Shown here: in pieces, positions 1 through 64,000 of the stretch | Layout: each line of letters begins with the position of its first letter | Numbering within the stretch: position 1 is the first letter of the stretch | NCBI GenBank assembly: GCA_017477425.1 | Contig: JAFUVT010000016.1 | Span: 62,001 to 126,000, forward strand | Length of the DNA: 64,000 nucleotides | From: Bacteroidales bacterium | GTDB lineage: Bacteria; Bacteroidota; Bacteroidia; Bacteroidales; F082 | Reading direction: 5' to 3' | Made by a program: the position numbers and the translations under genes | The notes under the pieces: generated by a model | What the model was told of the DNA's origin: nothing | Database searches by the model: none | Seen by the model: the letters and a program-made list of their open reading frames with translations, nothing else

Positions 1-638
1 TTTTTGTCGAAGCCGGTTCTCTTACTATTATTAATTAAGGTATCATCAGAAGCCTCGATTTGTCGGATAATCTCAGCGCAAGGCCTTGTCTTATAGCGGA
101 TTTCAGCAACGCCAATAGACACAAACGCCACAATCACAAAGCAAAACACCAAGATGAAAGTTGTCATATTGGGCAGTTGAAAGTCCTTGCCTACCAGTGC
201 CAGAAACAGTCCTGCCACAAGAATGAGCCCAGTGGAATAATTCAATACGGTAAAGATGGAAAAGAGTTTCTTGAAACTTCGGGCATTATTGGATAAAGTC
301 AAAAGATTGCTGTTTTCTATTGTTTTTGGTTGCAACTTCCTCGTTATCAGCAGTTCAACAACCAAGCATACAGAACAAAAAGCCAACCAAAACACTTCTA
401 AAGATGGCTTGCCACCAAATATCCATCTGATGAACAACAGACCGACAATGGCTATAATTGGATAAAGGATGACTTGTTTCCAACGGTAGCGTCGGTAGAA
501 GTCAGTGCCTTGTTTGACAGACGACTTCATCAGCCTATCGTTCACGATTTCCTGTTGGTCGAACTGCTGTTTCAGCGTTTCGTATTGGGCCTTCAGTTGG
601 TCCAGTTCGGAGAGGTTGTTGTTTTCTTGTTGTTCCAT
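1..638 (-). CDS. Predicted inner-membrane protein downstream of ECF sigma factor (partial)
   Basis: An open frame starts at the ATG at 638-636 and runs without a stop to the left edge of the window, so the 3' end is missing (212 codons visible). The N-terminus reads MEQQENNNLSELDQLKAQYE and is polar and probably coiled-coil. It is followed by paired hydrophobic segments: one around residues 58-70, one after a short Gly/Lys turn, and two more around residues 135-175. It begins 12 nt after the sigma-factor stop on the same strand, so the two are almost certainly cotranscribed. In Bacteroidales a gene of this shape commonly follows an ECF sigma factor and may act as its membrane sensor or anti-sigma partner. 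That role is an inference from position; I recognise no named domain. Confidence 0.75.
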   Translation of the reverse strand, partial: MEQQENNNLSELDQLKAQYETLKQQFDQQEIVNDRLMKSSVKQGTDFYRRYRWKQVILYPIIAIVGLLFIRWIFGGKPSLEVFWLAFCSVCLVVELLITRKLQPKTIENSNLLTLSNNARSFKKLFSIFTVLNYSTGLILVAGLFLALVGKDFQLPNMTTFILVFCFVIVAFVSIGVAEIRYKTRPCAEIIRQIEASDDTLINNSKRTGFDK

Positions 639-650
639 GATGATTTCCTT

Positions 651-1139
651 TCATTCGTTTTTCGACATTTTCACCAATTTTTCCTTGATGCGCAGCAGAC
701 GGACGCCCACATTGTTGGGCGTGATGCCGATGATGGCGCCGATTTCGTCGTAGCTGACGCCTTCGAGCCAAAGCAGGATGAGGCTTCGGTCGATGAGGTC
801 GAGGCGCGAGATGCGGTCGTAGAGTTCGCGGATTTGCTGCGTGGAGGGGTCGTCGGCCTCGTAAGGGTCGATGTCCACGCTCAGCGGCACCGTCTCGATG
901 CGGCGACGTTGCTTCTTGTCCTGATTGATAGCCGTGTTAAGTGCCACGCGGTAGATCCAGGTGCGGGCGGTGCTGCGGCCCTCGTAGGTGTCGAAGCCGT
1001 TCCAAAGCCGGATGAGGATTTCCTGAAACAGGTCGTCGATTTCGGCCTTGTCGTGCGAGAACATATAGCACACGGTGTAAATCGTCCGCTTGTGTTGCCG
1101 CACCAAAAGTTCAAACTGATGTTCCTTGTCGTTGTTCAT
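651..1139 (-). CDS. ECF-type RNA polymerase sigma factor (sigma-70 family)
   Basis: This protein of about 160 residues has region 2 near residues 15-80 (FELLVRQHKRTIYTVCYMF, then DLFQEILIRLWNG, the core-binding and -10-reading helices). Region 4 is near residues 105-155, with the helix-turn-helix segment YDEIGAIIGITPNNVGVRL. It lacks regions 1 and 3, as is normal for ECF factors. I chose the ATG at 1139 (MNNDKEHQ); an ATG six codons upstream at 1157 is also possible because the likely -7 box lies at 1177-1184. The membrane protein immediately downstream suggests a signal-transducing pair. The target regulon cannot be told from the sequence. Confidence 0.9.
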   Translation of the reverse strand: MNNDKEHQFELLVRQHKRTIYTVCYMFSHDKAEIDDLFQEILIRLWNGFDTYEGRSTARTWIYRVALNTAINQDKKQRRRIETVPLSVDIDPYEADDPSTQQIRELYDRISRLDLIDRSLILLWLEGVSYDEIGAIIGITPNNVGVRLLRIKEKLVKMSKNE

Positions 1140-1176
1140 AATGCGTTTTCGCTGCAACGGTCATCATGTTTGACAA

Positions 1177-1184
1177 CAAAGGTA
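1177..1184 (-). promoter_or_regulatory. -7 promoter box for the ECF sigma gene
   Basis: TACCTTTG on the minus strand matches the Bacteroidota TAnnTTTG -7 consensus and lies 20-45 nt upstream of the candidate starts. No clear -33 TTTG was found at the usual distance. Confidence 0.55.
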
Positions 1185-1290
1185 GGGATTTATTACAACC
1201 GCGAGGTGGCATTTGCCAATTTCTTTCAAGAAGAATGGTAAAATTGCCTCGTTTCTTGAATAAAGTGTTGGTTGTAGGCAACACTTTCCA

Positions 1291-2745
1291 CTATTTTCTT
1301 TTCAATATCGCTCCCGTTCCCGCCAAAACCACCATTCCGCCACCTACGACCCAAAGCCACGGAAAACCGCCTTCCGTTTCATCGATGGCGCCAAGCGTTT
1401 CTTCCACTGGCTCAACATAATAGATATACTTGCCGTCGTGGATGAGTTGCAAGGTGTAGTTGAGGATGGAATCACCGTGGGCGAAGGAAAGTTCTTCGGG
1501 AGTGAAGTTGACGGGATAGTCGGGCAGCACTCCGCGACCGAAGGGGAAACGCTCGTTGACCACCGTGTCAAATACAATTTTAATAATCGGTATTTGGATG
1601 GCAATATCGGAAATGGGCAATATGTATTGCGTGAAATTCTCTGCCTTCATTTGATGGTAAGCCGAGCCTGTCTCGCGCCCGACGATGACACCACGGTTCT
1701 GCTTTTTCACCCAGCCTGCAAACATGGTGGAAGCCGAAAACGAAGTCTCGTTGGTGAGCAGATACAGCCGCCCTTTATAGTTGACTAAAGAATCAGGTGA
1801 CTTCCATTCCGGCTCGTCCTTTACAAACCCCTCACCATTCGGAAGCGGCTTGTAATCAGGATAATAGTCTTCTTGGTTGGCATCCACAGGACAACTGCCG
1901 AAGCATTGATAACCACCTTTTTTGTTCACGATTTTGCGCAGTCTGGTGCAGAAAGACTTTTGGGCAAGATAGGAATACACATTTTCCGTTATCTCTCGCG
2001 GTCCACCGTGGTTGAAACGAAGGTCAAGGATCAGGTTGGGGATGCTGTCGGCAACGAGGTTGGCAAAGATTTCAGTTAGTTGCTCCATTTCCAAATCGTC
2101 CAATTCGAAAGTATGAAGAACGAGATAAGCCATCGTGTCGGAGAGTTTTTCAAACTCAAAATGTGCCTTTTCGTTTGCATGGAAATGGCGGTGTTGGTAT
2201 TCTAACCATTGTGGTTCGCGGTAAGGGTCTTTGGGTTTCATTTGTTCAAAATGTTTTGTCTCGCCATCGGCAAAGGTGACAGTGAAGTTAGCATTCTTGG
2301 CAATTTGGTTGCAGTAGTAAGTATCCATTCCATACAAAAGCACATAATCCCCATAGCTCTTCACATAGCCATCGAAAAAGGCGACATACTCCAACACCAT
2401 GGTTTTAAGGGAATCGGCGGGAATGCCATTTACTGAAACCACTTTTTTGCCGAGATAGTTTTTGTATTTCGCAGCAGCGCGCCATACTTGTAGCGTGTCG
2501 TTAAACCAGCCCAAACACACCGAAGGAGACAGCCTATTTGCGCCTCTTTTCGCTTTCGGCTCTGAAATAATAGTCGTATGGCTGTCATGGATTTTGCCAA
2601 TAGTCTTGAAAACCAGCATTTCAAAATCAACGATGTCAACGGTTCCGTCCATCGCAGCCATTTTCGTCTTTATATAGGTATCGAATTCCTCTTTCGGTGT
2701 GTAGTCATACAGACCAGGGAAAGCATCTTCTAAAGTGGCCATCAT
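1291..2745 (-). CDS. S41-family (C-terminal processing) peptidase domain protein, N-terminally broken
   Basis: This is a 484-residue frame with the tail-specific protease fold. LILDLRFNHGGP (near residue 240) is the substrate-cradle strand, and the segment LLTNETSFSASTMFAGW (near 330) holds the expected nucleophilic Ser. The C-terminus carries one transmembrane helix (PWLWVVGGGMVVLAGTGAIL) followed by RK, so it may be membrane anchored. The start is not natural: the same frame continues upstream of this ATG with coding-like residues (LTREEAQADID) to a stop near 2805. The preceding M23-like fragment in another frame ends at 2778. The two almost certainly belonged to one gene that now carries a frameshift of one base (or an assembly error). 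No signal peptide is present in this frame. Confidence 0.75.
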   Translation of the reverse strand: MMATLEDAFPGLYDYTPKEEFDTYIKTKMAAMDGTVDIVDFEMLVFKTIGKIHDSHTTIISEPKAKRGANRLSPSVCLGWFNDTLQVWRAAAKYKNYLGKKVVSVNGIPADSLKTMVLEYVAFFDGYVKSYGDYVLLYGMDTYYCNQIAKNANFTVTFADGETKHFEQMKPKDPYREPQWLEYQHRHFHANEKAHFEFEKLSDTMAYLVLHTFELDDLEMEQLTEIFANLVADSIPNLILDLRFNHGGPREITENVYSYLAQKSFCTRLRKIVNKKGGYQCFGSCPVDANQEDYYPDYKPLPNGEGFVKDEPEWKSPDSLVNYKGRLYLLTNETSFSASTMFAGWVKKQNRGVIVGRETGSAYHQMKAENFTQYILPISDIAIQIPIIKIVFDTVVNERFPFGRGVLPDYPVNFTPEELSFAHGDSILNYTLQLIHDGKYIYYVEPVEETLGAIDETEGGFPWLWVVGGGMVVLAGTGAILKRK

Positions 2746-2777
2746 ACCATCAATGTCGGCTTGTGCCTCCTCACGGG

Positions 2778-3238
2778 TCAGTTGGGTCTGTTGTTCACCT
2801 TAGGCGGGATGAAGGTGGTTTTCAGCCCAAAAGGCGTCATCGGGTCAACGTTTTTTGAGTTTTTCGAGATACTGATAGCGATGCAAGGTTGCTGTATCTT
2901 CTTATAAAGATAGCCCACCGTTCCCAAGGTGTCGCCACGGTGTATGGTCTCGCCAGTCTTGAACAGCCGCGTAGGACGGATGCCGTCAACACAAACGGTT
3001 CTCCCGTCGGATAGCTGAACGCCTACCGACAAATAGGTGTTGTGAATCTTTTCCTGCGTCATATCCCACTCAATGAAAAGAAGGGAATCTTGCTCGAAGT
3101 TGCCGGTTTGTTGGGCAAAACCAATCAATGAGCAACTCCAATTGTTGCGGTAACCCAACAAAGCATGGTCGATTTTCCCGTCAACGGGACAAAGCACAGG
3201 CGTTCCCAAAGGTGCCCCGATGATGATGTCGCCGATGT
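2778..3238 (-). pseudogene. Degenerate M23/LytM-like domain, 5' remnant of the S41 protease gene
   Basis: On the minus strand from about 3240 to 2778 the frame encodes a LytM-like barrel: IGDIIIGAPLGTPVLCPVDG, then GETIHRGDTLGTVGYLYK, then DPMTPFGL. The metal-binding HxH of true M23 peptidases is replaced (PCIAISISK), so it is probably non-catalytic. It has no ATG of its own and no signal peptide. Upstream, its frame runs as meaningless antisense-frame codons through the ATPase gene, whose stop codon abuts it. It ends at a TGA, while the S41 reading resumes in the -1 frame within about 30 nt. I read it as the middle of a former signal peptide-LytM-S41 protein whose 5' end was lost or replaced at the ATPase junction. 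Confidence 0.6.
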
Positions 3239-4492
3239 TCAACTCAAAAACGCCGCCGCATGAACTGCAGTCACATTTGGGGACAATTGCTTGGTTTCCA
3301 TATCGTTGGACAAGACAAAGGCATAAAGCACGGGCTTGTCGAGGATGGCATCCAAATCCACAAGATGCCTTGCGTCGGTTTTGGCCACATGCTCCGCCAT
3401 CTTGATTTCGAAGGCGATATAGCCGTCCTGCAACTCGACGAGCAAGTCCACTTCCTTGCCGTCGTGAGTGCGCAAATGATAGAACGAAGCATCCGAGAGC
3501 ACGTTTTGCGCCTGCTTGTATAGTTCCGAGACGATGAGGCTCTCGAACTCGGCTCCCGTCATACCGCCGCGCTTCTGCAACACCGCTTGAAGCACCCCGT
3601 AATCCATATAATGGATTTTCGAGGTCTTCACCAAACGCTTGTTCAGGTTGCGTTGCCACGGTTGGAGCGTGACGGTCTGGTAACTCAAGCGCAGGTATTC
3701 CAAATAGCGGCTCACCGTTTTCGACGAAATGCCCAACGCCGTGGCCAAGCCCGAAATGTTGACCGTCTGTCCGGTCTGCAAAGCCAAGGCACGTTGCAGT
3801 TTGACGTATGGCTCCAAGTCGCGGAAGGAGGCCAAGTCGCGCACATCGCGTTCAAGATAGGTGCGCACGTAGTCCTTTAGCCAAAGATAGCGTTCATCGT
3901 CGGTCATTTCCTCATCGACCAAAGCGGGATAGCCACCGAAACGCTGATAATACGTCCAGGCCTTGGCCTTCTTCGGCATGGCAGGATCCAAGACAAAGGA
4001 AGGCCAAAACGAAGGCTTTTGGTCGGGTTGCTGCAACAGGCGTTGCCACGCCGAAAGTTGTATTTCGTCGTCCCAACTGTTGGTGAGCAGTTCGGGCAAG
4101 GTGAGCGGATAAAGAGTGAAAATGGTGCACCGACCGGCCAAACTTTCCCTCACTTTCTGCAAAAGCAGCAACTGGCTCGACCCCAACAAGGCGTAACGCA
4201 CATCGGGGAATTGGTCGTAGGTGGCCTTGATGCTTTCCACCAATTCGGGCAACTTCTGCACCTCGTCAAGCACGGCTTTCGGATAGAGTTCGTGCCACTG
4301 TCCGGCAGTGAGTTGAAGATAAGTGGGACTGGTCACGGGGTCTTCGATGGAGAGATAGACGTAATCGTCGAGCACCTGTCGCACCAATGTGGTCTTCCCC
4401 ACCTGTCTTGCTCCAGTGAACACCATAATCCGTCCCGTTTTGCGGTCTTTCATCTTCTTGACCTGCACTTCCATTTGTCGCTTCTTGTCCAT
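3239..4492 (-). CDS. AAA-family ATPase with DUF4143 and PD-(D/E)xK-like C-terminus
   Basis: A 417-residue protein of the widespread DUF4143 ATPase family, whose function is unknown. The Walker A motif is GARQVGKTT near residue 26 and Walker B-like residues are in KAVLDEVQKLPEL near 75. The ALLGSSQLLLLQ sensor segment follows, then a winged-helix-like region (NISGLATALGISSKTVSRYL). The C-terminal nuclease-like core reads GKEVDLLVELQDG followed by AFEIK, i.e. the E/D...ExK pattern. The length is normal for the family. I prefer the ATG at 4492 (MDKKRQMEV) over one at 4528, because 4528 lies upstream of the probable transcription start. Its 3' end directly abuts the truncated LytM/S41 gene, which suggests it arrived by insertion or recombination. 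Confidence 0.88.
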   Translation of the reverse strand: MDKKRQMEVQVKKMKDRKTGRIMVFTGARQVGKTTLVRQVLDDYVYLSIEDPVTSPTYLQLTAGQWHELYPKAVLDEVQKLPELVESIKATYDQFPDVRYALLGSSQLLLLQKVRESLAGRCTIFTLYPLTLPELLTNSWDDEIQLSAWQRLLQQPDQKPSFWPSFVLDPAMPKKAKAWTYYQRFGGYPALVDEEMTDDERYLWLKDYVRTYLERDVRDLASFRDLEPYVKLQRALALQTGQTVNISGLATALGISSKTVSRYLEYLRLSYQTVTLQPWQRNLNKRLVKTSKIHYMDYGVLQAVLQKRGGMTGAEFESLIVSELYKQAQNVLSDASFYHLRTHDGKEVDLLVELQDGYIAFEIKMAEHVAKTDARHLVDLDAILDKPVLYAFVLSNDMETKQLSPNVTAVHAAAFLS

Positions 4493-4514
4493 ATCGTTTC
4501 TTGTTTTACGGCTG

Positions 4515-4522
4515 CAAAAATA
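4515..4522 (-). promoter_or_regulatory. -7 promoter box for the DUF4143 ATPase
   Basis: TATTTTTG on the minus strand, 23 nt upstream of the ATG at 4492. A weak TTGG lies about 21 nt further upstream. The box decides the start: the ATG at 4528 would lie before it. Confidence 0.6.
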
Positions 4523-4536
4523 CAACATTTTTTCGT

Positions 4537-4620
4537 GTAGTTCCCAATTTTACGCCAAATTTTTCCCTTTAAGTCCTAAATTTACGCCTAAATTCTCCTT
4601 TTAAGTCCTAAATTTACGCC
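4537..4620. repeat. Three-copy 32-bp tandem repeat
   Basis: The hexamer TACGCC recurs at 4551-4556, 4583-4588 and 4615-4620, exactly 32 bp apart. Units 2 and 3 share the 18-mer AAGTCCTAAATTTACGCC (4571-4588 and 4603-4620); unit 1 is more diverged. The array is AT-rich and lies between the divergent ATPase and prfB transcription units. The intervening 14 bp are also similar between copies, so this is not a CRISPR array. Confidence 0.85.
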
Positions 4621-4679
4621 AAAATCAGAAAACAACCAACTCCTCGCTCCCCACTCCAAACTAATTGAAAACTTTTCCC

Positions 4680-4687
4680 TACCTTTG
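4680..4687 (+). promoter_or_regulatory. -7 promoter box for prfB
   Basis: TACCTTTG, 22 nt upstream of the prfB ATG. A TTG at 4665-4667 is closer than the usual -33 distance, so the upstream element is weak. Confidence 0.6.
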
Positions 4688-4709
4688 CAGCCCGAAATAC
4701 CTATTTAAT

Positions 4710-5829
4710 ATGATTACCCAAGACCAACTTAAAGAATTATGTAAGAGGATTGATGCCTTGAGGAGGTATCTTTGACGTCGATAGACGTACCATCGAAGCA
4801 CAGGAATTAGACGAAAAGACGCAAGACCCGCAGTTTTGGAGCGACCCCAAGGCCGCCGAAGCCACGATGAAGAAAGTGCGCGAAGTGAAAGGCTGGCTCA
4901 ACGGCTACAAGGAAGCCTCGCAAGCCTACGACGACCTCGCCGTGCTCTTCGACTTCGCCAAGGAAGGCGAAGCCACCGAGGAAGAGGTGGACGCGCAATA
5001 TGCCACCGCCATCGAAATCGTGGAGAACCTCGAATTCAAGAACATGCTGCGCGAAGAGGCCGACCCGATGAGCGCCGTGCTGAAAATCAACTCGGGTGCA
5101 GGCGGCACCGAAGCGCAGGACTGGGCCTCGATGCTGATGCGTATGTATATGCGCTATGCCGAGAACCACAAATACAAACTCACCATCAGCGACCTACTAG
5201 AAGCCGACGACGCTGGCATCAAGTCGGTGACGATGAAAATCGAAGGCGACTATGCTTACGGCTACCTGAAAGGCGAGAATGGCGTGCATCGCCTGGTGCG
5301 CGTCAGCCCCTACAACGCCCAAGGCAAACGCATGACCTCGTTCGCCTCGGTGTTTGTCACCCCGCTGGTCGACGACACGATTGAAATCGTGGTCGAGCAG
5401 TCGCGCCTCTCGTGGGACACCTTCCGCAGCGGCGGTGCTGGCGGCCAGAACGTGAACAAGGTGGAATCGGGCGTGCGCCTGCGCTACCAATATAAGGACC
5501 CCTACACGGGCGAGGAAGAGGAAATCCTCATCGAGAACACCGAGACCCGCGACCAACCCAAGAACCGCGAGAACGCCCTGCGCCTCCTGAAGTCGCAACT
5601 CTACGACCGCGAGATGCGCCACCGCATGGAGGAGCAGAACAAGATTGAGGCGGGCAAACTGAAAATCGAATGGGGCAGCCAAATCCGCAGCTACGTCTTC
5701 GACGACCGCCGCGTGAAGGACCATCGCACCAACTACCAGACCTCCAATGTGCAGGCCGTGATGGACGGCGACATTGACGCGTTCCTCAAGGCCTATTTGA
5801 TGGAATTTGGAGGTAAGAAACAACAATAA
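4710..5829 (+). CDS. prfB: Peptide chain release factor 2 with programmed +1 frameshift
   Basis: RF2 terminates translation at UGA and UAA. The gene starts at ATG 4710 (MITQDQLKELCKRIDALRRY) and meets an in-frame TGA at 4773-4775. The site is the classical one: an internal AGGAGG (4761-4766), spacer TAT, slippery CTT at 4770, then TGA followed by C. After a +1 shift the frame continues GAC GTC GAT and stays open to 5829, giving 372 residues, the normal RF2 length. RLVRVSPYNAQG carries the stop-recognition tripeptide as SPY rather than the SPF of E. coli. The peptidyl-hydrolysis motif GGQ is in SGGAGGQNVNKVE. A frame-only reading would start falsely at 4867. RF2 levels should be autoregulated through the frameshift. 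cstA follows 12 nt downstream. Confidence 0.96.
4761..4776 (+). promoter_or_regulatory. prfB recoding site (AGGAGG-TAT-CTT-TGA-C)
   Basis: AGGAGG lies three bases before CTT TGA C, matching the spacing of known RF2 frameshift sites. It is one of very few strong Shine-Dalgarno sequences in the window, which fits its use as a recoding stimulator rather than an initiation signal. Confidence 0.95.
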
Positions 5830-5841
5830 ATCCAAACGAAA

Positions 5842-7296
5842 ATGGTTACATTTTTCATCGCATTAGCCGTCCTGATTCTCGGCTACATCATTTACGGAAA
5901 GTTTGTTGAGCGCCTCTTTGGTGCCGACCCGCAACGTGCCACACCGGCCACGACCATGGCCGACGGTGTCGACTACGTGCCGATGAAGCCTTGGCGCATC
6001 TTCCTCATCCAGTTCCTCAACATCGCTGGCGTGGGACCCATCATCGGGGCCATTATGGGAGCGCAGTTCGGCACGGCTTCGTTCCTGTGGATTGTGCTGG
6101 GCAGCATCTTCGCGGGCGCCGTCCACGACTATTTGGCGGGTATGATTTCATTGCGCGACAAAGGCGCGAGCCTGCCCGAAATCCACGGCACCTACCTTGG
6201 CAACGGCGCCAAACAAGTGATGCGCGGCTTCACCGTCCTGCTGATGATTTTAGTCGGTGTGGTGTTCGTCAACACGCCCGCCACCTTGCTCAACGCACAT
6301 TTCACGCCAGGCTGGAACAAATACATCTGGATTGTCATCATCTTGGCTTACTACCTGATTGCCACGCTTTTGCCCATCGACAAGCTCATCGGCAAAATCT
6401 ATCCCATCTTCGGCATTCTACTGTTGGGTATGGCTGTGGCCATTTTCATCGCCTTCATCATCTACAAGCCTGAGATCCCCGAATTGTGGAGCGGACTGCA
6501 AAACCGCCATCCCGATGCGGCCAACAACCCCATCTTCCCGATGATGTTTATCTCGATTGCTTGTGGTGCCATCTCGGGTTTCCATGCCACGCAGTCGCCG
6601 CTGATGGCGCGTTGCATGGTGAACGAGAAACAAGGTCGCCCGATTTTCTACGGTGCCATGATTACTGAAGGTGTCGTCGCCCTGATTTGGGCTGCTGCCG
6701 CCGCTTATTTCTTCGGTCCCGACAGCGTAGTCGACGTGACGGGCAAGAGCGGTGCCGCCATCGTGGGCATCATCGCCAACACGTGGTTCACCCCCGTTAT
6801 CGCCGTCATCACCATCCTGGGCGTCATCAGCGCGGCGGTCACTTCGGGCGACACAGCCTTGCGCTCGGCCCGACTCATCATCGCCGACTTCATGCACTAC
6901 GACCAAAAGCCCATCAAGAACCGCCTGCTCATCGCCATCCCGATGTTCGTCGTCACAGCCATCATCTTGGTTTACAGCATCGCCGACGACAAGGGTTTCC
7001 AACTCATCTGGCGCTATTTCGCTTGGGCTAACCAAGTCCTTGCCACGGTGACCCTTTGGGCTATCTCGGTCTATCTGGCCAAAAACAAAGGCAAAATATG
7101 GTATCTGGTCACCCTCATCCCTGCCCTCTTCATGACGATGGTGACGGGCTCGTTCCTCTTCGTGGCCAAGGCCGCCGACGGTGGCTTGGGCTCGGTGCTG
7201 CCACGCCCCGTGGGTTACGGCATTGGGGCTGTCATCACCGTGTTGGGGTTGGTGCTGTTTTGCATCGGGTTAAAAAAGAGAGACTCAATCGCCTGA
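5842..7296 (+). CDS. cstA: Carbon starvation protein CstA family transporter
   Basis: A polytopic inner-membrane protein of 484 residues, the shorter form found in many anaerobes. It starts with a hydrophobic helix (FFIALAVLILGYIIYG). It keeps family signatures such as FLNIAGVGPIIGAIMGAQFG (near 60), the segment SIFAGAVHDYLAGMISLR (near 95), ISGFHATQSPLMAR (near 252) and SGDTALRSARLIIADF (near 335). CstA proteins take up peptides or pyruvate; which one cannot be told here. It follows prfB by 12 nt on the same strand and is probably cotranscribed, ending at the hairpin at 7321. Confidence 0.93.
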   Translation: MVTFFIALAVLILGYIIYGKFVERLFGADPQRATPATTMADGVDYVPMKPWRIFLIQFLNIAGVGPIIGAIMGAQFGTASFLWIVLGSIFAGAVHDYLAGMISLRDKGASLPEIHGTYLGNGAKQVMRGFTVLLMILVGVVFVNTPATLLNAHFTPGWNKYIWIVIILAYYLIATLLPIDKLIGKIYPIFGILLLGMAVAIFIAFIIYKPEIPELWSGLQNRHPDAANNPIFPMMFISIACGAISGFHATQSPLMARCMVNEKQGRPIFYGAMITEGVVALIWAAAAAYFFGPDSVVDVTGKSGAAIVGIIANTWFTPVIAVITILGVISAAVTSGDTALRSARLIIADFMHYDQKPIKNRLLIAIPMFVVTAIILVYSIADDKGFQLIWRYFAWANQVLATVTLWAISVYLAKNKGKIWYLVTLIPALFMTMVTGSFLFVAKAADGGLGSVLPRPVGYGIGAVITVLGLVLFCIGLKKRDSIA

Positions 7297-7320
7297 ATTA
7301 TAATAAGATATTAATACGAC

Positions 7321-7356
7321 AAGGGCTAGCGCGGTTTGCGTCAGCCCTTTGTTTAG
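7321..7356 (+). terminator. Terminator after prfB-cstA
   Basis: AAGGGCT (7321-7327) pairs with AGCCCTT (7343-7349), followed by TGTTTAGTTT. The T-run is short and interrupted. Confidence 0.55.
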
Positions 7357-7377
7357 TTTATTTGGTCTATAGGATTC

Positions 7378-7818
7378 TTACTCCCTCACGAATCCCCAAA
7401 TCGCATGAACATCGGCATCCAGATCGGTATATTCGGCGGGATAGAGGAAATCGATGGACATATCCGTATCGGTCAAGGTTTGGATGGTACCAGTCGCATC
7501 GTGTAGCTCCTCGACACCATCGACGACATTATGTATGGCATCTTTAAAGATAACTTCATTGCCTTTCAAGGTGATATGGCCGACGCTCTCTTCATTGCCA
7601 TCCGCAATCACCGTCCCGTCCTTCCTGAATTCCAAGGTATGTCCGACAATTGCAGACCCATAAGCCTCTGTCATACCTGGCTCATTGATAGGCTCGCCGT
7701 TGATGGCGAGAGCGACCTCGGTGATTTTCCATGTCCCATAGATTTGGGGTTGTTTGCTGCATGAGGTGATGGTTGCCGCTACCAGCAGCAATACCATGAT
7801 TTTCAGTGTGTTTTTCAT
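7378..7818 (-). CDS. Lipocalin-like lipoprotein
   Basis: A small exported protein of 146 residues. It has a signal peptide ending in a lipobox (AATITSCSKQ, Cys near residue 20), so it is a lipid-anchored periplasmic or outer-membrane protein. The mature part starts with YGTWKITEVAL and has the alternating beta-strand pattern (HTLEFRKDGTVIADG, HITLKGNEVIF) of the lipocalin-like domain common in Bacteroidota lipoproteins. Ligand and role are unknown. It stands alone on the minus strand between cstA and the secreted proteins. Confidence 0.75.
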   Translation of the reverse strand: MKNTLKIMVLLLVAATITSCSKQPQIYGTWKITEVALAINGEPINEPGMTEAYGSAIVGHTLEFRKDGTVIADGNEESVGHITLKGNEVIFKDAIHNVVDGVEELHDATGTIQTLTDTDMSIDFLYPAEYTDLDADVHAIWGFVRE

Positions 7819-7860
7819 TTTGTTGGTGTTTTTTGTTGGTTATTGTTTCATTTTTGGTTT

Positions 7861-7930
7861 GTAGGGCTGTCACACCGTGGCAGCCGCCTTGGGTTTTCCA
7901 TGTGCGGCTGCCGTGATACGACAGCCCTAC
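7861..7930. repeat. 70-bp inverted-repeat hairpin element
   Basis: Two 25-bp arms (7861-7885 and 7906-7930) begin and end with GTAGGGCTGT / ACAGCCCTAC and match at about 21 of 25 positions, around a 20-bp loop. It lies between two minus-strand genes and probably forms a strong RNA hairpin. It has no coding capacity. Confidence 0.85.
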
Positions 7931-7942
7931 AAGACCACGTTT

Positions 7943-8971
7943 TTATTGTATCACGAACATCCGCGTCGCACCGCCCACGGTGATGAAATACATTCCACCA
8001 GGCAGGTTGGAGACATCAATCTGCTGGTTTTCTGCGGTGATATTGCCTGTCATTAGAGTTTGGCCCATAAGGTTGGTGATGCGGTAGGTTTCCGCTGGTA
8101 GAGACGTTGCGCGCAACGTCTGTACAAACAAAACGCCGCTGGTCGGGTTGGGATAGACGTTCAAGGTCGCTGAGCCTGTCGAAAGGCCGTCTTCCTCAAT
8201 GCCGTTATGGTATTCCTCATACACCTCGTCGCAGTCGCGGTCGCCGTATTTGAAGACCAGTTCTCCGTTGCGCCAATAGCAGCGGATGCCGACCACGCGA
8301 TAGCCCTTGCCCTTTTGCATCAGCCGCTCGGGGAAGAAACTGGTCATGTGGCCGATGCCGCAGAAAATAGTTCCGCTGAAGACATCATTGGCATCACTCA
8401 CGCGCAGCACCTTGATGGTGTTGCCCTCATATTCGTATTGCTCCACCGCGTCCACACGGGTCACAAGGCTCTCCGTGCCCACGGTGATTTCCCATTCGGA
8501 GCCTTCCTCGGCGCTAAAGTCGTAGAGCACAGTGAATTCCTGCAACGTCTTGTTCCACCAATACACCTTGCCGCCGCCTTCGTAGATATATTCCCGCGTC
8601 ACCTCGGCGTGCTCCCCTTTGTCGTAGAGCGTGTTGGTGCGGATGATGATTTTCACGTCCTTGTGGTTGATGACGGTGTCGGTGGCGTATTCCAGATGCT
8701 GGTAGGTCACCGTGCCGTCGTCGTTCAGGATTTCGTAGTACCATTCCGTCTTTTCAAGGGTTTTGTCGATTTTCATCTGGACATAATGGCCCACCTCCGG
8801 CCGCGACTGGAAACCTGGCTGCAACTTGACGTAGGAAGATGCCTGATATTCATGGCTTTCCGCCGAAGGGATGGGTGTGTTCAGTTCGAAGTATTCCGCC
8901 ATGTGGACTTCCTGCGCCCAAACCCAAGCGGCAGGCAGCACAAGGCAGAACAGAATCATAATTCGTTTCAT
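7943..8971 (-). CDS. Secreted protein with type IX secretion (T9SS type A) sorting domain
   Basis: A 342-residue protein with an N-terminal signal peptide (MKRIMILFCLVLPAAWVWAQ) and a C-terminal T9SS sorting domain. That domain starts at LNVYPNPTSG (near 268) and continues with YRITNLMGQTL and IDVSNLPGGMYFITV. The middle part (residues 25-255) is beta-rich and not recognised. It should be exported by Sec, then by T9SS, and attached to or released from the cell surface. Two dispersed repeats are read in frame near its C-terminal domain: the CTGAGCCTGTCGAA family at 8169-8188 (coding LSTGSA) and the GTAGAGACG palindrome at 8098-8125 (coding VQTLRATSLP). It lies 12 nt downstream of the YadA-head-like gene and is probably cotranscribed. 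Confidence 0.85.
   Translation of the reverse strand: MKRIMILFCLVLPAAWVWAQEVHMAEYFELNTPIPSAESHEYQASSYVKLQPGFQSRPEVGHYVQMKIDKTLEKTEWYYEILNDDGTVTYQHLEYATDTVINHKDVKIIIRTNTLYDKGEHAEVTREYIYEGGGKVYWWNKTLQEFTVLYDFSAEEGSEWEITVGTESLVTRVDAVEQYEYEGNTIKVLRVSDANDVFSGTIFCGIGHMTSFFPERLMQKGKGYRVVGIRCYWRNGELVFKYGDRDCDEVYEEYHNGIEEDGLSTGSATLNVYPNPTSGVLFVQTLRATSLPAETYRITNLMGQTLMTGNITAENQQIDVSNLPGGMYFITVGGATRMFVIQ
8098..8125. repeat. GTAGAGACG palindrome inside a T9SS gene
   Basis: A 28-bp near-perfect palindrome (GTAGAGACGTTGCG and its complement, with one change) of the same family as 32971, 35861, 54119 and 57305. Here it is part of a reading frame. Confidence 0.85.
8169..8188. repeat. CCTTCGACAGGCTCAG-family repeat inside a T9SS gene
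   Basis: GCTGAGCCTGTCGAAAGGCC, the family core on the opposite strand, read in frame just before the sorting domain. Confidence 0.8.
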
Positions 8972-8983
8972 AAGGCATTGGGG

Positions 8984-9997
8984 TTATTGGTTTTCCAATT
9001 GTTCGATTCGCTCCTGAAGGGCTTCGATAAGTTGTTGTTGCTCAACGGTGTAAAGCGTCAACTCCTCGATTTTCTTCAGCAGCATCTTCTGCATCTCCAC
9101 CACATTGACGCCATTCGCTTCCACCTCTTCGGCCGACGGGATTTCGGGCAGGTGGCTGTTTTGCTCGATGTAGGACTGCAAGTCGCGAAGCGACATCAGC
9201 GTGTGGTCCTTGCCGAAGACGTAATCTGGCCAGTCCTCCACATTGAGGATGAGCACCTCGTCGGTGATGATGCCACCGTCCACCGCAAGGGCATAGCCAT
9301 TAACCGTGTTAGTGGTATTCACTCCAACCTTCCCCGTGAGCGTCACCCTCGATCCTTCAAGGCTCAGCGGCTTGGCTCCGGCGGTGATGTTCATCGCGCC
9401 GTTGGTGCCGACGGAGATTTTATGGTTCTCATCTTTAAGTTGGATGAAAGCACTTCGGTACGCTGGTTGTTTGGATTCAAGGATGATACCTACATCTTCC
9501 ATTGCATCACCCATAATGTGAAGTTTGGCCTGCGGGTCTGTCATATCACCGATACCGATTTTTCCCGTGCGGTTTTCAATGTTTTGGCCTGTGATGAACA
9601 GCGTGGGCAAATTGCTTCCATAGCCCATCATAATGCCGTTTTTGTCGTTGAGCAAAGGTTTTGAATTACTGTATCCCCGGCCAATGGTGATGCTGTAAGC
9701 CGATTGGCTCTTCGTGTACATACCGATTGCCATTGAGTTGATGTTTTCAGCAGTACTACCGTAACCCATCGCAAAGGAAGTTAATCCCGTGGCATTACAC
9801 CACCATCCTGCGGCAAAGGAATTGTTTCCAGTGGCTCTATTGTTGGTGCCGATGTTTGAGGAAGCCCCTTCCGGCGAGGAATAGCCTCCATTTACGTGGA
9901 TACCAAGCGTATCCTGGGTTTGAGCCTGAACGCTCATTCCGAAAACCACGGCGATGATGGCCATGATGATGCTTTTTCTGTTGATGTTGTTTGTCAT
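8984..9997 (-). CDS. Surface protein with YadA-head-like repeats and tail-fiber-type C-terminus
   Basis: A 337-residue protein with a signal peptide (IIMAIIAVVFGMSVQAQ). Residues 45-110 hold several 14-16-residue YadA/Hia-head-like repeats (NNRATGNNSFAAGWW, NATGLTSFAMGYGSTAENI, NSMAIGMYT), which form left-handed beta-rolls in trimeric adhesins. The C-terminal third has the YVFGKDHTLMSLRDLQSYIE and SHLPEIPSAEEVEANGVNV segments typical of Bacteroidota tail-fiber-like proteins. It ends in a coiled coil (KKIEELTLYTVEQQQLIEAL). It is probably a trimeric surface or secreted fibrous protein. It has no T9SS domain of its own but precedes the T9SS gene by 12 nt. Confidence 0.75.
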   Translation of the reverse strand: MTNNINRKSIIMAIIAVVFGMSVQAQTQDTLGIHVNGGYSSPEGASSNIGTNNRATGNNSFAAGWWCNATGLTSFAMGYGSTAENINSMAIGMYTKSQSAYSITIGRGYSNSKPLLNDKNGIMMGYGSNLPTLFITGQNIENRTGKIGIGDMTDPQAKLHIMGDAMEDVGIILESKQPAYRSAFIQLKDENHKISVGTNGAMNITAGAKPLSLEGSRVTLTGKVGVNTTNTVNGYALAVDGGIITDEVLILNVEDWPDYVFGKDHTLMSLRDLQSYIEQNSHLPEIPSAEEVEANGVNVVEMQKMLLKKIEELTLYTVEQQQLIEALQERIEQLENQ

Positions 9998-10030
9998 GAT
10001 GTTATTGTTTTGATTGTTAATTGTTTAATT

Positions 10031-11509
10031 TCAAATCGCATTCACGATTTCCTCAAAGGTGCGGTTGTCGTCCACGAGGTTCATTTTCATTTGCTTGATG
10101 CGCGTCTTACGCTTGTAGTAGGACTCGGTTTGGGTGTCCAACAAAATGGAAATCACTTGGTTGGAGAAACCGTTTTTGGAGAGGCAACAGATGCGCACGT
10201 CCCATTTGTTGAGTTTGGGATAGAGGCCGAGCAGGCGTTGCGAGAAGCCGTCATAGACCAAGTCGGTGAGGCTGATGAAGTCGGCCCAGTCGTCGTCGCT
10301 CAACTCGAAACTGAGCGAGTCGGAGGTCACCTGCTCGGCAAGAGCTTGCGCCGTGGCGTAAATCTTGTTGCGTCCCATGATTTTGCTGGTCATCAGCAGG
10401 TCCTTTTGCGAGAGCGTCTGACGGTCGCGACGCAGTTCGTCGTTGGTGCGGATGAGGTTCTCCATATCGCTCACCAGCTCGTGGATGCGGTTTTGGTCGC
10501 GCTCCACCTGAGTTTGGAATTGCGCCACGGCGACCTTATGGTCGCTCACCTTTTTCCTCACAATCAACACGATGACCATCAGCGCAATCACCGCTGCGGC
10601 GATGATGAGCCACAGCTTGAGGCTGCGGTTACGGAGCAACAGCTCCATCTCGCTCTTTTGCGCCTTCAGTTCGTACTCGGCCTTGAGGCGTTGCAGGTTC
10701 TCGCTGCTGTGTTCTTGGTCGCTTTGCATCATGTATTGGGTGAAAAGGTCCTGATACTCCATAGCTTGCGCGAGGTCGCCTTCGTTGTAGGCGATGGCGT
10801 AAAGCGTTTGGTAGACCGACATCTTCAGTCCGGCGCGCTCGCTGCGAAGGGCTTCGTTGAGGTGGGTTTTCGCCTTGGCGTAATCGTCAGTGTAGTAATA
10901 GAGTACGCCCAAAGTCATATTGGCGATGTCGAGGTCGTTGTCCTCCAACCCGCCTTGGATGGCGCGGCTGACGCAGTCGATGGCTTTGGCATAGTTGCCC
11001 GTGGGCAGGTAGTAGTCGCGGCCCAATTCGAGGTTGAGGTCGTTGAGCATCGCCTCGTCATTTAATAAGGTGGCAATGCAGAAGGCCGAGTCGTAGAACT
11101 GCTTGGCTTGGGCAAACTGCTCCAGCGCGTTCGCCACGCGACCGCTGTTGCGGTAGGCACCCATCAGGTCGATGGAGTCGCCAAGTTGCTTGAAGTCGGC
11201 GATGGCTTCGCGGTGCATCTTGAGGGCATCGTCGAAAAGGCCGTGTTTGTTGTACATCGCGCCGAGGTTGTCCTTGAGTTGACCCTCTAAAAGAAGGCTT
11301 TCGGCGTTCTTTTCGCCGTGACCGAGCAGGTCGAGGGCTTGCAGGAAACACTCGGCGGCCTCCTCCGAGAGGCGTTGGGCGCGCAGCTCCACACCTTTAT
11401 TATATAAGGTGCGTGCGCGCTCGGTGCGCTTGGCTTGGGTGTCGCAGGCGACCAGTGCCACGCCAAGGACGAGGGTCGTTAGGATTAGGAATTTTGTTTT
11501 TGCTTTCAT
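10031..11509 (-). CDS. TPR-containing membrane regulator with C-terminal HTH-like domain
   Basis: A 492-residue protein. The N-terminal signal has a lipobox-like VALVACD. Residues 30-290 are tetratricopeptide repeats (ARTLYNKGVELRAQRLSEEA, LGAMYNKHGLFDDALKMHRE, LGVLYYYTDDYAKAKTHLNE). One transmembrane helix (LWLIIAAAVIALMVIVLIV) follows near residue 305, then a coiled coil. The cytoplasmic C-terminal domain (YPKLNKWDVRICCLSKNGFS, then ISILLDTQTESYYKRKTRIK) resembles a LuxR-type helix-turn-helix variant. This architecture is frequent in Bacteroidota one-component sensor-regulators. Signal and targets are unknown. It lies upstream of the two surface-protein genes on the same strand with a 33-nt gap, so it may regulate them. 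Confidence 0.75.
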   Translation of the reverse strand: MKAKTKFLILTTLVLGVALVACDTQAKRTERARTLYNKGVELRAQRLSEEAAECFLQALDLLGHGEKNAESLLLEGQLKDNLGAMYNKHGLFDDALKMHREAIADFKQLGDSIDLMGAYRNSGRVANALEQFAQAKQFYDSAFCIATLLNDEAMLNDLNLELGRDYYLPTGNYAKAIDCVSRAIQGGLEDNDLDIANMTLGVLYYYTDDYAKAKTHLNEALRSERAGLKMSVYQTLYAIAYNEGDLAQAMEYQDLFTQYMMQSDQEHSSENLQRLKAEYELKAQKSEMELLLRNRSLKLWLIIAAAVIALMVIVLIVRKKVSDHKVAVAQFQTQVERDQNRIHELVSDMENLIRTNDELRRDRQTLSQKDLLMTSKIMGRNKIYATAQALAEQVTSDSLSFELSDDDWADFISLTDLVYDGFSQRLLGLYPKLNKWDVRICCLSKNGFSNQVISILLDTQTESYYKRKTRIKQMKMNLVDDNRTFEEIVNAI

Positions 11510-11530
11510 AGGCTATACTTTTTTCTGTCG

Positions 11531-11599
11531 GGGCCTTCGACAGGCTCAGGCACCCTCAACTCTCGTATAAGCCAAGGTCCCTGAGTTTGTCGAAGGGCC
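11531..11599. repeat. Inverted pair of CCTTCGACAGGCTCAG-family repeats
   Basis: One copy at 11531-11554 and an inverted copy at 11576-11599 (CCCTGAGTTTGTCGAAGGGCC) face each other across 21 bp and could fold into a large hairpin upstream of the TPR gene. The rest of the 304-bp gap up to fusA holds only AT-rich sequence, in which the 15-mer AAAATTTTGTCCCTA occurs twice (about 11658 and 11732), plus the fusA terminator. Confidence 0.85.
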
Positions 11600-11760
11600 G
11601 AAACACATTGCAAAAATATAGAGAAAAAACGCTTGTCAAGAGGTTTTTGGAGGCCTCAAAAATTTTGTCCCTATATTTTTGGCTTATCCGATTTTATTTC
11701 ATTGAAACACAACGAAGTAGTATTTTGATGGACAAAATTTTGTCCCTATGAAAATTGCAA

Positions 11761-11792
11761 AAAAATGGGGCATTGTCAGCCGACAACGCCCC
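11761..11792 (-). terminator. fusA intrinsic terminator
   Basis: An 11-bp stem (GGGGCATTGTC / GACAACGCCCC, one G-T pair), loop AGCC at 11767-11792, followed on the minus strand by a T-run (the A-run before 11766). It lies 21 nt after the fusA stop. Confidence 0.9.
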
Positions 11793-11813
11793 AAATTCGA
11801 TGCAATATAACCA

Positions 11814-13883
11814 TTATTCCTTCTGGTTCCGTTCCTTCACAATCTCCTCCTGTCTGTCCTTCGGAGTCGGCATATACTGGTGGAACTCCATCGAGTAGTT
11901 GGCGCGGCCCGAGGTGAGGTTGCGCAAGGCGGTGGCGTAGCCAAACATCTCCATCAGCGGGACGAAAGCATCCAACTTCTGTGAGCCTTTGCGGAAACGG
12001 CGCATGGCCTCGATGCGACCACGACGTTTGTTGAGGTCGCCGGTCACATTGCCGATGTAGTCGTCAGGCGTGTTGATTTCCACCTTCATCACCGGCTCAA
12101 GCAACACGGGACTGGCTTTCATGAAGGCCTGCTTGAAGCACATTTGGGCGCAGAGTTGGAAGGCCATATCGCTGGAATCGACGGGATGTGAGCTGCCGTC
12201 CACGAGGACGCACTTCACATCCACCACGGGATAACCAGCGAAAGGACCTTTGTTCATGGCCGCAGCCAGACCCTTCTGCACCGACGGGATGTATTCCTTC
12301 GGAATCACGCCGCCCTTGGTGATGTCGACGAACTCGAAGCCGTTGCCTGGATTGGGCTCGAAGCGGATGACGGTGTGGGCGAACTGGCCCTTGCCGCCGG
12401 TCTGCTTGGCGTACTTGTAGTTGCACTCGAACGGCGCGGTGATGGTCTCGCGGAACGACACCGAAGGCGCGCCCACCGTGACCGGCACCTTGAACTCTTC
12501 CTTCAGGCGGTCGACGATGATTTCCAAGTGCAGCTCACCCATGCCCGCGATGATGGTCTCTTCTGTCTCCTCATCGAAGTGGGCGCGGAACGACGGGTCT
12601 TCGTTGCAGAGCTTGGCCAAGGCCTCGCCCAGTTTGTTGCGGTTCTTTTTATCGTCGAGGTTCACCTTCATCTCGATGACCGCAGGCGGGATGTTGATGG
12701 ATTCCAGCAAGATAGGCTGGTTCTCATCACACAGTGTGTCGCCCGTCTTCGTGTATTTCATACCCACGAGAGCCACAATTTCGCCTGCACCAGCCTCAGT
12801 GATTTCCTCGCGCTCCTTCGCCTTAATGCGGAAAATGCGACCCACGCGCTCGCTCTTGGTCTTGTTAGTATTGTAGACGCTCATGCCGTTCACCAGCTTG
12901 CCGCTGAAGATGCGGATGAAGGTCTGCTGGCCCACATACGGGTCGTTGATGAGCTTGAAGGCCAAAGCCGAAAATGGCTCGTTTTCAGAGGGATTGCGCT
13001 GGTAGGTCTTCTCCTCGTTGGCGGGGTCGTGCGCGATGACGGCACCCAAGTCCTTCGGCGAAGGCAGGTAGTCGACGATGGCGTCCAGAAGGAGCTGGAT
13101 ACCTTTGTTCTTATAGGCCGCACCGCAAAGCACCGGCACCATCATCAGTTTGATGGTGGCCGTGCGGATGGCAGCCATCAGCTTGTCGGTCGGGATTTCC
13201 TTGTCCTCGAGATAGAGTTCCGCGATTTCGTCGTCCAGGTCGGCGACCTTCTCGATGAGGTTGCGACGGGCTTCCAAGGCCTGCTCCATCATATTCTCCG
13301 GAATGGGACCAACAATGCGTTCCTTTTCGACAAAACGCACTGAATTCATCTGCACCAAATCAATCATACCTTCAAATGTGGCCTCGGCCCCGATGGGCAA
13401 ATGCAGCGGCACGGCATTGGCACCCAAATACTTGTGCATTTGGTTGACGACCTCGGCGAAGTCGGCACCCGTGCGGTCCATCTTGTTGACGAAGGCGATG
13501 CGCGGCACGCGGTATTTGTCGGCTTGGTTCCATACCGTCTCCGACTGCGGCTCGACGCCACCCACGGCGCAGAACACCGCCACCATGCCGTCGATGACAC
13601 GCAGCGAGCGTTCCACCTCGACGGTGAAATCGACGTGGCCGGGAGTATCGATGAGGTTGATTTGATAGCCGTTCCAATGCGCGGTGATGGCCGCCGAAGC
13701 GATGGTGATGCCGCGTTCCTGCTCTTGTTTCATAAAGTCCATGGTGGCTTGTCCATCATGCGTTTCACCCACCTTACGGTTGACGCCCGTGAAGAACAGG
13801 ATGCGTTCCGAAACTGTAGTTTTTCCAGCATCGATATGCGCAGCGATACCGATGTTTCTCAATTTTGAAATGTTTAAACTCAT
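11814..13883 (-). CDS. fusA: Translation elongation factor G
   Basis: EF-G (689 residues, usual length) catalyses GTP-dependent translocation and, with RRF, ribosome recycling. All GTPase motifs are present: G1 AHIDAGKTT (residue 15 on), switch I/G2 [11 protein letters not shown]3 DTPGHVDF and G4 NKMD, then the domain II beta-barrel. Domain IV with its C-terminal part ([20 protein letters not shown]) and domain V ([16 protein letters not shown]) follow. The gene is monocistronic: its own promoter lies at 13941 and a strong terminator follows. It is not beside rpsL/rpsG or tuf. Bacteroidota often carry an additional EF-G paralogue, so this copy need not be the str-operon one. Confidence 0.97.
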
Positions 13884-13940
13884 TATTTTATCTGATTATC
13901 AATACTTTGCAAACAAAATCCCGCTTTTTGATTCGGGGTG

Positions 13941-13970
13941 CAAAGGTACGGAAAATTTTTGAAGTGACAA
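13941..13970 (-). promoter_or_regulatory. Promoter of fusA
   Basis: -7 box TACCTTTG at 13941-13948 and -33 TTG at 13968-13970 on the minus strand, about 19 bp apart, 58 nt upstream of the fusA ATG. Confidence 0.7.
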
Positions 13971-14010
13971 TTATGGACAAGTTTCGGGTGAATCTTCATA
14001 GGGATTTTAC

Positions 14011-14018
14011 TATTTTTG
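14011..14018 (+). promoter_or_regulatory. -7 promoter box for the nqr operon
   Basis: TATTTTTG ends only 8 nt before the nqrA ATG at 14027, so a transcript from this box would have an extremely short leader or none. Confidence 0.55.
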
Positions 14019-14026
14019 CAACGGAA

Positions 14027-15493
14027 ATGTCAGATACGATTACCATAAGAAAAGGGTTGGACCTTCCAATCAGTGGGGCGGCGGAATTGCGCCTCACCGA
14101 TGCAAGGAGCACGAACACATACGCCGTAAAACCCACTGATTTCGTTGGACTTACACCACGATTGATGGTAGAAGAAGTGCAAATAGTTCGGGTAGGCGAT
14201 GCCTTGTTTTGCGACAAGCAGGACGAGCGCATACGCTTCACTTCGCCCGTTGACGGACGCGTGAAAGCCATCGTGAGAGGTGAGAAACGCAAACTGTTGG
14301 AAGTGGTTGTTGAGACGGATTGCAAATCCGCAGGTTCGACGGGCTCGGATTGCAAATCCGAGCCAACTGCTGAAAAATTACCCGAAACCGCAAACAAGAT
14401 TAAATCGGCGATGCTGCAATGCGGCCTCTGGCCGATGCTGCGTCAGCGACCTTTCGGCACGGTGGCGCGTCCCGACGACAATCCTAAAGCCATCTTCGTG
14501 AGTGCCTTCGACAGCGCGTCACTGGCTCCTGATTATGATTTCCTGCTGCAAGGCAGGGAGACTTGGTTCGCCAAAGGCCTGGAAGCCTTGACGAAATTGA
14601 CTGATGGCAAGGTGCATGTTTGTTTCAGGCCAGGGCAAAGGCTTGCTAGTCTGGATTGCTTCGTTCCTCGCAATGACGCAAAGCGTCAAGTGGTAATCCA
14701 CTACATCAAAGGTCCGCACCCCGCCGGAAATATCGGTACGCAAATCGCCCACATCGACCCTATTAATAAAGGTGAAGTGGTTTGGACAATGAACGCGCAG
14801 GATGTGGCGGTGCTCGGCGAGTTGGTCGGCACGGGCGTGTATCGCCCCGAAAAGGTGGTGTCCGTCGCCGGACCGCAGGCCAAGAACCCGCATTATTACA
14901 GGATTATCCAAGGAGCGTGCGTGGAAAGTCTGCTGGCGGGACAGTTCCCCAATGCGGATTATCCCAAAATGGAGACGGAAACACCCGAAAAAGGTTATCG
15001 CATCATTTCTGGTAACATCCTGAGTGGCACACAGATAGCACACGATGGCTTCGTCGGCGCATACGACAGCCTCATCAGCCTCCTCCCCGAAGGAAACTAT
15101 TACGACTTCATGGGCTGGCTGATGCCCGGCTTCAAGAAATTCAGTTTCTCGAGGACTTTCCTCAGCGGCTTTATGCCGCCCAGCTCATTCAAGCCCTTGG
15201 GCATACAATTGCCTCGTTTTGAGCGTTTTTGGAAGTTCGACACCAATACGCACGGCGAGGAGCGTCCCTTGGTCTTCACGGGTAACTTCGATCGGGTCTT
15301 TCCCTTCGACATCTATCCTATCCAACTCATCAAGGCCTGCATCGTCGGCGACATCGAACTGATGGAGAACCTCGGCATTTATGAAGTTGAGCCAGAGGAC
15401 TTTGCCCTTTGCGAGTTTATCGACACTTCGAAAACGGAAATCCAGGTCATCATTCGTGAGGCGCTGGAAAAAATAAGAAAGGAGACGCTCTGA
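14027..15493 (+). CDS. nqrA: Na+-translocating NADH:quinone reductase subunit A, with two repeat-encoded inserts
   Basis: NqrA is the peripheral cytoplasmic subunit of the six-subunit Na+ pump, involved in quinone binding. I chose the ATG at 14027 because the N-terminus ITIRKGLDLPISG is the conserved NqrA start; the open frame upstream overlaps fusA and is non-coding. Other recognisable parts are the HIDPINKGEVVWTMNAQDVA, SVAGPQAKNPHYYRI and FTGNFDRVFPFDIYPIQL segments. At 488 residues it is about 40 longer than typical NqrA (around 450). The excess fits two inserts read from dispersed repeats: residues about 97-112 (TDCKSAGSTGSDCKSEP) and about 205-220 (RLASLDCFVPRNDAKRQ), the second just before the conserved KGPHPAGNIG. 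Its stop overlaps the nqrB start (TGATG). Confidence 0.95.
   Translation: MSDTITIRKGLDLPISGAAELRLTDARSTNTYAVKPTDFVGLTPRLMVEEVQIVRVGDALFCDKQDERIRFTSPVDGRVKAIVRGEKRKLLEVVVETDCKSAGSTGSDCKSEPTAEKLPETANKIKSAMLQCGLWPMLRQRPFGTVARPDDNPKAIFVSAFDSASLAPDYDFLLQGRETWFAKGLEALTKLTDGKVHVCFRPGQRLASLDCFVPRNDAKRQVVIHYIKGPHPAGNIGTQIAHIDPINKGEVVWTMNAQDVAVLGELVGTGVYRPEKVVSVAGPQAKNPHYYRIIQGACVESLLAGQFPNADYPKMETETPEKGYRIISGNILSGTQIAHDGFVGAYDSLISLLPEGNYYDFMGWLMPGFKKFSFSRTFLSGFMPPSSFKPLGIQLPRFERFWKFDTNTHGEERPLVFTGNFDRVFPFDIYPIQLIKACIVGDIELMENLGIYEVEPEDFALCEFIDTSKTEIQVIIREALEKIRKETL
14316..14364. repeat. Double GGATTGCAAATCC palindrome inside nqrA
   Basis: CGGATTGCAAATCCG occurs at about 14317-14330 and again at 14346-14360, linked by a CAGGTTCGACGGGCT spacer. 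The whole block is in frame and expands NqrA. Confidence 0.85.
14649..14680. repeat. GGATTGCTTCGTTCCTCGCA repeat inside nqrA
   Basis: The core GGATTGCTTCGTTCCTCGCA plus ATGACG, a motif I know as dispersed copies in many bacterial genomes, is translated as LDCFVPRNDA in NqrA. Confidence 0.75.
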
Positions 15494-16680
15494 TGTTCAA
15501 GAATCTGCGTTCTTTCATCGACAAAATCAAGCCGAACTTCGTGGAAGGCGGCAGGTTCCCTTGGCTGCAATCGACCTTTGAAGCCTTTGAGACCTTTGCC
15601 TTCACGCCCGACAAGGTCACCCAGCAAGGCAGCCACGTGCGCGACGCCATCGACCTGAAGCGCGCCATGATCATCGTGGTCATCGCCCTCGTTCCCGCCA
15701 TGCTCTTCGGCATGTGGAACATCGGCTACCAAACGGCTTTGCATTCAACGGATTGGCCATACGCATTAGGCTCTGCCGCAAGTTTTTGGTATTGCCTTTG
15801 GTTCGGTTTTTTGCGGATGCTGCCTATGCTGGCGGTGTCGTATATCGTCGGACTCGGCATCGAATTCACCTTCGCCCAAATCCGCCACCACGAGGTGAAC
15901 GAAGGTTTCTTGGTCACGGGCTTCATCATCCCGATGATTGTGCCCGTTACAACACCTTTGTGGCAACTCGCACTCGCCACGGCTTTTGCCGTCATCATCG
16001 GCAAGGAAATCTTTGGCGGCACGGGAATGAATTTCCTCAATCCCGCATTGGTGGCTCGGGCGTTCTTGTTCTTCGCCTACCCCACGCGCATGTCGGGCGA
16101 CCAAGTCTGGATTGCCAATGACCTTTGGGGCACCAATGCCATTGCGGGTGCCACGCCTTTGGGCGAACTGGCCGCTGGGATGCGACCCTCAGCCTCTGTT
16201 TTGGATATGTTCATCGGCACCATACCGGGTTCCACCTGTGAAACATCCGTTATTGCGGTCGCACTCGGTGCGACCCTACTGCTGATTACAGGCATTGCCA
16301 GTTGGCGCATCATGCTCAGCGTCGTTTTGGGCGGCGGACTGATGGGTCTGCTGTTCAACGCCATCGGAGCCAACGATTATATGCAACTGCCGTTCTATTA
16401 TCATTACCTGATGGGTGGCTTCATGTTTGGCGCGGTCTTCATGGCCACCGACCCTGTGACGGCTGCACAAACTAACATCGGGAAATGGATTTACGGCTTC
16501 CTCATCGGCGCCTTTGCCGTGATGCTGCGCGTTGTCAATCCAGCTTATCCCGAAGGCATGATGCTCAGCATATTGCTGATGAACTGCTTCGCGCCGCTCA
16601 TCGACCATTGCGTCGTGGCCCGCAACATCAAAATGCGCCAAAAACGCGCCATTGCTCACGCTAAAACCTCGGCAAAATGA
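15493..16680 (+). CDS. nqrB: Na+-NQR subunit B
   Basis: An integral membrane subunit of 395 residues that carries a covalent FMN and riboflavin and lies on the Na+ path. After a polar N-terminus with RDAIDLKRAMIIVVIALVPA it has about ten hydrophobic helices. The signature GGTGMNFLNPALVARAFLFF is near residue 175 and the flavin-attachment region contains AGATPLG (near 217), where the Thr is the expected acceptor. The RnfD/NqrB pattern GGFMFGAVFMATDPVTAAQT is near 315. The gene starts one base before the nqrA stop ends and overlaps nqrC by 4 nt (ATGA), so the operon is translationally coupled. Confidence 0.96.
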   Translation: MFKNLRSFIDKIKPNFVEGGRFPWLQSTFEAFETFAFTPDKVTQQGSHVRDAIDLKRAMIIVVIALVPAMLFGMWNIGYQTALHSTDWPYALGSAASFWYCLWFGFLRMLPMLAVSYIVGLGIEFTFAQIRHHEVNEGFLVTGFIIPMIVPVTTPLWQLALATAFAVIIGKEIFGGTGMNFLNPALVARAFLFFAYPTRMSGDQVWIANDLWGTNAIAGATPLGELAAGMRPSASVLDMFIGTIPGSTCETSVIAVALGATLLLITGIASWRIMLSVVLGGGLMGLLFNAIGANDYMQLPFYYHYLMGGFMFGAVFMATDPVTAAQTNIGKWIYGFLIGAFAVMLRVVNPAYPEGMMLSILLMNCFAPLIDHCVVARNIKMRQKRAIAHAKTSAK

Positions 16681-17288
16681 AGAAAGACATCAATAGCAAC
16701 GGATATATCTTCCTCTACGCCACCATTTTGGTGGTTGTTGTAGCGGTTTTGTTGACGGCAGCCGCCATTTGGCTCAAGCCTTTCCAAGACGACAACAAGA
16801 AGAACGAGAAACGCATCAATATCCTCCGTGCGGCGGGCATCGCTGAAGTCAATGCCGACAATGCCTCAGCGCTGTTTGAGGAGCATTGTACCGACGAATT
16901 CCTCTTGGACGAAAACGGTCGGCCCGACAACAACGGCACCTTGCCTGTGTTCGTCATCGACCGGCGCATCAGCGTCATTCCAATGAAGGGCAAAGGTCTT
17001 TGGGGACCCATCTCGGGCTATCTCGCCATCGATGTGGAAGGCAAAATCGTCGGTGCCAACTTCGACCACGAATCCGAAACACCTGGCTTGGGCGGGGAGA
17101 TCACTACCGAGAAATTCCAAAGCCAATTCCGTGGGAAACAGATTCGGGATAACGGCCAGATGGTGCCGATAGAATTCGATGCCATTACAGGAGCCACCAA
17201 GACATCCAATGGTGTGAAAGAGATGATTGACAAGACCTTGAAATCGTATTCTCCATATTTTGAACGACTTAGCCATGCCCAACCCTAA
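16677..17288 (+). CDS. nqrC: Na+-NQR subunit C
   Basis: A 203-residue subunit with one N-terminal transmembrane helix (IFLYATILVVVVAVLLTAAA) and a periplasmic FMN-binding domain. The covalent FMN motif is present near residue 170 as DAITGATKTSNGV (consensus S/T-G-A-T-x-T/S, flavin on the second Thr). GLWGPISGYLAIDVEG and HESETPGLGGEI are also typical. It is somewhat shorter than proteobacterial NqrC (about 255), as is usual in Bacteroidota. It overlaps nqrB at its start and nqrD at its end. Confidence 0.96.
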   Translation: MKKDINSNGYIFLYATILVVVVAVLLTAAAIWLKPFQDDNKKNEKRINILRAAGIAEVNADNASALFEEHCTDEFLLDENGRPDNNGTLPVFVIDRRISVIPMKGKGLWGPISGYLAIDVEGKIVGANFDHESETPGLGGEITTEKFQSQFRGKQIRDNGQMVPIEFDAITGATKTSNGVKEMIDKTLKSYSPYFERLSHAQP

Positions 17289-17901
17289 GAAACTCCTCAT
17301 AGAACCCCTGCGCAAGACCAATCCCGTCACCGTGTTGGTGCTGGGCATTTGCTCTTGCCTTGCCGTGACCGCCCAACTGAAGCCCGCCGTGGTGATGGGC
17401 CTCTCCGTGACCGTGGTGACGGCGCTCTCCAACTTCATCATATCATTGCTGCGCAAAGGCATCCCGCAACGCATCCGCATCATCGTGCAACTGGTGGTAG
17501 TGGCTACTTTGGTCATCCTCATCGACCAATTCTTGAAAGCCTTCGCTTACGATGTCAGCAAGCAATTGTCTGTTTATGTGGGACTTATCATCACCAACTG
17601 CATCATCATGGGGCGTTTGGAGGCTTTCGCCTTGTCGCACGGACCTTGGGAGTCGTTCTTGGACGGACTGGGCAACGGACTGGGTTACAGCCTGATACTC
17701 GTCCTCGTCGCTTTTTTCCGCGAATTGCTGGGCTCGGGCACCTTGCTTGGCTACCAAGTCATCCCGCAGTCGTTCTATGAAGCTGGCTATCAAAATAATG
17801 GCTTGATGATTCTGCCACCGATGGCACTCATCATCGTCGGCGTCATCATCTGGATCCAACGCACCCGCAACCCCGAAATGCAAGAAAACAACCCAAAATA
17901 A
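17275..17901 (+). CDS. nqrD: Na+-NQR subunit D
   Basis: An integral membrane subunit of 208 residues with six hydrophobic helices, paralogous to NqrE, arranged as an inverted pair in the complex. Family marks are KTNPVTVLVLGICSCLAVTA near the N-terminus (the Cys contributes to the membrane [2Fe-2S] site shared with NqrE) and LIITNCIIMGRLEAFAL near residue 105. I take the ATG at 17275 (MPNPKKLL); one at 17260 is possible. It overlaps the end of nqrC by 14 nt. Confidence 0.95.
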   Translation: MPNPKKLLIEPLRKTNPVTVLVLGICSCLAVTAQLKPAVVMGLSVTVVTALSNFIISLLRKGIPQRIRIIVQLVVVATLVILIDQFLKAFAYDVSKQLSVYVGLIITNCIIMGRLEAFALSHGPWESFLDGLGNGLGYSLILVLVAFFRELLGSGTLLGYQVIPQSFYEAGYQNNGLMILPPMALIIVGVIIWIQRTRNPEMQENNPK

Positions 17902-17907
17902 ACGGCC

Positions 17908-18522
17908 ATGGAACTCTTCAATCTGTTTATAAAATCGGTCTTCGTCGACAATATGATCTTCGCCTACTTCCTAGGCATGTGTTCCTATTTGGCCGTATCG
18001 AAGACCGTCAAGACCAGCGCGGGTTTGGGTTTGGCCGTGACTTTCGTCTTGGTCGTCACCGTTCCCGTCAACTATCTCATCAACAAATACTTGCTGTCGC
18101 CAGGCGCCTTGGCTTGGATCAATCCGAATTGGGCCTCGGTGGACTTAAGTTTCCTGACTTATATCCTTTTCATCGCCATCATCGCGGCCATCGTGCAGAT
18201 TCTGGAGATGGTGATTGAGACCTTCACGCCCTCGCTGCACTCCGCCTTGGGCATTTTCCTCCCGCTGATTGCGGTCAACTGCGCCATCTTGGGTTGTTCG
18301 CTTTTCTTGCAAGAGCGCGGTTTCAGCAATGTGGGTGAGGCAGCCATTTTCGGTCTCGGCTCGGGCTGCGGCTGGTTGTTGGCCATCACCACCATCGCCG
18401 CCATTCGCGAAAAGTTACGCTACTCAAAGATTCCCAAAGGCCTTCAAGGCGTAGGCATCTCATTCATTATCACTGGATTGATGGGTATCGCCTTTATGGC
18501 TTTTATGGGAATAAAACTGTAG
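17908..18522 (+). CDS. nqrE: Na+-NQR subunit E
   Basis: An integral membrane subunit of 204 residues, the partner of NqrD. MIFAYFLGMCSYLAVSKTVK near residue 15 and PLIAVNCAILGCSLFLQERG near 115 carry the two Cys positions that, with NqrD, form the intramembrane iron-sulfur site. Six hydrophobic helices are visible. It starts 6 nt after nqrD. The operon stops here: the usual next gene nqrF is separated by a gene on the other strand. Confidence 0.95.
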   Translation: MELFNLFIKSVFVDNMIFAYFLGMCSYLAVSKTVKTSAGLGLAVTFVLVVTVPVNYLINKYLLSPGALAWINPNWASVDLSFLTYILFIAIIAAIVQILEMVIETFTPSLHSALGIFLPLIAVNCAILGCSLFLQERGFSNVGEAAIFGLGSGCGWLLAITTIAAIREKLRYSKIPKGLQGVGISFIITGLMGIAFMAFMGIKL

Positions 18523-18523
18523 T

Positions 18524-18742
18524 TTATCCCTTGTCTTTGTCTTTCTTTTTCGGGATTCTGGAACCGATGATGAGAACAACACCGACACAGACTGCGCCGA
18601 GAAGCATCGCAAGCGTGTTCGTGCGAACACGGTTCCATTCCCAATGGCCATAATAGTAAAACAGGGCGTTAAGCGCAATCGTCGCAACGACATAAAGGAC
18701 GATAGTTATCAAAATGCGCTTTTGGTGTTTAGAAAGTTTCAT
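18524..18742 (-). CDS. Small two-helix membrane protein between nqrE and nqrF
   Basis: A 72-residue protein with two predicted transmembrane helices (ILITIVLYVVATIALNALFY and TLAMLLGAVCVGVVLIIGS) and basic ends (MKLSKHQKR, KKKDKDKG). It lies antisense between nqrE and nqrF and ends 2 nt after the nqrE stop. It has its own TACCTTTG box upstream, which supports it as a real gene. The function is unknown; I recognise no family. Confidence 0.65.
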   Translation of the reverse strand: MKLSKHQKRILITIVLYVVATIALNALFYYYGHWEWNRVRTNTLAMLLGAVCVGVVLIIGSRIPKKKDKDKG

Positions 18743-18765
18743 TGTCTAAAGCATTTATTTTGCGG

Positions 18766-18773
18766 CAAAGGTA
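18766..18773 (-). promoter_or_regulatory. -7 promoter box of the small membrane gene
   Basis: TACCTTTG on the minus strand, 24 nt upstream of its ATG. Confidence 0.6.
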
Positions 18774-18805
18774 ATAAAACTTTCCGACTGAAACGAAAAT
18801 AAGCC

Positions 18806-18813
18806 TATTTTTG
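18806..18813 (+). promoter_or_regulatory. -7 promoter box of nqrF
   Basis: TATTTTTG, 20 nt upstream of the nqrF ATG at 18833. It shows that nqrF can be transcribed separately from nqrABCDE. Confidence 0.65.
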
Positions 18814-18832
18814 CACTCAAATTCAACTCTTG

Positions 18833-20149
18833 ATGAATCTTTCAACCACTTTGATTCTGAGTATTGCCGTTTTCCTCGGCATTGTGCTGCTGCTCGTCGG
18901 CTTGCTGCTGTTTGTGCGCAACAAACTGATGCCCAATGGGAAAGAGAAGATTACCATCAACGGGGAGAAGGAGCTGGAGGTGCGGCCCGGCAACTCGCTG
19001 ATGGCCACTTTGGCCGAAGAAAAGGTGTTTCTGCCTTCGGCGTGCGGCGGCAAAGGCAACTGCGGCCAATGCAAATGCCGCGTGACGGAAGGCGGCGGCT
19101 CCATCTTGCCTACCGAAGTGGGATTTTTCAGCCGAAAGCAAATCCAAGAGCACTGGCGACTGGGTTGTCAGGTGAAGGTGAAAGAGGATATGAAAATCGT
19201 TGTGCCTCAGTCGATTCTGAGCATCAAGGAATATGAATGCACGGTGGTCAGCAACCGCAATGTGGCCACTTTCATCAAGGAGTTCAAGGTGCAGCTGCCC
19301 GCTGGCGAGCACATGGATTTCGTGCCAGGCAGTTACGCCCAAATCAAGATTCCGGCTTTCGACCTCCATTATTCCGATTTCGACAAGGAACTGATTGGCG
19401 CTGATTATCTTCCCGCTTGGGAGAAGTTCAAGATGTTTGACCTGCATTGCGTCAACACCGAGCCGACGGTGCGCGCCTATTCGATGGCCAACTATCCCGC
19501 TGAGGGCGATGTATTTATGCTCACCGTGCGTATCGCCACGCCGCCGTTCAAGCCCGACCGTTCGGGATTCATAAATGTCAACCCGGGCATTGCCTCATCG
19601 TATATTTTCTCGCTGAAACCTGGCGACAAGGTGCTGATGTCGGGGCCGTTTGGTGAATTCCATGTGAAGGAACATAACATAGCAATGGACGGCCCTTCGA
19701 CAGGCTCAGGGGCCTTACCCGAAATGATTTGGGTAGGTGGTGGTGCCGGCATGGCTCCTTTGCGCGCACAGATTATGCACCTGACGCGTACTTTGAACGT
19801 CCGCGACCGCGAGATGCACTATTTCTACGGTGCCCGCGCCTTGAATGAAGTCTTCTATCTCGATGATTTCCGCCAGCTGGAGCAGGACTTCCCCAACTTC
19901 CATTTCCATCTCGCTTTGGACCGTCCCGACCCTGCCGCCGATGCCGCTGGAGTGCCCTACACGGCTGGTTTTGTGCACAATGTGATGTACGACACCTATC
20001 TGAAGAACCATCCCGCGCCCGAGGACATCGAATATTATATGTGCGGCCCCGGCCCAATGAGCGCCGCCGTTGTCAATATGCTCGACAATTTGGGCGTGCC
20101 CGCTGAGAATATCCTGTATGATGATTTTGGCGGAGGAACGCCAAAGTGA
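18833..20149 (+). CDS. nqrF: Na+-NQR subunit F (NADH-oxidising), with one repeat-encoded insert
   Basis: The electron-entry subunit, 438 residues. It has an N-terminal membrane helix (STTLILSIAVFLGIVLLLVG), then a 2Fe-2S ferredoxin domain with the cluster motif CGGKGNCGQCKC near residue 73 and a further Cys in RLGCQVK. The FAD-binding part follows with RAYSMANYPAEG, then the NADH-binding part starting GGGAGMAPLRAQ and ending CGPGPMSAAVVNML. I use the ATG at 18833 (MNLSTT), not the TTG just before it. Residues 287-294 (GPSTGSGA) come from a 24-bp dispersed repeat at 19691-19714, inserted right before the conserved MIWVGGGAGM strand. The gene has its own promoter and is not contiguous with nqrE. 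Confidence 0.95.
   Translation: MNLSTTLILSIAVFLGIVLLLVGLLLFVRNKLMPNGKEKITINGEKELEVRPGNSLMATLAEEKVFLPSACGGKGNCGQCKCRVTEGGGSILPTEVGFFSRKQIQEHWRLGCQVKVKEDMKIVVPQSILSIKEYECTVVSNRNVATFIKEFKVQLPAGEHMDFVPGSYAQIKIPAFDLHYSDFDKELIGADYLPAWEKFKMFDLHCVNTEPTVRAYSMANYPAEGDVFMLTVRIATPPFKPDRSGFINVNPGIASSYIFSLKPGDKVLMSGPFGEFHVKEHNIAMDGPSTGSGALPEMIWVGGGAGMAPLRAQIMHLTRTLNVRDREMHYFYGARALNEVFYLDDFRQLEQDFPNFHFHLALDRPDPAADAAGVPYTAGFVHNVMYDTYLKNHPAPEDIEYYMCGPGPMSAAVVNMLDNLGVPAENILYDDFGGGTPK
19691..19714. repeat. CCTTCGACAGGCTCAG-family repeat inside nqrF
   Basis: A 24-bp copy whose outer ends (GGCC...GGCC) and core match the copies in frdA and ccsA. Being a multiple of three, it is translated in frame. Confidence 0.9.
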
Positions 20150-20160
20150 TGGGGCAATAA

Positions 20161-20646
20161 TCAATCCTCCGATGCAAACTTTTTCAAGGCCGCTTCGTCG
20201 AGCCGTTGCACTGTCCATTCATCCATAGGGATGGCCCCGATGCTGCGATAAACGGTCAAGGCGGGTTTGTTCCAGTCGAGGCAAATCCACTCCATGCGGC
20301 CGCAGTTGCGCTCCACGGCAAGCTTGGCCAAGTATTTCAGCAAAGCCTTGCCATAGCCGCGACCACGTTTCTCGGGAAGGATGAACAGGTCTTCAAGATA
20401 CAAGCCTTTGCGCCCGACGAAAGTGGAGAAATTGTGGAAAAACAAGGCAAAGCCGACAACGGCACCGTCTTCCTCGGCAAAGACCACCTCGGCGGAACGC
20501 TCCACAAACAAGGAATGATACAAGGTGGCTTCGTCGGCCACGACCTCATCGGCACATTTCTCGTAAACGGCGAGTTTCTTGATGAACTCAAGGACAAGTC
20601 CCGTCTCATCGAGCCTTGCGGGACGGATGGCGAATTGCGTGTTCAT
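20161..20646 (-). CDS. GNAT-family N-acetyltransferase
   Basis: A 161-residue acetyl-CoA-dependent acetyltransferase. The acetyl-CoA pyrophosphate loop is KRGRGYGKALLKYLAKLA (near residue 97), preceded by the strand YLEDLFILPE and followed by WICLDWNKPALTVYRSIGA. The overall pattern (GLYLEDLFI, DWN, ALTVYRSIGA) is that of the diamine/spermidine acetyltransferase subgroup, so polyamines are possible substrates, but this is not proven. It lies 5 nt after the peroxiredoxin gene on the same strand and is probably cotranscribed. Confidence 0.88.
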   Translation of the reverse strand: MNTQFAIRPARLDETGLVLEFIKKLAVYEKCADEVVADEATLYHSLFVERSAEVVFAEEDGAVVGFALFFHNFSTFVGRKGLYLEDLFILPEKRGRGYGKALLKYLAKLAVERNCGRMEWICLDWNKPALTVYRSIGAIPMDEWTVQRLDEAALKKFASED

Positions 20647-20651
20647 GGCAA

Positions 20652-21095
20652 CTACAATATCTGCGTCGTATGGTTCTTTGTATCTACTTTGCCGATGGCA
20701 TCAATGATAACACCCTCTTCGTCAATGACGTAGGTAGTGCGCAGTGTGCCTTCGGTCACTTTGCCGTACATCTTCTTCTCGCCCCAAGCCTCGTAGGCCT
20801 TCAGAATGGTCAAATCGGTGTCGGCAATGAGGTGGAAGGGCAGGTTGTATTTGGCGATGAAATTGAGGTGCGACTTGGCGCTGTCGCGACTGACACCCAG
20901 CACGTTATAACCCAAGGTGAGGAAACGCTCGTAGTTGTCGCGCAGGTCGCAAGCCTCGGCGGTGCAGCCCGGAGTGCTGTCCTTGGGATAGAAATAAAGC
21001 ACCAGTTTCTTTCCGGCAAAATCTGTCAGTTTGACGAGGTTGCCGTTCTCGTCTTGCCCTTCAAAGTAAGGGGCTTTTGTACCTTTTTGTAGCAT
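20652..21095 (-). CDS. bcp: Thioredoxin-dependent thiol peroxidase (Bcp/PrxQ)
   Basis: A 147-residue peroxiredoxin reducing H2O2 and organic hydroperoxides. The active site is FYPKDSTPGCTAEACDLRD near residue 40: the first Cys is peroxidatic, and the second, five residues later, is the resolving Cys of PrxQ. WGEKKMYGK and RTTYVIDEEG are also characteristic. It is cytoplasmic, with no signal peptide. It has its own -7 box (TAATTTTG, 21119-21126, minus strand). Confidence 0.95.
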   Translation of the reverse strand: MLQKGTKAPYFEGQDENGNLVKLTDFAGKKLVLYFYPKDSTPGCTAEACDLRDNYERFLTLGYNVLGVSRDSAKSHLNFIAKYNLPFHLIADTDLTILKAYEAWGEKKMYGKVTEGTLRTTYVIDEEGVIIDAIGKVDTKNHTTQIL

Positions 21096-21118
21096 GGTTT
21101 ATGATGTTTTGTTGAGCG

Positions 21119-21126
21119 CAAAATTA
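21119..21126 (-). promoter_or_regulatory. -7 promoter box of bcp
   Basis: TAATTTTG on the minus strand, 23 nt upstream of the bcp ATG. Confidence 0.55.
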
Positions 21127-21161
21127 CACAAATTGTCGTCAACTCAAACAAAAACAAATAA

Positions 21162-21193
21162 TTTGCCCATCAATCGAAAAACCCGTACTTTTG
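21162..21193 (+). promoter_or_regulatory. Promoter of the RhuM-like gene
   Basis: -33 TTTG (21162-21165) and -7 TACTTTTG (21186-21193), 20 bp apart, 20 nt upstream of the ATG at 21214. Confidence 0.75.
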
Positions 21194-21213
21194 CCAAAAA
21201 TTATCCGATTGAT

Positions 21214-22137
21214 ATGGATCAAAACGAAAACATAGTTCTTGCACCCGCTTCATTAGACAAAGGAGAAATCGTACTATATCAGCCCAACGACAACATTAAA
21301 CTTGAAGTAAGGTTTGATAAAGAAACGGTTTGGCTTACACAACAGCAGATTGCCGACTTGTTTGGCGTGAAACAACCCGCCATTTCAAAGCATATTGCAA
21401 ATATCTATAAATCAGGTGAATTAAAAGAAAGAAGCACATATTCCATTTTGGAATACATGGGCAATGATGGGAAACAATTGTACTCCACAAAAGTCTATAA
21501 TTTGGACATGATTCTTTCGGTGGGTTACAGAGTGAATAGTATTCATGCCACCCGATTCCGTCAGTGGGCAAACTCCATATTGAGGAAGTATCTTTTGGAA
21601 GGACACGTTGTCAATCAGCAACTGCTTGCCATCCAAAGGCAGATAGATTCTCGTTTTGAACGGCAAGATAGTCGCATGCTTTTGATAGAAGGCGAGTTGA
21701 AAGAACACCAAGAAAAGATTGACTTTTTCGTCCGTACCAATTTGCCACCAGTTGAGCAGGTGTTCTTCGACGGGGAATTTTTCGAGGCTCGTGTGTTAAT
21801 TGAAAAACTCATCAAAAGTGCACAACAAAGGGTCGTCGTCATAGACGCATACATTGATGCCGCCACTTTTGAAATGCTTGATGTACGTAACAAGGGTATT
21901 TCTGCCGATATTTATTCGGGCAAAGACTTGGCTGTATTAAGGGACGCTCATAACGCATCGGCAAATGTCGAATCAATAGAAACGCATTTGTGGTCAAAGC
22001 CATCACACGACCGCTGGTTGATTATTGACGATTCCTTGTACCATTGTGGACATTCACTCAAAGACATGGGACGTAAGCTCTCTGCCATCACATTGATGGG
22101 AACTTCGCCTGAAACGATACTTGGACAAATAAGATAA
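21214..22137 (+). CDS. RhuM-family protein with PLD-like C-terminal domain
   Basis: A 307-residue protein. Residues 15-130 are the RhuM/Fic-accessory-type DNA-binding region: VWLTQQQIADLFGVKQPAIS, then HIANIYKSGELKERSTYS, then VYNLDMILSVGYRVNSIHAT and RFRQWANSILRKYL. Residues 205-300 look like half of a phospholipase D-like domain, with HDRWLIIDDSLYHCGHSLKD (H-x-R/K...D). The start follows the promoter at 21162-21193. RhuM genes are often found beside type I restriction genes and in mobile regions, and the next gene has an HsdR-type nuclease domain, so a role in defence is plausible but unproven. Composition is more AT-rich than the flanking genes. Confidence 0.85.
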   Translation: MDQNENIVLAPASLDKGEIVLYQPNDNIKLEVRFDKETVWLTQQQIADLFGVKQPAISKHIANIYKSGELKERSTYSILEYMGNDGKQLYSTKVYNLDMILSVGYRVNSIHATRFRQWANSILRKYLLEGHVVNQQLLAIQRQIDSRFERQDSRMLLIEGELKEHQEKIDFFVRTNLPPVEQVFFDGEFFEARVLIEKLIKSAQQRVVVIDAYIDAATFEMLDVRNKGISADIYSGKDLAVLRDAHNASANVESIETHLWSKPSHDRWLIIDDSLYHCGHSLKDMGRKLSAITLMGTSPETILGQIR

Positions 22138-22235
22138 TGGGGCATTTACACCATCTCTTTAGCTTCTTTCAACTATAAAGCGTATAAAAAATGCTCGATT
22201 CCAAACACAAAAAAGGTGTGCTTTTGTTTTTTGTT

Positions 22236-22243
22236 TATTTTTG
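22236..22243 (+). promoter_or_regulatory. -7 promoter box of the HsdR_N/DUF4357 gene
   Basis: TATTTTTG, 24 nt upstream of the ATG at 22268. Confidence 0.6.
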
Positions 22244-22267
22244 CAGCAAACAAAACCGCATCTGAAT

Positions 22268-23728
22268 ATGGAAGAATGGAACAAATTCGTTTATGATTTA
22301 ATCGAAGCAAAAAAAAAGAACGTTGAAGAGGACAAATACCACGCTTTAATTGAAAGCCAGCTTCAATTGCTTGGATGGGCAAAATACAAAGGTGAGATTT
22401 GTCACAAACCAAATATCCCAATTGGCAACAGAGATCATATTCAGCCCGACATCCTAATAAAAGACAACGAGGAAAACCTATTTGTCATAGAAGTTAAACG
22501 CCCTGTCCACACACAAACTGAAAGAGAAAGATTGCAACTTGAATCATATATGAGGCAACTAAAAGTTGAAGTTGGAATTTATGTTGGTGAAAACATAGAA
22601 ATCTTTTATGATGCTCCCAAGGAAAAATCCGCTGCTTCAATATTGAAAGTTCCTCTTAAATTGGACGACAAAATGGGTGCTAAATTCGTGGAAAAGTTTT
22701 CCAAAGAGAGTTTTAGCAGAGACGCCATCGTAAAATTTTGCGAAGATCGCATCAAGGAAATGCAACATTTGGAGAACTTGAACAAGATAAAAGAAAGTAT
22801 TCTTTCAGATTCTCAAAATGTGATTCTAGAAAGTTTAAAGCGTACTTTAGTTGAAAAATACAATGGCATTTTTTCTGAGGAAGATATCCAAGGAATGCTT
22901 ACTTCATTAAGGTTTTCCGTTGCTCCTATTGACCCATCAGATGCTTCTGCATCGACATCAACAGCTATTCCCTCGACTACAAGCACAAATAATACAGGTG
23001 AGGTAACCCAAAAAAGAATGTATGATAATACAACATATTCATTAAACGGAGGCTCTTTCCTAAAAAAGAAACACTTTGTTTATGCTGTTGTATCGGAATA
23101 TGTAAAACAGCATCCAACAAAAACCTATATAGAATTAGAATCAATCTTTCAACCTGAATTGCAAGGTTCTTTTGGAGTTATACAAACAATGCAATTCCTT
23201 CGTGAAAAAAAATACCAAGGGAAGCGTTATTTTGACGAGGAAGATGAAATTCTTCGAAGTGGGGACAACATTCCGTTTGCAGTATGCACACAATGGGGGA
23301 AGGACAATGTCCAAAACATTGTAAAACTATCAAAAGAATTAGGATTTCATGTAGAAATTTCTTGTACAACTTCCAATGCAGGAGTTACCACCACTAACAA
23401 CACTAATAACGCAAACGCGGTTTCTTGTTCATTAACACGCAATGCAAACGCAAAAGGCATCTTTTATATCCATGACCATTCTTTAATTGTCTTAAAGGGA
23501 AGTAGAATTAACCCTATTACTTTGCCAAAAGTTACGGATTCATTTCGTCAAAAAAGAGACCAACAACTATCAGCTTACACCGAAGTAATTAATGGAGAAT
23601 GCTTTGTAAAAGAAGATGTTCTTTTTGAATCTCCAAGTGGAGCTTCTCAGTTTTGTGTTGGAAGCAATTCCAATGGTTGGGCAGAATGGAAGGACGAAAA
23701 GGGCAACGCATTAGCGATTTACAGATAA
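22268..23728 (+). CDS. HsdR_N-type nuclease-domain protein with C-terminal DUF4357
   Basis: A 486-residue cytoplasmic protein. Residues 1-130 match the type I restriction R-subunit N-terminal nuclease domain; the PD-(D/E)xK core is visible as QPDILIKDNEENLFVIEVKR, then QLESYMRQL. A helical region follows, then a Ser/Thr-rich linker (SASTSTAIPSTTSTNN). A middle domain of unknown kind has a second Asn/Thr-rich stretch. The C-terminus reads LFESPSGASQFCVGSNSNGW followed by EWKDEKG, which is DUF4357. It has no helicase motor, so it is not a full HsdR. The start ATG 22268 follows the box at 22236. The AT-rich composition and low-complexity linkers set it apart from its neighbours and suggest transfer. 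A stand-alone defence nuclease is one possibility. Confidence 0.82.
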   Translation: MEEWNKFVYDLIEAKKKNVEEDKYHALIESQLQLLGWAKYKGEICHKPNIPIGNRDHIQPDILIKDNEENLFVIEVKRPVHTQTERERLQLESYMRQLKVEVGIYVGENIEIFYDAPKEKSAASILKVPLKLDDKMGAKFVEKFSKESFSRDAIVKFCEDRIKEMQHLENLNKIKESILSDSQNVILESLKRTLVEKYNGIFSEEDIQGMLTSLRFSVAPIDPSDASASTSTAIPSTTSTNNTGEVTQKRMYDNTTYSLNGGSFLKKKHFVYAVVSEYVKQHPTKTYIELESIFQPELQGSFGVIQTMQFLREKKYQGKRYFDEEDEILRSGDNIPFAVCTQWGKDNVQNIVKLSKELGFHVEISCTTSNAGVTTTNNTNNANAVSCSLTRNANAKGIFYIHDHSLIVLKGSRINPITLPKVTDSFRQKRDQQLSAYTEVINGECFVKEDVLFESPSGASQFCVGSNSNGWAEWKDEKGNALAIYR

Positions 23729-23791
23729 TCCTGTTGTCATCATGAAAACGTTTGTTTTTCAAATCATTTATTTCGCTCAAATCATTTCATT

Positions 23792-24598
23792 ATGAATCTC
23801 CCAAAAATCCACTCCATCTCAAAGAAAATCCTCGTGGGGGCGTTAGGTGCCTTCCTGAGTTTCTTCCTGCTGTTCCACGCCAGCGCCAACTTGCTCATTC
23901 TGAGGCATGACGGCGGCGAATGGTACAATGCTTTTTGCCACTTCATGGGCACCTACGTCATCGTCAAGGTGCTTGAAGTGGGGCTGTTTGGGGCTTTGCT
24001 GCTCCATGCGGTTTTGGCACTTTGGCTGGCCATCACGAACAGGATGGCGCGCCCCGTGGGCTACAAAAAGCCCTCGCGGACCAAGACCCACAAAGGCTCG
24101 AAAATCCAAATGTGGACAGGCATCCTATTATTGGCGTGTCTCATCCTTCACTTCACGGACTTCTATTTCGTGAAAATCGGCTGGGTGAAAGGCAAATACA
24201 TGGCCAAGACGGAAGAGGTCGTTGCCCTGAAAACGACCCAACCCGATGCCGTCAGCTATGCCGAGCAACACGGCGAATACTCTGCCAAAGGCAACTGGCT
24301 CACCAACTTCGACAAAGACGACAAGGCCGTTCTCGAAGCCGCTGGCCTCAAAGTGGAGCCAGACTTCTACCACCAAGCACGCGAGAAGTTCAAGATCTTG
24401 CACATCGTCATTTCCTACCTCGTGTTTTTCACGGTGGTTTGGTTCCATCTGCGCCACGGCTTCCCCGCCATCTTCCAGACCTTCGGGCTGTACAACTACA
24501 AATACGGCAAGGCCATCGAAATCCTCGGACAGGTTTTCACTTGGGTGGTCTGCCTGATGTTCACCGTCGTGGTTCTGGGCGTTTATTTTGGACTGTAA
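23792..24598 (+). CDS. sdhC: Succinate dehydrogenase/fumarate reductase cytochrome b subunit
   Basis: The membrane anchor of the quinone-linked complex, 268 residues, with five hydrophobic helices as in the diheme (type B) enzymes. His residues suited as heme ligands lie in the helices: FLLFHASANLLIL (near 29), YNAFCHFMGTYVIVK (near 49), LILHFTDFY (near 115), ILHIVISYLVFF (near 200) and WFHLRHGFPA (near 215). It starts a three-gene operon with the flavoprotein (12 nt gap) and the iron-sulfur subunit. In anaerobic Bacteroidales the complex mainly works as fumarate reductase. Confidence 0.93.
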   Translation: MNLPKIHSISKKILVGALGAFLSFFLLFHASANLLILRHDGGEWYNAFCHFMGTYVIVKVLEVGLFGALLLHAVLALWLAITNRMARPVGYKKPSRTKTHKGSKIQMWTGILLLACLILHFTDFYFVKIGWVKGKYMAKTEEVVALKTTQPDAVSYAEQHGEYSAKGNWLTNFDKDDKAVLEAAGLKVEPDFYHQAREKFKILHIVISYLVFFTVVWFHLRHGFPAIFQTFGLYNYKYGKAIEILGQVFTWVVCLMFTVVVLGVYFGL

Positions 24599-24610
24599 AC
24601 ACTGATTGTC

Positions 24611-26572
24611 ATGAACTTAGACTCTAAAATACCCTCTGGTCCACTCGCCGAAAAGTGGACGAATTACAAGGCTTCGCAGAAGTTGGTCAACCCGGCCAAC
24701 AAGCGCAAACTCGACATCATCGTGGTGGGCACGGGCTTGGCTGGTGCCTCGGCTGCTGCTTCGTTGGGCGCCTTGGGCTTCAATGTGGACATCTTCTGCA
24801 TCCAGGACTCGCCACGTCGCGCCCACAGCATCGCCGCGCAAGGTGGCATCAACGCGGCCAAGAACTACCAAAACGACGGCGACAGCGTGGAACGCCTCTT
24901 CCGCGACACCATCAAGGGCGGCGACTATCGCGCCCGCGAGGCCAATGTGTATCGCTTGGCGGAGGTCAGCGGTGCCATCATTGACCAATGCGTGGCGCAA
25001 GGCGTGCCTTTCGCCCGCGACTATGGCGGGCTGCTCGACAACCGTTCCTTCGGTGGGGCGCAGGTCAGCCGCACCTTTTACGCCAAGGGCCAGACGGGAC
25101 AACAACTGCTGCTTGGCGCCTATGGTGCCTTGAGCCGCGAGATTGCCCGAGGCACGGTGAAGCTGCATACACGCTGCGAGATGATGGACTTGGTCGTGGT
25201 GGAAGGCCGCGCCCGTGGCATCATCGTCCGCAACCTCGTCACCGGCGACTTGGAGCGTTATGCCGCTCACGCCGTGGTATTGGCCACGGGCGGCTACGGC
25301 AATGTTTATTACCTCTCCACCAACGCGATGAACAGCAACGGCAGCGCAGCGTGGGTGTGCCACCGCAAAGGTGCCGCCTTCGCCAATCCTTGCTATGTGC
25401 AGATCCACCCGACTTGCATCCCCGTCCACGGCGACTATCAATCCAAGCTGACCTTGATGAGCGAGAGCCTTCGCAACGACGGTCGCATCTGGGTGCCCAA
25501 AAAGAAAGAGGATGCCGAAGCCATCCGCGCAGGAAAATTGAGAGCCAACGACATCCCCGAGGGAGACCGCGACTATTACTTGGAGCGCCGTTATCCCGCC
25601 TTCGGCAACCTCGTTCCTCGCGATGTGGCCAGCCGTGCTGCCAAGGAACGCTGCGACGCGGGCTATGGCGTGGGCACGGGTTATGCCGTCTATCTCGACT
25701 TCGCCGACGCGATCAGAAGATTGGGAAAAGATGTGGTGGAACAGAAATACGGCAACCTCTTCCAGATGTACCAGAAAATCACCGACGAGAACCCTTACGA
25801 GACCCCGATGATGATCTACCCCGCCATCCACTACACCATGGGCGGCCTCTGGGTGGACTACGAACTGCAGACCACCATTCCGGGCTTGTTTGCCGCCGGC
25901 GAAGCCAACTTCAGCGACCACGGCGCCAACCGCCTCGGGGCCTCCGCCTTGATGCAAGGATTGGCGGACGGTTATTTCGTCCTGCCCTACACGATGCAAA
26001 ACTACCTCGCCGACCAGATCTATGTGGGCAAAATCTCATCTTCAACACCTGAATTTGATGCTGCTGAGGCGGCGGTGCGACAGAGAATTGAAAAGTTGTT
26101 TAATAACACGGCCCTTCGACAGGCTCAGGGACCTTCACATACGAAAACCGTCGATTATTTCCACAAACGATTGGGTAAAATCATGTGGGAATACTGCGGC
26201 ATGGCCCGCAACACCGAAAGCCTGACCAAGGCAAAACAGTTGGTCGCTGACCTCGAAAACGAGTTCTGGAAGGAGGCTTTCGTCCCTGGAACTGCCAACG
26301 AGTTCAACCCCGAGCTGGAAAAGGCCTATCGTCTGGAGGATTATTTCGAATTGGCACAACTGATTATCGACGATGCGATGCACCGCGAGGAGTCGTGCGG
26401 CGGACATTTCCGCACCGAGCACCAGACCGACGACGGCGAGACCTTGCGCGACGACGAACACTTTATGTACGTCGCCGCGTGGGAATACCACGGTCACGGC
26501 CAGGCCGAGACGATGGAGAAGGAACCGCTGGTTTATGAACATATTCAAATCGCAAAACGGAATTACAAATAA
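24611..26572 (+). CDS. frdA: Fumarate reductase/succinate dehydrogenase flavoprotein subunit, with one repeat-encoded insert
   Basis: A 653-residue catalytic subunit with covalent FAD. The dinucleotide fold is [20 protein letters not shown] (near 35), and the FAD-linked His is in [15 protein letters not shown] (near 75). The dicarboxylate-site residues include [10 protein letters not shown] (near 276), [20 protein letters not shown] (near 412) and [16 protein letters not shown] (near 436). The C-terminal helical domain includes [10 protein letters not shown]. Residues about 501-508 (LRQAQGPS) are encoded by a dispersed 24-bp repeat at 26110-26133, in a surface linker before the C-terminal domain. 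It is four bases upstream of the iron-sulfur gene. Confidence 0.95.
26110..26133. repeat. CCTTCGACAGGCTCAG-family repeat inside frdA
   Basis: A 24-bp copy read in frame 2 relative to the nqrF copy: here it yields LRQAQGPS, in nqrF and ccsA GPSTGSG. Confidence 0.9.
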
Positions 26573-26575
26573 GCT

Positions 26576-27334
26576 ATGAACTTCAAACTCCATATCTGGC
26601 GACAAGAAAACGCCCGCGCCAAGGGCCATTTCGAGACCTATCCCATAGAAGGCATCTCGGCCGACTGCTCCTTCCTTGAGATGCTCGACATCCTCAACGA
26701 ACAGCTCATCAACGACCACATCGCCCATCCCGTTTGTTTCGACAACGACTGCCGCGAGGGCATCTGCGGTATGTGCGGACTTTATATCAACGGCCGTCCC
26801 CACGGCAACGACGACGGCATCACCACCTGCCAACTGCACATGCGCAAGTTCCGCGACGGCGACGACATCTGGATTGAGCCTTGGCGCGCCAAAGCCTTCC
26901 CCGTCATCCGCGACCTCGTGGTGGACCGTTCCGCTTTCGACAAGATTATTCAGGCGGGAGGCTACATCAGCACCACCACGGGCGGCGTCCCCGATGCCAA
27001 CACCATCCCCATTCCGAAGCATAAAGCCGATATGGCTATGGATGCTGCGGCATGCATCGGTTGTGGCGCGTGCGTGGCCGCCTGCAAAAACGCCAGCGCG
27101 ATGTTGTTCGTCGGAGCCAAGGTCAGCCATTTGGCGTTGTTGCCGCAAGGCCAAATCGAAGCCGCCGACCGTGTGAAGAAGATGGTCTGCAAGATGGACG
27201 AGCTGGGCTTTGGCAGCTGCACCAACACCTACGCCTGCGAAGCCGAATGCCCCAAACTCATCAAACGGCAGAATATCTCACGGCTTAACCGTCAATGGAT
27301 TGGAGCGTTGTTTGGCCGCGACAGAAAGGAATAA
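26576..27334 (+). CDS. frdB: Fumarate reductase/succinate dehydrogenase iron-sulfur subunit
   Basis: A 252-residue electron-transfer subunit linking FrdA to the membrane quinone site. The [2Fe-2S] motif is [19 protein letters not shown] (near residue 54) with the fourth Cys in TTCQLHMR. The second ferredoxin-like cluster set is [12 protein letters not shown] (near 159) and [13 protein letters not shown] (near 215), giving ligands for the [4Fe-4S] and [3Fe-4S] centres. It starts 3 nt after the frdA stop and is the last gene of the operon. Confidence 0.96.
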
Positions 27335-27352
27335 TACACTATTTTCCATCAT

Positions 27353-27386
27353 TTTGCTTGTATTTCTGGAAATCTTTGTATTTTTG
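27353..27386 (+). promoter_or_regulatory. Strong promoter of a small RNA gene
   Basis: -33 TTTG (27353-27356) and -7 TATTTTTG (27379-27386), 22 bp apart. No open frame follows before the terminator at 27478. Confidence 0.75.
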
Positions 27387-27392
27387 CACGCA

Positions 27393-27508
27393 GAATACTG
27401 GTCGATGACCGCAACGGGTAGCTTCACGCCTCAAAAGGTGAGATTATTGTCGGTTCAACTCCGACCGCCAGTTCAATGAGGGCGACTAAAAAGATCGCCC
27501 TCTTCTAT
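27393..27508 (+). ncRNA. Unassigned small structured RNA gene
   Basis: The interval between frdB and the next gene has a promoter, a short GC-balanced body and an intrinsic terminator, but no credible open frame. The RNA would be about 110 nt. Its body can fold with ACTGG (27397-27401) closing against CCAGT (27468-27472). A perfect tRNA T-arm-like hairpin (GTCGG, loop TTCAACT, CCGAC, 27449-27465) lies inside, with a second stem (TTCAC/GTGAG around 27423-27442). It is not a normal tRNA: the anticodon stem needs a bulge and no D-stem forms. It does not match what I know of SRP RNA, 6S RNA, tmRNA or RNase P RNA. It could be a novel regulatory RNA or a degenerate tRNA. Confidence 0.6.
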
Positions 27509-27515
27509 TTTTATT
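27478..27515 (+). terminator. Terminator of the small RNA gene
   Basis: GAGGGCGA (27478-27485) pairs with TCGCCCTC (27495-27502) over a 9-nt loop, followed by TTCTATTTTTATTTT. Confidence 0.85.
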
Positions 27516-27978
27516 TTATCAAAACAAATTGCGGATTATCAAGAGATTCTTCACTCACAAATCCCCACGACTTGGCTGAATTGACAATTAGTTTTCTACT
27601 GATTATATAGTTTGGATGCACTACGACCTTAACAAGTCTTTCTTGCTCAAATGGATGAGTGAACACATAAACAAGTTCTTTTTGCGCTGTATCTATATAA
27701 ACGTGTAAAGGCATATTCAAAGCCTGCTCAATCAAATCATACTGTTCAACAGGTATTACCGCGCCTTTTTTCGACTTTGGATGATGCACATATTTGAAAA
27801 TAGCCTGCTGGGTTACGACGATAGATGAAGATTGCAAAACAACGCCTTTATTATACATATCCTCAATAACTTTGTCATCAAATTGCGCAACTTCCACCAT
27901 TCGTCCATTGCCTCTACCATTTGCAAGCAACTCCACTGCAAATTCCCGAAGACTTCCCCGATAGTACTCCATAATCAA
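27511..27978 (-). CDS. Uncharacterised protein coupled to comM
   Basis: A 155-residue soluble protein. The start ATG overlaps the comM stop (ATGA at 27978-27975), so it is translationally coupled to comM. Visible conserved-looking segments are IFKYVHHPKSKKGAVIPVEQ and YVFTHPFEQERLVKVVVHPN, then the C-terminal KSWGFV. From memory these resemble the phage-associated barnase-EndoU-colicin-RelE-like nuclease (PBECR) families, but I cannot confirm this, and the catalytic residues are not clear. Without it, the gene is of unknown function. Confidence 0.6.
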   Translation of the reverse strand: MIMEYYRGSLREFAVELLANGRGNGRMVEVAQFDDKVIEDMYNKGVVLQSSSIVVTQQAIFKYVHHPKSKKGAVIPVEQYDLIEQALNMPLHVYIDTAQKELVYVFTHPFEQERLVKVVVHPNYIISRKLIVNSAKSWGFVSEESLDNPQFVLIK

Positions 27979-29507
27979 CTCCCCCAGTTATCCCTGTCCA
28001 GGCTCCTATAATTAATAGCTTCAGCAAGGTGGTCGGGACGGATGTTTTCGCTGCCGTCGAGGTCGGCGATGGTGCGGGAGACTTTGAGGATACGGTCATA
28101 GGCGCGAGCCGAAAGACCGAGTCGGTTCATGGCGTTTTTGAGCAGGGCACGGCAGGCATCGTCCAAGTCGCAATATTCCTGGATGAGTTGGGTGTTCATC
28201 TGCGCGTTGGCATGGATGGCAGGATGGTTGGCATAGCGTTGCTCCTGGATTTTCCGTGCTTTGATGACTCGCTCCCGCACCACGGCACTGGGTTCGCCGC
28301 TGCTTTTGGCCGAAAGGTCTTTATATGCCACAGGAATCACCTCCACATGTAGGTCGATACGGTCCATCAATGGACCACTGATACGGTTGAGATACTGCTG
28401 AACTACACCAGGTTTGCAGTTACATTCCTTGTCGGGATGGTTGTAATAGCCGCACGGACAAGGATTCATTGCCGCCACCATCATGAAATTGGCGGGGAAA
28501 TCAACAGTCATCTTGGCCCGAGAGATGGTCACGAAGCGGTCTTCCATCGGCTGTCGCATCACTTCGAGGACGGTGCGCTTGAACTCGGGCAACTCGTCAA
28601 GGAAAAGCACACCGTTGTGTGCCAGCGAAATCTCGCCGGGCTGCGGATAGGTGCCGCCGCCCACCAAGCCTGCGTCACTGATGGTGTGGTGCGGGCTACG
28701 GAAAGGACGCGTTCTGACCAAAGAGGAGTTGCGGCCGACCAATCCAGCCACGGAATGGATCTTGGTGGTTTCCAACGCTTCGGCCATCGTCAGCGGAGGC
28801 AAGATGGTGGGCATACGCTTGGCCAACATGGTCTTGCCACTTCCAGGAGGACCGATGAGAATGACGTTGTGACCGCCAGCTGCCGCAATCTCCAAGGCCC
28901 GTTTGATGTTCTCCTGACCTTTCACGTCGCTGAAATCGAACTCGTAGGCGGCATCTTGCCACGAGTCGGCCTCATCGACGACCACAGGCTGAATTTCATT
29001 GCCGCCGTTCAGTATAGAGACGACTTCGTGGATATTCTCCACACCATACACCTCCAAGCTTTCCACCACCGCAGCCTCGCGTGCGTTGGCTTTGGGAACG
29101 ATGAGTCCCCTAAATCCCTCTTGTTTCGCCTTGATGGCGATAGGCAAAGTGCCTTTGATGGGTTTCAGCGTACCGTCAAGCGACAGCTCTCCCATGATGA
29201 TGAACTGATCTAAAAGGTCTGTGTTGACTTGCTCTGCGGCAGCCAGAATGCCGATGGCGATGGGCAGATCGTAGGCCGAGCCTTCCTTGCGGATGTCAGC
29301 GGGCGCCATGTTGATGACAATCCGCTTGTGGGGATAATAATAGCCGAGGTTGGTGATGGCGGCCTCGATACGTTGCTGGCTTTCCTTGACCGCGTTGTCG
29401 GGCAAGCCGACCAGATAGAAATTGATACCTCTGTCGATGTTCACCTCGATGGTGACTGTGATGGCGTCGATGCCGAATAGGGCGCATCCAAATGTCTTTA
29501 CTAGCAT
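27975..29507 (-). CDS. comM: YifB/ComM-family AAA+ ATPase (Mg-chelatase-like)
   Basis: 510 residues, the usual length. The N-terminal ChlI/Lon-like domain starts MLVKTFGCALFGIDAITVTI and contains LPIAIGILAAAEQV. The AAA+ module has Walker A LIGPPGSGKTMLAKRM (near residue 218), Walker B NGVLFLDELPEF (near 297) and sensor residues. A Cys motif CPCGYYNHPDKECNC (near 350) is typical of this family, and the C-terminal domain contains LSARAYDRILKVSRTIADL. In proteobacteria ComM promotes branch migration during natural transformation; the same role here is inferred. A small unknown gene overlaps its 3' end. Confidence 0.93.
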   Translation of the reverse strand: MLVKTFGCALFGIDAITVTIEVNIDRGINFYLVGLPDNAVKESQQRIEAAITNLGYYYPHKRIVINMAPADIRKEGSAYDLPIAIGILAAAEQVNTDLLDQFIIMGELSLDGTLKPIKGTLPIAIKAKQEGFRGLIVPKANAREAAVVESLEVYGVENIHEVVSILNGGNEIQPVVVDEADSWQDAAYEFDFSDVKGQENIKRALEIAAAGGHNVILIGPPGSGKTMLAKRMPTILPPLTMAEALETTKIHSVAGLVGRNSSLVRTRPFRSPHHTISDAGLVGGGTYPQPGEISLAHNGVLFLDELPEFKRTVLEVMRQPMEDRFVTISRAKMTVDFPANFMMVAAMNPCPCGYYNHPDKECNCKPGVVQQYLNRISGPLMDRIDLHVEVIPVAYKDLSAKSSGEPSAVVRERVIKARKIQEQRYANHPAIHANAQMNTQLIQEYCDLDDACRALLKNAMNRLGLSARAYDRILKVSRTIADLDGSENIRPDHLAEAINYRSLDRDNWGS

Positions 29508-29910
29508 AATACTTTCTATTTTTGAGTTTGATGCTGCAAAGATGAAAAGGATGTCAAGACAAAGCCGTTGATTAAACGTTTGTTGTCGACAGTAGTCGTT
29601 TGTTGTCGTTTGCTGTCGGATATATTATTGATTTTCAAAATAATCTAATTTAAACAAAACAACCAGGGCAATCATCACACACAAAAAATAATGAATAAAA
29701 AGCCCGAAAATCCCAAAATGTGGGGATTTCACAGGTCGCGAAATGGCTGTTATTTTGCATCCAGATTTTTGTCATACTGTTAGAATGAATTTTTGAGTTA
29801 GTTTTTATGTGCATAACGGGAGCGGACGATGCTCCGCTCCCAATATCACGACAGTAAGGCAAGACCACACCAACGCCGAAAACCGATTATTAACCAAATC
29901 CTTCCCAATC
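29508..29910. other. 403-bp intergenic region between comM and the di-heme gene
   Basis: AT-rich. It holds a doubled GTTTGTTGTCG motif (29578-29606), a copy of the 12-mer TTTGAGTTAGTT (29792-29803) and a 9-bp hairpin (29818-29841). I found no clear TAnnTTTG box for the downstream gene and no gene within it. Confidence 0.6.
29818..29841 (+). terminator. Hairpin upstream of the di-heme oxidase gene
   Basis: GGGAGCGGA / TCCGCTCCC with loop CGATGC. No T-run follows, so it is either an untranslated-leader hairpin or a weak terminator. It is preceded by the same 12-mer as the hairpin at 31503. Confidence 0.45.
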
Positions 29911-31476
29911 ATGAGAAAACATAGCATTGCATTATCCGTTGTGGGTTGTGCCTTGTTCGCAACGATGGCCTCGTGCAAGCCCGACGAGCCCCAAATTCCC
30001 CTTGACCCGCAAATCGCTGAAGAGACCTATGCCGGTGGCGAACTCGGCACCACGTTCAACAGTTCCCATTCGGCCTACGAAGACCCCACGCCCGCCATCG
30101 AAGAGGCTGGATTGGGGACGCAATTCAAGTATGGGGAATACTTTTTCGAGCGTTCCTTTACTATTAATAATGAGCCTTTCAAAGGTCTGGGCCCACTTTA
30201 CCTGCGTTCTTCCTGCATCACCTGCCATCCTGGCTACGGCCGTGGCAAGCGCGTGACGAGATACGACTCCAACGAATGGGGCAACAGCTACCTGCTCATC
30301 GTCACCGACAAGCAAGGCACCATCGTCGAATCGCTCGGACTAGTCCCGATGACGAAAGCCGTGTCAGGTTTCAAACCGATGATCGACGAATCGAAAGTCA
30401 GCATCAACTGGCTCAACTATACCGACGAATGGGGCAACCGCTTCCCCGACGGAGAGACCTACAGCCTCATCTATCCCGAGTTGAACATCCCCGAGGACGC
30501 TTTCTATGTGCCGCTCGAAATCGGAGGTCAGCCCGTGGCCTACAGCGACCTCGACATGACCCTCGAAGCCACCATCGGCATCTATGGCACAGGCCTGCTC
30601 GATGCCATTCCCGACGACTCGCTGAAAGCCGAATACCTGAAACAAGAAAGCCATGGCGTAACCCTCAACCCCGCCATTTGGGCGGGCGGCGACTGGGCTC
30701 CGACAGGTCTCAATACTGACGGGCATCCTTTCCGCCTCGATTACGCCCTCGATGCCTCCTCAACGCAAGGCAACGTCAGCCTTTGGGAAGTGACCAATGT
30801 GGTCACCGACCCCTACACGGAGAACTACATTCCCGAAGCCTATTTCCGCACCGCTGCCGCCGACCCCGACGTGCAAGCCACCTTCTATGAACTCTATCCC
30901 GAACAAAACATCACGGGCGACGTGGCCACCGACATCTACAACTACCTCGCCAACAAGAACATAGACTTGGAAATGAGCAGCGATGACCATTACCTGCTTA
31001 ACCTCTGGATTCGTGGTTTGGCCGTGCCTGCCGCCCGCAACCTTGAGGATGAGGAAGTGCAACTGGGCCGCAAGCTGTTCCGCGAAATCGGGTGCGCAGC
31101 TTGTCACCGTCCCTCGTGGACAACGGGCGACGACCGTGAAATCCAAGACCCATATAATGTTTTTGCAGGGCGCGAGTTCCCCCATTATCCTTACCAGAAG
31201 ATTTGGCCTTACAGCGACATGGTGCAACACCGCCTCTTCATGCAAAACGACATCCGCACGGGCTGGTGCCGTACCACGCCACTTTGGGGCAAGGGCCTGA
31301 TGCGCACCTGCGCCGGCCACAGCGACCGCCTACACGACTGCCGCGCCCGCAACGTGATGGAAGCCATCATGTGGCACGGCAACGCCCAAAGCGACGCCCG
31401 CTGGACGATTGAAAAATTCCGCAACCTCGACAAGAGCGAACGCGACGCCATCGTGAAGTTTATCGAGGCGATTTAA
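29911..31476 (+). CDS. Di-heme oxidase-like lipoprotein (DUF1111), copy 1
   Basis: 521 residues from the ATG at 29911. The signal peptide ends in a lipobox (LFATMASC), so the protein is lipid-anchored outside the inner membrane. Two c-type heme motifs are present: SSCITCHPGYGRG (near residue 107) and EIGCAACHRP (near 395), as in the MauG-related di-heme oxidoreductase family. Other conserved segments are GLGPLYLRSSC, GIYGTGLLDAIPDDSL, then WPYSDMVQHRLFM and TTPLWGKGLM. The reaction is unknown; related proteins co-occur with imelysins in iron-uptake loci. It is a paralogue of the protein at 34244. A strong hairpin terminator follows. Confidence 0.9.
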   Translation: MRKHSIALSVVGCALFATMASCKPDEPQIPLDPQIAEETYAGGELGTTFNSSHSAYEDPTPAIEEAGLGTQFKYGEYFFERSFTINNEPFKGLGPLYLRSSCITCHPGYGRGKRVTRYDSNEWGNSYLLIVTDKQGTIVESLGLVPMTKAVSGFKPMIDESKVSINWLNYTDEWGNRFPDGETYSLIYPELNIPEDAFYVPLEIGGQPVAYSDLDMTLEATIGIYGTGLLDAIPDDSLKAEYLKQESHGVTLNPAIWAGGDWAPTGLNTDGHPFRLDYALDASSTQGNVSLWEVTNVVTDPYTENYIPEAYFRTAAADPDVQATFYELYPEQNITGDVATDIYNYLANKNIDLEMSSDDHYLLNLWIRGLAVPAARNLEDEEVQLGRKLFREIGCAACHRPSWTTGDDREIQDPYNVFAGREFPHYPYQKIWPYSDMVQHRLFMQNDIRTGWCRTTPLWGKGLMRTCAGHSDRLHDCRARNVMEAIMWHGNAQSDARWTIEKFRNLDKSERDAIVKFIEAI

Positions 31477-31502
31477 AAATGAGATTTTGAGTTAGTTGTA
31501 TT

Positions 31503-31539
31503 GTTCGAGGCGAATCATGGTTCGCCTCGAACGGTTTTT
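31503..31539 (+). terminator. Terminator after di-heme oxidase copy 1
   Basis: A 12-bp stem (GTTCGAGGCGAA / TTCGCCTCGAAC), loop TCATGG, followed by GGTTTTT. Confidence 0.85.
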
Positions 31540-31652
31540 AGGCATCCTCATTTGTGACGAAACGCCTTTCCAAAAATAGCCATTTATGGGGATTTGGATT
31601 CAGAGGCAAAAATCGGACTTTTGCAGGCGAATTTGAATAAATAGCATTCATC

Positions 31653-32966
31653 ATGAAATTGAGAACAATAGCAAAATGCGCTGTTTTGGGCCTGGCCTTA
31701 AGTGCCCTGCCATTGCATGCGCAGAACAACAACGCGGATTCGACGAAGTTTTTCTCGCTTTCGCGTCTCACCGTGGGCGGCTATGGCGAAGCCGTCTACA
31801 CGCGTAATTTTTACAGCGACAACATGTTCCGCTATTCCCATGCCGACCGCTACAAAGATGCCAAAGGCCACGGTCGCATCGATTTGCCCCACGTGGTCAT
31901 CAACTTGGGCTACGACTTCGGCAAAGGCTGGACGATGGGCAGCGAAATCGAGTTTGAGCATGGCGGCAGCGAAGTGGCCGTCGAGGTGGAAGCCGAGGAA
32001 ACCGGCGAATTCGAGCACGAAATCGAACGCGGCGGCGAGGTCGCCTTGGAACAATTCTGGATCCAGAAGTCGTTCGGCAAGGGTTTCAACATCCGCATGG
32101 GTCACATCATCGTGCCCGTCGGGCAGACCAACTTCGCCCACGAGCCTAACCGCTTCTTCACCTGCTACCGCCCCGAAGGCGAGTTCTACATGATGCCTTG
32201 CACCTGGCACGAAACGGGCATCAGCCTGTGGGGACGCCTCGGCGGCTGGCGTTATGAGGCCATGGTGATTCCTGCCCTTAACTCCAACATGTTCAACAAC
32301 GCCAACTGGGTGAAAAACGGCTCAGCCTCGGGTTATGAATTCCGCGTGGCCAACCATTTGGCTGGTGCGGCCCGCATCGACAACTACAGCATCAAGAACC
32401 TGCACATCGGGGTGAGCGGCTATGTCGGCAACACCTTTAATAATGACATCGTCACCACCGAATTCAGCGAGACGAGCCAATACAAGGACGTGAAAGGCAC
32501 GGTGGTCATCGGCACGGCCGAATTCGACTACAAGGCCAACGGTCTCGTGGTTCGCGGCAACTTCGACTACGGTCACCTCAGCGACGCCAACCTCATTTCG
32601 TCATGGAACAAGAACCAAAATCACCAAAGCTTCTCGCCCTATCCGCGCTCGCTCGTCGGAGAGGCTGCCATTGCCTACGGCGGCGAGATTGCCTACGACA
32701 TCATGCACCCGATGAAGCACACCAGTGATAGAAAGCTCTATCTCTTTGGTCGTTACGACTACTACGACACTTACATCCCTACCGCCAACGCCCTCACCGA
32801 CTACCAGTGGACCGACCGCCACGTGATGACCCTCGGTGTGAATTATTATCCCATCAAGCAGGTCGTCATCAAGGCCGAATACGCCAAGCGATTCCTGAAG
32901 GAGCAATACAACGACGAACCGATGTTTTCGCTTGGCGTGATGTACAGCGGATTTTTCACGAAATAA
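31653..32966 (+). CDS. Outer-membrane porin-like beta-barrel protein
   Basis: 437 residues with a signal peptide (VLGLALSALPLHAQ). The mature part begins with SRLTVGGYGEAVYTRNFYSD and consists of alternating amphipathic strands (YDFGKGWTMGSEIEFEHGGS, FWIQKSFGKGFNIRMGHIIV, GVSGYVGNTFNND). The C-terminal strand ends in FFTK, with GVMYSGFF as the likely last membrane strand. I take it as a porin of the phosphate-selective-porin-like type seen in Bacteroidota. The substrate is unknown; its position between di-heme oxidase 1 and the imelysin suggests passage of an iron or heme species. Confidence 0.8.
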   Translation: MKLRTIAKCAVLGLALSALPLHAQNNNADSTKFFSLSRLTVGGYGEAVYTRNFYSDNMFRYSHADRYKDAKGHGRIDLPHVVINLGYDFGKGWTMGSEIEFEHGGSEVAVEVEAEETGEFEHEIERGGEVALEQFWIQKSFGKGFNIRMGHIIVPVGQTNFAHEPNRFFTCYRPEGEFYMMPCTWHETGISLWGRLGGWRYEAMVIPALNSNMFNNANWVKNGSASGYEFRVANHLAGAARIDNYSIKNLHIGVSGYVGNTFNNDIVTTEFSETSQYKDVKGTVVIGTAEFDYKANGLVVRGNFDYGHLSDANLISSWNKNQNHQSFSPYPRSLVGEAAIAYGGEIAYDIMHPMKHTSDRKLYLFGRYDYYDTYIPTANALTDYQWTDRHVMTLGVNYYPIKQVVIKAEYAKRFLKEQYNDEPMFSLGVMYSGFFTK

Positions 32967-32970
32967 AAAT

Positions 32971-32998
32971 GTAAAGACGCAAAATTTTGTGTCTCTAC
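32971..32998. repeat. GTAGAGACG-family palindrome, diverged
   Basis: GTAAAGACGCAAAATTTTGT plus GTCTCTAC, a 28-bp imperfect palindrome between the porin and imelysin genes, possibly attenuating transcription. Confidence 0.7.
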
Positions 32999-33042
32999 AA
33001 ACAAGACAACGATTAACAATTAACCAATAAAAAATCAGAAAA

Positions 33043-34212
33043 ATGAAGAAATTATTCAGAAACGCAATGCTGGTCGCAGCATCAGCCCTGCTTGCAGTGA
33101 GCGTCAGCTCGTGCAACAAACCCAACGAAACCACCGACGAAGCCAACAAGGAAACCAAAGAAGCCATCGTCAAGCAGTACCTCAACCACACGGTTTATCC
33201 GACCTACACCAACCTGGCCAACGAAACCGACAAGTTGGTTGAATGCCTTGAAAGCCTGAAGGCCAACATGACCCAGAACAACGTCAACGACGCCACCGTC
33301 ACCTTCCTCGAAGCCCGTCACTGGTGGGAAATGAGCGAAGCCTTCCTCTTTGGCGCCGCCAACGATTTCGGCATCGACCCGCACATCGACTCTTGGCCGC
33401 TTGATGAAGACGCTTTCAACAACCTGATGGCCAGTCCCAGCATGATTGCTACCCTTGCCAACGACGAAGACGGCACAGTGGCCGGTGAGCAACTCGGCAA
33501 CGCCCTGCTTGGATTCCACGGCATCGAGTACATCCTCTTCCGTGACGGCCAGCCCCGCAACGTGGACGAGCTGAACGACGACATGATTACCTACATCGTG
33601 GCCGTGGCCCGCGACCTGCGCAACCGCTGCTTCCAACTCGAAGTGAGCTGGAATCCGGAAGCCGCCCAAGCCCACAAGGACCTGATGGAAGAACTGGAAT
33701 TCAACACCACCGTCATCGGCAGCGACAACACTTACGGCGACAACATGACCCTCGCTGGTCAGGCCGGCAGCACATACGCCACCTTCACCAACGCTCTTGA
33801 AGCCATCGCCGACGGCTGCATCGACATCGCCGACGAAGTGGGTACCTCAAAAATCGGCAAATGCCACACTGGCGAGGACGTGACCTACGTTGAGTCGCCC
33901 TACAGCCAGAAATCCATCAGGGACTTCTACGACAACATCACGAGCATCAAGAACGCCTACATGGGCGGCCTTGAAGGCCAAAGAGACGAGACCATTTCGG
34001 TGCACACCTACATCAAGGACAACAATGCCGAACTCGACACCAAGGCCGTCAACGCCATCGAAAACGCCCTCACCGCCATCAACAACATGAAGGCCCCCTT
34101 CGTTCAGTACTACATGGACGCCAGCGCTGGCAAAGCCATGGAAGCCTGCCAAGACCTCTCCGATGTAATGGCCGAAGTGAAGGCCGAGTTTGCCAAGATT
34201 GACAACAAATAA
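33043..34212 (+). CDS. Imelysin-family lipoprotein
   Basis: 389 residues with a signal peptide and lipobox (LAVSVSSCNKP). The imelysin motif GxHxxE is present as LLGFHGIEYILF (near residue 155), together with the helical-bundle features LEARHWWEMSEAFLFGAAND and IDSWPLDEDAF. Imelysin-like proteins bind or handle iron in the periplasm and are not proteases despite the M75 name. Gene order is porin, imelysin, second di-heme oxidase, with only 31 nt before the latter, so it is almost certainly cotranscribed with it. Confidence 0.92.
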   Translation: MKKLFRNAMLVAASALLAVSVSSCNKPNETTDEANKETKEAIVKQYLNHTVYPTYTNLANETDKLVECLESLKANMTQNNVNDATVTFLEARHWWEMSEAFLFGAANDFGIDPHIDSWPLDEDAFNNLMASPSMIATLANDEDGTVAGEQLGNALLGFHGIEYILFRDGQPRNVDELNDDMITYIVAVARDLRNRCFQLEVSWNPEAAQAHKDLMEELEFNTTVIGSDNTYGDNMTLAGQAGSTYATFTNALEAIADGCIDIADEVGTSKIGKCHTGEDVTYVESPYSQKSIRDFYDNITSIKNAYMGGLEGQRDETISVHTYIKDNNAELDTKAVNAIENALTAINNMKAPFVQYYMDASAGKAMEACQDLSDVMAEVKAEFAKIDNK

Positions 34213-34243
34213 TCGACGAATCCAATAACTAACTCAAATCAAT

Positions 34244-35845
34244 ATGTTTAATCACAAGACATTAAGAATGTTGATTGCGGGAAGTGTGATGGCTTTGGCC
34301 ATCACTTCCTGCAATCCGCATGAGCCCATTCCAACCGAAGTCAGCGAGGACACCTATGCTGGCGGCGAATTGGGCACCACTTTCAACCGATCGCAGTCGG
34401 CCTACGAAGACCCCACCCCTGCCACCGAGCAGGCTGGACTGGGCACCGCCTTCAAGTATGGCGAGTACTTCTTTGAGCGTACATACACGCAGAACAACCC
34501 GCCCTTCAATGGCTTAGGGCCGCTCTACATCCGCAGCAGCTGCATCGCCTGCCATCCTGGCTATGGCCACGGCATGCGCATGAACCGCTACCGCGCCGAC
34601 GACTGGGGCAATGGTTACCTGCTCGTCTTCACCGACAAGAACGACACCTACTTGAGCAGCTACACGGGCATGCCGCAAACCAAGGCTGTCGCACCTTTCA
34701 AGGCACCTTTGGACGAGACCCAAATCCAAATCAACTGGCTGAGCTATACCGACGAATGGGGCAACCAATTCCCCGACGGCGAGCGCTACAACCTCACCTA
34801 TCCCGAGGTCTACATCCCCGAGGAGGCTTTCTATGTGCCGCTTGAGGTGAACAACCAACCCATTCCTTACAGTGACTTCGTGTGCCGTCTGGAATCGACC
34901 ATCGGCATCTATGGCACTGGCTTGATTGACGCCATTCCAGACGACTCTCTGAGAGCGCAATACCAAAAGGAGTACAATGACGGCTACATGCAAAACGGCC
35001 TCAACCCCGCCATGTGGGCTGGCTCCGACTTCGCCCCGACGGGTTACTATGGCAACACCAACCACCCCAAGAAGTACACCTACGCCCTCACTCGTGGTCC
35101 TTTGCAAGATGCTCCTGGCGCCAACGCCATCTGGAACATCACCAACGTGACGCACCGCACCAAGACCGGTCACTACATGACCGCCGCCTACGCCACCAAG
35201 GCTTCACAAGACCCCGACGTGCAAGCCGAGTTCTACAACTACTTCCCGCAATTCAACCTGACGGGCAATGTGGAGACCGACATCTACAACTACCTGATGA
35301 TGAACGACCAGATCCCCGACGAGCTGAAAGTGCCCGAAATGTCGGACGAGGACTACGTCAACTTCATGGTGTGGCACCGTGGTTTGGCTGTGCCTGCCGC
35401 TCGCAACTTGGACGACCCCGAGGTGCAACGCGGCAAGCAACTCTTCAGCGACTTGGGTTGCGCCTACTGCCACCGTCCGTCGTGGCAAACGGGTGACGAC
35501 ATGTTCACCGACCCGGCTGGTTTCTTCGCCGATGGTGACCCGCGTCTGCCCCGCTATCCCAACCAGAAGATTTGGCCCTATAGCGACTACATCCAGCACA
35601 AGCTCCACATGGAGAACGACATCCGCACGGGCTGGTGCCGCACCACCCCGCTTTGGGGCCGTGGCCTGAGCGCCATCTGCACCGGAGCCAGCGAGCGCCT
35701 GCACGACTGCCGCGCCCAAACCGTCATCGAAGCCATCATGTGGCACGGCAACGCCCAAAGCGATGCCCGCCGCTCGGTGGAGAAGTTCCGCGAGCTGCCT
35801 AAGGCCGACCGCGACGCCGTCGTGAGATTCATCGACGCTATTTGA
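34244..35845 (+). CDS. Di-heme oxidase-like lipoprotein (DUF1111), copy 2
   Basis: 533 residues with a lipobox near residue 25 (ALAITSCNP). The heme motifs are SSCIACHPGYGHG (near 105) and DLGCAYCHRPSW (near 405). It is closely similar to copy 1 along its length (shared TYAGGELGTTFN, EDPTPA, YGEYFFER, NDIRTGWCRTTPLWG and IMWHGNAQSDAR). The differences lie in the middle, where this copy has GFFADGDPRLPRYPNQK. It follows the imelysin gene by 31 nt. The covalent heme needs System II maturation, which the next gene (ccsA) provides. Confidence 0.92.
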   Translation: MFNHKTLRMLIAGSVMALAITSCNPHEPIPTEVSEDTYAGGELGTTFNRSQSAYEDPTPATEQAGLGTAFKYGEYFFERTYTQNNPPFNGLGPLYIRSSCIACHPGYGHGMRMNRYRADDWGNGYLLVFTDKNDTYLSSYTGMPQTKAVAPFKAPLDETQIQINWLSYTDEWGNQFPDGERYNLTYPEVYIPEEAFYVPLEVNNQPIPYSDFVCRLESTIGIYGTGLIDAIPDDSLRAQYQKEYNDGYMQNGLNPAMWAGSDFAPTGYYGNTNHPKKYTYALTRGPLQDAPGANAIWNITNVTHRTKTGHYMTAAYATKASQDPDVQAEFYNYFPQFNLTGNVETDIYNYLMMNDQIPDELKVPEMSDEDYVNFMVWHRGLAVPAARNLDDPEVQRGKQLFSDLGCAYCHRPSWQTGDDMFTDPAGFFADGDPRLPRYPNQKIWPYSDYIQHKLHMENDIRTGWCRTTPLWGRGLSAICTGASERLHDCRAQTVIEAIMWHGNAQSDARRSVEKFRELPKADRDAVVRFIDAI

Positions 35846-35860
35846 TTTTTATTACACTTT

Positions 35861-35895
35861 GTAGAGACGTGCCATAGCGCGTCTCTACTTTTTTT
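35861..35895 (+). terminator. GTAGAGACG palindrome acting as terminator
   Basis: A 28-bp repeat (35861-35888) with stem GTAGAGACG / CGTCTCTAC, directly followed by a T-run, after di-heme oxidase copy 2. It is a member of the dispersed family at 54119 and 57305. Confidence 0.8.
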
Positions 35896-35903
35896 TATCT
35901 TTG
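35896..35903 (+). promoter_or_regulatory. -7 promoter box of ccsA
   Basis: TATCTTTG, 19 nt before the ATG, starting inside the T-run of the terminator. Confidence 0.65.
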
Positions 35904-35922
35904 CACAAAATCCATCCTCACT

Positions 35923-38172
35923 ATGAAAAACTTTCGCTACTTCACCCCTATCCTGATGATACTTATCATCATCGCGCTTGCTGCTGGAACGGTCATCGAA
36001 AAACTACACGGCTCCGACTTCGCCTTGAGTCACGTCTACAGCTCTTGGTGGTTTATCGCCCTCTGGACCATGTTTGGCGTCGTGGCTGCCGTCTACACTT
36101 TCAGCGACCGCAACTGGAAACGTCCTATGGCGCTCACTTTGTTTTTGGCTGTAGCATGCATCCTTATCGGTGCTTTGCTTACCATGCTCACTGGACAACA
36201 CGGTGAAATCACCTTGAAACCTGAGATGGCCAACAGCCAATTCACCGTTGAGAAACACGGCAACACCAAAGAATGTGCGCTACCCTTCAGTCTCACCCTC
36301 GACCGCTTCGAAATCGAGACCTATCCAGGCACACGCTCGCCCATGGATTTCGTCAGCTATCTCCAAATCAATGACGAAGGCACCACAACGGAAACCAAAA
36401 TATCCATGAACAACATCTTGAAACACAAGGGCTACCGCTTCTATCAGAGCGACTACGACGACGAGGGCAATTCCGTCCTCAGTGTCGCCCACGACCCTTG
36501 GGGCATCGGCGTAACCTATGCGGGCTACATCCTGCTTCTGCTGGCCGTCATTTTTGCCTTCACGGAAAAAAACGGCGAGTTCCGCAGCTTGTTGAGAAAG
36601 GCTTCTGGAAAAATCGCCATTTTGCTGGTTCTGTTTACTTTCAGCATCGCCAATAGCATGTACGCATCTGGTCCTTCGACAGGCTCAGGAACCAGAAAGC
36701 CTCGCACCTTGCCTAAGGAAAGCGCCAACAAAATGGGGCAAATGTACGTGATGTACAAAGGCCGCGTGTGTCCCTTGCAAACCTTGGCCAAGGACTTCAC
36801 CACCAAACTCAGCGGCAATGCGCGCTATCAAGGCCTTACGCCAGAACAAGTCTTCAGCGGCTGGATTTTCTACTACGACGACTGGAAAGATGAACCTATG
36901 ATGAAAATCAAAGGAGGATATGTGCAAAAGCAATTGGGCATTGAAGGCAAATACGCCAAAATGACCGATTTTGAGGACGCCAAAGGCGAGAACAAGCTCT
37001 CCGACACGATAAAATCGCTGCCGATGGGCGACCCGAAACGCAAGAAATACAGCGCTGCCGATGAGAAATACCAACTCATCACCATGCTCAACAACGGCAA
37101 ACTGCTGAAGATTTTCCCCCATGCCGACAGCACGCAAAACGTCAGCTGGTACTCGCAAAGCGACAATCTTCCCCTCGACATTCCCGAGGACGAATACCTC
37201 TTCATCCGCAAACAGCTCAGCCTTTGCCAGGAATATGTGGTGAAAAAGGACTTCAAGGCATTGAACGAGGTTTTTGAGAAAACAAAAATCTACCAGGAGA
37301 AGAATGCCATTAGCGGTCTTCCCTCCTCTGCCCAATATGGCTCTGAACGGCTCTACAACCGCCTCAGCACGGGCAAGTGGTTGGCTATGGTCAGCATCAC
37401 TTTGGGTTTGGTTTGCTTTGCCCTTTCTATGGTTTGCATGGGCAAAAAGAAGCCGCTCTACAAACCCGTCCGCATCGTCGGAATGATTTGGATGATTGGA
37501 CTTTGCGCTTTCCTCGCCCTGTTGTTCGTCTTACGTTGGATTGCAGGGGGACATGTCCCGATGGCAGGTGGCTTCGACTCAATGAACCTGATGGCCTTGG
37601 CCATCTGCATCATCACGCTCTGCACGGTGCGGAAATACGAAATGGCCCTGCCCGCCGGCCTGCTGACGAGCGGTTTCGTGCTTCTCGTACAAATGATGGG
37701 CGGCGCCAATCCCCCTGTCACGCATCTGATGCCCGTGCTGTCTTCGCCTTTGCTCAGCTTGCACGTGACGGTCATCATGATTGCCTACGCCCTGCTGTTC
37801 TTCGTCATGCTCAACGGCATCAGTGCCGTCGTCGTACGTCTTACCCAACCCAGCAACGTCACCTACCTCGAAAGGCTCCAAACCATCAGCCGCATCATGC
37901 TTTATCCTGCCGTGGCTTTGTTGGCTGCCGGTATCTTCATCGGCGCCGTTTGGGCCAACATCTCGTGGGGCAATTATTGGTCGTGGGACCCGAAGGAAGT
38001 TTGGGCGCTCATCACGCTGTTGGTTTACGCTATGCCGCTGTTCCATAATGTGATGACTTCGTTCCACAAACCGATGTTTTTCCACGTCTATAGCATCATC
38101 GCCTTCCTAAGCGTCATCATCACTTATTTTGGAGTGAATTTGATTTTGGGTGGAATTCACGCATACAATTGA
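35923..38172 (+). CDS. ccsA: Fused ResB-CcsA cytochrome c maturation (System II) protein, with one repeat-encoded insert
   Basis: 749 residues. The N-terminal ResB-like part has helices ILMILIIIALAAGTVIE, SSWWFIALWTMFGVVAAVY and AGYILLLLAVIFAF, with a periplasmic domain between. A second periplasmic domain spans about 265-480. The CcsA part (from about 490) carries the heme-handling WWD motif WGNYWSWDPKEVWALITLLV (near 685), with membrane His residues in FHNVMTSFH and LSLHVTVIM. The protein exports heme and attaches it to CxxCH apocytochromes. Residues 250-257 (GPSTGSGT) are encoded by a dispersed repeat at 36670-36693, just after the fourth helix. It follows the two di-heme oxidase genes, its likely clients. 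Confidence 0.93.
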   Translation: MKNFRYFTPILMILIIIALAAGTVIEKLHGSDFALSHVYSSWWFIALWTMFGVVAAVYTFSDRNWKRPMALTLFLAVACILIGALLTMLTGQHGEITLKPEMANSQFTVEKHGNTKECALPFSLTLDRFEIETYPGTRSPMDFVSYLQINDEGTTTETKISMNNILKHKGYRFYQSDYDDEGNSVLSVAHDPWGIGVTYAGYILLLLAVIFAFTEKNGEFRSLLRKASGKIAILLVLFTFSIANSMYASGPSTGSGTRKPRTLPKESANKMGQMYVMYKGRVCPLQTLAKDFTTKLSGNARYQGLTPEQVFSGWIFYYDDWKDEPMMKIKGGYVQKQLGIEGKYAKMTDFEDAKGENKLSDTIKSLPMGDPKRKKYSAADEKYQLITMLNNGKLLKIFPHADSTQNVSWYSQSDNLPLDIPEDEYLFIRKQLSLCQEYVVKKDFKALNEVFEKTKIYQEKNAISGLPSSAQYGSERLYNRLSTGKWLAMVSITLGLVCFALSMVCMGKKKPLYKPVRIVGMIWMIGLCAFLALLFVLRWIAGGHVPMAGGFDSMNLMALAICIITLCTVRKYEMALPAGLLTSGFVLLVQMMGGANPPVTHLMPVLSSPLLSLHVTVIMIAYALLFFVMLNGISAVVVRLTQPSNVTYLERLQTISRIMLYPAVALLAAGIFIGAVWANISWGNYWSWDPKEVWALITLLVYAMPLFHNVMTSFHKPMFFHVYSIIAFLSVIITYFGVNLILGGIHAYN
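36670..36693. repeat. CCTTCGACAGGCTCAG-family repeat inside ccsA
   Basis: A 24-bp copy, in frame, coding GPSTGSGT at the periplasmic side of a membrane helix. Confidence 0.9.
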
Positions 38173-38183
38173 TTATTTTTTTC

Positions 38184-38191
38184 TATCTTTG
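38184..38191 (+). promoter_or_regulatory. -7 promoter box of the T9SS cargo gene
   Basis: TATCTTTG, 25 nt before the ATG at 38217. It excludes the in-frame start at 38169. Confidence 0.65.
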
Positions 38192-38216
38192 TGGCCTAAA
38201 AACTAATTTCATTCTT

Positions 38217-39809
38217 ATGAAAAAAGCATTATTTACAATTTTGATTTGCCTTGCCGCGACTTCTTCCTTCGCTGGAAGCCTTCTCATCGAAGGTTTCGAA
38301 TACGCCAATCACGACATGACTGTTCCTATTGGTTGGACCAGCAATGACCAGTCGTGGCTGTGCGGCTATCTTGAGAAAGACCACAACCGCATCCCTCACT
38401 CAGGCAACTGGTACGCCTATGCCAATGCAGAAGAATCGTGGATGTTTATGCCCATTTCCTTACTTCAAGGCATCCAATATCGTTTCAAATGCTGGGCCAT
38501 CTCCGATGGCAGCTATACGCTTGAATTCTGGACAGGGCCTTCAGCCAATGTCAGCACCATGCACACGCTGTTGCTCTCGGCCACCATCGAAAGCGGCGAG
38601 TACGAAAAGGTTTCATCGTATGTGGAGTCCATCGTAAACGGCTCCAACTACATCGGCATTCGTGCCGTTGCTGCCGACGGCGCCTCCTATCTCACCATCG
38701 ACGACCTCGAGATCGACCAAGTGGAACAATACGAATTTCTTGCACAACCCATCTCGAGCGACACGGTCATGTATCCAGGCACCCAAGCCTCCTTCGATTT
38801 CTTGGTGCAGAATCTAGGTTATGAAGGCCTGAGGGTTTACATGAGCCCTTCTCACGAATACTTCGACAACATCGTGCTTCATTTCAATAATCAAACGGGC
38901 AGCAACTTCCACATCGACCCCGATTCCACCGTATATGTGACCGCAACGGCCACCTTGAAACCAGACCTTGAGCCTGGCTCCATGAGTTGGCTTGATATCA
39001 CCTTCACTATCCCCTGCGATTGCGCCACGGGACTGGTTACCTTCTGGGTAACACCGATGGGCGAAGTGGAAACTTTCCCGCTCGAAGGCCATTTCGACCA
39101 ACCCAACTTTATGCAACAGGCCTGGATTGTCAATAACGACCCGATACATTGGGAATGGGCTGATAGCGAAAATACCCCCGTCACTCCTTATGGAGAAAGC
39201 GATGGCATGTTGCACTTCAAGGCCTCTGAAACCAATGGGACTTCGTTGCTCTTTAGCCCCAAAATGCAACTCAACGAGACGGACAATCTCATTCGCCTGC
39301 ATCTTTACCGTACGGCAGAAAGCGGCGACAAGAACGACTGCGTCAACGTATACTTCAACACCGAAATGTCACTCCGTGGCGCACAACTCTTAGGCACGCT
39401 ACACCAAAGCGTCGACCGCAGCCCTGCCACCGAAGAAGAAGGCTGGTATGAATACAATCTCAATTTCGATTGTGCCGACCCCGTCGGGTTCATTATCATA
39501 GAAGGCGTTGGCGACATGGGTTCTGACCTCTATCTTGACGAGGTGATGATTGACAACACGCCATTGACCCTCATTGAGAATTCGATGGAGCTCAGCCTTT
39601 ACCCCAACCCCACCACCGACTTCGTACAGGTTGAGGCGGAAGGCTTGCTACAAGTGACAGTCATGGACCTGATGGGCAGGACCTTGTTTACCAAACAAGC
39701 CCAAAACGAAACCGCCAGCCTTGATTTGAGCACCTACGAGGCGGGCATGTACATCATCAACGCCATCAGCAAGAGCGGATGCGCCTCACGTTCCATCGTG
39801 AAGAAATAA
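38217..39809 (+). CDS. Secreted multidomain protein with T9SS type A sorting domain
   Basis: 530 residues. Signal peptide (FTILICLAATSSFAG). Residues about 20-180 form a choice-of-anchor/jelly-roll-like domain (LLIEGFEYANHDMTVPIGWT, then IDDLEIDQVEQYEF). A middle beta-rich domain and a second jelly-roll-like domain follow (DNLIRLHLYRTAESGDKNDC, then LYLDEVMIDN). The sorting domain starts ELSLYPNPTTDFVQVEAEG and ends AGMYIINAISKSGCASRSIV. It should be secreted by T9SS. Substrate or partner is unknown. The start at 38217 follows the promoter box at 38184. Confidence 0.85.
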   Translation: MKKALFTILICLAATSSFAGSLLIEGFEYANHDMTVPIGWTSNDQSWLCGYLEKDHNRIPHSGNWYAYANAEESWMFMPISLLQGIQYRFKCWAISDGSYTLEFWTGPSANVSTMHTLLLSATIESGEYEKVSSYVESIVNGSNYIGIRAVAADGASYLTIDDLEIDQVEQYEFLAQPISSDTVMYPGTQASFDFLVQNLGYEGLRVYMSPSHEYFDNIVLHFNNQTGSNFHIDPDSTVYVTATATLKPDLEPGSMSWLDITFTIPCDCATGLVTFWVTPMGEVETFPLEGHFDQPNFMQQAWIVNNDPIHWEWADSENTPVTPYGESDGMLHFKASETNGTSLLFSPKMQLNETDNLIRLHLYRTAESGDKNDCVNVYFNTEMSLRGAQLLGTLHQSVDRSPATEEEGWYEYNLNFDCADPVGFIIIEGVGDMGSDLYLDEVMIDNTPLTLIENSMELSLYPNPTTDFVQVEAEGLLQVTVMDLMGRTLFTKQAQNETASLDLSTYEAGMYIINAISKSGCASRSIVKK

Positions 39810-39828
39810 AGCGAAATCAAGACATGAA

Positions 39829-39860
39829 AAAAGGTCGGGGAGATGGCTTCCCGACCTTTT
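39829..39860. terminator. Bidirectional terminator
   Basis: An 11-bp stem AAAAGGTCGGG / CCCGACCTTTT with A and T runs on both sides, between convergent genes at 38217 (+) and 39879 (-). Confidence 0.9.
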
Positions 39861-39878
39861 CTGTTTTCACTGCAAGGC

Positions 39879-41174
39879 TTACCAAGCGAAAGCTGCAAGC
39901 ACAGCTTCGACATTCTCTTTTGTAAACCCGATGTCGAAAACATGAGAAGGCTGCAAATGGCAGATCTCATGCTCGGCTTGGAAGCGACGCTCGCCACCGC
40001 CCGTAATGTTGAGCATGACCACATCGTCGGCCTTCACCGTGCCCTTTTCAACGGCCTGTTGCAAAGAGGCAGCCGCCACGGCAGCAGCATGATAAATGTC
40101 GATACCCTCCGTCTCTTCAAACAAAGCCTTGGCCGCATTGGCCTCTTCATTGCTGACAGCCAAAATGTCGCCATTGGTGTCTTTCAAAGCATCGTAAAGG
40201 CCACCTGCGAGGCTATAAGGCGGCTTACGGTTGGAAAGCACAGGAGCGCAAATCTCAGCGGCATCCTTGCGGGCCTGGTCGGCATCGTAGGGCAGCATCG
40301 GGCGTGAGTCGGCGCGCCATGCGTCGAACATCGGAACGAAAGGCTTGTTTTGTGAAACCATCAAACGGGCTTTGCTGGTGCCAAAACGGCCATCTTCAAT
40401 GAATCGAAGGTTGGCCTCCCAAGCAGCGATGGCGCCCGTGCCGCTACCCACAGCCTGGAAATAGAAATCGGGCGTGCGACCGATGAATGTTGTAGCCGAC
40501 ATCATCGTGGTGCTCATACCGTCGCGGCGGGCGACGTTCTTCGCACCGCCTTCCGGCAAGTAGCCGTCCAATTCGCATACCACATTCGAGAGGTTGATGG
40601 CATCGAAATAGTCGCTGCCCGACTCAGTGGTAATGAGTTTCACACAGGGATTCAACGGCTTGTCGAACCACAAAGCCTTGATGTTGTCCTGAGGCACACA
40701 CAGCAGCAGTTTGATGCCGTTGTCGGAGCACACCTTCGCAAAGGCACGTGCCGTATTGCCAGCCGAGGCCACCACCAGCACCTTGTCTTTCAGTTCGTCA
40801 CCCAAACGGGCGCACACCGAATAAGCCTCCATCTCCTTGAAGGAGCACGTCGTCATGCGCGCATTGCGTTCGGGCCAGTAGCCGCTGAAGGTGATGTACA
40901 AATTGTTCAAGCCCAAGCGTTGCGCAAAGCCCTCGCTCTTGTAGGTGATAGGCTCCGAGGGGCTTTTCAGCACTCTCTTGATGGGAAGCCAATCGGCATA
41001 GCGATACAGACCCAAATCTTCACCATCGAGCACGCTGAGTTGCTTCTTTTCGTAAATGGGACGCACCATACTCGGCTTGTCGCATTCCTTGTCGTCCAAA
41101 GTCCAGCCTTGGTCGTCGAAGACGCGGCCTGTGGCCACCGTCTTCAGTTGGTATTTCGTAGGATTGAATGTCAT
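39879..41174 (-). CDS. Cysteate synthase-like PLP enzyme (threonine synthase family)
   Basis: 431 residues, a fold-type II PLP enzyme. The PLP-lysine lies in TTCSFKEMEAYSVCARLGD (near residue 110). VVASAGNTARAFAKVC (near 135), VGSGTGAIAAWEANL (near 245) and the phosphate-binding LNITGGGERRF (near 395) complete the site. The pattern LYITFSGYWPERNARMTTCS matches the Bacteroidota group that, from memory, is annotated as cysteate synthase (phosphoserine plus sulfite to cysteate) rather than ThrC. In this phylum cysteate feeds sulfonolipid (capnine) synthesis. Threonine synthase is the alternative. No other sulfonolipid gene is adjacent, so the choice rests on family resemblance. Confidence 0.75.
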   Translation of the reverse strand: MTFNPTKYQLKTVATGRVFDDQGWTLDDKECDKPSMVRPIYEKKQLSVLDGEDLGLYRYADWLPIKRVLKSPSEPITYKSEGFAQRLGLNNLYITFSGYWPERNARMTTCSFKEMEAYSVCARLGDELKDKVLVVASAGNTARAFAKVCSDNGIKLLLCVPQDNIKALWFDKPLNPCVKLITTESGSDYFDAINLSNVVCELDGYLPEGGAKNVARRDGMSTTMMSATTFIGRTPDFYFQAVGSGTGAIAAWEANLRFIEDGRFGTSKARLMVSQNKPFVPMFDAWRADSRPMLPYDADQARKDAAEICAPVLSNRKPPYSLAGGLYDALKDTNGDILAVSNEEANAAKALFEETEGIDIYHAAAVAAASLQQAVEKGTVKADDVVMLNITGGGERRFQAEHEICHLQPSHVFDIGFTKENVEAVLAAFAW

Positions 41175-41200
41175 ATTTCTACCATTTTTCGATTTTCGTG

Positions 41201-41208
41201 CAAAGATA
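41201..41208 (-). promoter_or_regulatory. -7 promoter box of the cysteate synthase-like gene
   Basis: TATCTTTG on the minus strand, 26 nt upstream of the ATG. Confidence 0.65.
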
Positions 41209-41254
41209 GAAAAAAGTAAAGATATAGACTGTAAATATCTTTACTAATTATGCC

Positions 41255-41287
41255 AAAAAAAAATGACCGCAACAAAAGCTGCGGCCA
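41255..41287 (-). terminator. Terminator of the exb operon
   Basis: TGGCCGCA / TGCGGTCA stem (one G-U pair) with a following run of nine T on the minus strand, 25 nt after the last exbD. Confidence 0.85.
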
Positions 41288-41312
41288 TTTTCATGTTTTA
41301 CCAAACCTAAGT

Positions 41313-41780
41313 TTAGTTCTCCAAAGCGCTTCCTTTCAACGTGGTATAGTTGATACGGAAGGCACCCACCTTACGAAGCTCTTGCTTCACGTCGGTGACC
41401 ACACCCATACGGGTATCTTTGTGCACCTTGAGGGCGGTGGTCAGCAGGGGACGGTCGGCTTCGTTACGCGAGTCGCGCTCTTTCTGGATCCAGTCGGCGA
41501 TGTCGGCCGGGCGAGCAAAGGCATCGTCAAGTTGGATACGCGATTCAGTACCAAGTTTCGTGTCACGCGGCGGGCCGATGTAGATGGAGCAGACCAGTGC
41601 CTTGTGCTCGAGCTTTTGAATCTCGGTGGCCTTCGGCATGGCGGTCTTCACCTTCAGTTCGACGTCACGCATCGTGGTGGTGATCATGAAGAAGAATATC
41701 AACATGTAAACGATGTCGGGCAGTGAAGAGGTGCTCACTTGCGGCACTTCCTTCTTTCCTTCTTTTCTGAATTTTGCCAT
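41313..41780 (-). CDS. exbD: ExbD/TolR-family energy-transducer protein, second copy
   Basis: 155 residues: a short cytoplasmic N-terminus, a single membrane helix with the essential Asp (STSSLPDIVYMLIFFFMITT), then a periplasmic domain. With ExbB it forms the proton-driven motor that energises TonB-dependent outer-membrane transport. It is the last gene of a four-gene operon, 14 nt after the first exbD. The two ExbD copies are clearly different sequences, as usual in Bacteroidota. Confidence 0.92.
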   Translation of the reverse strand: MAKFRKEGKKEVPQVSTSSLPDIVYMLIFFFMITTTMRDVELKVKTAMPKATEIQKLEHKALVCSIYIGPPRDTKLGTESRIQLDDAFARPADIADWIQKERDSRNEADRPLLTTALKVHKDTRMGVVTDVKQELRKVGAFRINYTTLKGSALEN

Positions 41781-41794
41781 ATCTCTATCCTCCT

Positions 41795-42364
41795 TTAGTT
41801 GGTTTTGTACTCAACGGGTTCGGCCTCGCTGACGCGCACCGGCACGGCCTCGTTGATGGCTTTGGTTTGATCTTCGTTGAGTTGGTCGAGGTGCTTGTGA
41901 AGTTTCTTCCAAGCCAGTTCTTCCTTCATTTCGTTGAAGGCGCGTGCCAACTCATTCTGCACACTGATATACATAGCATACGAGGTACCGCGGTCATTCT
42001 GGAGCGAAATCACACCCTTCGACATGAGCACGTCGCCCACGAGATCGAAGGTCTTCATTTCGGTTTCAGGAGCAGTCTCGTCGTTCGGACGCGGGGTCAT
42101 GAATTCTTTGGCGAGGTCTTTCAGCTGTGAAATATCTGAAGGACGGCCATTGACCAGTAACCTGTCACTCTTGTTTACCATTACATTCATCACATTTCTT
42201 TCCTTGACCTTCACGTCCTCGTCGTTTTGCTCGACGGGCGGGGGCAGACGACGGGTGATACCGTAGTCCACGTCCATGGAGGTCGTCATCAGGAAGAAAC
42301 ACAACAGCAAGAATGCTATGTCAGCCTGCGAACTAGAATTGATTTCAGGAGTTTTTCTTGCCAT
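41795..42364 (-). CDS. exbD: ExbD/TolR-family energy-transducer protein, first copy
   Basis: 189 residues. The membrane helix carries the conserved Asp (SSSQADIAFLLLCFFLMTTS, near residue 14), and the periplasmic part is longer than in the second copy (about 150 residues, mostly charged). It lies 11 nt after the small membrane gene and 14 nt before the second exbD. Two ExbD types may form a mixed dimer inside the ExbB ring; that is an inference. Confidence 0.92.
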   Translation of the reverse strand: MARKTPEINSSSQADIAFLLLCFFLMTTSMDVDYGITRRLPPPVEQNDEDVKVKERNVMNVMVNKSDRLLVNGRPSDISQLKDLAKEFMTPRPNDETAPETEMKTFDLVGDVLMSKGVISLQNDRGTSYAMYISVQNELARAFNEMKEELAWKKLHKHLDQLNEDQTKAINEAVPVRVSEAEPVEYKTN

Positions 42365-42375
42365 GATGAAATGTT

Positions 42376-42795
42376 TTACTTTTTAACTGCCTTGTAAATG
42401 ACTGAGAACACTATCGAGAGGATAGCGACCACAAGGGTGACATAGAAGAAATTGAGGCCCATTTCAACCCAACCGTGCGTCTTGCCTGAGTAAGCGATTT
42501 CTCCGGCTTGGTAAGGAGTGCTGAAAGCGCCTTTCGACATAAGGTAAGCTACAACTGCGATAACAGCGAACGCAATGACTGCAATCAACAAAGTCTTTCC
42601 TTTGAAACCTTTGACGGCAGCAGTGAAGACGACTGAAATCAATGCGAGGACGATGCCGAGGATAATCAAGATGTAGCCCCAATTCAAGAGCATGTTGGTG
42701 CGGGCATCACTCTTCAGGTCAAGGTAGAAAAACACTGCCATCACCACGGTGATCAAAGCCAACAGACCAAATACCCACTTTGAGATATTTTTCAT
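42376..42795 (-). CDS. Four-helix membrane protein of the exb operon
   Basis: 139 residues with four predicted transmembrane helices (WVFGLLALITVVMAVFFYL, WGYILIILGIVLALISVVF, LLIAVIAFAVIAVVAYL and FFYVTLVVAILSIVFSVIY). It is of unknown function. It lies between exbB and exbD with 11-17 nt gaps, a conserved arrangement in Bacteroidota as far as I know. A structural or regulatory part of the motor complex is likely. Confidence 0.8.
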   Translation of the reverse strand: MKNISKWVFGLLALITVVMAVFFYLDLKSDARTNMLLNWGYILIILGIVLALISVVFTAAVKGFKGKTLLIAVIAFAVIAVVAYLMSKGAFSTPYQAGEIAYSGKTHGWVEMGLNFFYVTLVVAILSIVFSVIYKAVKK

Positions 42796-42812
42796 GATTA
42801 TTCCCTTTTTTA

Positions 42813-43646
42813 TTATTTGTTGTTGTACTTAGCGAGGATGTCCATGAACGAGATGGAAGCGTTTTCCATGTCGTTGACGATGCTTTCGATTTTGGAAGCG
42901 ATAAAGTTGAAGAAAATCTGAAGGATGATAGCGGCGATCAGACCAAACACGGTGGTCAACAGAGCGACCTTCATACCAGAGGCAACGATGGTCGGGCTCA
43001 TGTCACCAGCAGCGGCGATGTCGTCGAAGGCCTGGATCATACCGATAACCGTACCCATGAATCCGAACATAGGAGCCAAGCTGATGCAGAGGCCGATCCA
43101 ACTCAGGCCGCTTTCGAGCTTACCGCCAGCGACGGAACCATAGGAAACGATGGACTTTTCGATCTCTTCAAGGGATTGGCCGTCTTGATAGCGAATGAGG
43201 CCTTGGGTGAAGATGCTCGCCACAGGACCGCGCGTGTCCTTGCAGAGTTGCTTGGCACCTTCAACGTCACCGTTCTTCATCTTTTCTTCAATACCTTTCA
43301 GGAGCTTGTCTGAATTGGCTGAAGCTAAGGTCAGATAGATGATTCTCTCAATGGAGATGGCCATACCGATAAGGAGGATGACCAACACGATGCCCATGAA
43401 GCCAGGGCCACCATCGATGAATTGCTTCTTGATGGATTCACGGAAAGTCACAGGAGCAGCCTCGTTTTGGACGGGAGCAGCTTCTTCAACGGTTTCAACA
43501 GGCTCTGCAACAGCAGGAGTCTCTTCTTGAGCAACGACTTGTTCGGTCTGCTCGGTTTGCGCTTGCTCGTCTTGAGCAACGACGAGATTGCTGACACCAA
43601 AGGTCATAAGGCCAGCAACCATGAGGAAAGCAATTAATTTTTTCAT
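42813..43646 (-). CDS. exbB: ExbB/TolQ/MotA-family proton channel
   Basis: 277 residues. After a signal-like first helix (FLMVAGLMTFGVSNLVVAQ) comes an unusual Glu/Val/Ala/Pro-rich periplasmic segment (residues 25-65), then the ExbB core. The core has the helix GFMGIVLVILLIGMAISIER, the cytoplasmic loop, and the last two helices containing SGLSWIGLCISLAPMFGFMG and GMKVALLTTVFGLIAAIILQ with the conserved Thr and Pro positions. The ExbB pentamer with ExbD couples proton flow to TonB. It is the first gene of the operon. Confidence 0.92.
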   Translation of the reverse strand: MKKLIAFLMVAGLMTFGVSNLVVAQDEQAQTEQTEQVVAQEETPAVAEPVETVEEAAPVQNEAAPVTFRESIKKQFIDGGPGFMGIVLVILLIGMAISIERIIYLTLASANSDKLLKGIEEKMKNGDVEGAKQLCKDTRGPVASIFTQGLIRYQDGQSLEEIEKSIVSYGSVAGGKLESGLSWIGLCISLAPMFGFMGTVIGMIQAFDDIAAAGDMSPTIVASGMKVALLTTVFGLIAAIILQIFFNFIASKIESIVNDMENASISFMDILAKYNNK

Positions 43647-43719
43647 AGTTGAGTTTGAATGTTTTGATTATTACTATTATGAATTACTTTGTTCTGATGA
43701 AACAATCATTACTTCGCTG

Positions 43720-43807
43720 CGGAGAGAGCGGGATTCGAACCCGCGGTACCCTTTTGGAGTACACACACTTTCCAGGCGTGCTCCTTAAACCACTCGGACA
43801 TCTCTCC
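43720..43807 (-). tRNA. tRNA-Ser (GGA)
   Basis: An 88-nt cloverleaf on the minus strand. Acceptor GGAGAGA / TCTCTCC with discriminator G; anticodon loop CTGGAAA (anticodon GGA); a long variable arm (TACTCCAAAAGGGTA) typical of class II tRNAs; T-arm GCGGGTTCGAATCCCGC. CCA is not encoded. It lies upstream of exbB. Confidence 0.97.
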
Positions 43808-43932
43808 ATATCTCCCCTAAACCCCACAAACCCTTTCTGAAATCGTTGCCAAAAGTACACATTTTTTCCTTTGGCAAACAAAAATATTTGATTTTTTATT
43901 GCAACATTTTTTCAATTGCTTGAATTATAGCG

Positions 43933-44970
43933 TCAAACGGTCATCTCGCCACGAATGGAATTTTGCAGTATTTCGATGATTCGAGGCTTTGGAAGGCCCT
44001 CTCCGATGAGATACATCAGTTTGGCGACGGCTGCTTCGGTGGTCATGTCATGCCCACTGACCACGCCGATGCGAGCCATGTCGAGGCTGGTTTCGTAACG
44101 TCCCATCTCCACCGAGCCGGCCTTGCATTGGGTGACGTTGAGGATGATGAGGCCGCTGTCGATGGCTTCCTTCAAGGCGTCGAGGAACCACTGGTCGGTG
44201 GTGGCATTGCCCGAACCGAAAGTCTCGAGTACCAATGCATTGAGGCCTGGAGTCTTCAAGGCATGGCGGACAAAGTCCTGCGAGATGCCTGGGAACAGTT
44301 TCAGGATGCCGACATGACGGTCCATGCTATTATGCACCTTCAGCTTCTTGAAGTTAGGCCTCAGGATGCGCTCCTTATTATATTTAATGTGCACGCCCAC
44401 ATCGGCCAGGTTGGGATAATTGGGCGAGGCGAAGGCGTTGAAGTTCTCGGCGTTGAACTTGGTGGCACGGTTGCCGCGCAGCAACTGGTCCTGGAAGAAG
44501 ATGCACACCTCGGGGACAAGTGGAGTGTCGTCGTCCTTGGCGGCGGCAATCTCGATGGCGGCAAGGAAGTTCTCGCGTCCGTCCGTTCTCACCACGCCCA
44601 TGGGCAGCTGCGAACCTGTCAAAACGACGGGTTTGTTGAGGTTTTCGAGCATGAAACTCAGGGCTGAGGCGGTGTAGGCCATCGTGTCGGAGCCATGCAG
44701 CACCACGAAACCGTCGTAATGCTCATACTCCTCCCCTATCTTCGTGGCGAGGCGCACCCAAAAGTCGGGGGTCATGTTCGACGAGTCAATCAACGGGTCG
44801 AAGCTGTAGAAGTCGATTTGGTAGCCAAAGTTCTTCAGCACAGGCAGATGGGCGTAGATATGTTCGAAGTCGAACGGCACGAGGGCGCCCGTTTTGGGGT
44901 CTTGCATCATGCCGATGGTGCCTCCAGTATAGAGCACCAAGATGGAAATTTCTTCGTTTGTTTGCATCAT
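43933..44970 (-). CDS. ansA: Type I (cytoplasmic) L-asparaginase
   Basis: 345 residues, asparagine to aspartate and ammonia. The first active-site loop is ISILVLYTGGTIGMMQDP (catalytic Thr in TGGTIG, near residue 15). The second is DGFVVLHGSDTMAYTASALS (Thr and Asp of HGSDTM, near 90). LTGSQLPMGVVRTDGRENF and ETFGSGNAT follow. There is no signal peptide, which fits the type I enzyme. The start at 44970 (MMQTNE) or one codon later at 44967 follows the -7 box at 44993. It is divergent from trmO. Confidence 0.95.
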   Translation of the reverse strand: MMQTNEEISILVLYTGGTIGMMQDPKTGALVPFDFEHIYAHLPVLKNFGYQIDFYSFDPLIDSSNMTPDFWVRLATKIGEEYEHYDGFVVLHGSDTMAYTASALSFMLENLNKPVVLTGSQLPMGVVRTDGRENFLAAIEIAAAKDDDTPLVPEVCIFFQDQLLRGNRATKFNAENFNAFASPNYPNLADVGVHIKYNKERILRPNFKKLKVHNSMDRHVGILKLFPGISQDFVRHALKTPGLNALVLETFGSGNATTDQWFLDALKEAIDSGLIILNVTQCKAGSVEMGRYETSLDMARIGVVSGHDMTTEAAVAKLMYLIGEGLPKPRIIEILQNSIRGEMTV

Positions 44971-44992
44971 TCACTGATTTGAAATGCGGGCG

Positions 44993-45026
44993 CAAAAGTA
45001 CGGCTTTTTTTCGCTGGTTCGACAAA
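44993..45026 (-). promoter_or_regulatory. Promoter of ansA
   Basis: Minus strand: -7 TACTTTTG (44993-45000) and -33 TTTG (45023-45026), 22 bp apart. It overlaps the upstream part of the divergent trmO promoter. Confidence 0.7.
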
Positions 45027-45032
45027 AAAAGC

Positions 45033-45040
45033 TACCTTTG
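45033..45040 (+). promoter_or_regulatory. -7 promoter box of trmO
   Basis: TACCTTTG ends 4 nt before the trmO ATG, so the message would be leaderless or nearly so. Confidence 0.6.
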
Positions 45041-45044
45041 CCCC

Positions 45045-45716
45045 ATGAAAACCATCGCACACATCTACACCGACTTCCCGACCAAGTTTGGCATCCCTCG
45101 CCAAAGCGGCATCATCGCTTCGTTGCAAGGCAAAATCGTTTTTGAGCCCGAATATCGCATCCCCGAGGCGGTGCGAGGCTTGGAGGACTTTTCCCACATT
45201 TGGCTCCTATGGGAATTTTCGGAAGCCGTGCGCGACACTTGGTCGCCCACGGTACGCCCACCGCGCCTGGGCGGCAATGTGCGCAAAGGGGTGTTTGCCA
45301 CGCGCTCGCCTTTCCGGCCCAATCCCATCGGGCTGTCGTCGGTGCGTTTGGAACACATCGAAATCCAGCCCAATTTAGGCCCAGTACTCTATGTTTCGGG
45401 TGCCGACCTCATGGACGGCACACCCATTTACGACATCAAGCCCTACATCGGCTACACCGACAGCCATCCCGATGCCGTCAGCGGATTTGCCTCCACGCCT
45501 GCCGAGTTTCTTCTGGAAGTGAATATCTCCCACGATTTGCTTCAGAAAGTGAGTCCCTCTAAAAGAGAAGGCCTGAAGGACGTGCTTGCGCATGACCCCA
45601 GGCCTCAGTATCAAAACGACCCGAATCGCATCTATGGATTTGTCTTCGACAACCTTGAAGTCAATTTTCAAGTCCACGAAGGCCAACTCGAAGTCGTAAA
45701 CATCACTGCTATTTGA
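45045..45716 (+). CDS. trmO: tRNA (N6-threonylcarbamoyladenosine-37) methyltransferase TrmO
   Basis: 223 residues, the SAM-dependent enzyme that methylates t6A37 in tRNA (UPF0066/TsaA beta-barrel). KFGIPRQSGI and the SAM-site segments FSHIWLLWEFSEA, RKGVFATRSPFRPNPIGLS (near residue 85) and VSGADLMDGTPIYDIKPYI (near 120) are diagnostic. The C-terminal part contains HDPRPQYQNDPNRIYGFVFD. The frame is open upstream to 44958, but the ATG at 45045 is the conserved start and follows the promoter box. It converges with the next gene, overlapping its end by 8 nt. Confidence 0.93.
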   Translation: MKTIAHIYTDFPTKFGIPRQSGIIASLQGKIVFEPEYRIPEAVRGLEDFSHIWLLWEFSEAVRDTWSPTVRPPRLGGNVRKGVFATRSPFRPNPIGLSSVRLEHIEIQPNLGPVLYVSGADLMDGTPIYDIKPYIGYTDSHPDAVSGFASTPAEFLLEVNISHDLLQKVSPSKREGLKDVLAHDPRPQYQNDPNRIYGFVFDNLEVNFQVHEGQLEVVNITAI

Positions 45717-47046
45717 CTCTCTTTACCGTAGTCTGCAGAATCCTGCCGTTCTGTGTCTTGTCGTGGACGTAAACCACCACGTAGCACTCATCTTCGTTGA
45801 AATCGGAACGCAACGTGGTTGACTTCTGCACGAAGAAATTCTCTCCAGCCGTAAGCGAACCATTGGCCATGCTTTCGCCTTCAGCACCATTGAGTGAGCC
45901 ACGGAACACGTTGCGGAACACATATTCGCGATTGATGCCCGTAGGCGTGATTTGCCAGCCAATGATGTTGTCCTCGACAAGGCCAACCGTAACGTTGAAG
46001 TCGCCCTCAATGTCGGTCAAGGCAACAATCTGTGCCGAGACCGAAAGCTGACGCGAAGCCTCATCGTAAGCATTGGTAATCACGATTTCGAAGGTCTGTT
46101 CCTCGGCGATGCCTTCAGCAACAGGCGTGTCTAATTGTTCATAATACAATGCGTTGCCTTCGGTCAGCGCGACATGGTCGACGGCAAACAGAGGATGGGA
46201 GGTGTTGTTGCCATACCACAGCGTACCTTCGTCGGTGAGGAAGTCGGGGTATTGGCCGACAGGTTGGGCCAAGCTGCCCGCGTGGACGGCCATGATGAAA
46301 ATATGTTCTTCGCCCAACTGTTGCTGGAGGTTGTGCGCATACTCGGCCGCTGCGGGGCAATGCACGCAACGCGAACCAGTGAAGTCCTTGACCAACACGA
46401 CTTTGCCCGTCGGGACAATCTCACCCGTCTCGACGATGGCGGTCACGGTATAGACTGCGGTCGAGCCGTTCTGGGCCGTCACCGTATAACTCACTGGATT
46501 AGTGAAATCCTGAGCCACACCCGAAGCGGGGTCAATCGTGGCGCCCTCTGACACTTCGATTTCGGGCACCAGTTGCGTGACGTCCGTGTCCTCAGGGAAG
46601 GTCAACGTAACCGTCTTGGCGGCCTCGTTGATGACGCCCGTGCAGGCAGGCTCCACCACCTTGAAGGAGAGGATTCGCTTCTCATTGTCGGCATTATGCA
46701 CATCGGCGGTGACCATATACTGCGCCGTCGTGCCATTGTAAGCCGTCACGGTGTAAAGCACAGGATCGGTGAAATCTTGGGCCACGCCCGAGGCCGGCTC
46801 GATGGTGGCGTAGGTCGACACCTTGATGGTGGGCACGAGGTTGGTCACCTCCGTGCCTTCGGCGAAGTCGAGGGTTACGGTCTTGGAACTTTCGTCGATG
46901 GTGCCTTCCACCTCGTCGACCACGAAACTGAGGATGGCTTTCTCGTCGTCAGCCCCCTTGATATAAGGTTCTTCCTTGACATCACAAGCGTTCATGACAA
47001 ACAGTGCTGCCAGCAACGCCAAACCCGTTTTGATTATTCTTTTCAT
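45709..47046 (-). CDS. Omp28-type lipoprotein with two DUF5018-like repeats and a thioredoxin-like domain
   Basis: 445 residues. Signal peptide with lipobox (LFVMNACDVK). Two tandem repeats of about 85 residues follow (near 35-120 and 122-205); each ends IEPASGVAQDFTDPVLYTV or IDPASGVAQDFTNPVSYTV and holds an Ig-like DUF5018 fold. The C-terminal half begins VVLVKDFTGSRCVHCPAAAE with a CxxC redox motif and continues in the Omp28 pattern (ILQTTVKRV at the end). It is probably surface-exposed; the thiol site suggests redox activity, but this is not known. It is 24 nt downstream of the DUF6029 gene. Confidence 0.85.
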   Translation of the reverse strand: MKRIIKTGLALLAALFVMNACDVKEEPYIKGADDEKAILSFVVDEVEGTIDESSKTVTLDFAEGTEVTNLVPTIKVSTYATIEPASGVAQDFTDPVLYTVTAYNGTTAQYMVTADVHNADNEKRILSFKVVEPACTGVINEAAKTVTLTFPEDTDVTQLVPEIEVSEGATIDPASGVAQDFTNPVSYTVTAQNGSTAVYTVTAIVETGEIVPTGKVVLVKDFTGSRCVHCPAAAEYAHNLQQQLGEEHIFIMAVHAGSLAQPVGQYPDFLTDEGTLWYGNNTSHPLFAVDHVALTEGNALYYEQLDTPVAEGIAEEQTFEIVITNAYDEASRQLSVSAQIVALTDIEGDFNVTVGLVEDNIIGWQITPTGINREYVFRNVFRGSLNGAEGESMANGSLTAGENFFVQKSTTLRSDFNEDECYVVVYVHDKTQNGRILQTTVKRVK

Positions 47047-47070
47047 TGTGGATTCTGTTTTTGAATGGAA

Positions 47071-48810
47071 TTAAAAGTTCGTTGTAACGGTCAGCGTCAC
47101 GCCACTCGAAGCGGGCACCGTGCGGCACACGCCGCCGACGCACACCACGCCTTCGCTTTGGCGACCGGCGCTCAGCATGACACGGGTGGCATCATGGATG
47201 TAGGTGACCGTGCCAGTGAAATAGTGGTCGCGGTATTCCTCAACCGGATTGCCGTAGTTCCACTTGTCGGAGAGGGCGAACGACCAATGCGGGTTGATGC
47301 TGTATTCCAGTAAGGCAGCGGCCCAGTCGCCGCGCTTCTGGTAGTCCTTCTTCTCGCTCTCTTCCACTTCGTAGCCTTTGTGGACTTCGTTTTCCCACAA
47401 GCCTTGCAATTCAAAATGCAGGCTTTGGCGCCTGTCGATTTTATAGGTCAAATCGAGGAAAGCGATGTTGGCCTTCACTTCAGGTGAATTGGCGTGACCT
47501 TCAAGGGTCTCGATGTCGTGACGCAAGTTGATGTACTGCACCGTGACATGCCAGTCCTTGTTGATTTTCTTGTCGATCTCAAAGTTGATGTCGCGATAGA
47601 GACGGTGGTCGCTGATGGCAAAGAAATTGGTCGTATAGCCCAGCGTTCCTGGTTGATTTAACGTCATGGCGCCGTCAAACATGATGGAGTCGCGGACGAT
47701 GTCGTTCACCTGGCTCATATTGAAGGTGAGCTTGGTGCCGTATTTGCCACCAAGGGCCGAGCCTTTCGGGATGGTGTAGTTCACCTGGAACTGAGCTGCC
47801 ATCTCGCCTTTGGGCTGGGTCGAGTAGGTGTACATCGAGGCTAAAGTATGGTTGTGCTGATAGTTGATGGGCGGGATGAAGTTGATGTCCAAGTCATTTT
47901 GTTTGCCCGTATACATCGACTTGAAGCTCATATTGTCGGTGCGCTTCACTTGCAGCACGGCGCCAAAGCCTTTTTGGGAATACGACAGCGACGACAGCAA
48001 GGAGCGCCCTTCGTGATATATGAAGTTGTTGATGGCCGAGGGGTCGTTGATCTTATAAGCGTATTCCGTGCTGAACGCAACGCGACCATAGCCCAAATTG
48101 ATGCGTGCGGCGGCCGCACCCACGTTTTCGGGAATGATGTAGAACAAGCTCTGGTCGTATTGCTTCTTGCTAACAAAACTACCGCCGAGGGTCATCGTGA
48201 ACTTGGATTCGCTCAGCGAAGGGATGCTTTGGTTGAGGTTCCACTCGGCGTCGATGCCACGCACGATGCCGCGATAGTCATCAGAAGCGAAGTCGCGCTC
48301 CAGATAAGGAGCCCAATAGTAACGCTGGCGGCCAAACAAGCCTTTGATGGTCACGCCTTGGGTCGGGCGCAGCACCACGCGCACACCGCGCAAGGAGTTG
48401 TCCATTCCGAGCGCCCATTCCTCATAGGTGCGGAACACAAGGCCACTGCCAAACTGGTCGTAGATGTCGCCCACCGTGACGCCTACAAAGCCGTTGTCGT
48501 AGGTGGCAAAGAAATTGGCCAGTCCCACGCCGTTCAACTCGGGTCTGAAGCCATTCAGCTCAGGCAAGAAAGCCTCGAAACGCATACCTGCCGAAAAGTT
48601 GCCGTTGGTATAGCCAATCTTTCCGAAGCCACTCAGGCCCAGATTCTTACCGTTCAAATCGGTGATGCCGATGCCCTCGTCGAGCATATAATATTGGGCG
48701 TCAGTCTGGAAACTGCCGTTCACTTGGCCGTTCTCCACAAACGACTGAGCACTCACTCTGAGACTGAATGCCAAAGTGAGTGCGGAAAAAACTAGAATAT
48801 GTTTACGCAT
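47071..48810 (-). CDS. DUF6029-family outer-membrane beta-barrel protein
   Basis: 579 residues with a signal peptide (ILVFSALTLAFSLRVSAQ). It is almost entirely amphipathic beta-strands. Notable segments are FVENGQVNGSFQTDAQYYML at the start, DIYDQFGSGLVFRTYEEWAL (near 115), NSLRGVRVVLRPTQGVTIKG (near 138) and a C-terminal strand GVTLTVTTNF ending in Phe, as expected for a BAM substrate. I recall this pattern as DUF6029. It lies 6 nt downstream of a TlpA-like thioredoxin and upstream of the Omp28-type gene, a frequent trio in Bacteroidota. Confidence 0.82.
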   Translation of the reverse strand: MRKHILVFSALTLAFSLRVSAQSFVENGQVNGSFQTDAQYYMLDEGIGITDLNGKNLGLSGFGKIGYTNGNFSAGMRFEAFLPELNGFRPELNGVGLANFFATYDNGFVGVTVGDIYDQFGSGLVFRTYEEWALGMDNSLRGVRVVLRPTQGVTIKGLFGRQRYYWAPYLERDFASDDYRGIVRGIDAEWNLNQSIPSLSESKFTMTLGGSFVSKKQYDQSLFYIIPENVGAAAARINLGYGRVAFSTEYAYKINDPSAINNFIYHEGRSLLSSLSYSQKGFGAVLQVKRTDNMSFKSMYTGKQNDLDINFIPPINYQHNHTLASMYTYSTQPKGEMAAQFQVNYTIPKGSALGGKYGTKLTFNMSQVNDIVRDSIMFDGAMTLNQPGTLGYTTNFFAISDHRLYRDINFEIDKKINKDWHVTVQYINLRHDIETLEGHANSPEVKANIAFLDLTYKIDRRQSLHFELQGLWENEVHKGYEVEESEKKDYQKRGDWAAALLEYSINPHWSFALSDKWNYGNPVEEYRDHYFTGTVTYIHDATRVMLSAGRQSEGVVCVGGVCRTVPASSGVTLTVTTNF

Positions 48811-48816
48811 AATGTG

Positions 48817-49320
48817 TTACTTTTTCTTCTTAGCGACTTTCAAGATTTCCTCATACAGGTCTTCCTCGCCACCTTCCAAGTAACCCGAGTGCTGATAAAC
48901 AAGCTTCCCGTTACCGTCGAAGAGGAAGGTATGCGGCGGGTTGCTCACGTTCAAGGCGCGCCTGAGGTCACCGTTCACATCGAGAAGGACTTCAAAGTCC
49001 CAGCCCTTGCCTTCCACTACGGGTTTCACCTTGGCGGTCGAGCGCGAGTCGTCGATGGAGACGGCATAGAGTTTCACGCCGGTCTCGTCAACCCAATCCT
49101 GATATACATCATTCAGGGTATTGTGTTCCTTGATGCAAGGGCCACACCATGTGGCCCAGAAAGTGAGGACGATGGGATTGCCGTTGTTGGAGAGTTTTGA
49201 GATGTTGACGTCCTTACCGTCCAAATTCTTCAGCGTGACGTTCGGGAAATCCGATTTCGATTGCGCGTAAAGGCCCGTAGCGAAGAGAGCCAGTAGCAAA
49301 AGTGTGGTCAGTTTTTTCAT
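48817..49320 (-). CDS. Periplasmic TlpA-like thioredoxin
   Basis: 167 residues. Signal peptide (TLLLLALFATGLYAQ), then a thioredoxin fold with active site LTFWATWCGPCIKEHN (near residue 52), SIDDSRSTAKVKP and cis-Pro in NVSNPPHTFLFDGNG. It is probably a thiol-disulfide reductase or oxidase acting on exported proteins. It heads the trio with the DUF6029 barrel (6 nt) and the CxxC-bearing Omp28 lipoprotein, which may be its partner. Confidence 0.9.
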   Translation of the reverse strand: MKKLTTLLLLALFATGLYAQSKSDFPNVTLKNLDGKDVNISKLSNNGNPIVLTFWATWCGPCIKEHNTLNDVYQDWVDETGVKLYAVSIDDSRSTAKVKPVVEGKGWDFEVLLDVNGDLRRALNVSNPPHTFLFDGNGKLVYQHSGYLEGGEEDLYEEILKVAKKKK

Positions 49321-49348
49321 GTTGATTTAAAATTTAAAGATTTGAGAT

Positions 49349-50350
49349 TTAAAATTCGTTTTCTTCTATTTGACAATATACTTCAAGTAATTTGCAATAC
49401 TTTTCGGCCCTGACGGTCACCTTTTTGATGACGTTCGGAATCAGGACACATTCTCCAGCATTTACAAATATCGCGCCATTTTCCCAATTCAGCGTAAAAA
49501 ATCCTTCCAATGGCATCAAAATCACAAAAGAATCGAGGTTGGAATAGTCTTTCTCCATCTCTCCTTGCAACTGAAGCAGGTTGGTGACAAAATACTGGCA
49601 ATCAACAACGGGGACGGTTTTATTCATCACTTTCGGCACCTCGATTTTGTAATTGTCGGGCACGGTTCCGTCAATGGCCTCGACGGATTGCGGAATGTGG
49701 AGTTCGCGGCGCATTCCAGCCACATCGATGCGGTCCCAGTCGTAAATGCGATAGGTGGTGTCGCTCGTCTGCTGGATTTCGGCCACCATGATGCCAGGTC
49801 CGAGCGCGTGGACGCGACCCGCTGGGATGAAAAACACGTCATCCTTTTCCGCCCATTCGTGGTTCAACACCGATTGCAGTTGATTGTCTTTCAAGATATT
49901 GGCATAATCCATTCGGGTCAGCTCGCGCTTGAAGCCCATCACGAGGTCGGCGTCCTTGTCGGCCTGCATCACGTACCACATCTCTGTCTTGCCGTTGCCC
50001 AAACCACGCTTTTCTGCCAGCTCATCGTCGGGATGCACCTGCACCGAAAGCCAGTCGTTGGCATCGATAATCTTCAGCAACAGCGGAAACTGCTCACCGT
50101 ATTTGTCGAACACGCTCTCGCCCACCAGGTCGCCCATGAAGGTCTCCACAAGGTCGTTGATCTCGTCGCCCTCGAAGTCACCGTTGGCGATTTCGCTTTG
50201 CTCGTCCCACAGGCCCGAGAGCAGCCACACCTCGCCGCAGTTGGGCAGCGGACCATAGTCCATTCCGAGGACTTCCTTGATTTTCCGTCCGCCCCAGATC
50301 TTGTCTTTGAAGATGGGCTTGAATTTCAGTGGATACAAAACGGTTTGCAT
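49349..50350 (-). CDS. manA: Class I mannose-6-phosphate isomerase
   Basis: 333 residues, a zinc enzyme converting mannose-6-phosphate and fructose-6-phosphate. Zinc ligands lie in DWLSVQVHPDDELAEKRG (near residue 95, Gln and His) and FFIPAGRVHALGPGIMVAEI (near 170, His). KPIFKDKIWGGRKI at the N-terminus is typical. I chose the ATG at 50350 because the ATG at 50374 falls inside the -7 box (50372-50379). Confidence 0.94.
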   Translation of the reverse strand: MQTVLYPLKFKPIFKDKIWGGRKIKEVLGMDYGPLPNCGEVWLLSGLWDEQSEIANGDFEGDEINDLVETFMGDLVGESVFDKYGEQFPLLLKIIDANDWLSVQVHPDDELAEKRGLGNGKTEMWYVMQADKDADLVMGFKRELTRMDYANILKDNQLQSVLNHEWAEKDDVFFIPAGRVHALGPGIMVAEIQQTSDTTYRIYDWDRIDVAGMRRELHIPQSVEAIDGTVPDNYKIEVPKVMNKTVPVVDCQYFVTNLLQLQGEMEKDYSNLDSFVILMPLEGFFTLNWENGAIFVNAGECVLIPNVIKKVTVRAEKYCKLLEVYCQIEENEF

Positions 50351-50371
50351 TGTTTCTGACGATTTTGGGCG

Positions 50372-50379
50372 CAAAGATA
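50372..50379 (-). promoter_or_regulatory. -7 promoter box of manA
   Basis: TATCTTTG on the minus strand, 21 nt upstream of the chosen start; divergent from the amidohydrolase promoter 22 bp away. Confidence 0.65.
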
Positions 50380-50401
50380 GGACAATTTTTCAAAAAAGCA
50401 G

Positions 50402-50409
50402 TATATTTG
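50402..50409 (+). promoter_or_regulatory. -7 promoter box of the M20 amidohydrolase
   Basis: TATATTTG, 17 nt before the ATG at 50427. Confidence 0.6.
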
Positions 50410-50426
50410 CAATAAATTCCAAAACG

Positions 50427-51569
50427 ATGCAAAACCTCGTCGAACTACGGCATATCCTTCATGCGCACCCCGAGCTGTCGGAGCATGAAGCCTTGACCAA
50501 CAAAATCTTGAACGAATGGGTGAGACAAACCCACCCCGACCAAATCATCGAGAAAATCGGCGGCTATGGACTAGCGGCTATATATAAAGGTGCGAAGCCC
50601 GGAAAGCGGATTCTGATTCGTGGCGACATCGATGCGTTGCACATCCCCGAGCCCAACGACATTCACTATCGTTCACAGAATCAAGGCATTTCACACAAAT
50701 GCGGCCATGACGGACACGCCACCATCCTCTGCGGCTTGGCGCAATGGCTTAGCGAGCAACGTCCCGACCAAGGCGAGGTGGTATTGCTGTTCCAGCCCGC
50801 TGAGGAAACCGGACAAGGCGCGCAAGCCATCCTCAGCGACCCGCAATTTGCACAAATCAGACCCGATGTGGCTTATGGGCTACACAACCTGCCAGGCTTT
50901 GAGAAAGGCAAAATCATGGTGAAGCAAGGCTGCTTTGCGGCAGCATCGTTCGGTTTGAAACTCGCCTTCGACGGTCGCACGGCACACGCCTCGCAACCCG
51001 AAACGGGACATAGTCCTTCGGAACTTTTAGCCCAGCTCATCCATCACTTGGAGAAAAAACGTGAGCAATTGAAAGAAGTGAAACCGCTGACGACCTTTGT
51101 CATCACCCATGCCATTTTGGGCGAGGAAACTTTTGGCGTGGCGCCTGGCCATGCCGAAATTTGGCTTACTTTGCGTAGCTTCGACGACCACAATCTGGAG
51201 GTGATGGCCTCTCAAATCATCGAGTTCTGCCGCGCTAAGGCAAAGGATTATCTCTTCGACTTCAACTTCTCGATGCACGAAGCCTTCGCCGCCACCAACA
51301 GCGACGACAATTGCGTGAAAACCATCGAGAAAGCCGCTCAAAACCTTGAATTGGACCTCGGTCCTTTGCAAGAGCCCTTCCGCTGGTCGGAGGACTTCGG
51401 GAGGTTCGGAAGCATCTGTCCGATAGGTTTCTTCGGCCTCGGCTCAGGCTTGGAGCAGCCTGCGCTTCACGACCCGATGTTTGACTTCCCCGACGACATC
51501 CTGGAAGTGGGGATGGGGATGTTTTGGGAAATTATTCGATTGGAGTTGGAAGTTAACGCAGGTTGCTGA
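50427..51569 (+). CDS. M20-family amidohydrolase (aminoacyl/indole-acetyl-amino-acid hydrolase-like)
   Basis: 380 residues, a cytoplasmic metal-dependent amidohydrolase. Metal ligands and signatures are LRHILHAHPELSEHE at the start, GDIDALHIPE (near 70), SHKCGHDGHATILCGLAQW (near 90) and LFQPAEETGQGAQAIL (near 122). The dimer-domain His is in GRTAHASQPE (near 190), and the C-terminal region has FRWSEDFGRFG. Substrate unknown; N-acylated amino acids or peptides are usual. The ATG at 50427 follows the box at 50402. The C-terminus is odd: the TGA stop at 51567 lies inside a dispersed repeat (GCTGAGCC), so the last residues (AGC) and the stop come from it. Confidence 0.9.
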   Translation: MQNLVELRHILHAHPELSEHEALTNKILNEWVRQTHPDQIIEKIGGYGLAAIYKGAKPGKRILIRGDIDALHIPEPNDIHYRSQNQGISHKCGHDGHATILCGLAQWLSEQRPDQGEVVLLFQPAEETGQGAQAILSDPQFAQIRPDVAYGLHNLPGFEKGKIMVKQGCFAAASFGLKLAFDGRTAHASQPETGHSPSELLAQLIHHLEKKREQLKEVKPLTTFVITHAILGEETFGVAPGHAEIWLTLRSFDDHNLEVMASQIIEFCRAKAKDYLFDFNFSMHEAFAATNSDDNCVKTIEKAAQNLELDLGPLQEPFRWSEDFGRFGSICPIGFFGLGSGLEQPALHDPMFDFPDDILEVGMGMFWEIIRLELEVNAGC

Positions 51570-51622
51570 GCCTGTCGAAGCACCGTCTACGCAGGGTCGG
51601 CCCTTCGACAAGCTCAGGGACC
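51561..51622. repeat. Inverted pair of CCTTCGACAGGCTCAG-family repeats
   Basis: One copy at 51561-51584 (GCTGAGCCTGTCGAAGCACC) and one at 51599-51622 in opposite orientation (CCCTTCGACAAGCTCAGGGA). Together they form a long hairpin between convergent genes and could terminate both. The first copy overlaps the end of the amidohydrolase gene. Confidence 0.9.
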
Positions 51623-51634
51623 TTAGCCGTTCTT

Positions 51635-52390
51635 TCAAATTAGTCTCATGATTTCCAGCACAATCGCCCGCGAATAAGCATTGGCCACTTCGACGATGAA
51701 CTTGCCGAAGTCGACACGGGCGTTGTGGTCGGCGGTGTCGCTGATAGTGCGAATCACCGTGAACGGAACATTGAACTCCAGACACACCTGCGCCACGGCG
51801 GCGCCTTCCATCTCAACGCATTGCACATCTGGCAAAAGGCCCAGAATCTCATTGCGTTTCTCATCGCTGTTGATGAACTGGTCGCCGCTGGCGATGTCGC
51901 CAAAATGCAAGGTTGGGGCAAGATTGAACTCTTTGACAGCCTCCTCGCCAACCATATTTTCCACACCGTTTTGCAACAGATCCGAGACCGCTTTTCCTGC
52001 CAATTCGGTCAGTTCAGGGTCGCTATTGATGTAAACACGGTTCAATAGTGGCAACTCAAAACGCGAAAGCATGGGGCGGGCATCCAAGTCGTGCTGCACC
52101 AAGCGTTTGGAGACGACGATATCGCCCACCTTGAGGCCGTCGGCCAAGGCGCCCGCCGTGCCGATGAAAAACAAGTCGGTGACGCCGAACTCTTGTATTA
52201 ATAAGGTGGCTGTAATCGTTGCCGCCACCTTTCCCCATTTGGAAAAGGCCACCACGCAACGCACGTTATTAATCTTGCCCACCACAAACTCGCGGTTTGC
52301 GATTCGGACAATGGTCTTGTCCGTCAAAAGGGCTTTCACCTCGTCGATTTCTTGCGCCATCGCGCCCAATATGCCGATATTTCTGGTCAT
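51635..52390 (-). CDS. mtnN: 5'-methylthioadenosine/S-adenosylhomocysteine nucleosidase
   Basis: 251 residues, cleaving MTA and SAH to adenine plus the ribosyl product. Family signatures: NIGILGAMAQEIDEVKALL at the N-terminus (Glu near 13), LFFIGTAGALADGLKVGDIV (near 73), VQCVEMEGAAVAQVC (near 190, MEG of the nucleoside phosphorylase fold) and VIRTISDTADHNA with the catalytic Asp. The C-terminus is slightly longer than the usual 230 residues. Its promoter is at 52412, divergent from the LOG gene. Confidence 0.93.
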   Translation of the reverse strand: MTRNIGILGAMAQEIDEVKALLTDKTIVRIANREFVVGKINNVRCVVAFSKWGKVAATITATLLIQEFGVTDLFFIGTAGALADGLKVGDIVVSKRLVQHDLDARPMLSRFELPLLNRVYINSDPELTELAGKAVSDLLQNGVENMVGEEAVKEFNLAPTLHFGDIASGDQFINSDEKRNEILGLLPDVQCVEMEGAAVAQVCLEFNVPFTVIRTISDTADHNARVDFGKFIVEVANAYSRAIVLEIMRLI

Positions 52391-52411
52391 GATTTCAAGT
52401 TTTTAGGCGGC

Positions 52412-52419
52412 AAAGATAA
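52412..52419 (-). promoter_or_regulatory. -7 promoter box of mtnN
   Basis: TATCTTTG on the minus strand, 21 nt upstream of the mtnN ATG. Confidence 0.65.
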
Positions 52420-52428
52420 AAAAATCCT

Positions 52429-52436
52429 ACCTTTGC
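52429..52436 (+). promoter_or_regulatory. -7 promoter box of the LOG/deaminase operon
   Basis: TACCTTTG, 13 nt before the ATG at 52450. The two divergent boxes are only 9 bp apart, so the promoters must overlap. Confidence 0.65.
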
Positions 52437-52449
52437 AAAAATTTTACCG

Positions 52450-53049
52450 ATGAAGAAAATCTGTATCTTTTGCGGCAGCAGCATGGGCTTCGACCCGATT
52501 TATCGCCAAAAGGCGGCCGAATTAGGTCATGCCTTGGCCGACGACCACTGTGAGCTGCTCTACGGCGGCGGCAACGTGGGCTTGATGAACATCATCGCCG
52601 AAGTGATGAAGGAACGGGGCTGCCGCATTGTCGGCACCATCACGCAACACCTGCTGGACATGCGTGTGGGCCGCCCCGACATTGACGAACTGATAGTGGT
52701 GGAGACCATGGCCGAGCGCAAGAAAATCCTTGAGGACATGGCCGATGCCTTCATCGCCATGCCAGGCGGCGTGGGCACCATGGATGAGTTCTTCGAGGTG
52801 ATGGTACTCTCGCAACTTCGCGTCTTCGACAAGCCCGTGGCGCTCTTCAACGTGAACGGCTACTACGACGACATCGTCCGTTTCATCGAGCGGGCTACCC
52901 ATGAGGGCTTCATCCATAAGGAACACGCCGACAACATCATCGTCAGCGACGACCCGAAGGGTCTTTTGGAAGGCATCGAGAACTTCAGGCCAGTGGAACT
53001 GAAGAAATGGGTGGATGAAATTAAAGAACAAAAAACAAATATATCATGA
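52450..53049 (+). CDS. LOG-family nucleotide 5'-monophosphate phosphoribohydrolase (TIGR00730)
   Basis: 199 residues, Rossmann fold. FCGSSMGFDPIYRQKAAELG at the start, LLYGGGNVGLMNIIAEVM (near 37) and the catalytic motif AMPGGVGTMDEFFEVM (PGGxGTxxE, near 102) define the family. Such enzymes release the base from nucleoside monophosphates (cytokinin activation in plants; a general nucleotide salvage or turnover role in bacteria). Its stop overlaps the start of the next gene (ATGA), so the two products are translationally coupled. Confidence 0.92.
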   Translation: MKKICIFCGSSMGFDPIYRQKAAELGHALADDHCELLYGGGNVGLMNIIAEVMKERGCRIVGTITQHLLDMRVGRPDIDELIVVETMAERKKILEDMADAFIAMPGGVGTMDEFFEVMVLSQLRVFDKPVALFNVNGYYDDIVRFIERATHEGFIHKEHADNIIVSDDPKGLLEGIENFRPVELKKWVDEIKEQKTNIS

Positions 53050-54098
53050 TCATCATAGGAATCACAGGCACCCTCGGTGCGGGCAAAGGCACCATCGTCG
53101 ATTACTTAGTCAAGGAGAAGGGCTTCGTGCACTACTCTGTGCGGGCCTACATCACAGAAGAATGCCAACGTCGCGGCCTCGAAGTGAACCGCGACACACT
53201 GACCCTTGTGGGCAACGACCTGCGTGCCGCGCATTGTCCGAGCTACATCACCGACCAGCTCTTCGAACGCGCCAAGGCCGAAGGCAAGAACGCCGTCATC
53301 GAGAGCGTACGCACGCCAGGCGAAATCCATTCGCTACGCGAGAAGGGCGAGTTCTACCTCTTCGCCGTCGACGCCGACCGTAAAATCCGCTACGACCGCA
53401 TCTACCTCCGTGGCTCGGAGACCGACCACATCGACTTCGAGACCTTCGTGGCCAACGAGGAACGCGAGATGACTGCCACCGACCCCAACAAGCAGAACCT
53501 CGGTGCCTGCATCAAGGAGGCCGACTTCGTGCTGACCAACGACGGCAGCATCCCCGAGTTGCACGAGCAAGTGGAGAAGGCTTTGCGCCAGCTGCATGTG
53601 CGCCCGTCGTGGGACGACTATTTCCTCAATCTGGCCGACACCGTCAGCGAACGCGCCACCTGCAACCGTGGGCGTAGCGGCTGCGTCATCGTGAAGGACA
53701 AGCAGATTTTGGTGACGGGCTATGTCGGCTCACCGAAGGGTCTCCCCCACTGCGACGATGTGGGCCACCTATTCCGCAAAACCATCCACGAGGACGGCAG
53801 CGTCACGCAACACTGCGTGCGCACCGTACATGCCGAGCAGAACGCCATCTGTCAGGCTGCCCGCAGAGGCATCGCCTTGGACGGCAGCACCTTATATTGC
53901 CGCATGACCCCTTGCCGCACCTGCGCCATGCTCATCATCAACTGCGGCATCGTGCGCGTGGTGTGCGAACGCCGCTACCACAACGGTGCTGAGACCGAGG
54001 AGATGTTCAAGCAAGTGGGCATTAAACTGGAGTACAAATACGACGAGGTGCAGCAGTACGAGGGACAACGCTGCGACAATACCGATCCCGCAAAATAA
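53046..54098 (+). CDS. P-loop kinase-like / deoxycytidylate deaminase fusion
   Basis: 350 residues, two domains. Residues 1-185 form a nucleoside/dephospho-CoA kinase-like P-loop domain with Walker A GITGTLGAGKGTIVDYL at the N-terminus and the lid-like FVANEEREMTATDPNKQNLG. Residues 195-345 are a zinc-dependent cytidine deaminase-like domain: TVHAEQNAICQAA (HAE, near 258) and MTPCRTCAMLIINCGI (PCxxC, near 290), as in dCMP deaminases. The same order of domains occurs in fungal dCMP deaminase and in the anti-phage DcdV/AvcD proteins that deplete dCTP. Whether this copy is metabolic or defensive cannot be told; the coupled LOG gene favours a nucleotide-turnover function. Confidence 0.9.
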   Translation: MIIIGITGTLGAGKGTIVDYLVKEKGFVHYSVRAYITEECQRRGLEVNRDTLTLVGNDLRAAHCPSYITDQLFERAKAEGKNAVIESVRTPGEIHSLREKGEFYLFAVDADRKIRYDRIYLRGSETDHIDFETFVANEEREMTATDPNKQNLGACIKEADFVLTNDGSIPELHEQVEKALRQLHVRPSWDDYFLNLADTVSERATCNRGRSGCVIVKDKQILVTGYVGSPKGLPHCDDVGHLFRKTIHEDGSVTQHCVRTVHAEQNAICQAARRGIALDGSTLYCRMTPCRTCAMLIINCGIVRVVCERRYHNGAETEEMFKQVGIKLEYKYDEVQQYEGQRCDNTDPAK

Positions 54099-54118
54099 CA
54101 ATCGGAACGATTAGATAT

Positions 54119-54155
54119 GTAGAGACGTAGCGCGCTACGTCTCTACCTTTTTTCC
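54119..54155. repeat. Perfect GTAGAGACG palindrome, also a terminator
   Basis: A perfect 28-bp palindrome (54119-54146, GTAGAGACGTAGCG and its complement) followed by CTTTTTTTCC. It terminates the LOG/deaminase operon. Its other strand supplies the last two codons and the TAG stop of nhaC. Confidence 0.93.
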
Positions 54156-55799
54156 GACTAACCTCACTATTAGGCCTAACGCCACAAATCCCATCAAAAA
54201 CGCCAGCCAAGAAGGCAAGCCCAAGGCCGTCGGCAGTACACCTAACACCAGAGCTGTTGCGCCCACGGTGAGCGCATAAGGCATCTGCGTGCTGACGTGT
54301 TGCAGATGGTTGCAGCTCGAAGCCAAGGAGCTCATAATCGTTGTGTCGGAAATCGGAGAACAGTGGTCGCCCATAACGGCACCCGCCAGCACCGAGGCCA
54401 CCACATTGTAGAACAGCGGCATCGTGGCCTCCACCGACAGACCTTGCTCTTGGCACAACAGCCACGAAGCAGGCAGAATCAGCGGATAAAGGATGGCCAT
54501 CGTGCCCCAGGAAGTGCCCGTCGAGAAGCCAATCAAGGCGGCTAAGACGAATGTCAGGACGGGAACCAAGGCTGGCGACAGCGACCATTGCAGCAACAGT
54601 TGCGAGACAAACTCGGCCGTGTGCATGTCTTTGGTCACCAAGGCGATAGACCACGCCATGGTCAGAATCAAAACGGCATTGAACATGCTCTTGAAGCCTT
54701 CTACGACCTCCTCCATCACCTTGCCGAACTCCATTTGGCCGCGCAGCAAAGTCATCACGATGGCCGTCAGCAGTGACAACACCGAAGCCCACAGCAAAGC
54801 CTTGTAGGAATTGGCCGCGCCGATGGTGGCCGAGAGCTTCGAGAAGAAGCCGATGCTGCCGTCGTTCCAAACGGCTGCATCATAACCCGTGACGAAAAGT
54901 CCGATAATCGTCCCGAAAATCAAGACCGCCAAGGGAAGCAACGCATCGATGATATGGGCTTTATTGGTCTTATGCTCAAGCATTTCGGTCTCCGAAGCGT
55001 GCAACGTTCTTGCTTTGCATTCCGCCTTCAGCATGGGACCAAAATCGCGACCGCTGAGGATAATCATCAGGACGAAACCCAAGGTCAGGAAGGGATAGAA
55101 ACTATAGGCGAGCGAATGGAAAAACACCGAATAGGCCGAGGCTTCGAGGCCGATGGCGTTGATGCCGTCCTGGATGTAACTCAATTCCGCCCCAATCCAA
55201 GTGGTGACGAAAGCCACGGCCACCACAGGCGCCGAGGTGGAATCGACGATATACGAGAGTTTTTCGCGCGACACTCGCAGCTTATCGGTAATCGGGCGCA
55301 TAGTGTTGCCTACGACGAGCGTGTTGGAATAGTCGTCGAAAAAGACGCAGAGGTCCATCAGGAAGGTCATCAGCTGTCCCGAGCGCGGTCCTCTCGCCTT
55401 GCGCGACAGCCAGTTGACCACACCCTGCATGCCGCCATTGGCCGTAATGACGCGCACCATGCCGCCGATAATCAAGGTGAAGACGATGATGAGCACATGG
55501 TCGGCATCAAAGAGCGAACCCACCACATAGGTATCCACCACGCGCAGCAATCCGCCACCCAAGGCCTCGAACGGGCCATGACCCGAATACAGCGCCATGA
55601 TGAAAGTGCCCGTCAGGATGCCGACAAACAGTGACGAAATCACCTCTTTTATTAATAGCGCCATCACGATGGCCACCAGCGGCGGCAAAATCGACATCCA
55701 AAGCGGCATCGGGCCATTGACGGGACCCGTCACCGCAAGCAGCACCAAGCCCAAAAGCAAGGCCAGCACCACCACAAACGCTATCCATTTTTTCTTCAT
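54135..55799 (-). CDS. nhaC: NhaC-family Na+/H+ antiporter
   Basis: About 554 residues, an inner-membrane antiporter with some 12 hydrophobic helices. WIAFVVVLALLLGLVLLAV is the first. Family segments include FFDDYSNTLVVGNTMRPITD (near 158, acidic residues in the membrane), YIVDSTSAPVVAVAFVTTWI (near 185), FSTGTSWGTMAILYPLILPA (near 430) and GDHCSPISDTTIMSSLASSC (near 480). The start is the ATG at 55799, because the ATG at 55817 lies within the promoter box. The C-terminal Glu-Thr codons and the TAG stop are part of the GTAGAGACG palindrome at 54119-54146. An NhaC-type antiporter fits the Na+-based energetics of this genome; other substrates (lactate/malate, arginine/ornithine types) cannot be excluded. 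Confidence 0.88.
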   Translation of the reverse strand: MKKKWIAFVVVLALLLGLVLLAVTGPVNGPMPLWMSILPPLVAIVMALLIKEVISSLFVGILTGTFIMALYSGHGPFEALGGGLLRVVDTYVVGSLFDADHVLIIVFTLIIGGMVRVITANGGMQGVVNWLSRKARGPRSGQLMTFLMDLCVFFDDYSNTLVVGNTMRPITDKLRVSREKLSYIVDSTSAPVVAVAFVTTWIGAELSYIQDGINAIGLEASAYSVFFHSLAYSFYPFLTLGFVLMIILSGRDFGPMLKAECKARTLHASETEMLEHKTNKAHIIDALLPLAVLIFGTIIGLFVTGYDAAVWNDGSIGFFSKLSATIGAANSYKALLWASVLSLLTAIVMTLLRGQMEFGKVMEEVVEGFKSMFNAVLILTMAWSIALVTKDMHTAEFVSQLLLQWSLSPALVPVLTFVLAALIGFSTGTSWGTMAILYPLILPASWLLCQEQGLSVEATMPLFYNVVASVLAGAVMGDHCSPISDTTIMSSLASSCNHLQHVSTQMPYALTVGATALVLGVLPTALGLPSWLAFLMGFVALGLIVRLVGKKVET

Positions 55800-55816
55800 G
55801 GGCACAATTTGAGGCA

Positions 55817-55824
55817 CAAAAATA
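55817..55824 (-). promoter_or_regulatory. -7 promoter box of nhaC
   Basis: TATTTTTG on the minus strand, 17 nt upstream of the ATG at 55799. Confidence 0.65.
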
Positions 55825-55867
55825 GCGTTTTTTGTAGAAAAATCACTTGTCCGATTGATTTTGGTCT

Positions 55868-55875
55868 TATTTTTG
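55868..55875 (+). promoter_or_regulatory. -7 promoter box of the lipoprotein pair
   Basis: TATTTTTG, 52 nt before the ATG at 55928. Confidence 0.6.
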
Positions 55876-55927
55876 CAAGCGTAATCTGATTTGGTAACAA
55901 CAATCTTAAATCATAAACTAACGTATC

Positions 55928-56431
55928 ATGAAGAAAACACTTATCATCGCATTAAGCTGCCTAGCCATCCTGTTTGCAGCCTGCAAAAAACCCGTCGAAC
56001 CTACACCACAAGAAGTTGATTATGCCGTCGAGTATGTTGGAAACTACCTGGGGCAATTCACACTCACCATCACCTCAATGAACAACCAGCCCCAAACAGG
56101 CATGAGTTTTCCCATCGACAGCATAACGATGAGGATCGCCAAAGCCGATGCCGACAACGTCATTACGGCCAGCGTCGCCATTGAGAACGAGGTTTACCAA
56201 GCCACTGGCAGGGCAACGGCAGAAAAAATCGAATTCGACGCCATCCCGCTCAACCTTGAAAAGCCCGACTTCACCATCGAAGGCACGCTCGAACTGGAAG
56301 GCACAAAAGACAGTGACATGCTCCATATCACCGGTAATTTCTCAGGCTCGGGTACGGCCTCTATTATGGGACAAGAGCAGAGCTTTGAAGAAGTCTCTGG
56401 TACTGTGAACGGCAACCTTACGAAACAATAA
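55928..56431 (+). CDS. Small calycin-like lipoprotein
   Basis: 167 residues with a lipobox (CLAILFAACKKP). After a proline-rich linker comes a beta-rich domain (YVGNYLGQFTLTITSM, IDSITMRIAKADADNVITA, ENEVYQATGRATAEKIEFDA, MLHITGNFSGSGTASIMG). The pattern of a strand-loop barrel resembles lipocalin-like domains. Function unknown. The following gene, 18 nt downstream, has a similar domain at its C-terminus (NYEGN, ITSxxx, GTVNG-like ends), so the two are probably related and cotranscribed. Confidence 0.72.
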   Translation: MKKTLIIALSCLAILFAACKKPVEPTPQEVDYAVEYVGNYLGQFTLTITSMNNQPQTGMSFPIDSITMRIAKADADNVITASVAIENEVYQATGRATAEKIEFDAIPLNLEKPDFTIEGTLELEGTKDSDMLHITGNFSGSGTASIMGQEQSFEEVSGTVNGNLTKQ

Positions 56432-56449
56432 CCTCAAAATCATAACATC

Positions 56450-57292
56450 ATGAGAAAATCAACATTAGTTATGGCTTGCCTCGTCGGATTGGCGATGCTG
56501 GCAAGTTGCAAGAAAGACCCTGTCGCTCCCACCATTGAAATGTATGCGGGCGACGAAGGAACGACCTGCGTCACTGAAAACGCACAAGTGTTTTCAGGTG
56601 ACCAAATCTTCGTCGGTTTCAAGGGTACTGGAGAGAACGTCTCCAAAATCGATGTCACCGTTGCCCAAAATGGAACTGTATTGGACGCCTTCCATCACCA
56701 ATGGAACACCCCCACCAACAACTTTGAAATCACGTGCGATTTCACCATTGAAGCCAGCGGCACCGTGGCCATTACCGGCACTGTGACCGACGCAGCAGGA
56801 CAAACCGCCACGAAGAGTTTCAACATCATTTACAACGAGAAACCGAATGCCAAGTTCCTGGGCAACTATGAAGGCAACGCCCTCTTCACCGGCACCATGG
56901 AAGCCGCTGTGGCAGGCATGGAACCGATGCAGCAAGAGGTCACCGACCAAGAAATGCCCGTCATCCTCACTATCAGCGAAGGCGAAACCATGAATGAAGT
57001 CGTCGCCGTTTGCAAGATCAACGACCAGGAGTCAACTGCCACGGGAACGGTGGATGGCGACAAAGTCAACTTCGTGCTGACCGATGTGCCCTACACCTTC
57101 GACTATGAAATGAACGGATTCACCGTTTCGCCCACCATCATTATGAACCTCAACCTCACTGCCACTCTGGTTGGCAGTCAACTCAACCTTGAGGGAACCT
57201 GCAACGGTGATGGCGAAGTCCACATTCTCTTCTACAATGGTACCATCGCCATTGACGGCACCATCGGTGGCAGCTTGGACAAAACGGAATGA
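56450..57292 (+). CDS. Two-domain lipoprotein (Ig-like plus calycin-like)
   Basis: 280 residues with a lipobox (LVGLAMLASCKKD). Residues 25-130 are an Ig-like domain (KIDVTVAQNGTVLDAF, NNFEITCDFTIEASGTVAIT, DAAGQTATKSFNIIY). Residues 135-280 are a barrel-like domain beginning KFLGNYEGNALFTGTMEAAV, with YTFDYEMNGFTVSPTIIMNL and the end TIAIDGTIGGSLDKTE. This second domain resembles the whole mature part of the upstream lipoprotein. Function unknown; probably attached to the outer membrane. Confidence 0.72.
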   Translation: MRKSTLVMACLVGLAMLASCKKDPVAPTIEMYAGDEGTTCVTENAQVFSGDQIFVGFKGTGENVSKIDVTVAQNGTVLDAFHHQWNTPTNNFEITCDFTIEASGTVAITGTVTDAAGQTATKSFNIIYNEKPNAKFLGNYEGNALFTGTMEAAVAGMEPMQQEVTDQEMPVILTISEGETMNEVVAVCKINDQESTATGTVDGDKVNFVLTDVPYTFDYEMNGFTVSPTIIMNLNLTATLVGSQLNLEGTCNGDGEVHILFYNGTIAIDGTIGGSLDKTE

Positions 57293-57304
57293 ATGCGACA
57301 CCCA

Positions 57305-57332
57305 GTAGAGACGTAGCGCGCTACGTCTCCAC
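57305..57332. repeat. GTAGAGACG palindrome
   Basis: A 28-bp copy identical to the one at 54119 except for one base near the end (CTCC for CTCT). Confidence 0.9.
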
Positions 57333-57337
57333 AAACG

Positions 57338-57367
57338 AAAAACGGACGACCGAAATCGTCCGTTTTT
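57338..57367. terminator. Bidirectional terminator between lipoprotein and tRNA-fMet
   Basis: A 12-bp stem AAAAACGGACGA / TCGTCCGTTTTT with loop CCGAAA and A/T runs on both sides, between the plus-strand lipoprotein gene and the minus-strand tRNA. Confidence 0.9.
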
Positions 57368-57373
57368 GCATTG

Positions 57374-57445
57374 TAGCGGGGGAAGGATTCGAACCTCCGA
57401 CCTCCGGGTTATGAGCCCGACGAGCTGCCTCTGCTCTACCCCGCA
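57374..57445 (-). tRNA. Initiator tRNA-Met (CAT)
   Basis: A 72-nt cloverleaf on the minus strand. The anticodon arm TCGGGCTCATAACCCGG has the three consecutive G-C pairs of initiators. Acceptor TGCGGGG faces CCCCGCT, so the 1-72 position is a U-U mismatch, the other initiator hallmark (C-A in E. coli). Discriminator A; CCA not encoded; T-arm GGAGGTTCGAATCCTTC. Confidence 0.93.
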
Positions 57446-57549
57446 TCCTGCAAAATTTCGGCTGACGAAAATTTTTCGCTCCCGAAATCGGCTGCAAAAA
57501 TAATAATTTTGTTTCTTTGCAGAGCAAAAAACCAAGAAAAAATTTCACT

Positions 57550-58431
57550 ATGGCACATAAAGCAGGCTATGTCAACATTATAGGTCGCCCCAACGTGGGC
57601 AAGTCAACCCTTATGAATCAGCTCGTTGGAGAGAAAATCTCCATCATCACCTCGAAAGCGCAGACCACACGCCACCGCATCCTCGGCATCGTCAACGGCG
57701 ACGACTTCCAAATCGTCTTCTCCGACACGCCCGGCATCATCAAAGACCCCGCCTACAAGATGCACGAGGTGATGAACCAGTTCGTCAACGTGGCCCTCAT
57801 CGATGCCGACCTTATCCTCTTCGTCGTCGACATCACCGACAAGAAAATCGAGGAAAAGACCGTGGAGAGACTGAAAACCACCGAGATACCCATCTTCGTG
57901 CTCATCAACAAAATCGACCTTTCGACGCAAGAACAAGTGGAACAAGCCGTTGAATTTTGGAGACAGCAACTGCCCTCAGCCACCGTTTTCCCGCTTTCGG
58001 CGCAATATGGAGCCAATGTGGAGTTCATCTTCAAGCAGATTTTGGAGCAACTGCCCGAGTGTCCGCCTTATTTCCCCAAGGACGAACTCACCGACCGCTC
58101 GATGCGTTTCTTCATCACCGAAATCATCCGCGAGAAGATTCTGCTCAACTACCAGCAGGAAATCCCCTACTCCGTTCAGGTTGAGGTGGAGAGCTACGAG
58201 GAAACCGAGAAGCACATCCACATCCGCAGCGTCATCTATGTGGCCCGCGACTCGCAAAAAGGCATCATCATCGGCAAGGGCGGCAGCGCCATCAAGAAGC
58301 TCGGGATGCAGGCCCGCGCCGACATTGAGGAGTTTACGGGAAAGAAGATTTTCTTGGAACTTTTCGTGAAAGTCGACAAGGACTGGCGCGACAATGAGGC
58401 CGAGTTGAAGCGGTTTGGCTATGAAGCCTAA
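57550..58431 (+). CDS. era: GTPase Era
   Basis: 293 residues, a KH-domain GTPase that binds the 3' end of 16S rRNA during 30S maturation. G1 [21 protein letters not shown]2 around [10 protein letters not shown]3 FSDTPGII and G4 VLINKIDL are present. The C-terminal KH domain has the [20 protein letters not shown] segment. I chose the ATG at 57550 (MAHKAGYV), since the frame upstream has only a TTG and runs into the leader. der follows 41 nt downstream on its own promoter. Confidence 0.96.
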
Positions 58432-58439
58432 TTTTTTCG

Positions 58440-58447
58440 TATTTTTG
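58440..58447 (+). promoter_or_regulatory. -7 promoter box of der
   Basis: TATTTTTG, 25 nt before the der ATG. Confidence 0.65.
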
Positions 58448-58472
58448 CCGCAAATTTCAAAATCATCAAAAA

Positions 58473-59780
58473 ATGTCAAACATTGTAGCTATTGTGGGGA
58501 GACCCAATGTGGGAAAATCGACTTTGTTCAACCGTCTGCTGAAGCAGCGCATGGCCATCGTGGAAGAGACGAGCGGCGTGACACGCGACCGGCACTACGG
58601 CAAGAGCGATTGGAATGGAAAGGAATTCACCGTCATCGACACCGGCGGCTATGTGGTGGGGTCGGACGACATTTTTGAAGAAGAAATCCGCAAGCAGGTG
58701 GACCTGGCCATCGACGAGGCCGATGTCATCGTCTTCTTGGTCGACGGTCGCGATGGACTCCACGTCCTCGACGAGGATGTGGCCGTCATCCTGCGCCAAC
58801 AGAAAAAGCCTGTCCTTTTGGCTGTCAACAAGATTGATGAGCCTAATAAAGAAGCATTGGCGGGCGAATTCTACGCCTTGGGGCTGGGTGAGCCCTTCCC
58901 TATGTCAGCCATGACGGGCACAGGCACGGGCGAATTGTTGGACAAAGTCTGCGAGCTTTTGCCCTCCGACACCACCGACTTCGACACCGACCTGCCGCGC
59001 TTCACCGTGGTGGGAAGGCCGAATGTGGGCAAATCGTCCTTAATCAACGCTTTCCTCGGCACCGACCGTCACATCGTGACCGACATCGCCGGCACCACGC
59101 GCGATGCCAACTACACGCGCTACAAGGCCTTTGGCATGGAGTTCATGCTCGTCGACACCGCTGGCCTGCGCAAAAAGAGCAAGGTGGAGGAAGACATCGA
59201 GTTTTACTCGGTATTGCGTTCCATCCGTGCCATCGAAGACAGCGACGTGGCCATCCTCATGCTCGACGCCACGCAAGGCTTCGAAGCCCAGGACATGAAC
59301 ATCCTGCGCCTCATCGAGAAGAACAAGAAAGGCCTGGTGATGGTCGTCAACAAGTGGGACTTGGTGGAGAAAGACTCCAACACGCACAAAGCCTACGAAG
59401 AGTTGATTCGCGAGCGCACGGCGCCTTTTACCGACTATCCCATCATCTTCACCTCGGCCATCAACAAGCAACGTATCTATAAAGTGCTGGAGACGGCACA
59501 CAAGGTCTACGAAAACCGCGAGCGCCGCGTCCCCGTGCGCGAGCTGAACGACAAGATGCTGGAAATCATCAACTCCGTGCCGCTGCCGACGGCATCGCGC
59601 GGCCGTTTCCTGAAAATCAAGTACATCACCCAGCTGAAGAGCATCGCGCCGCAGTTCATCTTCTTCTGCAACCTGCCGAAGGACGTGAAGGAGAACTACA
59701 AGCGCTTCTTGGAGAACAAGATCCGCGAGACTTGGGACTTCAATGGCGTGCCGATTCAGTTGATTTTCAAGGAGAAATAA
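58473..59780 (+). CDS. der: Ribosome biogenesis GTPase Der (EngA)
   Basis: 435 residues with the unique double G domain. First: [26 protein letters not shown] and NKID (near 118). Second: [20 protein letters not shown] (near 178), DTAGLRKKS and VNKWDLV (near 290). A C-terminal KH-like domain follows ([20 protein letters not shown]). It is required for 50S subunit assembly. The length is normal. It lies immediately after era, a common arrangement in Bacteroidota. Confidence 0.97.
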
Positions 59781-59784
59781 CATA

Positions 59785-59856
59785 TTGACACGGGACTTCG
59801 GGACACGGGACACGAGACCATCGTCCCGCGTCTCGTAGTCTCGCGTCTCACGTCAA
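59785..59856. repeat. Imperfect palindromic repeat between der and the S4 gene
   Basis: A 72-bp GC-rich stretch with outer ends TTGAC / GTCAA and internal variants of GGGACACG and CGCGTCTC on opposing arms. It could fold as one long imperfect hairpin. It is unlike the two main repeat families of the window. Confidence 0.65.
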
Positions 59857-59860
59857 AAAA

Positions 59861-60250
59861 ATGGAAAACGAAGAAAACATCGTCCGGATGGACAAATGGC
59901 TGTGGGCGGCGCGCCTCTTCAAGACGCGCAGTTTGGCCGTGGATGCCATCAAAGGCGGCAAGGTGAAGATGGACGACAACCCCGTCAAGCCCTCGCGCGA
60001 GGTGAAGGTGGGCGACATCATCCAAGTGCAGATTGAACAATTGCACAAGGTGGTGGAGGTGAAAACCATCATCAAGAACCGCGTTTCGCCCAAGCAGGTG
60101 CTCGAAATCTATAACGACCTCACACCCAAGGAGGAATACGAGCGCATCGAGTTCATGAACGCCTACAAAGCCGAGTGGCGCGACCGAGGCGCTGGTCGCC
60201 CGACCAAGAAGGAACGCCGAATGATTGAACGGCTGAAGGACGAAATGTAA
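59861..60250 (+). CDS. hslR: RNA-binding S4 domain protein (Hsp15-like)
   Basis: 129 residues. The S4 domain is at the N-terminus: VRMDKWLWAARLFKTRSLAV, then IKGGKVKMDDNPVKPSREVK and GDIIQVQIEQL. A basic C-terminal tail ends KKERRMIERLKDEM. Hsp15 rescues stalled 50S subunits carrying peptidyl-tRNA after heat shock; the same role is likely here. It lies 80 nt after der, separated by a palindromic repeat. Confidence 0.88.
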   Translation: MENEENIVRMDKWLWAARLFKTRSLAVDAIKGGKVKMDDNPVKPSREVKVGDIIQVQIEQLHKVVEVKTIIKNRVSPKQVLEIYNDLTPKEEYERIEFMNAYKAEWRDRGAGRPTKKERRMIERLKDEM

Positions 60251-60270
60251 AGGCATTTCCGAATTCTTCC

Positions 60271-60278
60271 TATCTTTG
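60271..60278 (+). promoter_or_regulatory. -7 promoter box of the DUF4249/TonB-receptor operon
   Basis: TATCTTTG, 22 nt before the ATG at 60301. Confidence 0.65.
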
Positions 60279-60300
60279 CAGCCTCAAACCATTCTGACAA

Positions 60301-61221
60301 ATGAACACCAAAATTTCGATCTGGAAAAGGGCGGCGCATGCCGTCCTGCTCATCCTGGTTTTTGCCTCGTGCAGCAGGATTGACGAAATCGACATCAACG
60401 ACTTTGATGGAATGGGCAGTGAAGCCTTGCAAGGCCGCGTCGCCGTCTTCGGCAATGTGACCACCGAGATGCGCCAACATAGCGTGACGCTCACCCCCGT
60501 CAAGCAATGGAACGAGAGCCAAGCGCCCCTGCCCGACATCAACCGCGTCTTCGTGCTTTGCGGAAACGACACGATACTTTATACGGAGCAACCCATCGGC
60601 GAATTTGCCCCGAACACCCATAGTAAGACCTTTGTCTCGGAGCAACCTTTCAAGGGCGAGGTGGGCAAGACCTACCGACTCGTCATCGAGACCCCTGCGG
60701 GCGACATCACCGCCGAGGACGAGCTGCTGGCTTTGGGCAATACGGACTATTTCCAACTGATGAAGGACAACGTCCACTGCCGCATCTACCAAACCCCTTC
60801 GGGAAGAACCAAATACGACATCCAATTCCCCAAGCACATCTACACGCTTTCGGAACAGCCCGCCATCTCTGGCGTCACCTTCTATTCACCCGAAAACATT
60901 CCTATTGACAGCCTCTATTTCTGGACTTTTGTCCACTCCGACCTGTCGTTGCAAGCGCTTTTCTCCGAGCAATCCTTTGCCAACAGCTACGATTTGAGTG
61001 ACTTAAGCCGAGAGGAAGACTTCATCACCTGTTCGGTCTCGCCATCGTTCTACAGTTTCCTGCTCAACGTGTTCAACGAATCCGACTGGAGTATGGGACT
61101 TTTTGCCTCCATTTCGGGCAATGCCCAAGGCAATGTCAAAAACGGCTATGGCTATTTCTTCGCTTCCGACGTGCAGCGCAAGCGTTTTGCTTTCAATGAA
61201 TTAACCGACGAAAACGAATAA
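60301..61221 (+). CDS. DUF4249-family lipoprotein
   Basis: 306 residues. Signal peptide with lipobox (LLILVFASCSRID). The mature part is beta-rich: LQGRVAVFGNVTTEM, then VFVLCGNDTILYTEQPIG, then EVGKTYRLVIETPAGDITAE near 120, which is the recognisable DUF4249 core. The C-terminal region has GYGYFFASDVQRKRFAF. DUF4249 lipoproteins pair with TonB-dependent receptors and probably cap them. Here the gene precedes the receptor by 3 nt; the reverse order is more usual. Confidence 0.87.
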   Translation: MNTKISIWKRAAHAVLLILVFASCSRIDEIDINDFDGMGSEALQGRVAVFGNVTTEMRQHSVTLTPVKQWNESQAPLPDINRVFVLCGNDTILYTEQPIGEFAPNTHSKTFVSEQPFKGEVGKTYRLVIETPAGDITAEDELLALGNTDYFQLMKDNVHCRIYQTPSGRTKYDIQFPKHIYTLSEQPAISGVTFYSPENIPIDSLYFWTFVHSDLSLQALFSEQSFANSYDLSDLSREEDFITCSVSPSFYSFLLNVFNESDWSMGLFASISGNAQGNVKNGYGYFFASDVQRKRFAFNELTDENE

Positions 61222-61224
61222 GCC

Positions 61225-63447
61225 ATGAAACGAATCCTCATCACCATATTGTTTTTGGCCGCTTTTGTTGGTCTTCGGGCACAGACCTACACCCTCAGTG
61301 GCCACATCGTCGATGCCACCACGGGCGAAATGCTCATCGGGGCCACTTTGTTTGAGGCTTCGTCGCAAACCGGAACCTCGGCCAACGGCTACGGTTTCTA
61401 TTCGTTGCGTCTGCCTGCCGGAAAGCACAAGTTGCAATGCGCCTATTTGGGCTATATCACACAAGAAGTTGAAATTCAACTGGATGGCGACAAGACTTTG
61501 GAAATCAAATTGGAGGAAAACGCCGTGGGATTGGGCGAAGTCACCGTGGAGGCGGCTTCTGTCGAGCGTCCGCAAAGGCAAAACGAATTCAACGCCGAGA
61601 TGCTGACCATCAACCAGATACGAAAACTTCCGAGCGTGTTTGGCGAGGCCGACATCATCAAGGCGGTGCAGATGCAATCGGGCGTGAAGACCATCGGCGA
61701 TGCCTCGTCGGGCCTGCTCGTGCGCGGCGGCACCAACGACCAGAACCTCATCCTCATCGACGAAGCCCCAATTTACAATCCCTCGCATCTCTTCGGCATG
61801 ATTTCCATCTTCAACCCCGAGGCGGTGAACCAAGTGACGCTCTACAAGAGCAACATGCCCGCGCAATACGGCGGCCGCGTCTCGGCTGTCCTCGACTGCA
61901 AGATGAAGGAAGGCAACATGAACCGTCACGGTTTTTCGGTCGCGTTGAGTCCCTTCGCCGCTACTTTGACCGCCAACGGTCCCATCGCCAAGGAGCAGGC
62001 TTCCTACCTGATTTCGGCGCGTCGGAGTTTCTTCGACTTGTTCGTGGAACCCAACAAAGGCATGCCTTTGGTCCCGACTTTTTATGACCTGAATGCCAAA
62101 ATCAACACCAAAATCGGGCAAAACGACCGTCTCTATCTCTCGTTTTACAGAGGTCACGACGTCATTGATTCGAACGAAGGCCTGCACAACAACTGGGGCA
62201 ACACCTCGGGCACCTTGCGCTGGACGCACAACTTCGGCAGCCGCTGGTTCCTCAACACGGCCTTCATCGTCAGCGATTACCGCAACGACTTGAACTTCAT
62301 CTACAAGAAACACGAATTCAACTGGCACACAGGCCTTTCCGACCTCAACTTGAAAGCCGCCTTGAGCTATTACATCGCCCCCGATTGCGAGTTGCGCATT
62401 GGTGCAGGTGCCATCCGACACGCCTTCGTGCCCGGCGAATCGGACAGTTTGCAGACCAGCCTACCCCATCTCCAAGCCATGGAATACTCGGCTTTCGTGC
62501 TCAACGACTGGAAGCCGCTGCGTTGGTTGGGCTTCAATTACGGCCTTCACCTTTCGGCTTTCCAGCCTTTGGACAGCGATGAGAAAGTCATGGTTTATCC
62601 TGAGCCTCGTGTGAGCATGAACGTGATGCTGAACGACGATGCCTCCCTCAAGGCCGCCTATTCGCGCAATGTGCAATATATCCAAGTGCTGCAAAACAAC
62701 TCCTTGAACTACACCTCATTAGAGACTTGGTTCCCCGCCGTCAATGGTTTGAAACCCGTCATTGCCGATGTGGTTTCTGCGGGCTTTTTCCTCGATTTTG
62801 CCGAGCAGTTCTCCACTTCGGTCGAGCTGTATTACAAGAAAGGCCAAAACCAAATCGACTTCATCGACCACGCGCAACTCATCAGCAACCCGAATGTGCT
62901 GAGCCAGGTGAGAAGCGGAAACGCAATGGCCTACGGTGTGGAATTCAACCTTTCGAAGAACGTCGGAAAGTTCACGGGAGCAATGAGTTACACCTATTCG
63001 CGAGTAACCTACACCATCCCCGACATCAACGACGGCAATCCCTATTCGGCCTTGTCAGATATCCCACACGACTTCCGCATCAACGGCAGTTATCAATTCA
63101 CGCCACATTGGAGCGCAAGTGCCGCGTGGCAGTATTCGAGCGGCCATCCCGTCACTTTGCCTGTGGGCTTTTATGAATATATGGGACAGACCGTCCCGAT
63201 TTACACCGAGCGCAACGCGAGCCGCACGCCCGCCTACCATCGCCTCGACCTTTCGTGCGCCTACCAGTCGCCGAAATACAAGAACGGCTTCAACTGGACC
63301 GCGAGTTTCGGCCTGTTCAACGCCTACAACCGCCTCAATCCGTTGGGCTATCAGTTTGAAACCAACACCGAAACGGGCGAGATGCGCGCCTTCGCCTACT
63401 CGATGTTTGGCATCCTGCCTAATGTCTCGGTTCGCGCTGGATGGTGA
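61225..63447 (+). CDS. TonB-dependent receptor with carboxypeptidase-like N-terminal domain
   Basis: 740 residues. Signal peptide (ILITILFLAAFVGLRAQ), then a CarboxypepD_reg-like domain (TYTLSGHIVDATTGEMLIGA, residues 21-100). A plug domain follows (DIIKAVQMQSGVKTIGDASS, VRGGTNDQNLILIDEAPIYN, QYGGRVSAVLDCKM), then a beta-barrel ending with the aromatic VSVRAGW. No canonical TonB box is obvious at the N-terminus of the mature protein. The substrate is unknown; the DUF4249 partner and the absence of SusD argue against a polysaccharide locus of the Sus type. The exbB/exbD cluster at 41-43 kb would energise it. Confidence 0.93.
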   Translation: MKRILITILFLAAFVGLRAQTYTLSGHIVDATTGEMLIGATLFEASSQTGTSANGYGFYSLRLPAGKHKLQCAYLGYITQEVEIQLDGDKTLEIKLEENAVGLGEVTVEAASVERPQRQNEFNAEMLTINQIRKLPSVFGEADIIKAVQMQSGVKTIGDASSGLLVRGGTNDQNLILIDEAPIYNPSHLFGMISIFNPEAVNQVTLYKSNMPAQYGGRVSAVLDCKMKEGNMNRHGFSVALSPFAATLTANGPIAKEQASYLISARRSFFDLFVEPNKGMPLVPTFYDLNAKINTKIGQNDRLYLSFYRGHDVIDSNEGLHNNWGNTSGTLRWTHNFGSRWFLNTAFIVSDYRNDLNFIYKKHEFNWHTGLSDLNLKAALSYYIAPDCELRIGAGAIRHAFVPGESDSLQTSLPHLQAMEYSAFVLNDWKPLRWLGFNYGLHLSAFQPLDSDEKVMVYPEPRVSMNVMLNDDASLKAAYSRNVQYIQVLQNNSLNYTSLETWFPAVNGLKPVIADVVSAGFFLDFAEQFSTSVELYYKKGQNQIDFIDHAQLISNPNVLSQVRSGNAMAYGVEFNLSKNVGKFTGAMSYTYSRVTYTIPDINDGNPYSALSDIPHDFRINGSYQFTPHWSASAAWQYSSGHPVTLPVGFYEYMGQTVPIYTERNASRTPAYHRLDLSCAYQSPKYKNGFNWTASFGLFNAYNRLNPLGYQFETNTETGEMRAFAYSMFGILPNVSVRAGW

Positions 63448-63469
63448 TGTTTTTATGGTGTGATAACGA

Positions 63470-63499
63470 CAAAGGCGACCCCGATTGGAGTCGCCTTTG
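63470..63499. terminator. Bidirectional terminator
   Basis: Stem CAAAGGCGAC / GTCGCCTTTG with a 10-nt loop between convergent genes. Confidence 0.8.
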
Positions 63500-63520
63500 A
63501 TTTTGAATACGGTCCCTTGA

Positions 63521-63961
<441 letters not shown>

Positions 63962-64000
63962 TTATTTGTTGATTTGTTGATTTGTTTAATTGTTTGATTC

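What the first reader, a model, noticed from the sequence alone, without database searches (positions are those of the whole stretch)
19691..36693. A 24-bp dispersed repeat is read in frame inside three conserved respiratory and cytochrome enzymes
The core CCTTCGACAGGCTCAG occurs at 19691 (nqrF), 26110 (frdA) and 36670 (ccsA), and inverted at 8169 (a T9SS gene), always flanked by short complementary ends (GGCC or GGTCC). Intergenic copies come as inverted pairs (11531/11576 and 51561/51599). The coding copies are 24 bp long, so they keep the frame, and are translated in two different frames (GPSTGSG and LRQAQGPS). They fall at linkers or surface positions next to conserved motifs. This looks like a mobile or spreading element tolerated in proteins, comparable in concept to Rickettsia palindromic elements but a different sequence family. 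No transposase is present here.
Basis: partly seen in the sequence, partly recalled or inferred. Interest (0 to 1): 0.82.

Follow-up and report, generated by a model that had tools for sequence, protein, structure and literature searches.

The report
Mobile DNA hairpin inside bacterial enzymes
A 24-base DNA hairpin found about 150 times in this bacterium, and up to hundreds of times in unrelated bacteria, lies in reading frame inside genes for core enzymes, where it likely spreads as a mobile repeat and would be translated into short protein linkers.

Summary
The core occurs 149 times exactly in the 2.98 Mb host genome (reversed control 0). It is a REP-type imperfect hairpin: a conserved TTCGACARGCTCA head and three outer base pairs that covary. 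In a sample of 127 members, 44 score as in frame inside genes, including polA, valS, murB, murD and B12 ribonucleotide reductase, with very uneven frame use. Orthologues show the residues are extra: the nqrF, frdA and polA sites are hypervariable linkers where relatives carry the same repeat, its reverse, nested copies or unrelated repeats. Two near-identical polA sites (2 differences in 84 nt) differ by a clean 24-nt unit without target duplication, at the hairpin tip of an older copy; tip nesting recurs in other lineages. The core is dispersed in many phyla (up to 517 copies). No RAYT read adjoins it, and 7 of 26 copy-carrying genomes gave no Y1 transposase match. It works like an intragenic REP or Rickettsia palindromic element, but I found its sequence in no held paper text, and no enzyme. 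Translation and the insertion mechanism remain untested.

The parts
19691..19714 (+). 24-bp element in nqrF, read GPSTGSGA
26110..26133 (+). 24-bp element in frdA, read ALRQAQGP
36670..36693 (+). 24-bp element in the CcsB/CcsA-like gene, read GPSTGSGT
8165..8188 (-). element with broken stem in a T9SS-secreted protein gene, about 10 residues before the sorting domain, read GLSTGSAT
11530..11555 (+). left half of an intergenic inverted pair
   Evidence: the pair folds at -19.7 kcal/mol as DNA, z -5.38
11576..11599 (-). right half of the same pair
51561..51584 (-). left half of a second inverted pair outside scored coding sequence
   Evidence: pair z -3.42
51599..51622 (+). right half of the second pair
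18830..20149 (+). nqrF, host gene; linker between HVKE and EMIWVGGG is hypervariable in relatives
24611..26572 (+). frdA, host gene; repeat site is hypervariable in relatives
35923..38172 (+). CcsB/CcsA-like cytochrome c biogenesis gene, host gene
7943..8971 (-). T9SS C-terminal sorting domain protein, host gene

Best explanation
This is a dispersed, REP-type DNA hairpin of about 24 bp that likely spreads as a non-autonomous mobile element and is tolerated in frame at linkers of core proteins. Shown: a conserved head TTCGACARGCTCA with covarying outer stem; 149 exact copies in this genome and up to hundreds in unrelated phyla; copies in frame in core genes; a clean 24-nt presence/absence difference at a polA site without target-site duplication; and nesting at the tip of older copies in net steps of mostly 15 or 24 nt. 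Inferred: the unit moves as a single-stranded hairpin, joined at a hairpin tip or in plain DNA by an enzyme acting in trans that is not a linked RAYT. Because the usual steps are multiples of three and five of six frames of the consensus are open, many insertions would keep the frame, and selection would retain those in exposed linkers in the mildest frames (GPSTGSG, PEPVEG). Predicted, untested: the peptides are translated and mostly neutral.
For:: 149 exact copies, reversed control 0; 118 of 127 members have the exact head, 9 have one change; three outer positions paired in 0.97/0.98/0.97 of 120 G000 copies against 0.69/0.60/0.58 if independent; in 194 copies from the pattern-scan genome loci 0.98/0.96/0.82 against 0.85/0.61/0.37; 44 of 127 sampled members coding, frames 23/13/7/1/0 over the five open frames (chi-square 41, p 3e-8); nqrF, frdA and polA sites are insert-free in some relatives and filled with different repeats in others; the 84-nt polA site of G000 differs at 2 positions from that of G024 once G024's 24 nt at GAC^AG are set aside; an nqrF site of G024 is also 24 nt longer than in G018 and G021; tip nesting in G000, genus, other-genome and viral loci, net +15 (6), +24 (5), +20 (1) of 12 with at least two outer pairs; 15 of 120 NqrF and 12 of 120 FrdA homologues nested by 5 or 8 residues; cross-phylum spread without a linked RAYT.
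Against: No movement was observed and no enzyme was found. A single copy folds no better than shuffles as DNA (z -0.54, 0.18, 0.32); only pairs do. Copy number correlates with Y1_Tnp count in the genus (rho 0.53) and all 26 of 60 genus genomes with 20 or more copies have a Y1_Tnp, so a RAYT role there is not excluded. A clean 24-nt difference could in principle be an excision, and G057 lacks the polA copy that G018 and G047 share with G000, so copies are also lost or replaced. One of 12 nested copies is +20. Seven of the 12 nested FrdA rows are one peptide, probably one lineage. Coding calls rest on a codon-usage score, not annotation.
Confidence: 0.62

Rival explanations
1. It is an ordinary RAYT-mobilised REP whose Y1 transposase acts in trans from an unlinked gene in this genus.
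For: Insertion without target duplication fits Y1/HUH chemistry (established knowledge); all 26 of 60 genus genomes with 20 or more copies carry PF01797 against 16 of 34 with fewer; inverted pairs as in BIMEs (80 of 127 members).
Against: Neither Y1_Tnp of G000 has the element within 1.5 kb at up to 2 mismatches; the repeats beside them are different sequences. In 40 further genus RAYT loci there was one exact copy, 1.3 kb away, and a few mismatched or remote hits. 4 of 30 RAYT loci from copy-carrying genomes hold the motif, none closer than about 1 kb (four of the 30, two of them with hits, repeat genus loci). Plantibacter (517 copies), Sphingomonas (283), Eremiobacterota (157), Microbacterium (150) and three more of 26 genomes gave no PF01797 match. 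8 of 15 zero-copy genus genomes have Y1_Tnp.
Confidence: 0.2
2. Copies arise and grow by replication template switching at palindromes, with no transposase: hairpin-tip nesting is arm duplication, and ectopic copies are templated repair patches.
For: The +15 nested form equals a duplication of both arms; the nested copies found split at or within two bases of the tip (tandem arrays set aside); Y1 transposases are not required across phyla.
Against: The +24 units in polA and nqrF of G024 carry a tail and a changed internal sequence compared with the outer copy, so they are not copies of the local arms; copies at unrelated loci with a constant head need a template-specific step.
Confidence: 0.14
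3. The peptide is the selected unit: GPSTGSG and similar are functional flexible linkers that proteins acquire.
For: Strong frame preference; five T9SS proteins carry the copy 10-15 residues before the sorting domain.
Against: The same DNA is read in four frames on both strands, most sampled members are outside scored coding sequence (83 of 127), the stem covaries at DNA level (coding and non-coding copies pooled), and unrelated repeats stand at the same sites in relatives.
Confidence: 0.04

Closest known systems
Rickettsia palindromic elements (RPE)
   Same: Dispersed palindromic repeat found in frame inside genes of likely functional proteins (as told in PMC3733652, read in part)
   Different: RPE-4 and RPE-6 are filed there under CGTC REPs; here no CGTC end in G000, the same core occurs in many phyla and nests in its own tip. 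RPE sequences were not compared
CGTC-tagged REPs (Di Nocera 2013, PMC3733652)
   Same: Short stem-loops, mostly dimers, some intragenic, no dedicated transposase found
   Different: No CGTC end in 112 G000 copies; reported stems begin with A:T pairs and loops are 4-5 nt, here an imperfect stem with a covarying base and a conserved 13-nt head. Consensus figures of that paper were not held
GTAG REPs / REPINs with RAYTs (PMC2817692, PMC3116915; search listing only)
   Same: Imperfect hairpins, inverted pairs, of the order of 100 copies per genome
   Different: No GTAG end (0 of 112) and no adjacent RAYT in the loci read
IS insertion into REPs (PMC1525189; search listing only)
   Same: REP hairpins serve as insertion targets
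   Different: Here the insert is another small hairpin of the same kind, at the tip

Membership tests
REP/BIME (general kind) | 20-40 bp imperfect palindrome in high copy, often in inverted pairs | tested here: met
   (80 of 127 members in opposite-strand pairs within 70 bp)
RAYT-associated GTAG REP / REPIN | GTAG-type end | tested here: not met
   0 of 112 G000 copies; 2 of 190 in the pattern-scan genomes
RAYT-associated GTAG REP / REPIN | RAYT gene flanked by the repeat | tested here: not met
   not seen in the 42 genus and 30 further loci read (four overlap)
CGTC REP superfamily | unpaired CGTC at one end | tested here: not met
   0 of 112 in G000; 18 of 190 in other genomes, so some foreign subgroups may qualify
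CGTC REP superfamily | no dedicated transposase | tested here: met
   for Y1 transposases only
Rickettsia palindromic elements | in frame inside ORFs of conserved proteins | tested here: met
Rickettsia palindromic elements | RPE sequence homology | not tested
   no RPE sequence was compared
MITE | target-site duplication | tested here: not met
   none at the clean polA site (one site)
MITE | terminal inverted repeats of a known transposon | not tested
   only Y1_Tnp genes were examined
DNA uptake sequence | arises by substitution without added length | tested here: not met
   length is added

The most novel reading that the evidence does not exclude
One 13-nt hairpin head has spread through many bacterial phyla without a RAYT, moving as a single-stranded unit that joins the tips of its own older copies in steps of 15 and 24 nt. 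Because those steps are whole codons, it acts as a general builder of interdomain linkers, and a conserved enzyme not yet known moves it.
Probability: 0.3. Interest if true: 0.87.

Novelty: new variant of a known kind. Interest (0 to 1): 0.68.

Why it matters
It makes a long-open question testable: how REP-like repeats without a RAYT spread. The tip-nesting signature and the clean 24-nt polA pair give a precise target and product for assays, and genomes with 150-517 copies and no Y1_Tnp match (Plantibacter, Sphingomonas, Microbacterium) give places to look for the enzyme. It also shows repeats building, replacing and reversing linkers in polA, nqrF and frdA across one genus, a source of protein length variation that alignments usually treat as noise.

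Tried and rejected
RAYT as mobiliser: the two G000 Y1_Tnp genes, 40 genus RAYT loci and 30 loci from copy-carrying genomes (four of them the same genus loci again) were read; none has the element adjacent. A RAYT HMM made from 42 genus sequences found one weak hit among 238 pattern-scan loci, 5.9 kb from the motif; that HMM may miss classical RAYTs. AlphaFold of NqrF with 24 near-identical sequences failed (mean pLDDT 39) and is not used; alignments to solved structures put the insert opposite a gap, without a structural look. Rfam gives no family for it (two tRNAs in the window; only chance-level hits in three foreign loci). The CTCTCAA tandem search has an uninformative control because the reversed pattern lies in the same array. 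Literature: 14-mers (0 papers), 12-13-mers (10 papers, by title unrelated to repeats), encoded peptides (2, by title unrelated), palindromic elements and intragenic repeats, RAYT/REP, RPE, insertion into REPs. Figures and supplements were not searchable, so a consensus printed only there would be missed. PMC3733652 was read in parts 1-3 of 8 and by passages; PMC12306157 by passages; all others only as search listings.
Full report
Observation. The core CCTTCGACAGGCTCAG is in the window at the reported places, about 3 bases on from the reported unit starts: 11 hits with up to 3 mismatches against 0.65 expected, of which eight are the reported copies. In the whole assembly (G000, 2.98 Mb, 39 contigs) CTTCGACARGCTCAG occurs 149 times exactly (72 forward, 77 reverse) and the reversed control 0 times. 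The answer listed 100 places, the window's contig not among them; I fetched 89 of these 100, and with six exact copies in the window I hold 95 of 149.

Anatomy. In 120 copies the unit reads cGGcCCTTCGACARGCTCAGGgACCtt. In that profile the head TTCGACARGCTCA was fixed by the search pattern. In the looser set (up to 2 mismatches in 15), 134 hits were found and 127 kept as members (7 dropped for head or stem, the 8170 copy among them); 118 of the 127 have the exact head and 9 one change, so it is conserved, not invariant. The three outer positions on each side covary: pairs in 0.97, 0.98 and 0.97 of 120 copies against 0.69, 0.60 and 0.58 expected if independent, through C-G, G-C and T-A (the first of the three was limited to C/T and A/G by the pattern). 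In 194 copies from the pattern-scan genome loci, some of them Bacteroidales kin, the same positions pair in 0.98, 0.96 and 0.82 (0.85, 0.61, 0.37 expected). So the stem matters more than its letters. Against this, a single copy as DNA folds no better than shuffles (z -0.54, 0.18, 0.32), while the two window pairs do (z -5.38, -3.42). 80 of the 127 members lie in opposite-strand pairs within 70 bp.

Coding copies. By codon-usage scoring, 44 of 127 are inside genes, 29 single and 15 in pairs. Frames, element strand against gene: GPSTGSG 23, reverse PEPVEG 13, ALRQAQG 7, PFDRLR 1, reverse SLSLSKG 0; the sixth frame of the consensus holds a stop. The five open frames are used very unevenly (chi-square 41, p 3e-8; members of pairs are not independent). 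Hosts include DNA polymerase I, valyl-tRNA synthetase, MurB, MurD (a whole inverted pair plus a single copy), B12 ribonucleotide reductase, a methylmalonyl-CoA mutase subunit and prolyl oligopeptidase (20 host frames were scanned, and four of them, all, gave no Pfam match). Five T9SS proteins, the window's 8170 gene among them, carry a copy 10-15 residues before the sorting domain.

Orthologues. FrdA was matched in 47, NqrF in 44, the CcsA-like protein in 43 (many partial) and Pol I in 57 of 60 genus genomes, G000 included. I aligned G000 with 29 FrdA, 29 NqrF, 5 CcsA-like and 29 Pol I loci of relatives. At the NqrF site 10 of the 29 relatives have 7-8 residues where G000 has 20. Others have the same element (G049), its reverse (G057, the closest relative searched, FrdA 98% identical), or other repeats such as CTCAACTCT arrays, GGGACGCGGGAC or an ACAGCCCTACA unit. 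FrdA behaves alike. The 5 CcsA-like relatives lack the element's residues there; the two that could be measured cleanly are 8 residues shorter. In Pol I the element is shared with G018 and G047, nested in G024, and absent from G057 and others, so loss or replacement also occurs. Among 120 NqrF homologues of 85-91% identity, 53 fall in the GPSTGSG class by pattern, 10 LRQAQG, 2 PEPVEG, 9 CTCAACTCT, 10 GGGACGC and 36 other; among 120 FrdA, 48 LRQAQG, 26 no insert, 12 GTAGAGACG-type, 10 CTCAACTCT, 2 PFD, 22 other. The classes are regular expressions of mine; 'other' includes diverged, nested and some insert-free rows. I read these sites as repeat-turnover linkers.

Clean unit. In polA, G024 carries GGCCCTTCGAC, then 24 nt, then AGGCTCAGGGACC; with the 24 nt set aside, its 84-nt site matches G000 at 82 positions and G018 at 78. 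No bases are lost or duplicated. In nqrF G024 is again 24 nt longer than G018 and G021 at the tip. Letting the split vary (outer halves of at least 4 bases, three outer pairs), 17 candidates came up: 3 are tandem arrays, 11 split at TTCGAC or one base on, 3 one or two bases earlier. With the split fixed at TTCGAC and at least two outer pairs the net gain is +15 in 6, +24 in 5 and +20 in 1 of 12: two in G000, one in the genus, four in pattern-scan genomes (one of them Litorilinea, Chloroflexota by my knowledge; two Bacteroidales; one whose title was not shown) and five in viral contigs. In proteins the steps are 5 or 8 residues (15 of 120 NqrF, 12 of 120 FrdA; seven of the FrdA rows share one peptide).

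Distribution. Of 100 genomes (G000 and relatives), 55 have the 15-mer; in the genus counts of relatives run from 0 to 121, and 10 of 40 other families of the order have any. In 50 of these genomes, chosen because they hold it, counts run from 2 to 517, reversed controls 0-1. Two of the 50 coincide in RAYT coordinates with genus members and bear the names 'uncultured Bacteroidales bacterium RUG382' and 'bacterium F082', so the host is inferred to be a close Bacteroidales.

Mobiliser. PF01797 occurs in 73 of 100 genomes, G000 included. Neither G000 gene, and no genus or foreign RAYT locus read, has the element adjacent; the G000 genes sit beside other repeats. Seven of 26 copy-carrying genomes (38 to 517 copies) gave no PF01797 match; at least Plantibacter and Microbacterium mangrovi among them are named as isolates, while completeness was not told. 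Against this, copies correlate with PF01797 count in the genus (rho 0.53), as they do with genome size (0.58) and with an unrelated palindrome family (0.50). Other enzyme classes were not tested.

Interpretation. The element works like an intragenic REP or RPE. It fails the GTAG, CGTC and RAYT-flanking tests in this genome. The insertion signature (no duplication, hairpin tip) is what a single-strand joining enzyme would leave; that enzyme is inferred, not found.

Noticed in passing
window 8098-8125, 32971-32998, 35861-35888, 54119-54146, 57305-57332: A second dispersed palindrome family, GTAGAGACG-N10-CGTCTCTAC, usually with a self-complementary centre; 55 exact matches in G000 and present in 57 of 60 genus genomes (two of the five window hits are exact). 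The 8098 copy lies in the same T9SS gene as the 8170 element.
   Followed up: partly
L048/L481 (polA), downstream of the element: A GTCATTGCGAGG-type repeat lies in frame beside the element in polA and reads SLRGTKQSRETA; relatives carry other sequences there.
   Followed up: partly
L041 and L042: The two Y1 transposase genes of G000 sit beside their own, different repeats; one repeat beside L042 runs into that gene's last codons.
   Followed up: partly
L398, L411, L429, L432 and other relatives' frdA and nqrF linkers: Short tandem arrays such as CTCTCAA or CTCTCAC encode much of the linker (STLNSQLSTLNS and the like) at the same sites.
   Followed up: partly
L442, L486 (G024): A subfamily with a changed head, CCTTCGAGRGGCCTCAGGGACCGY, sits at the tip of the standard element in two genes of one genome.
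   Followed up: no
window 6374-6389: A three-mismatch match to the core inside a long ORF has some flanking complementarity but reads as ordinary codons; the same 15-mer CATCGACAAGCTCAT turned up in two relatives' RAYT loci. Not counted as a member.
   Followed up: no
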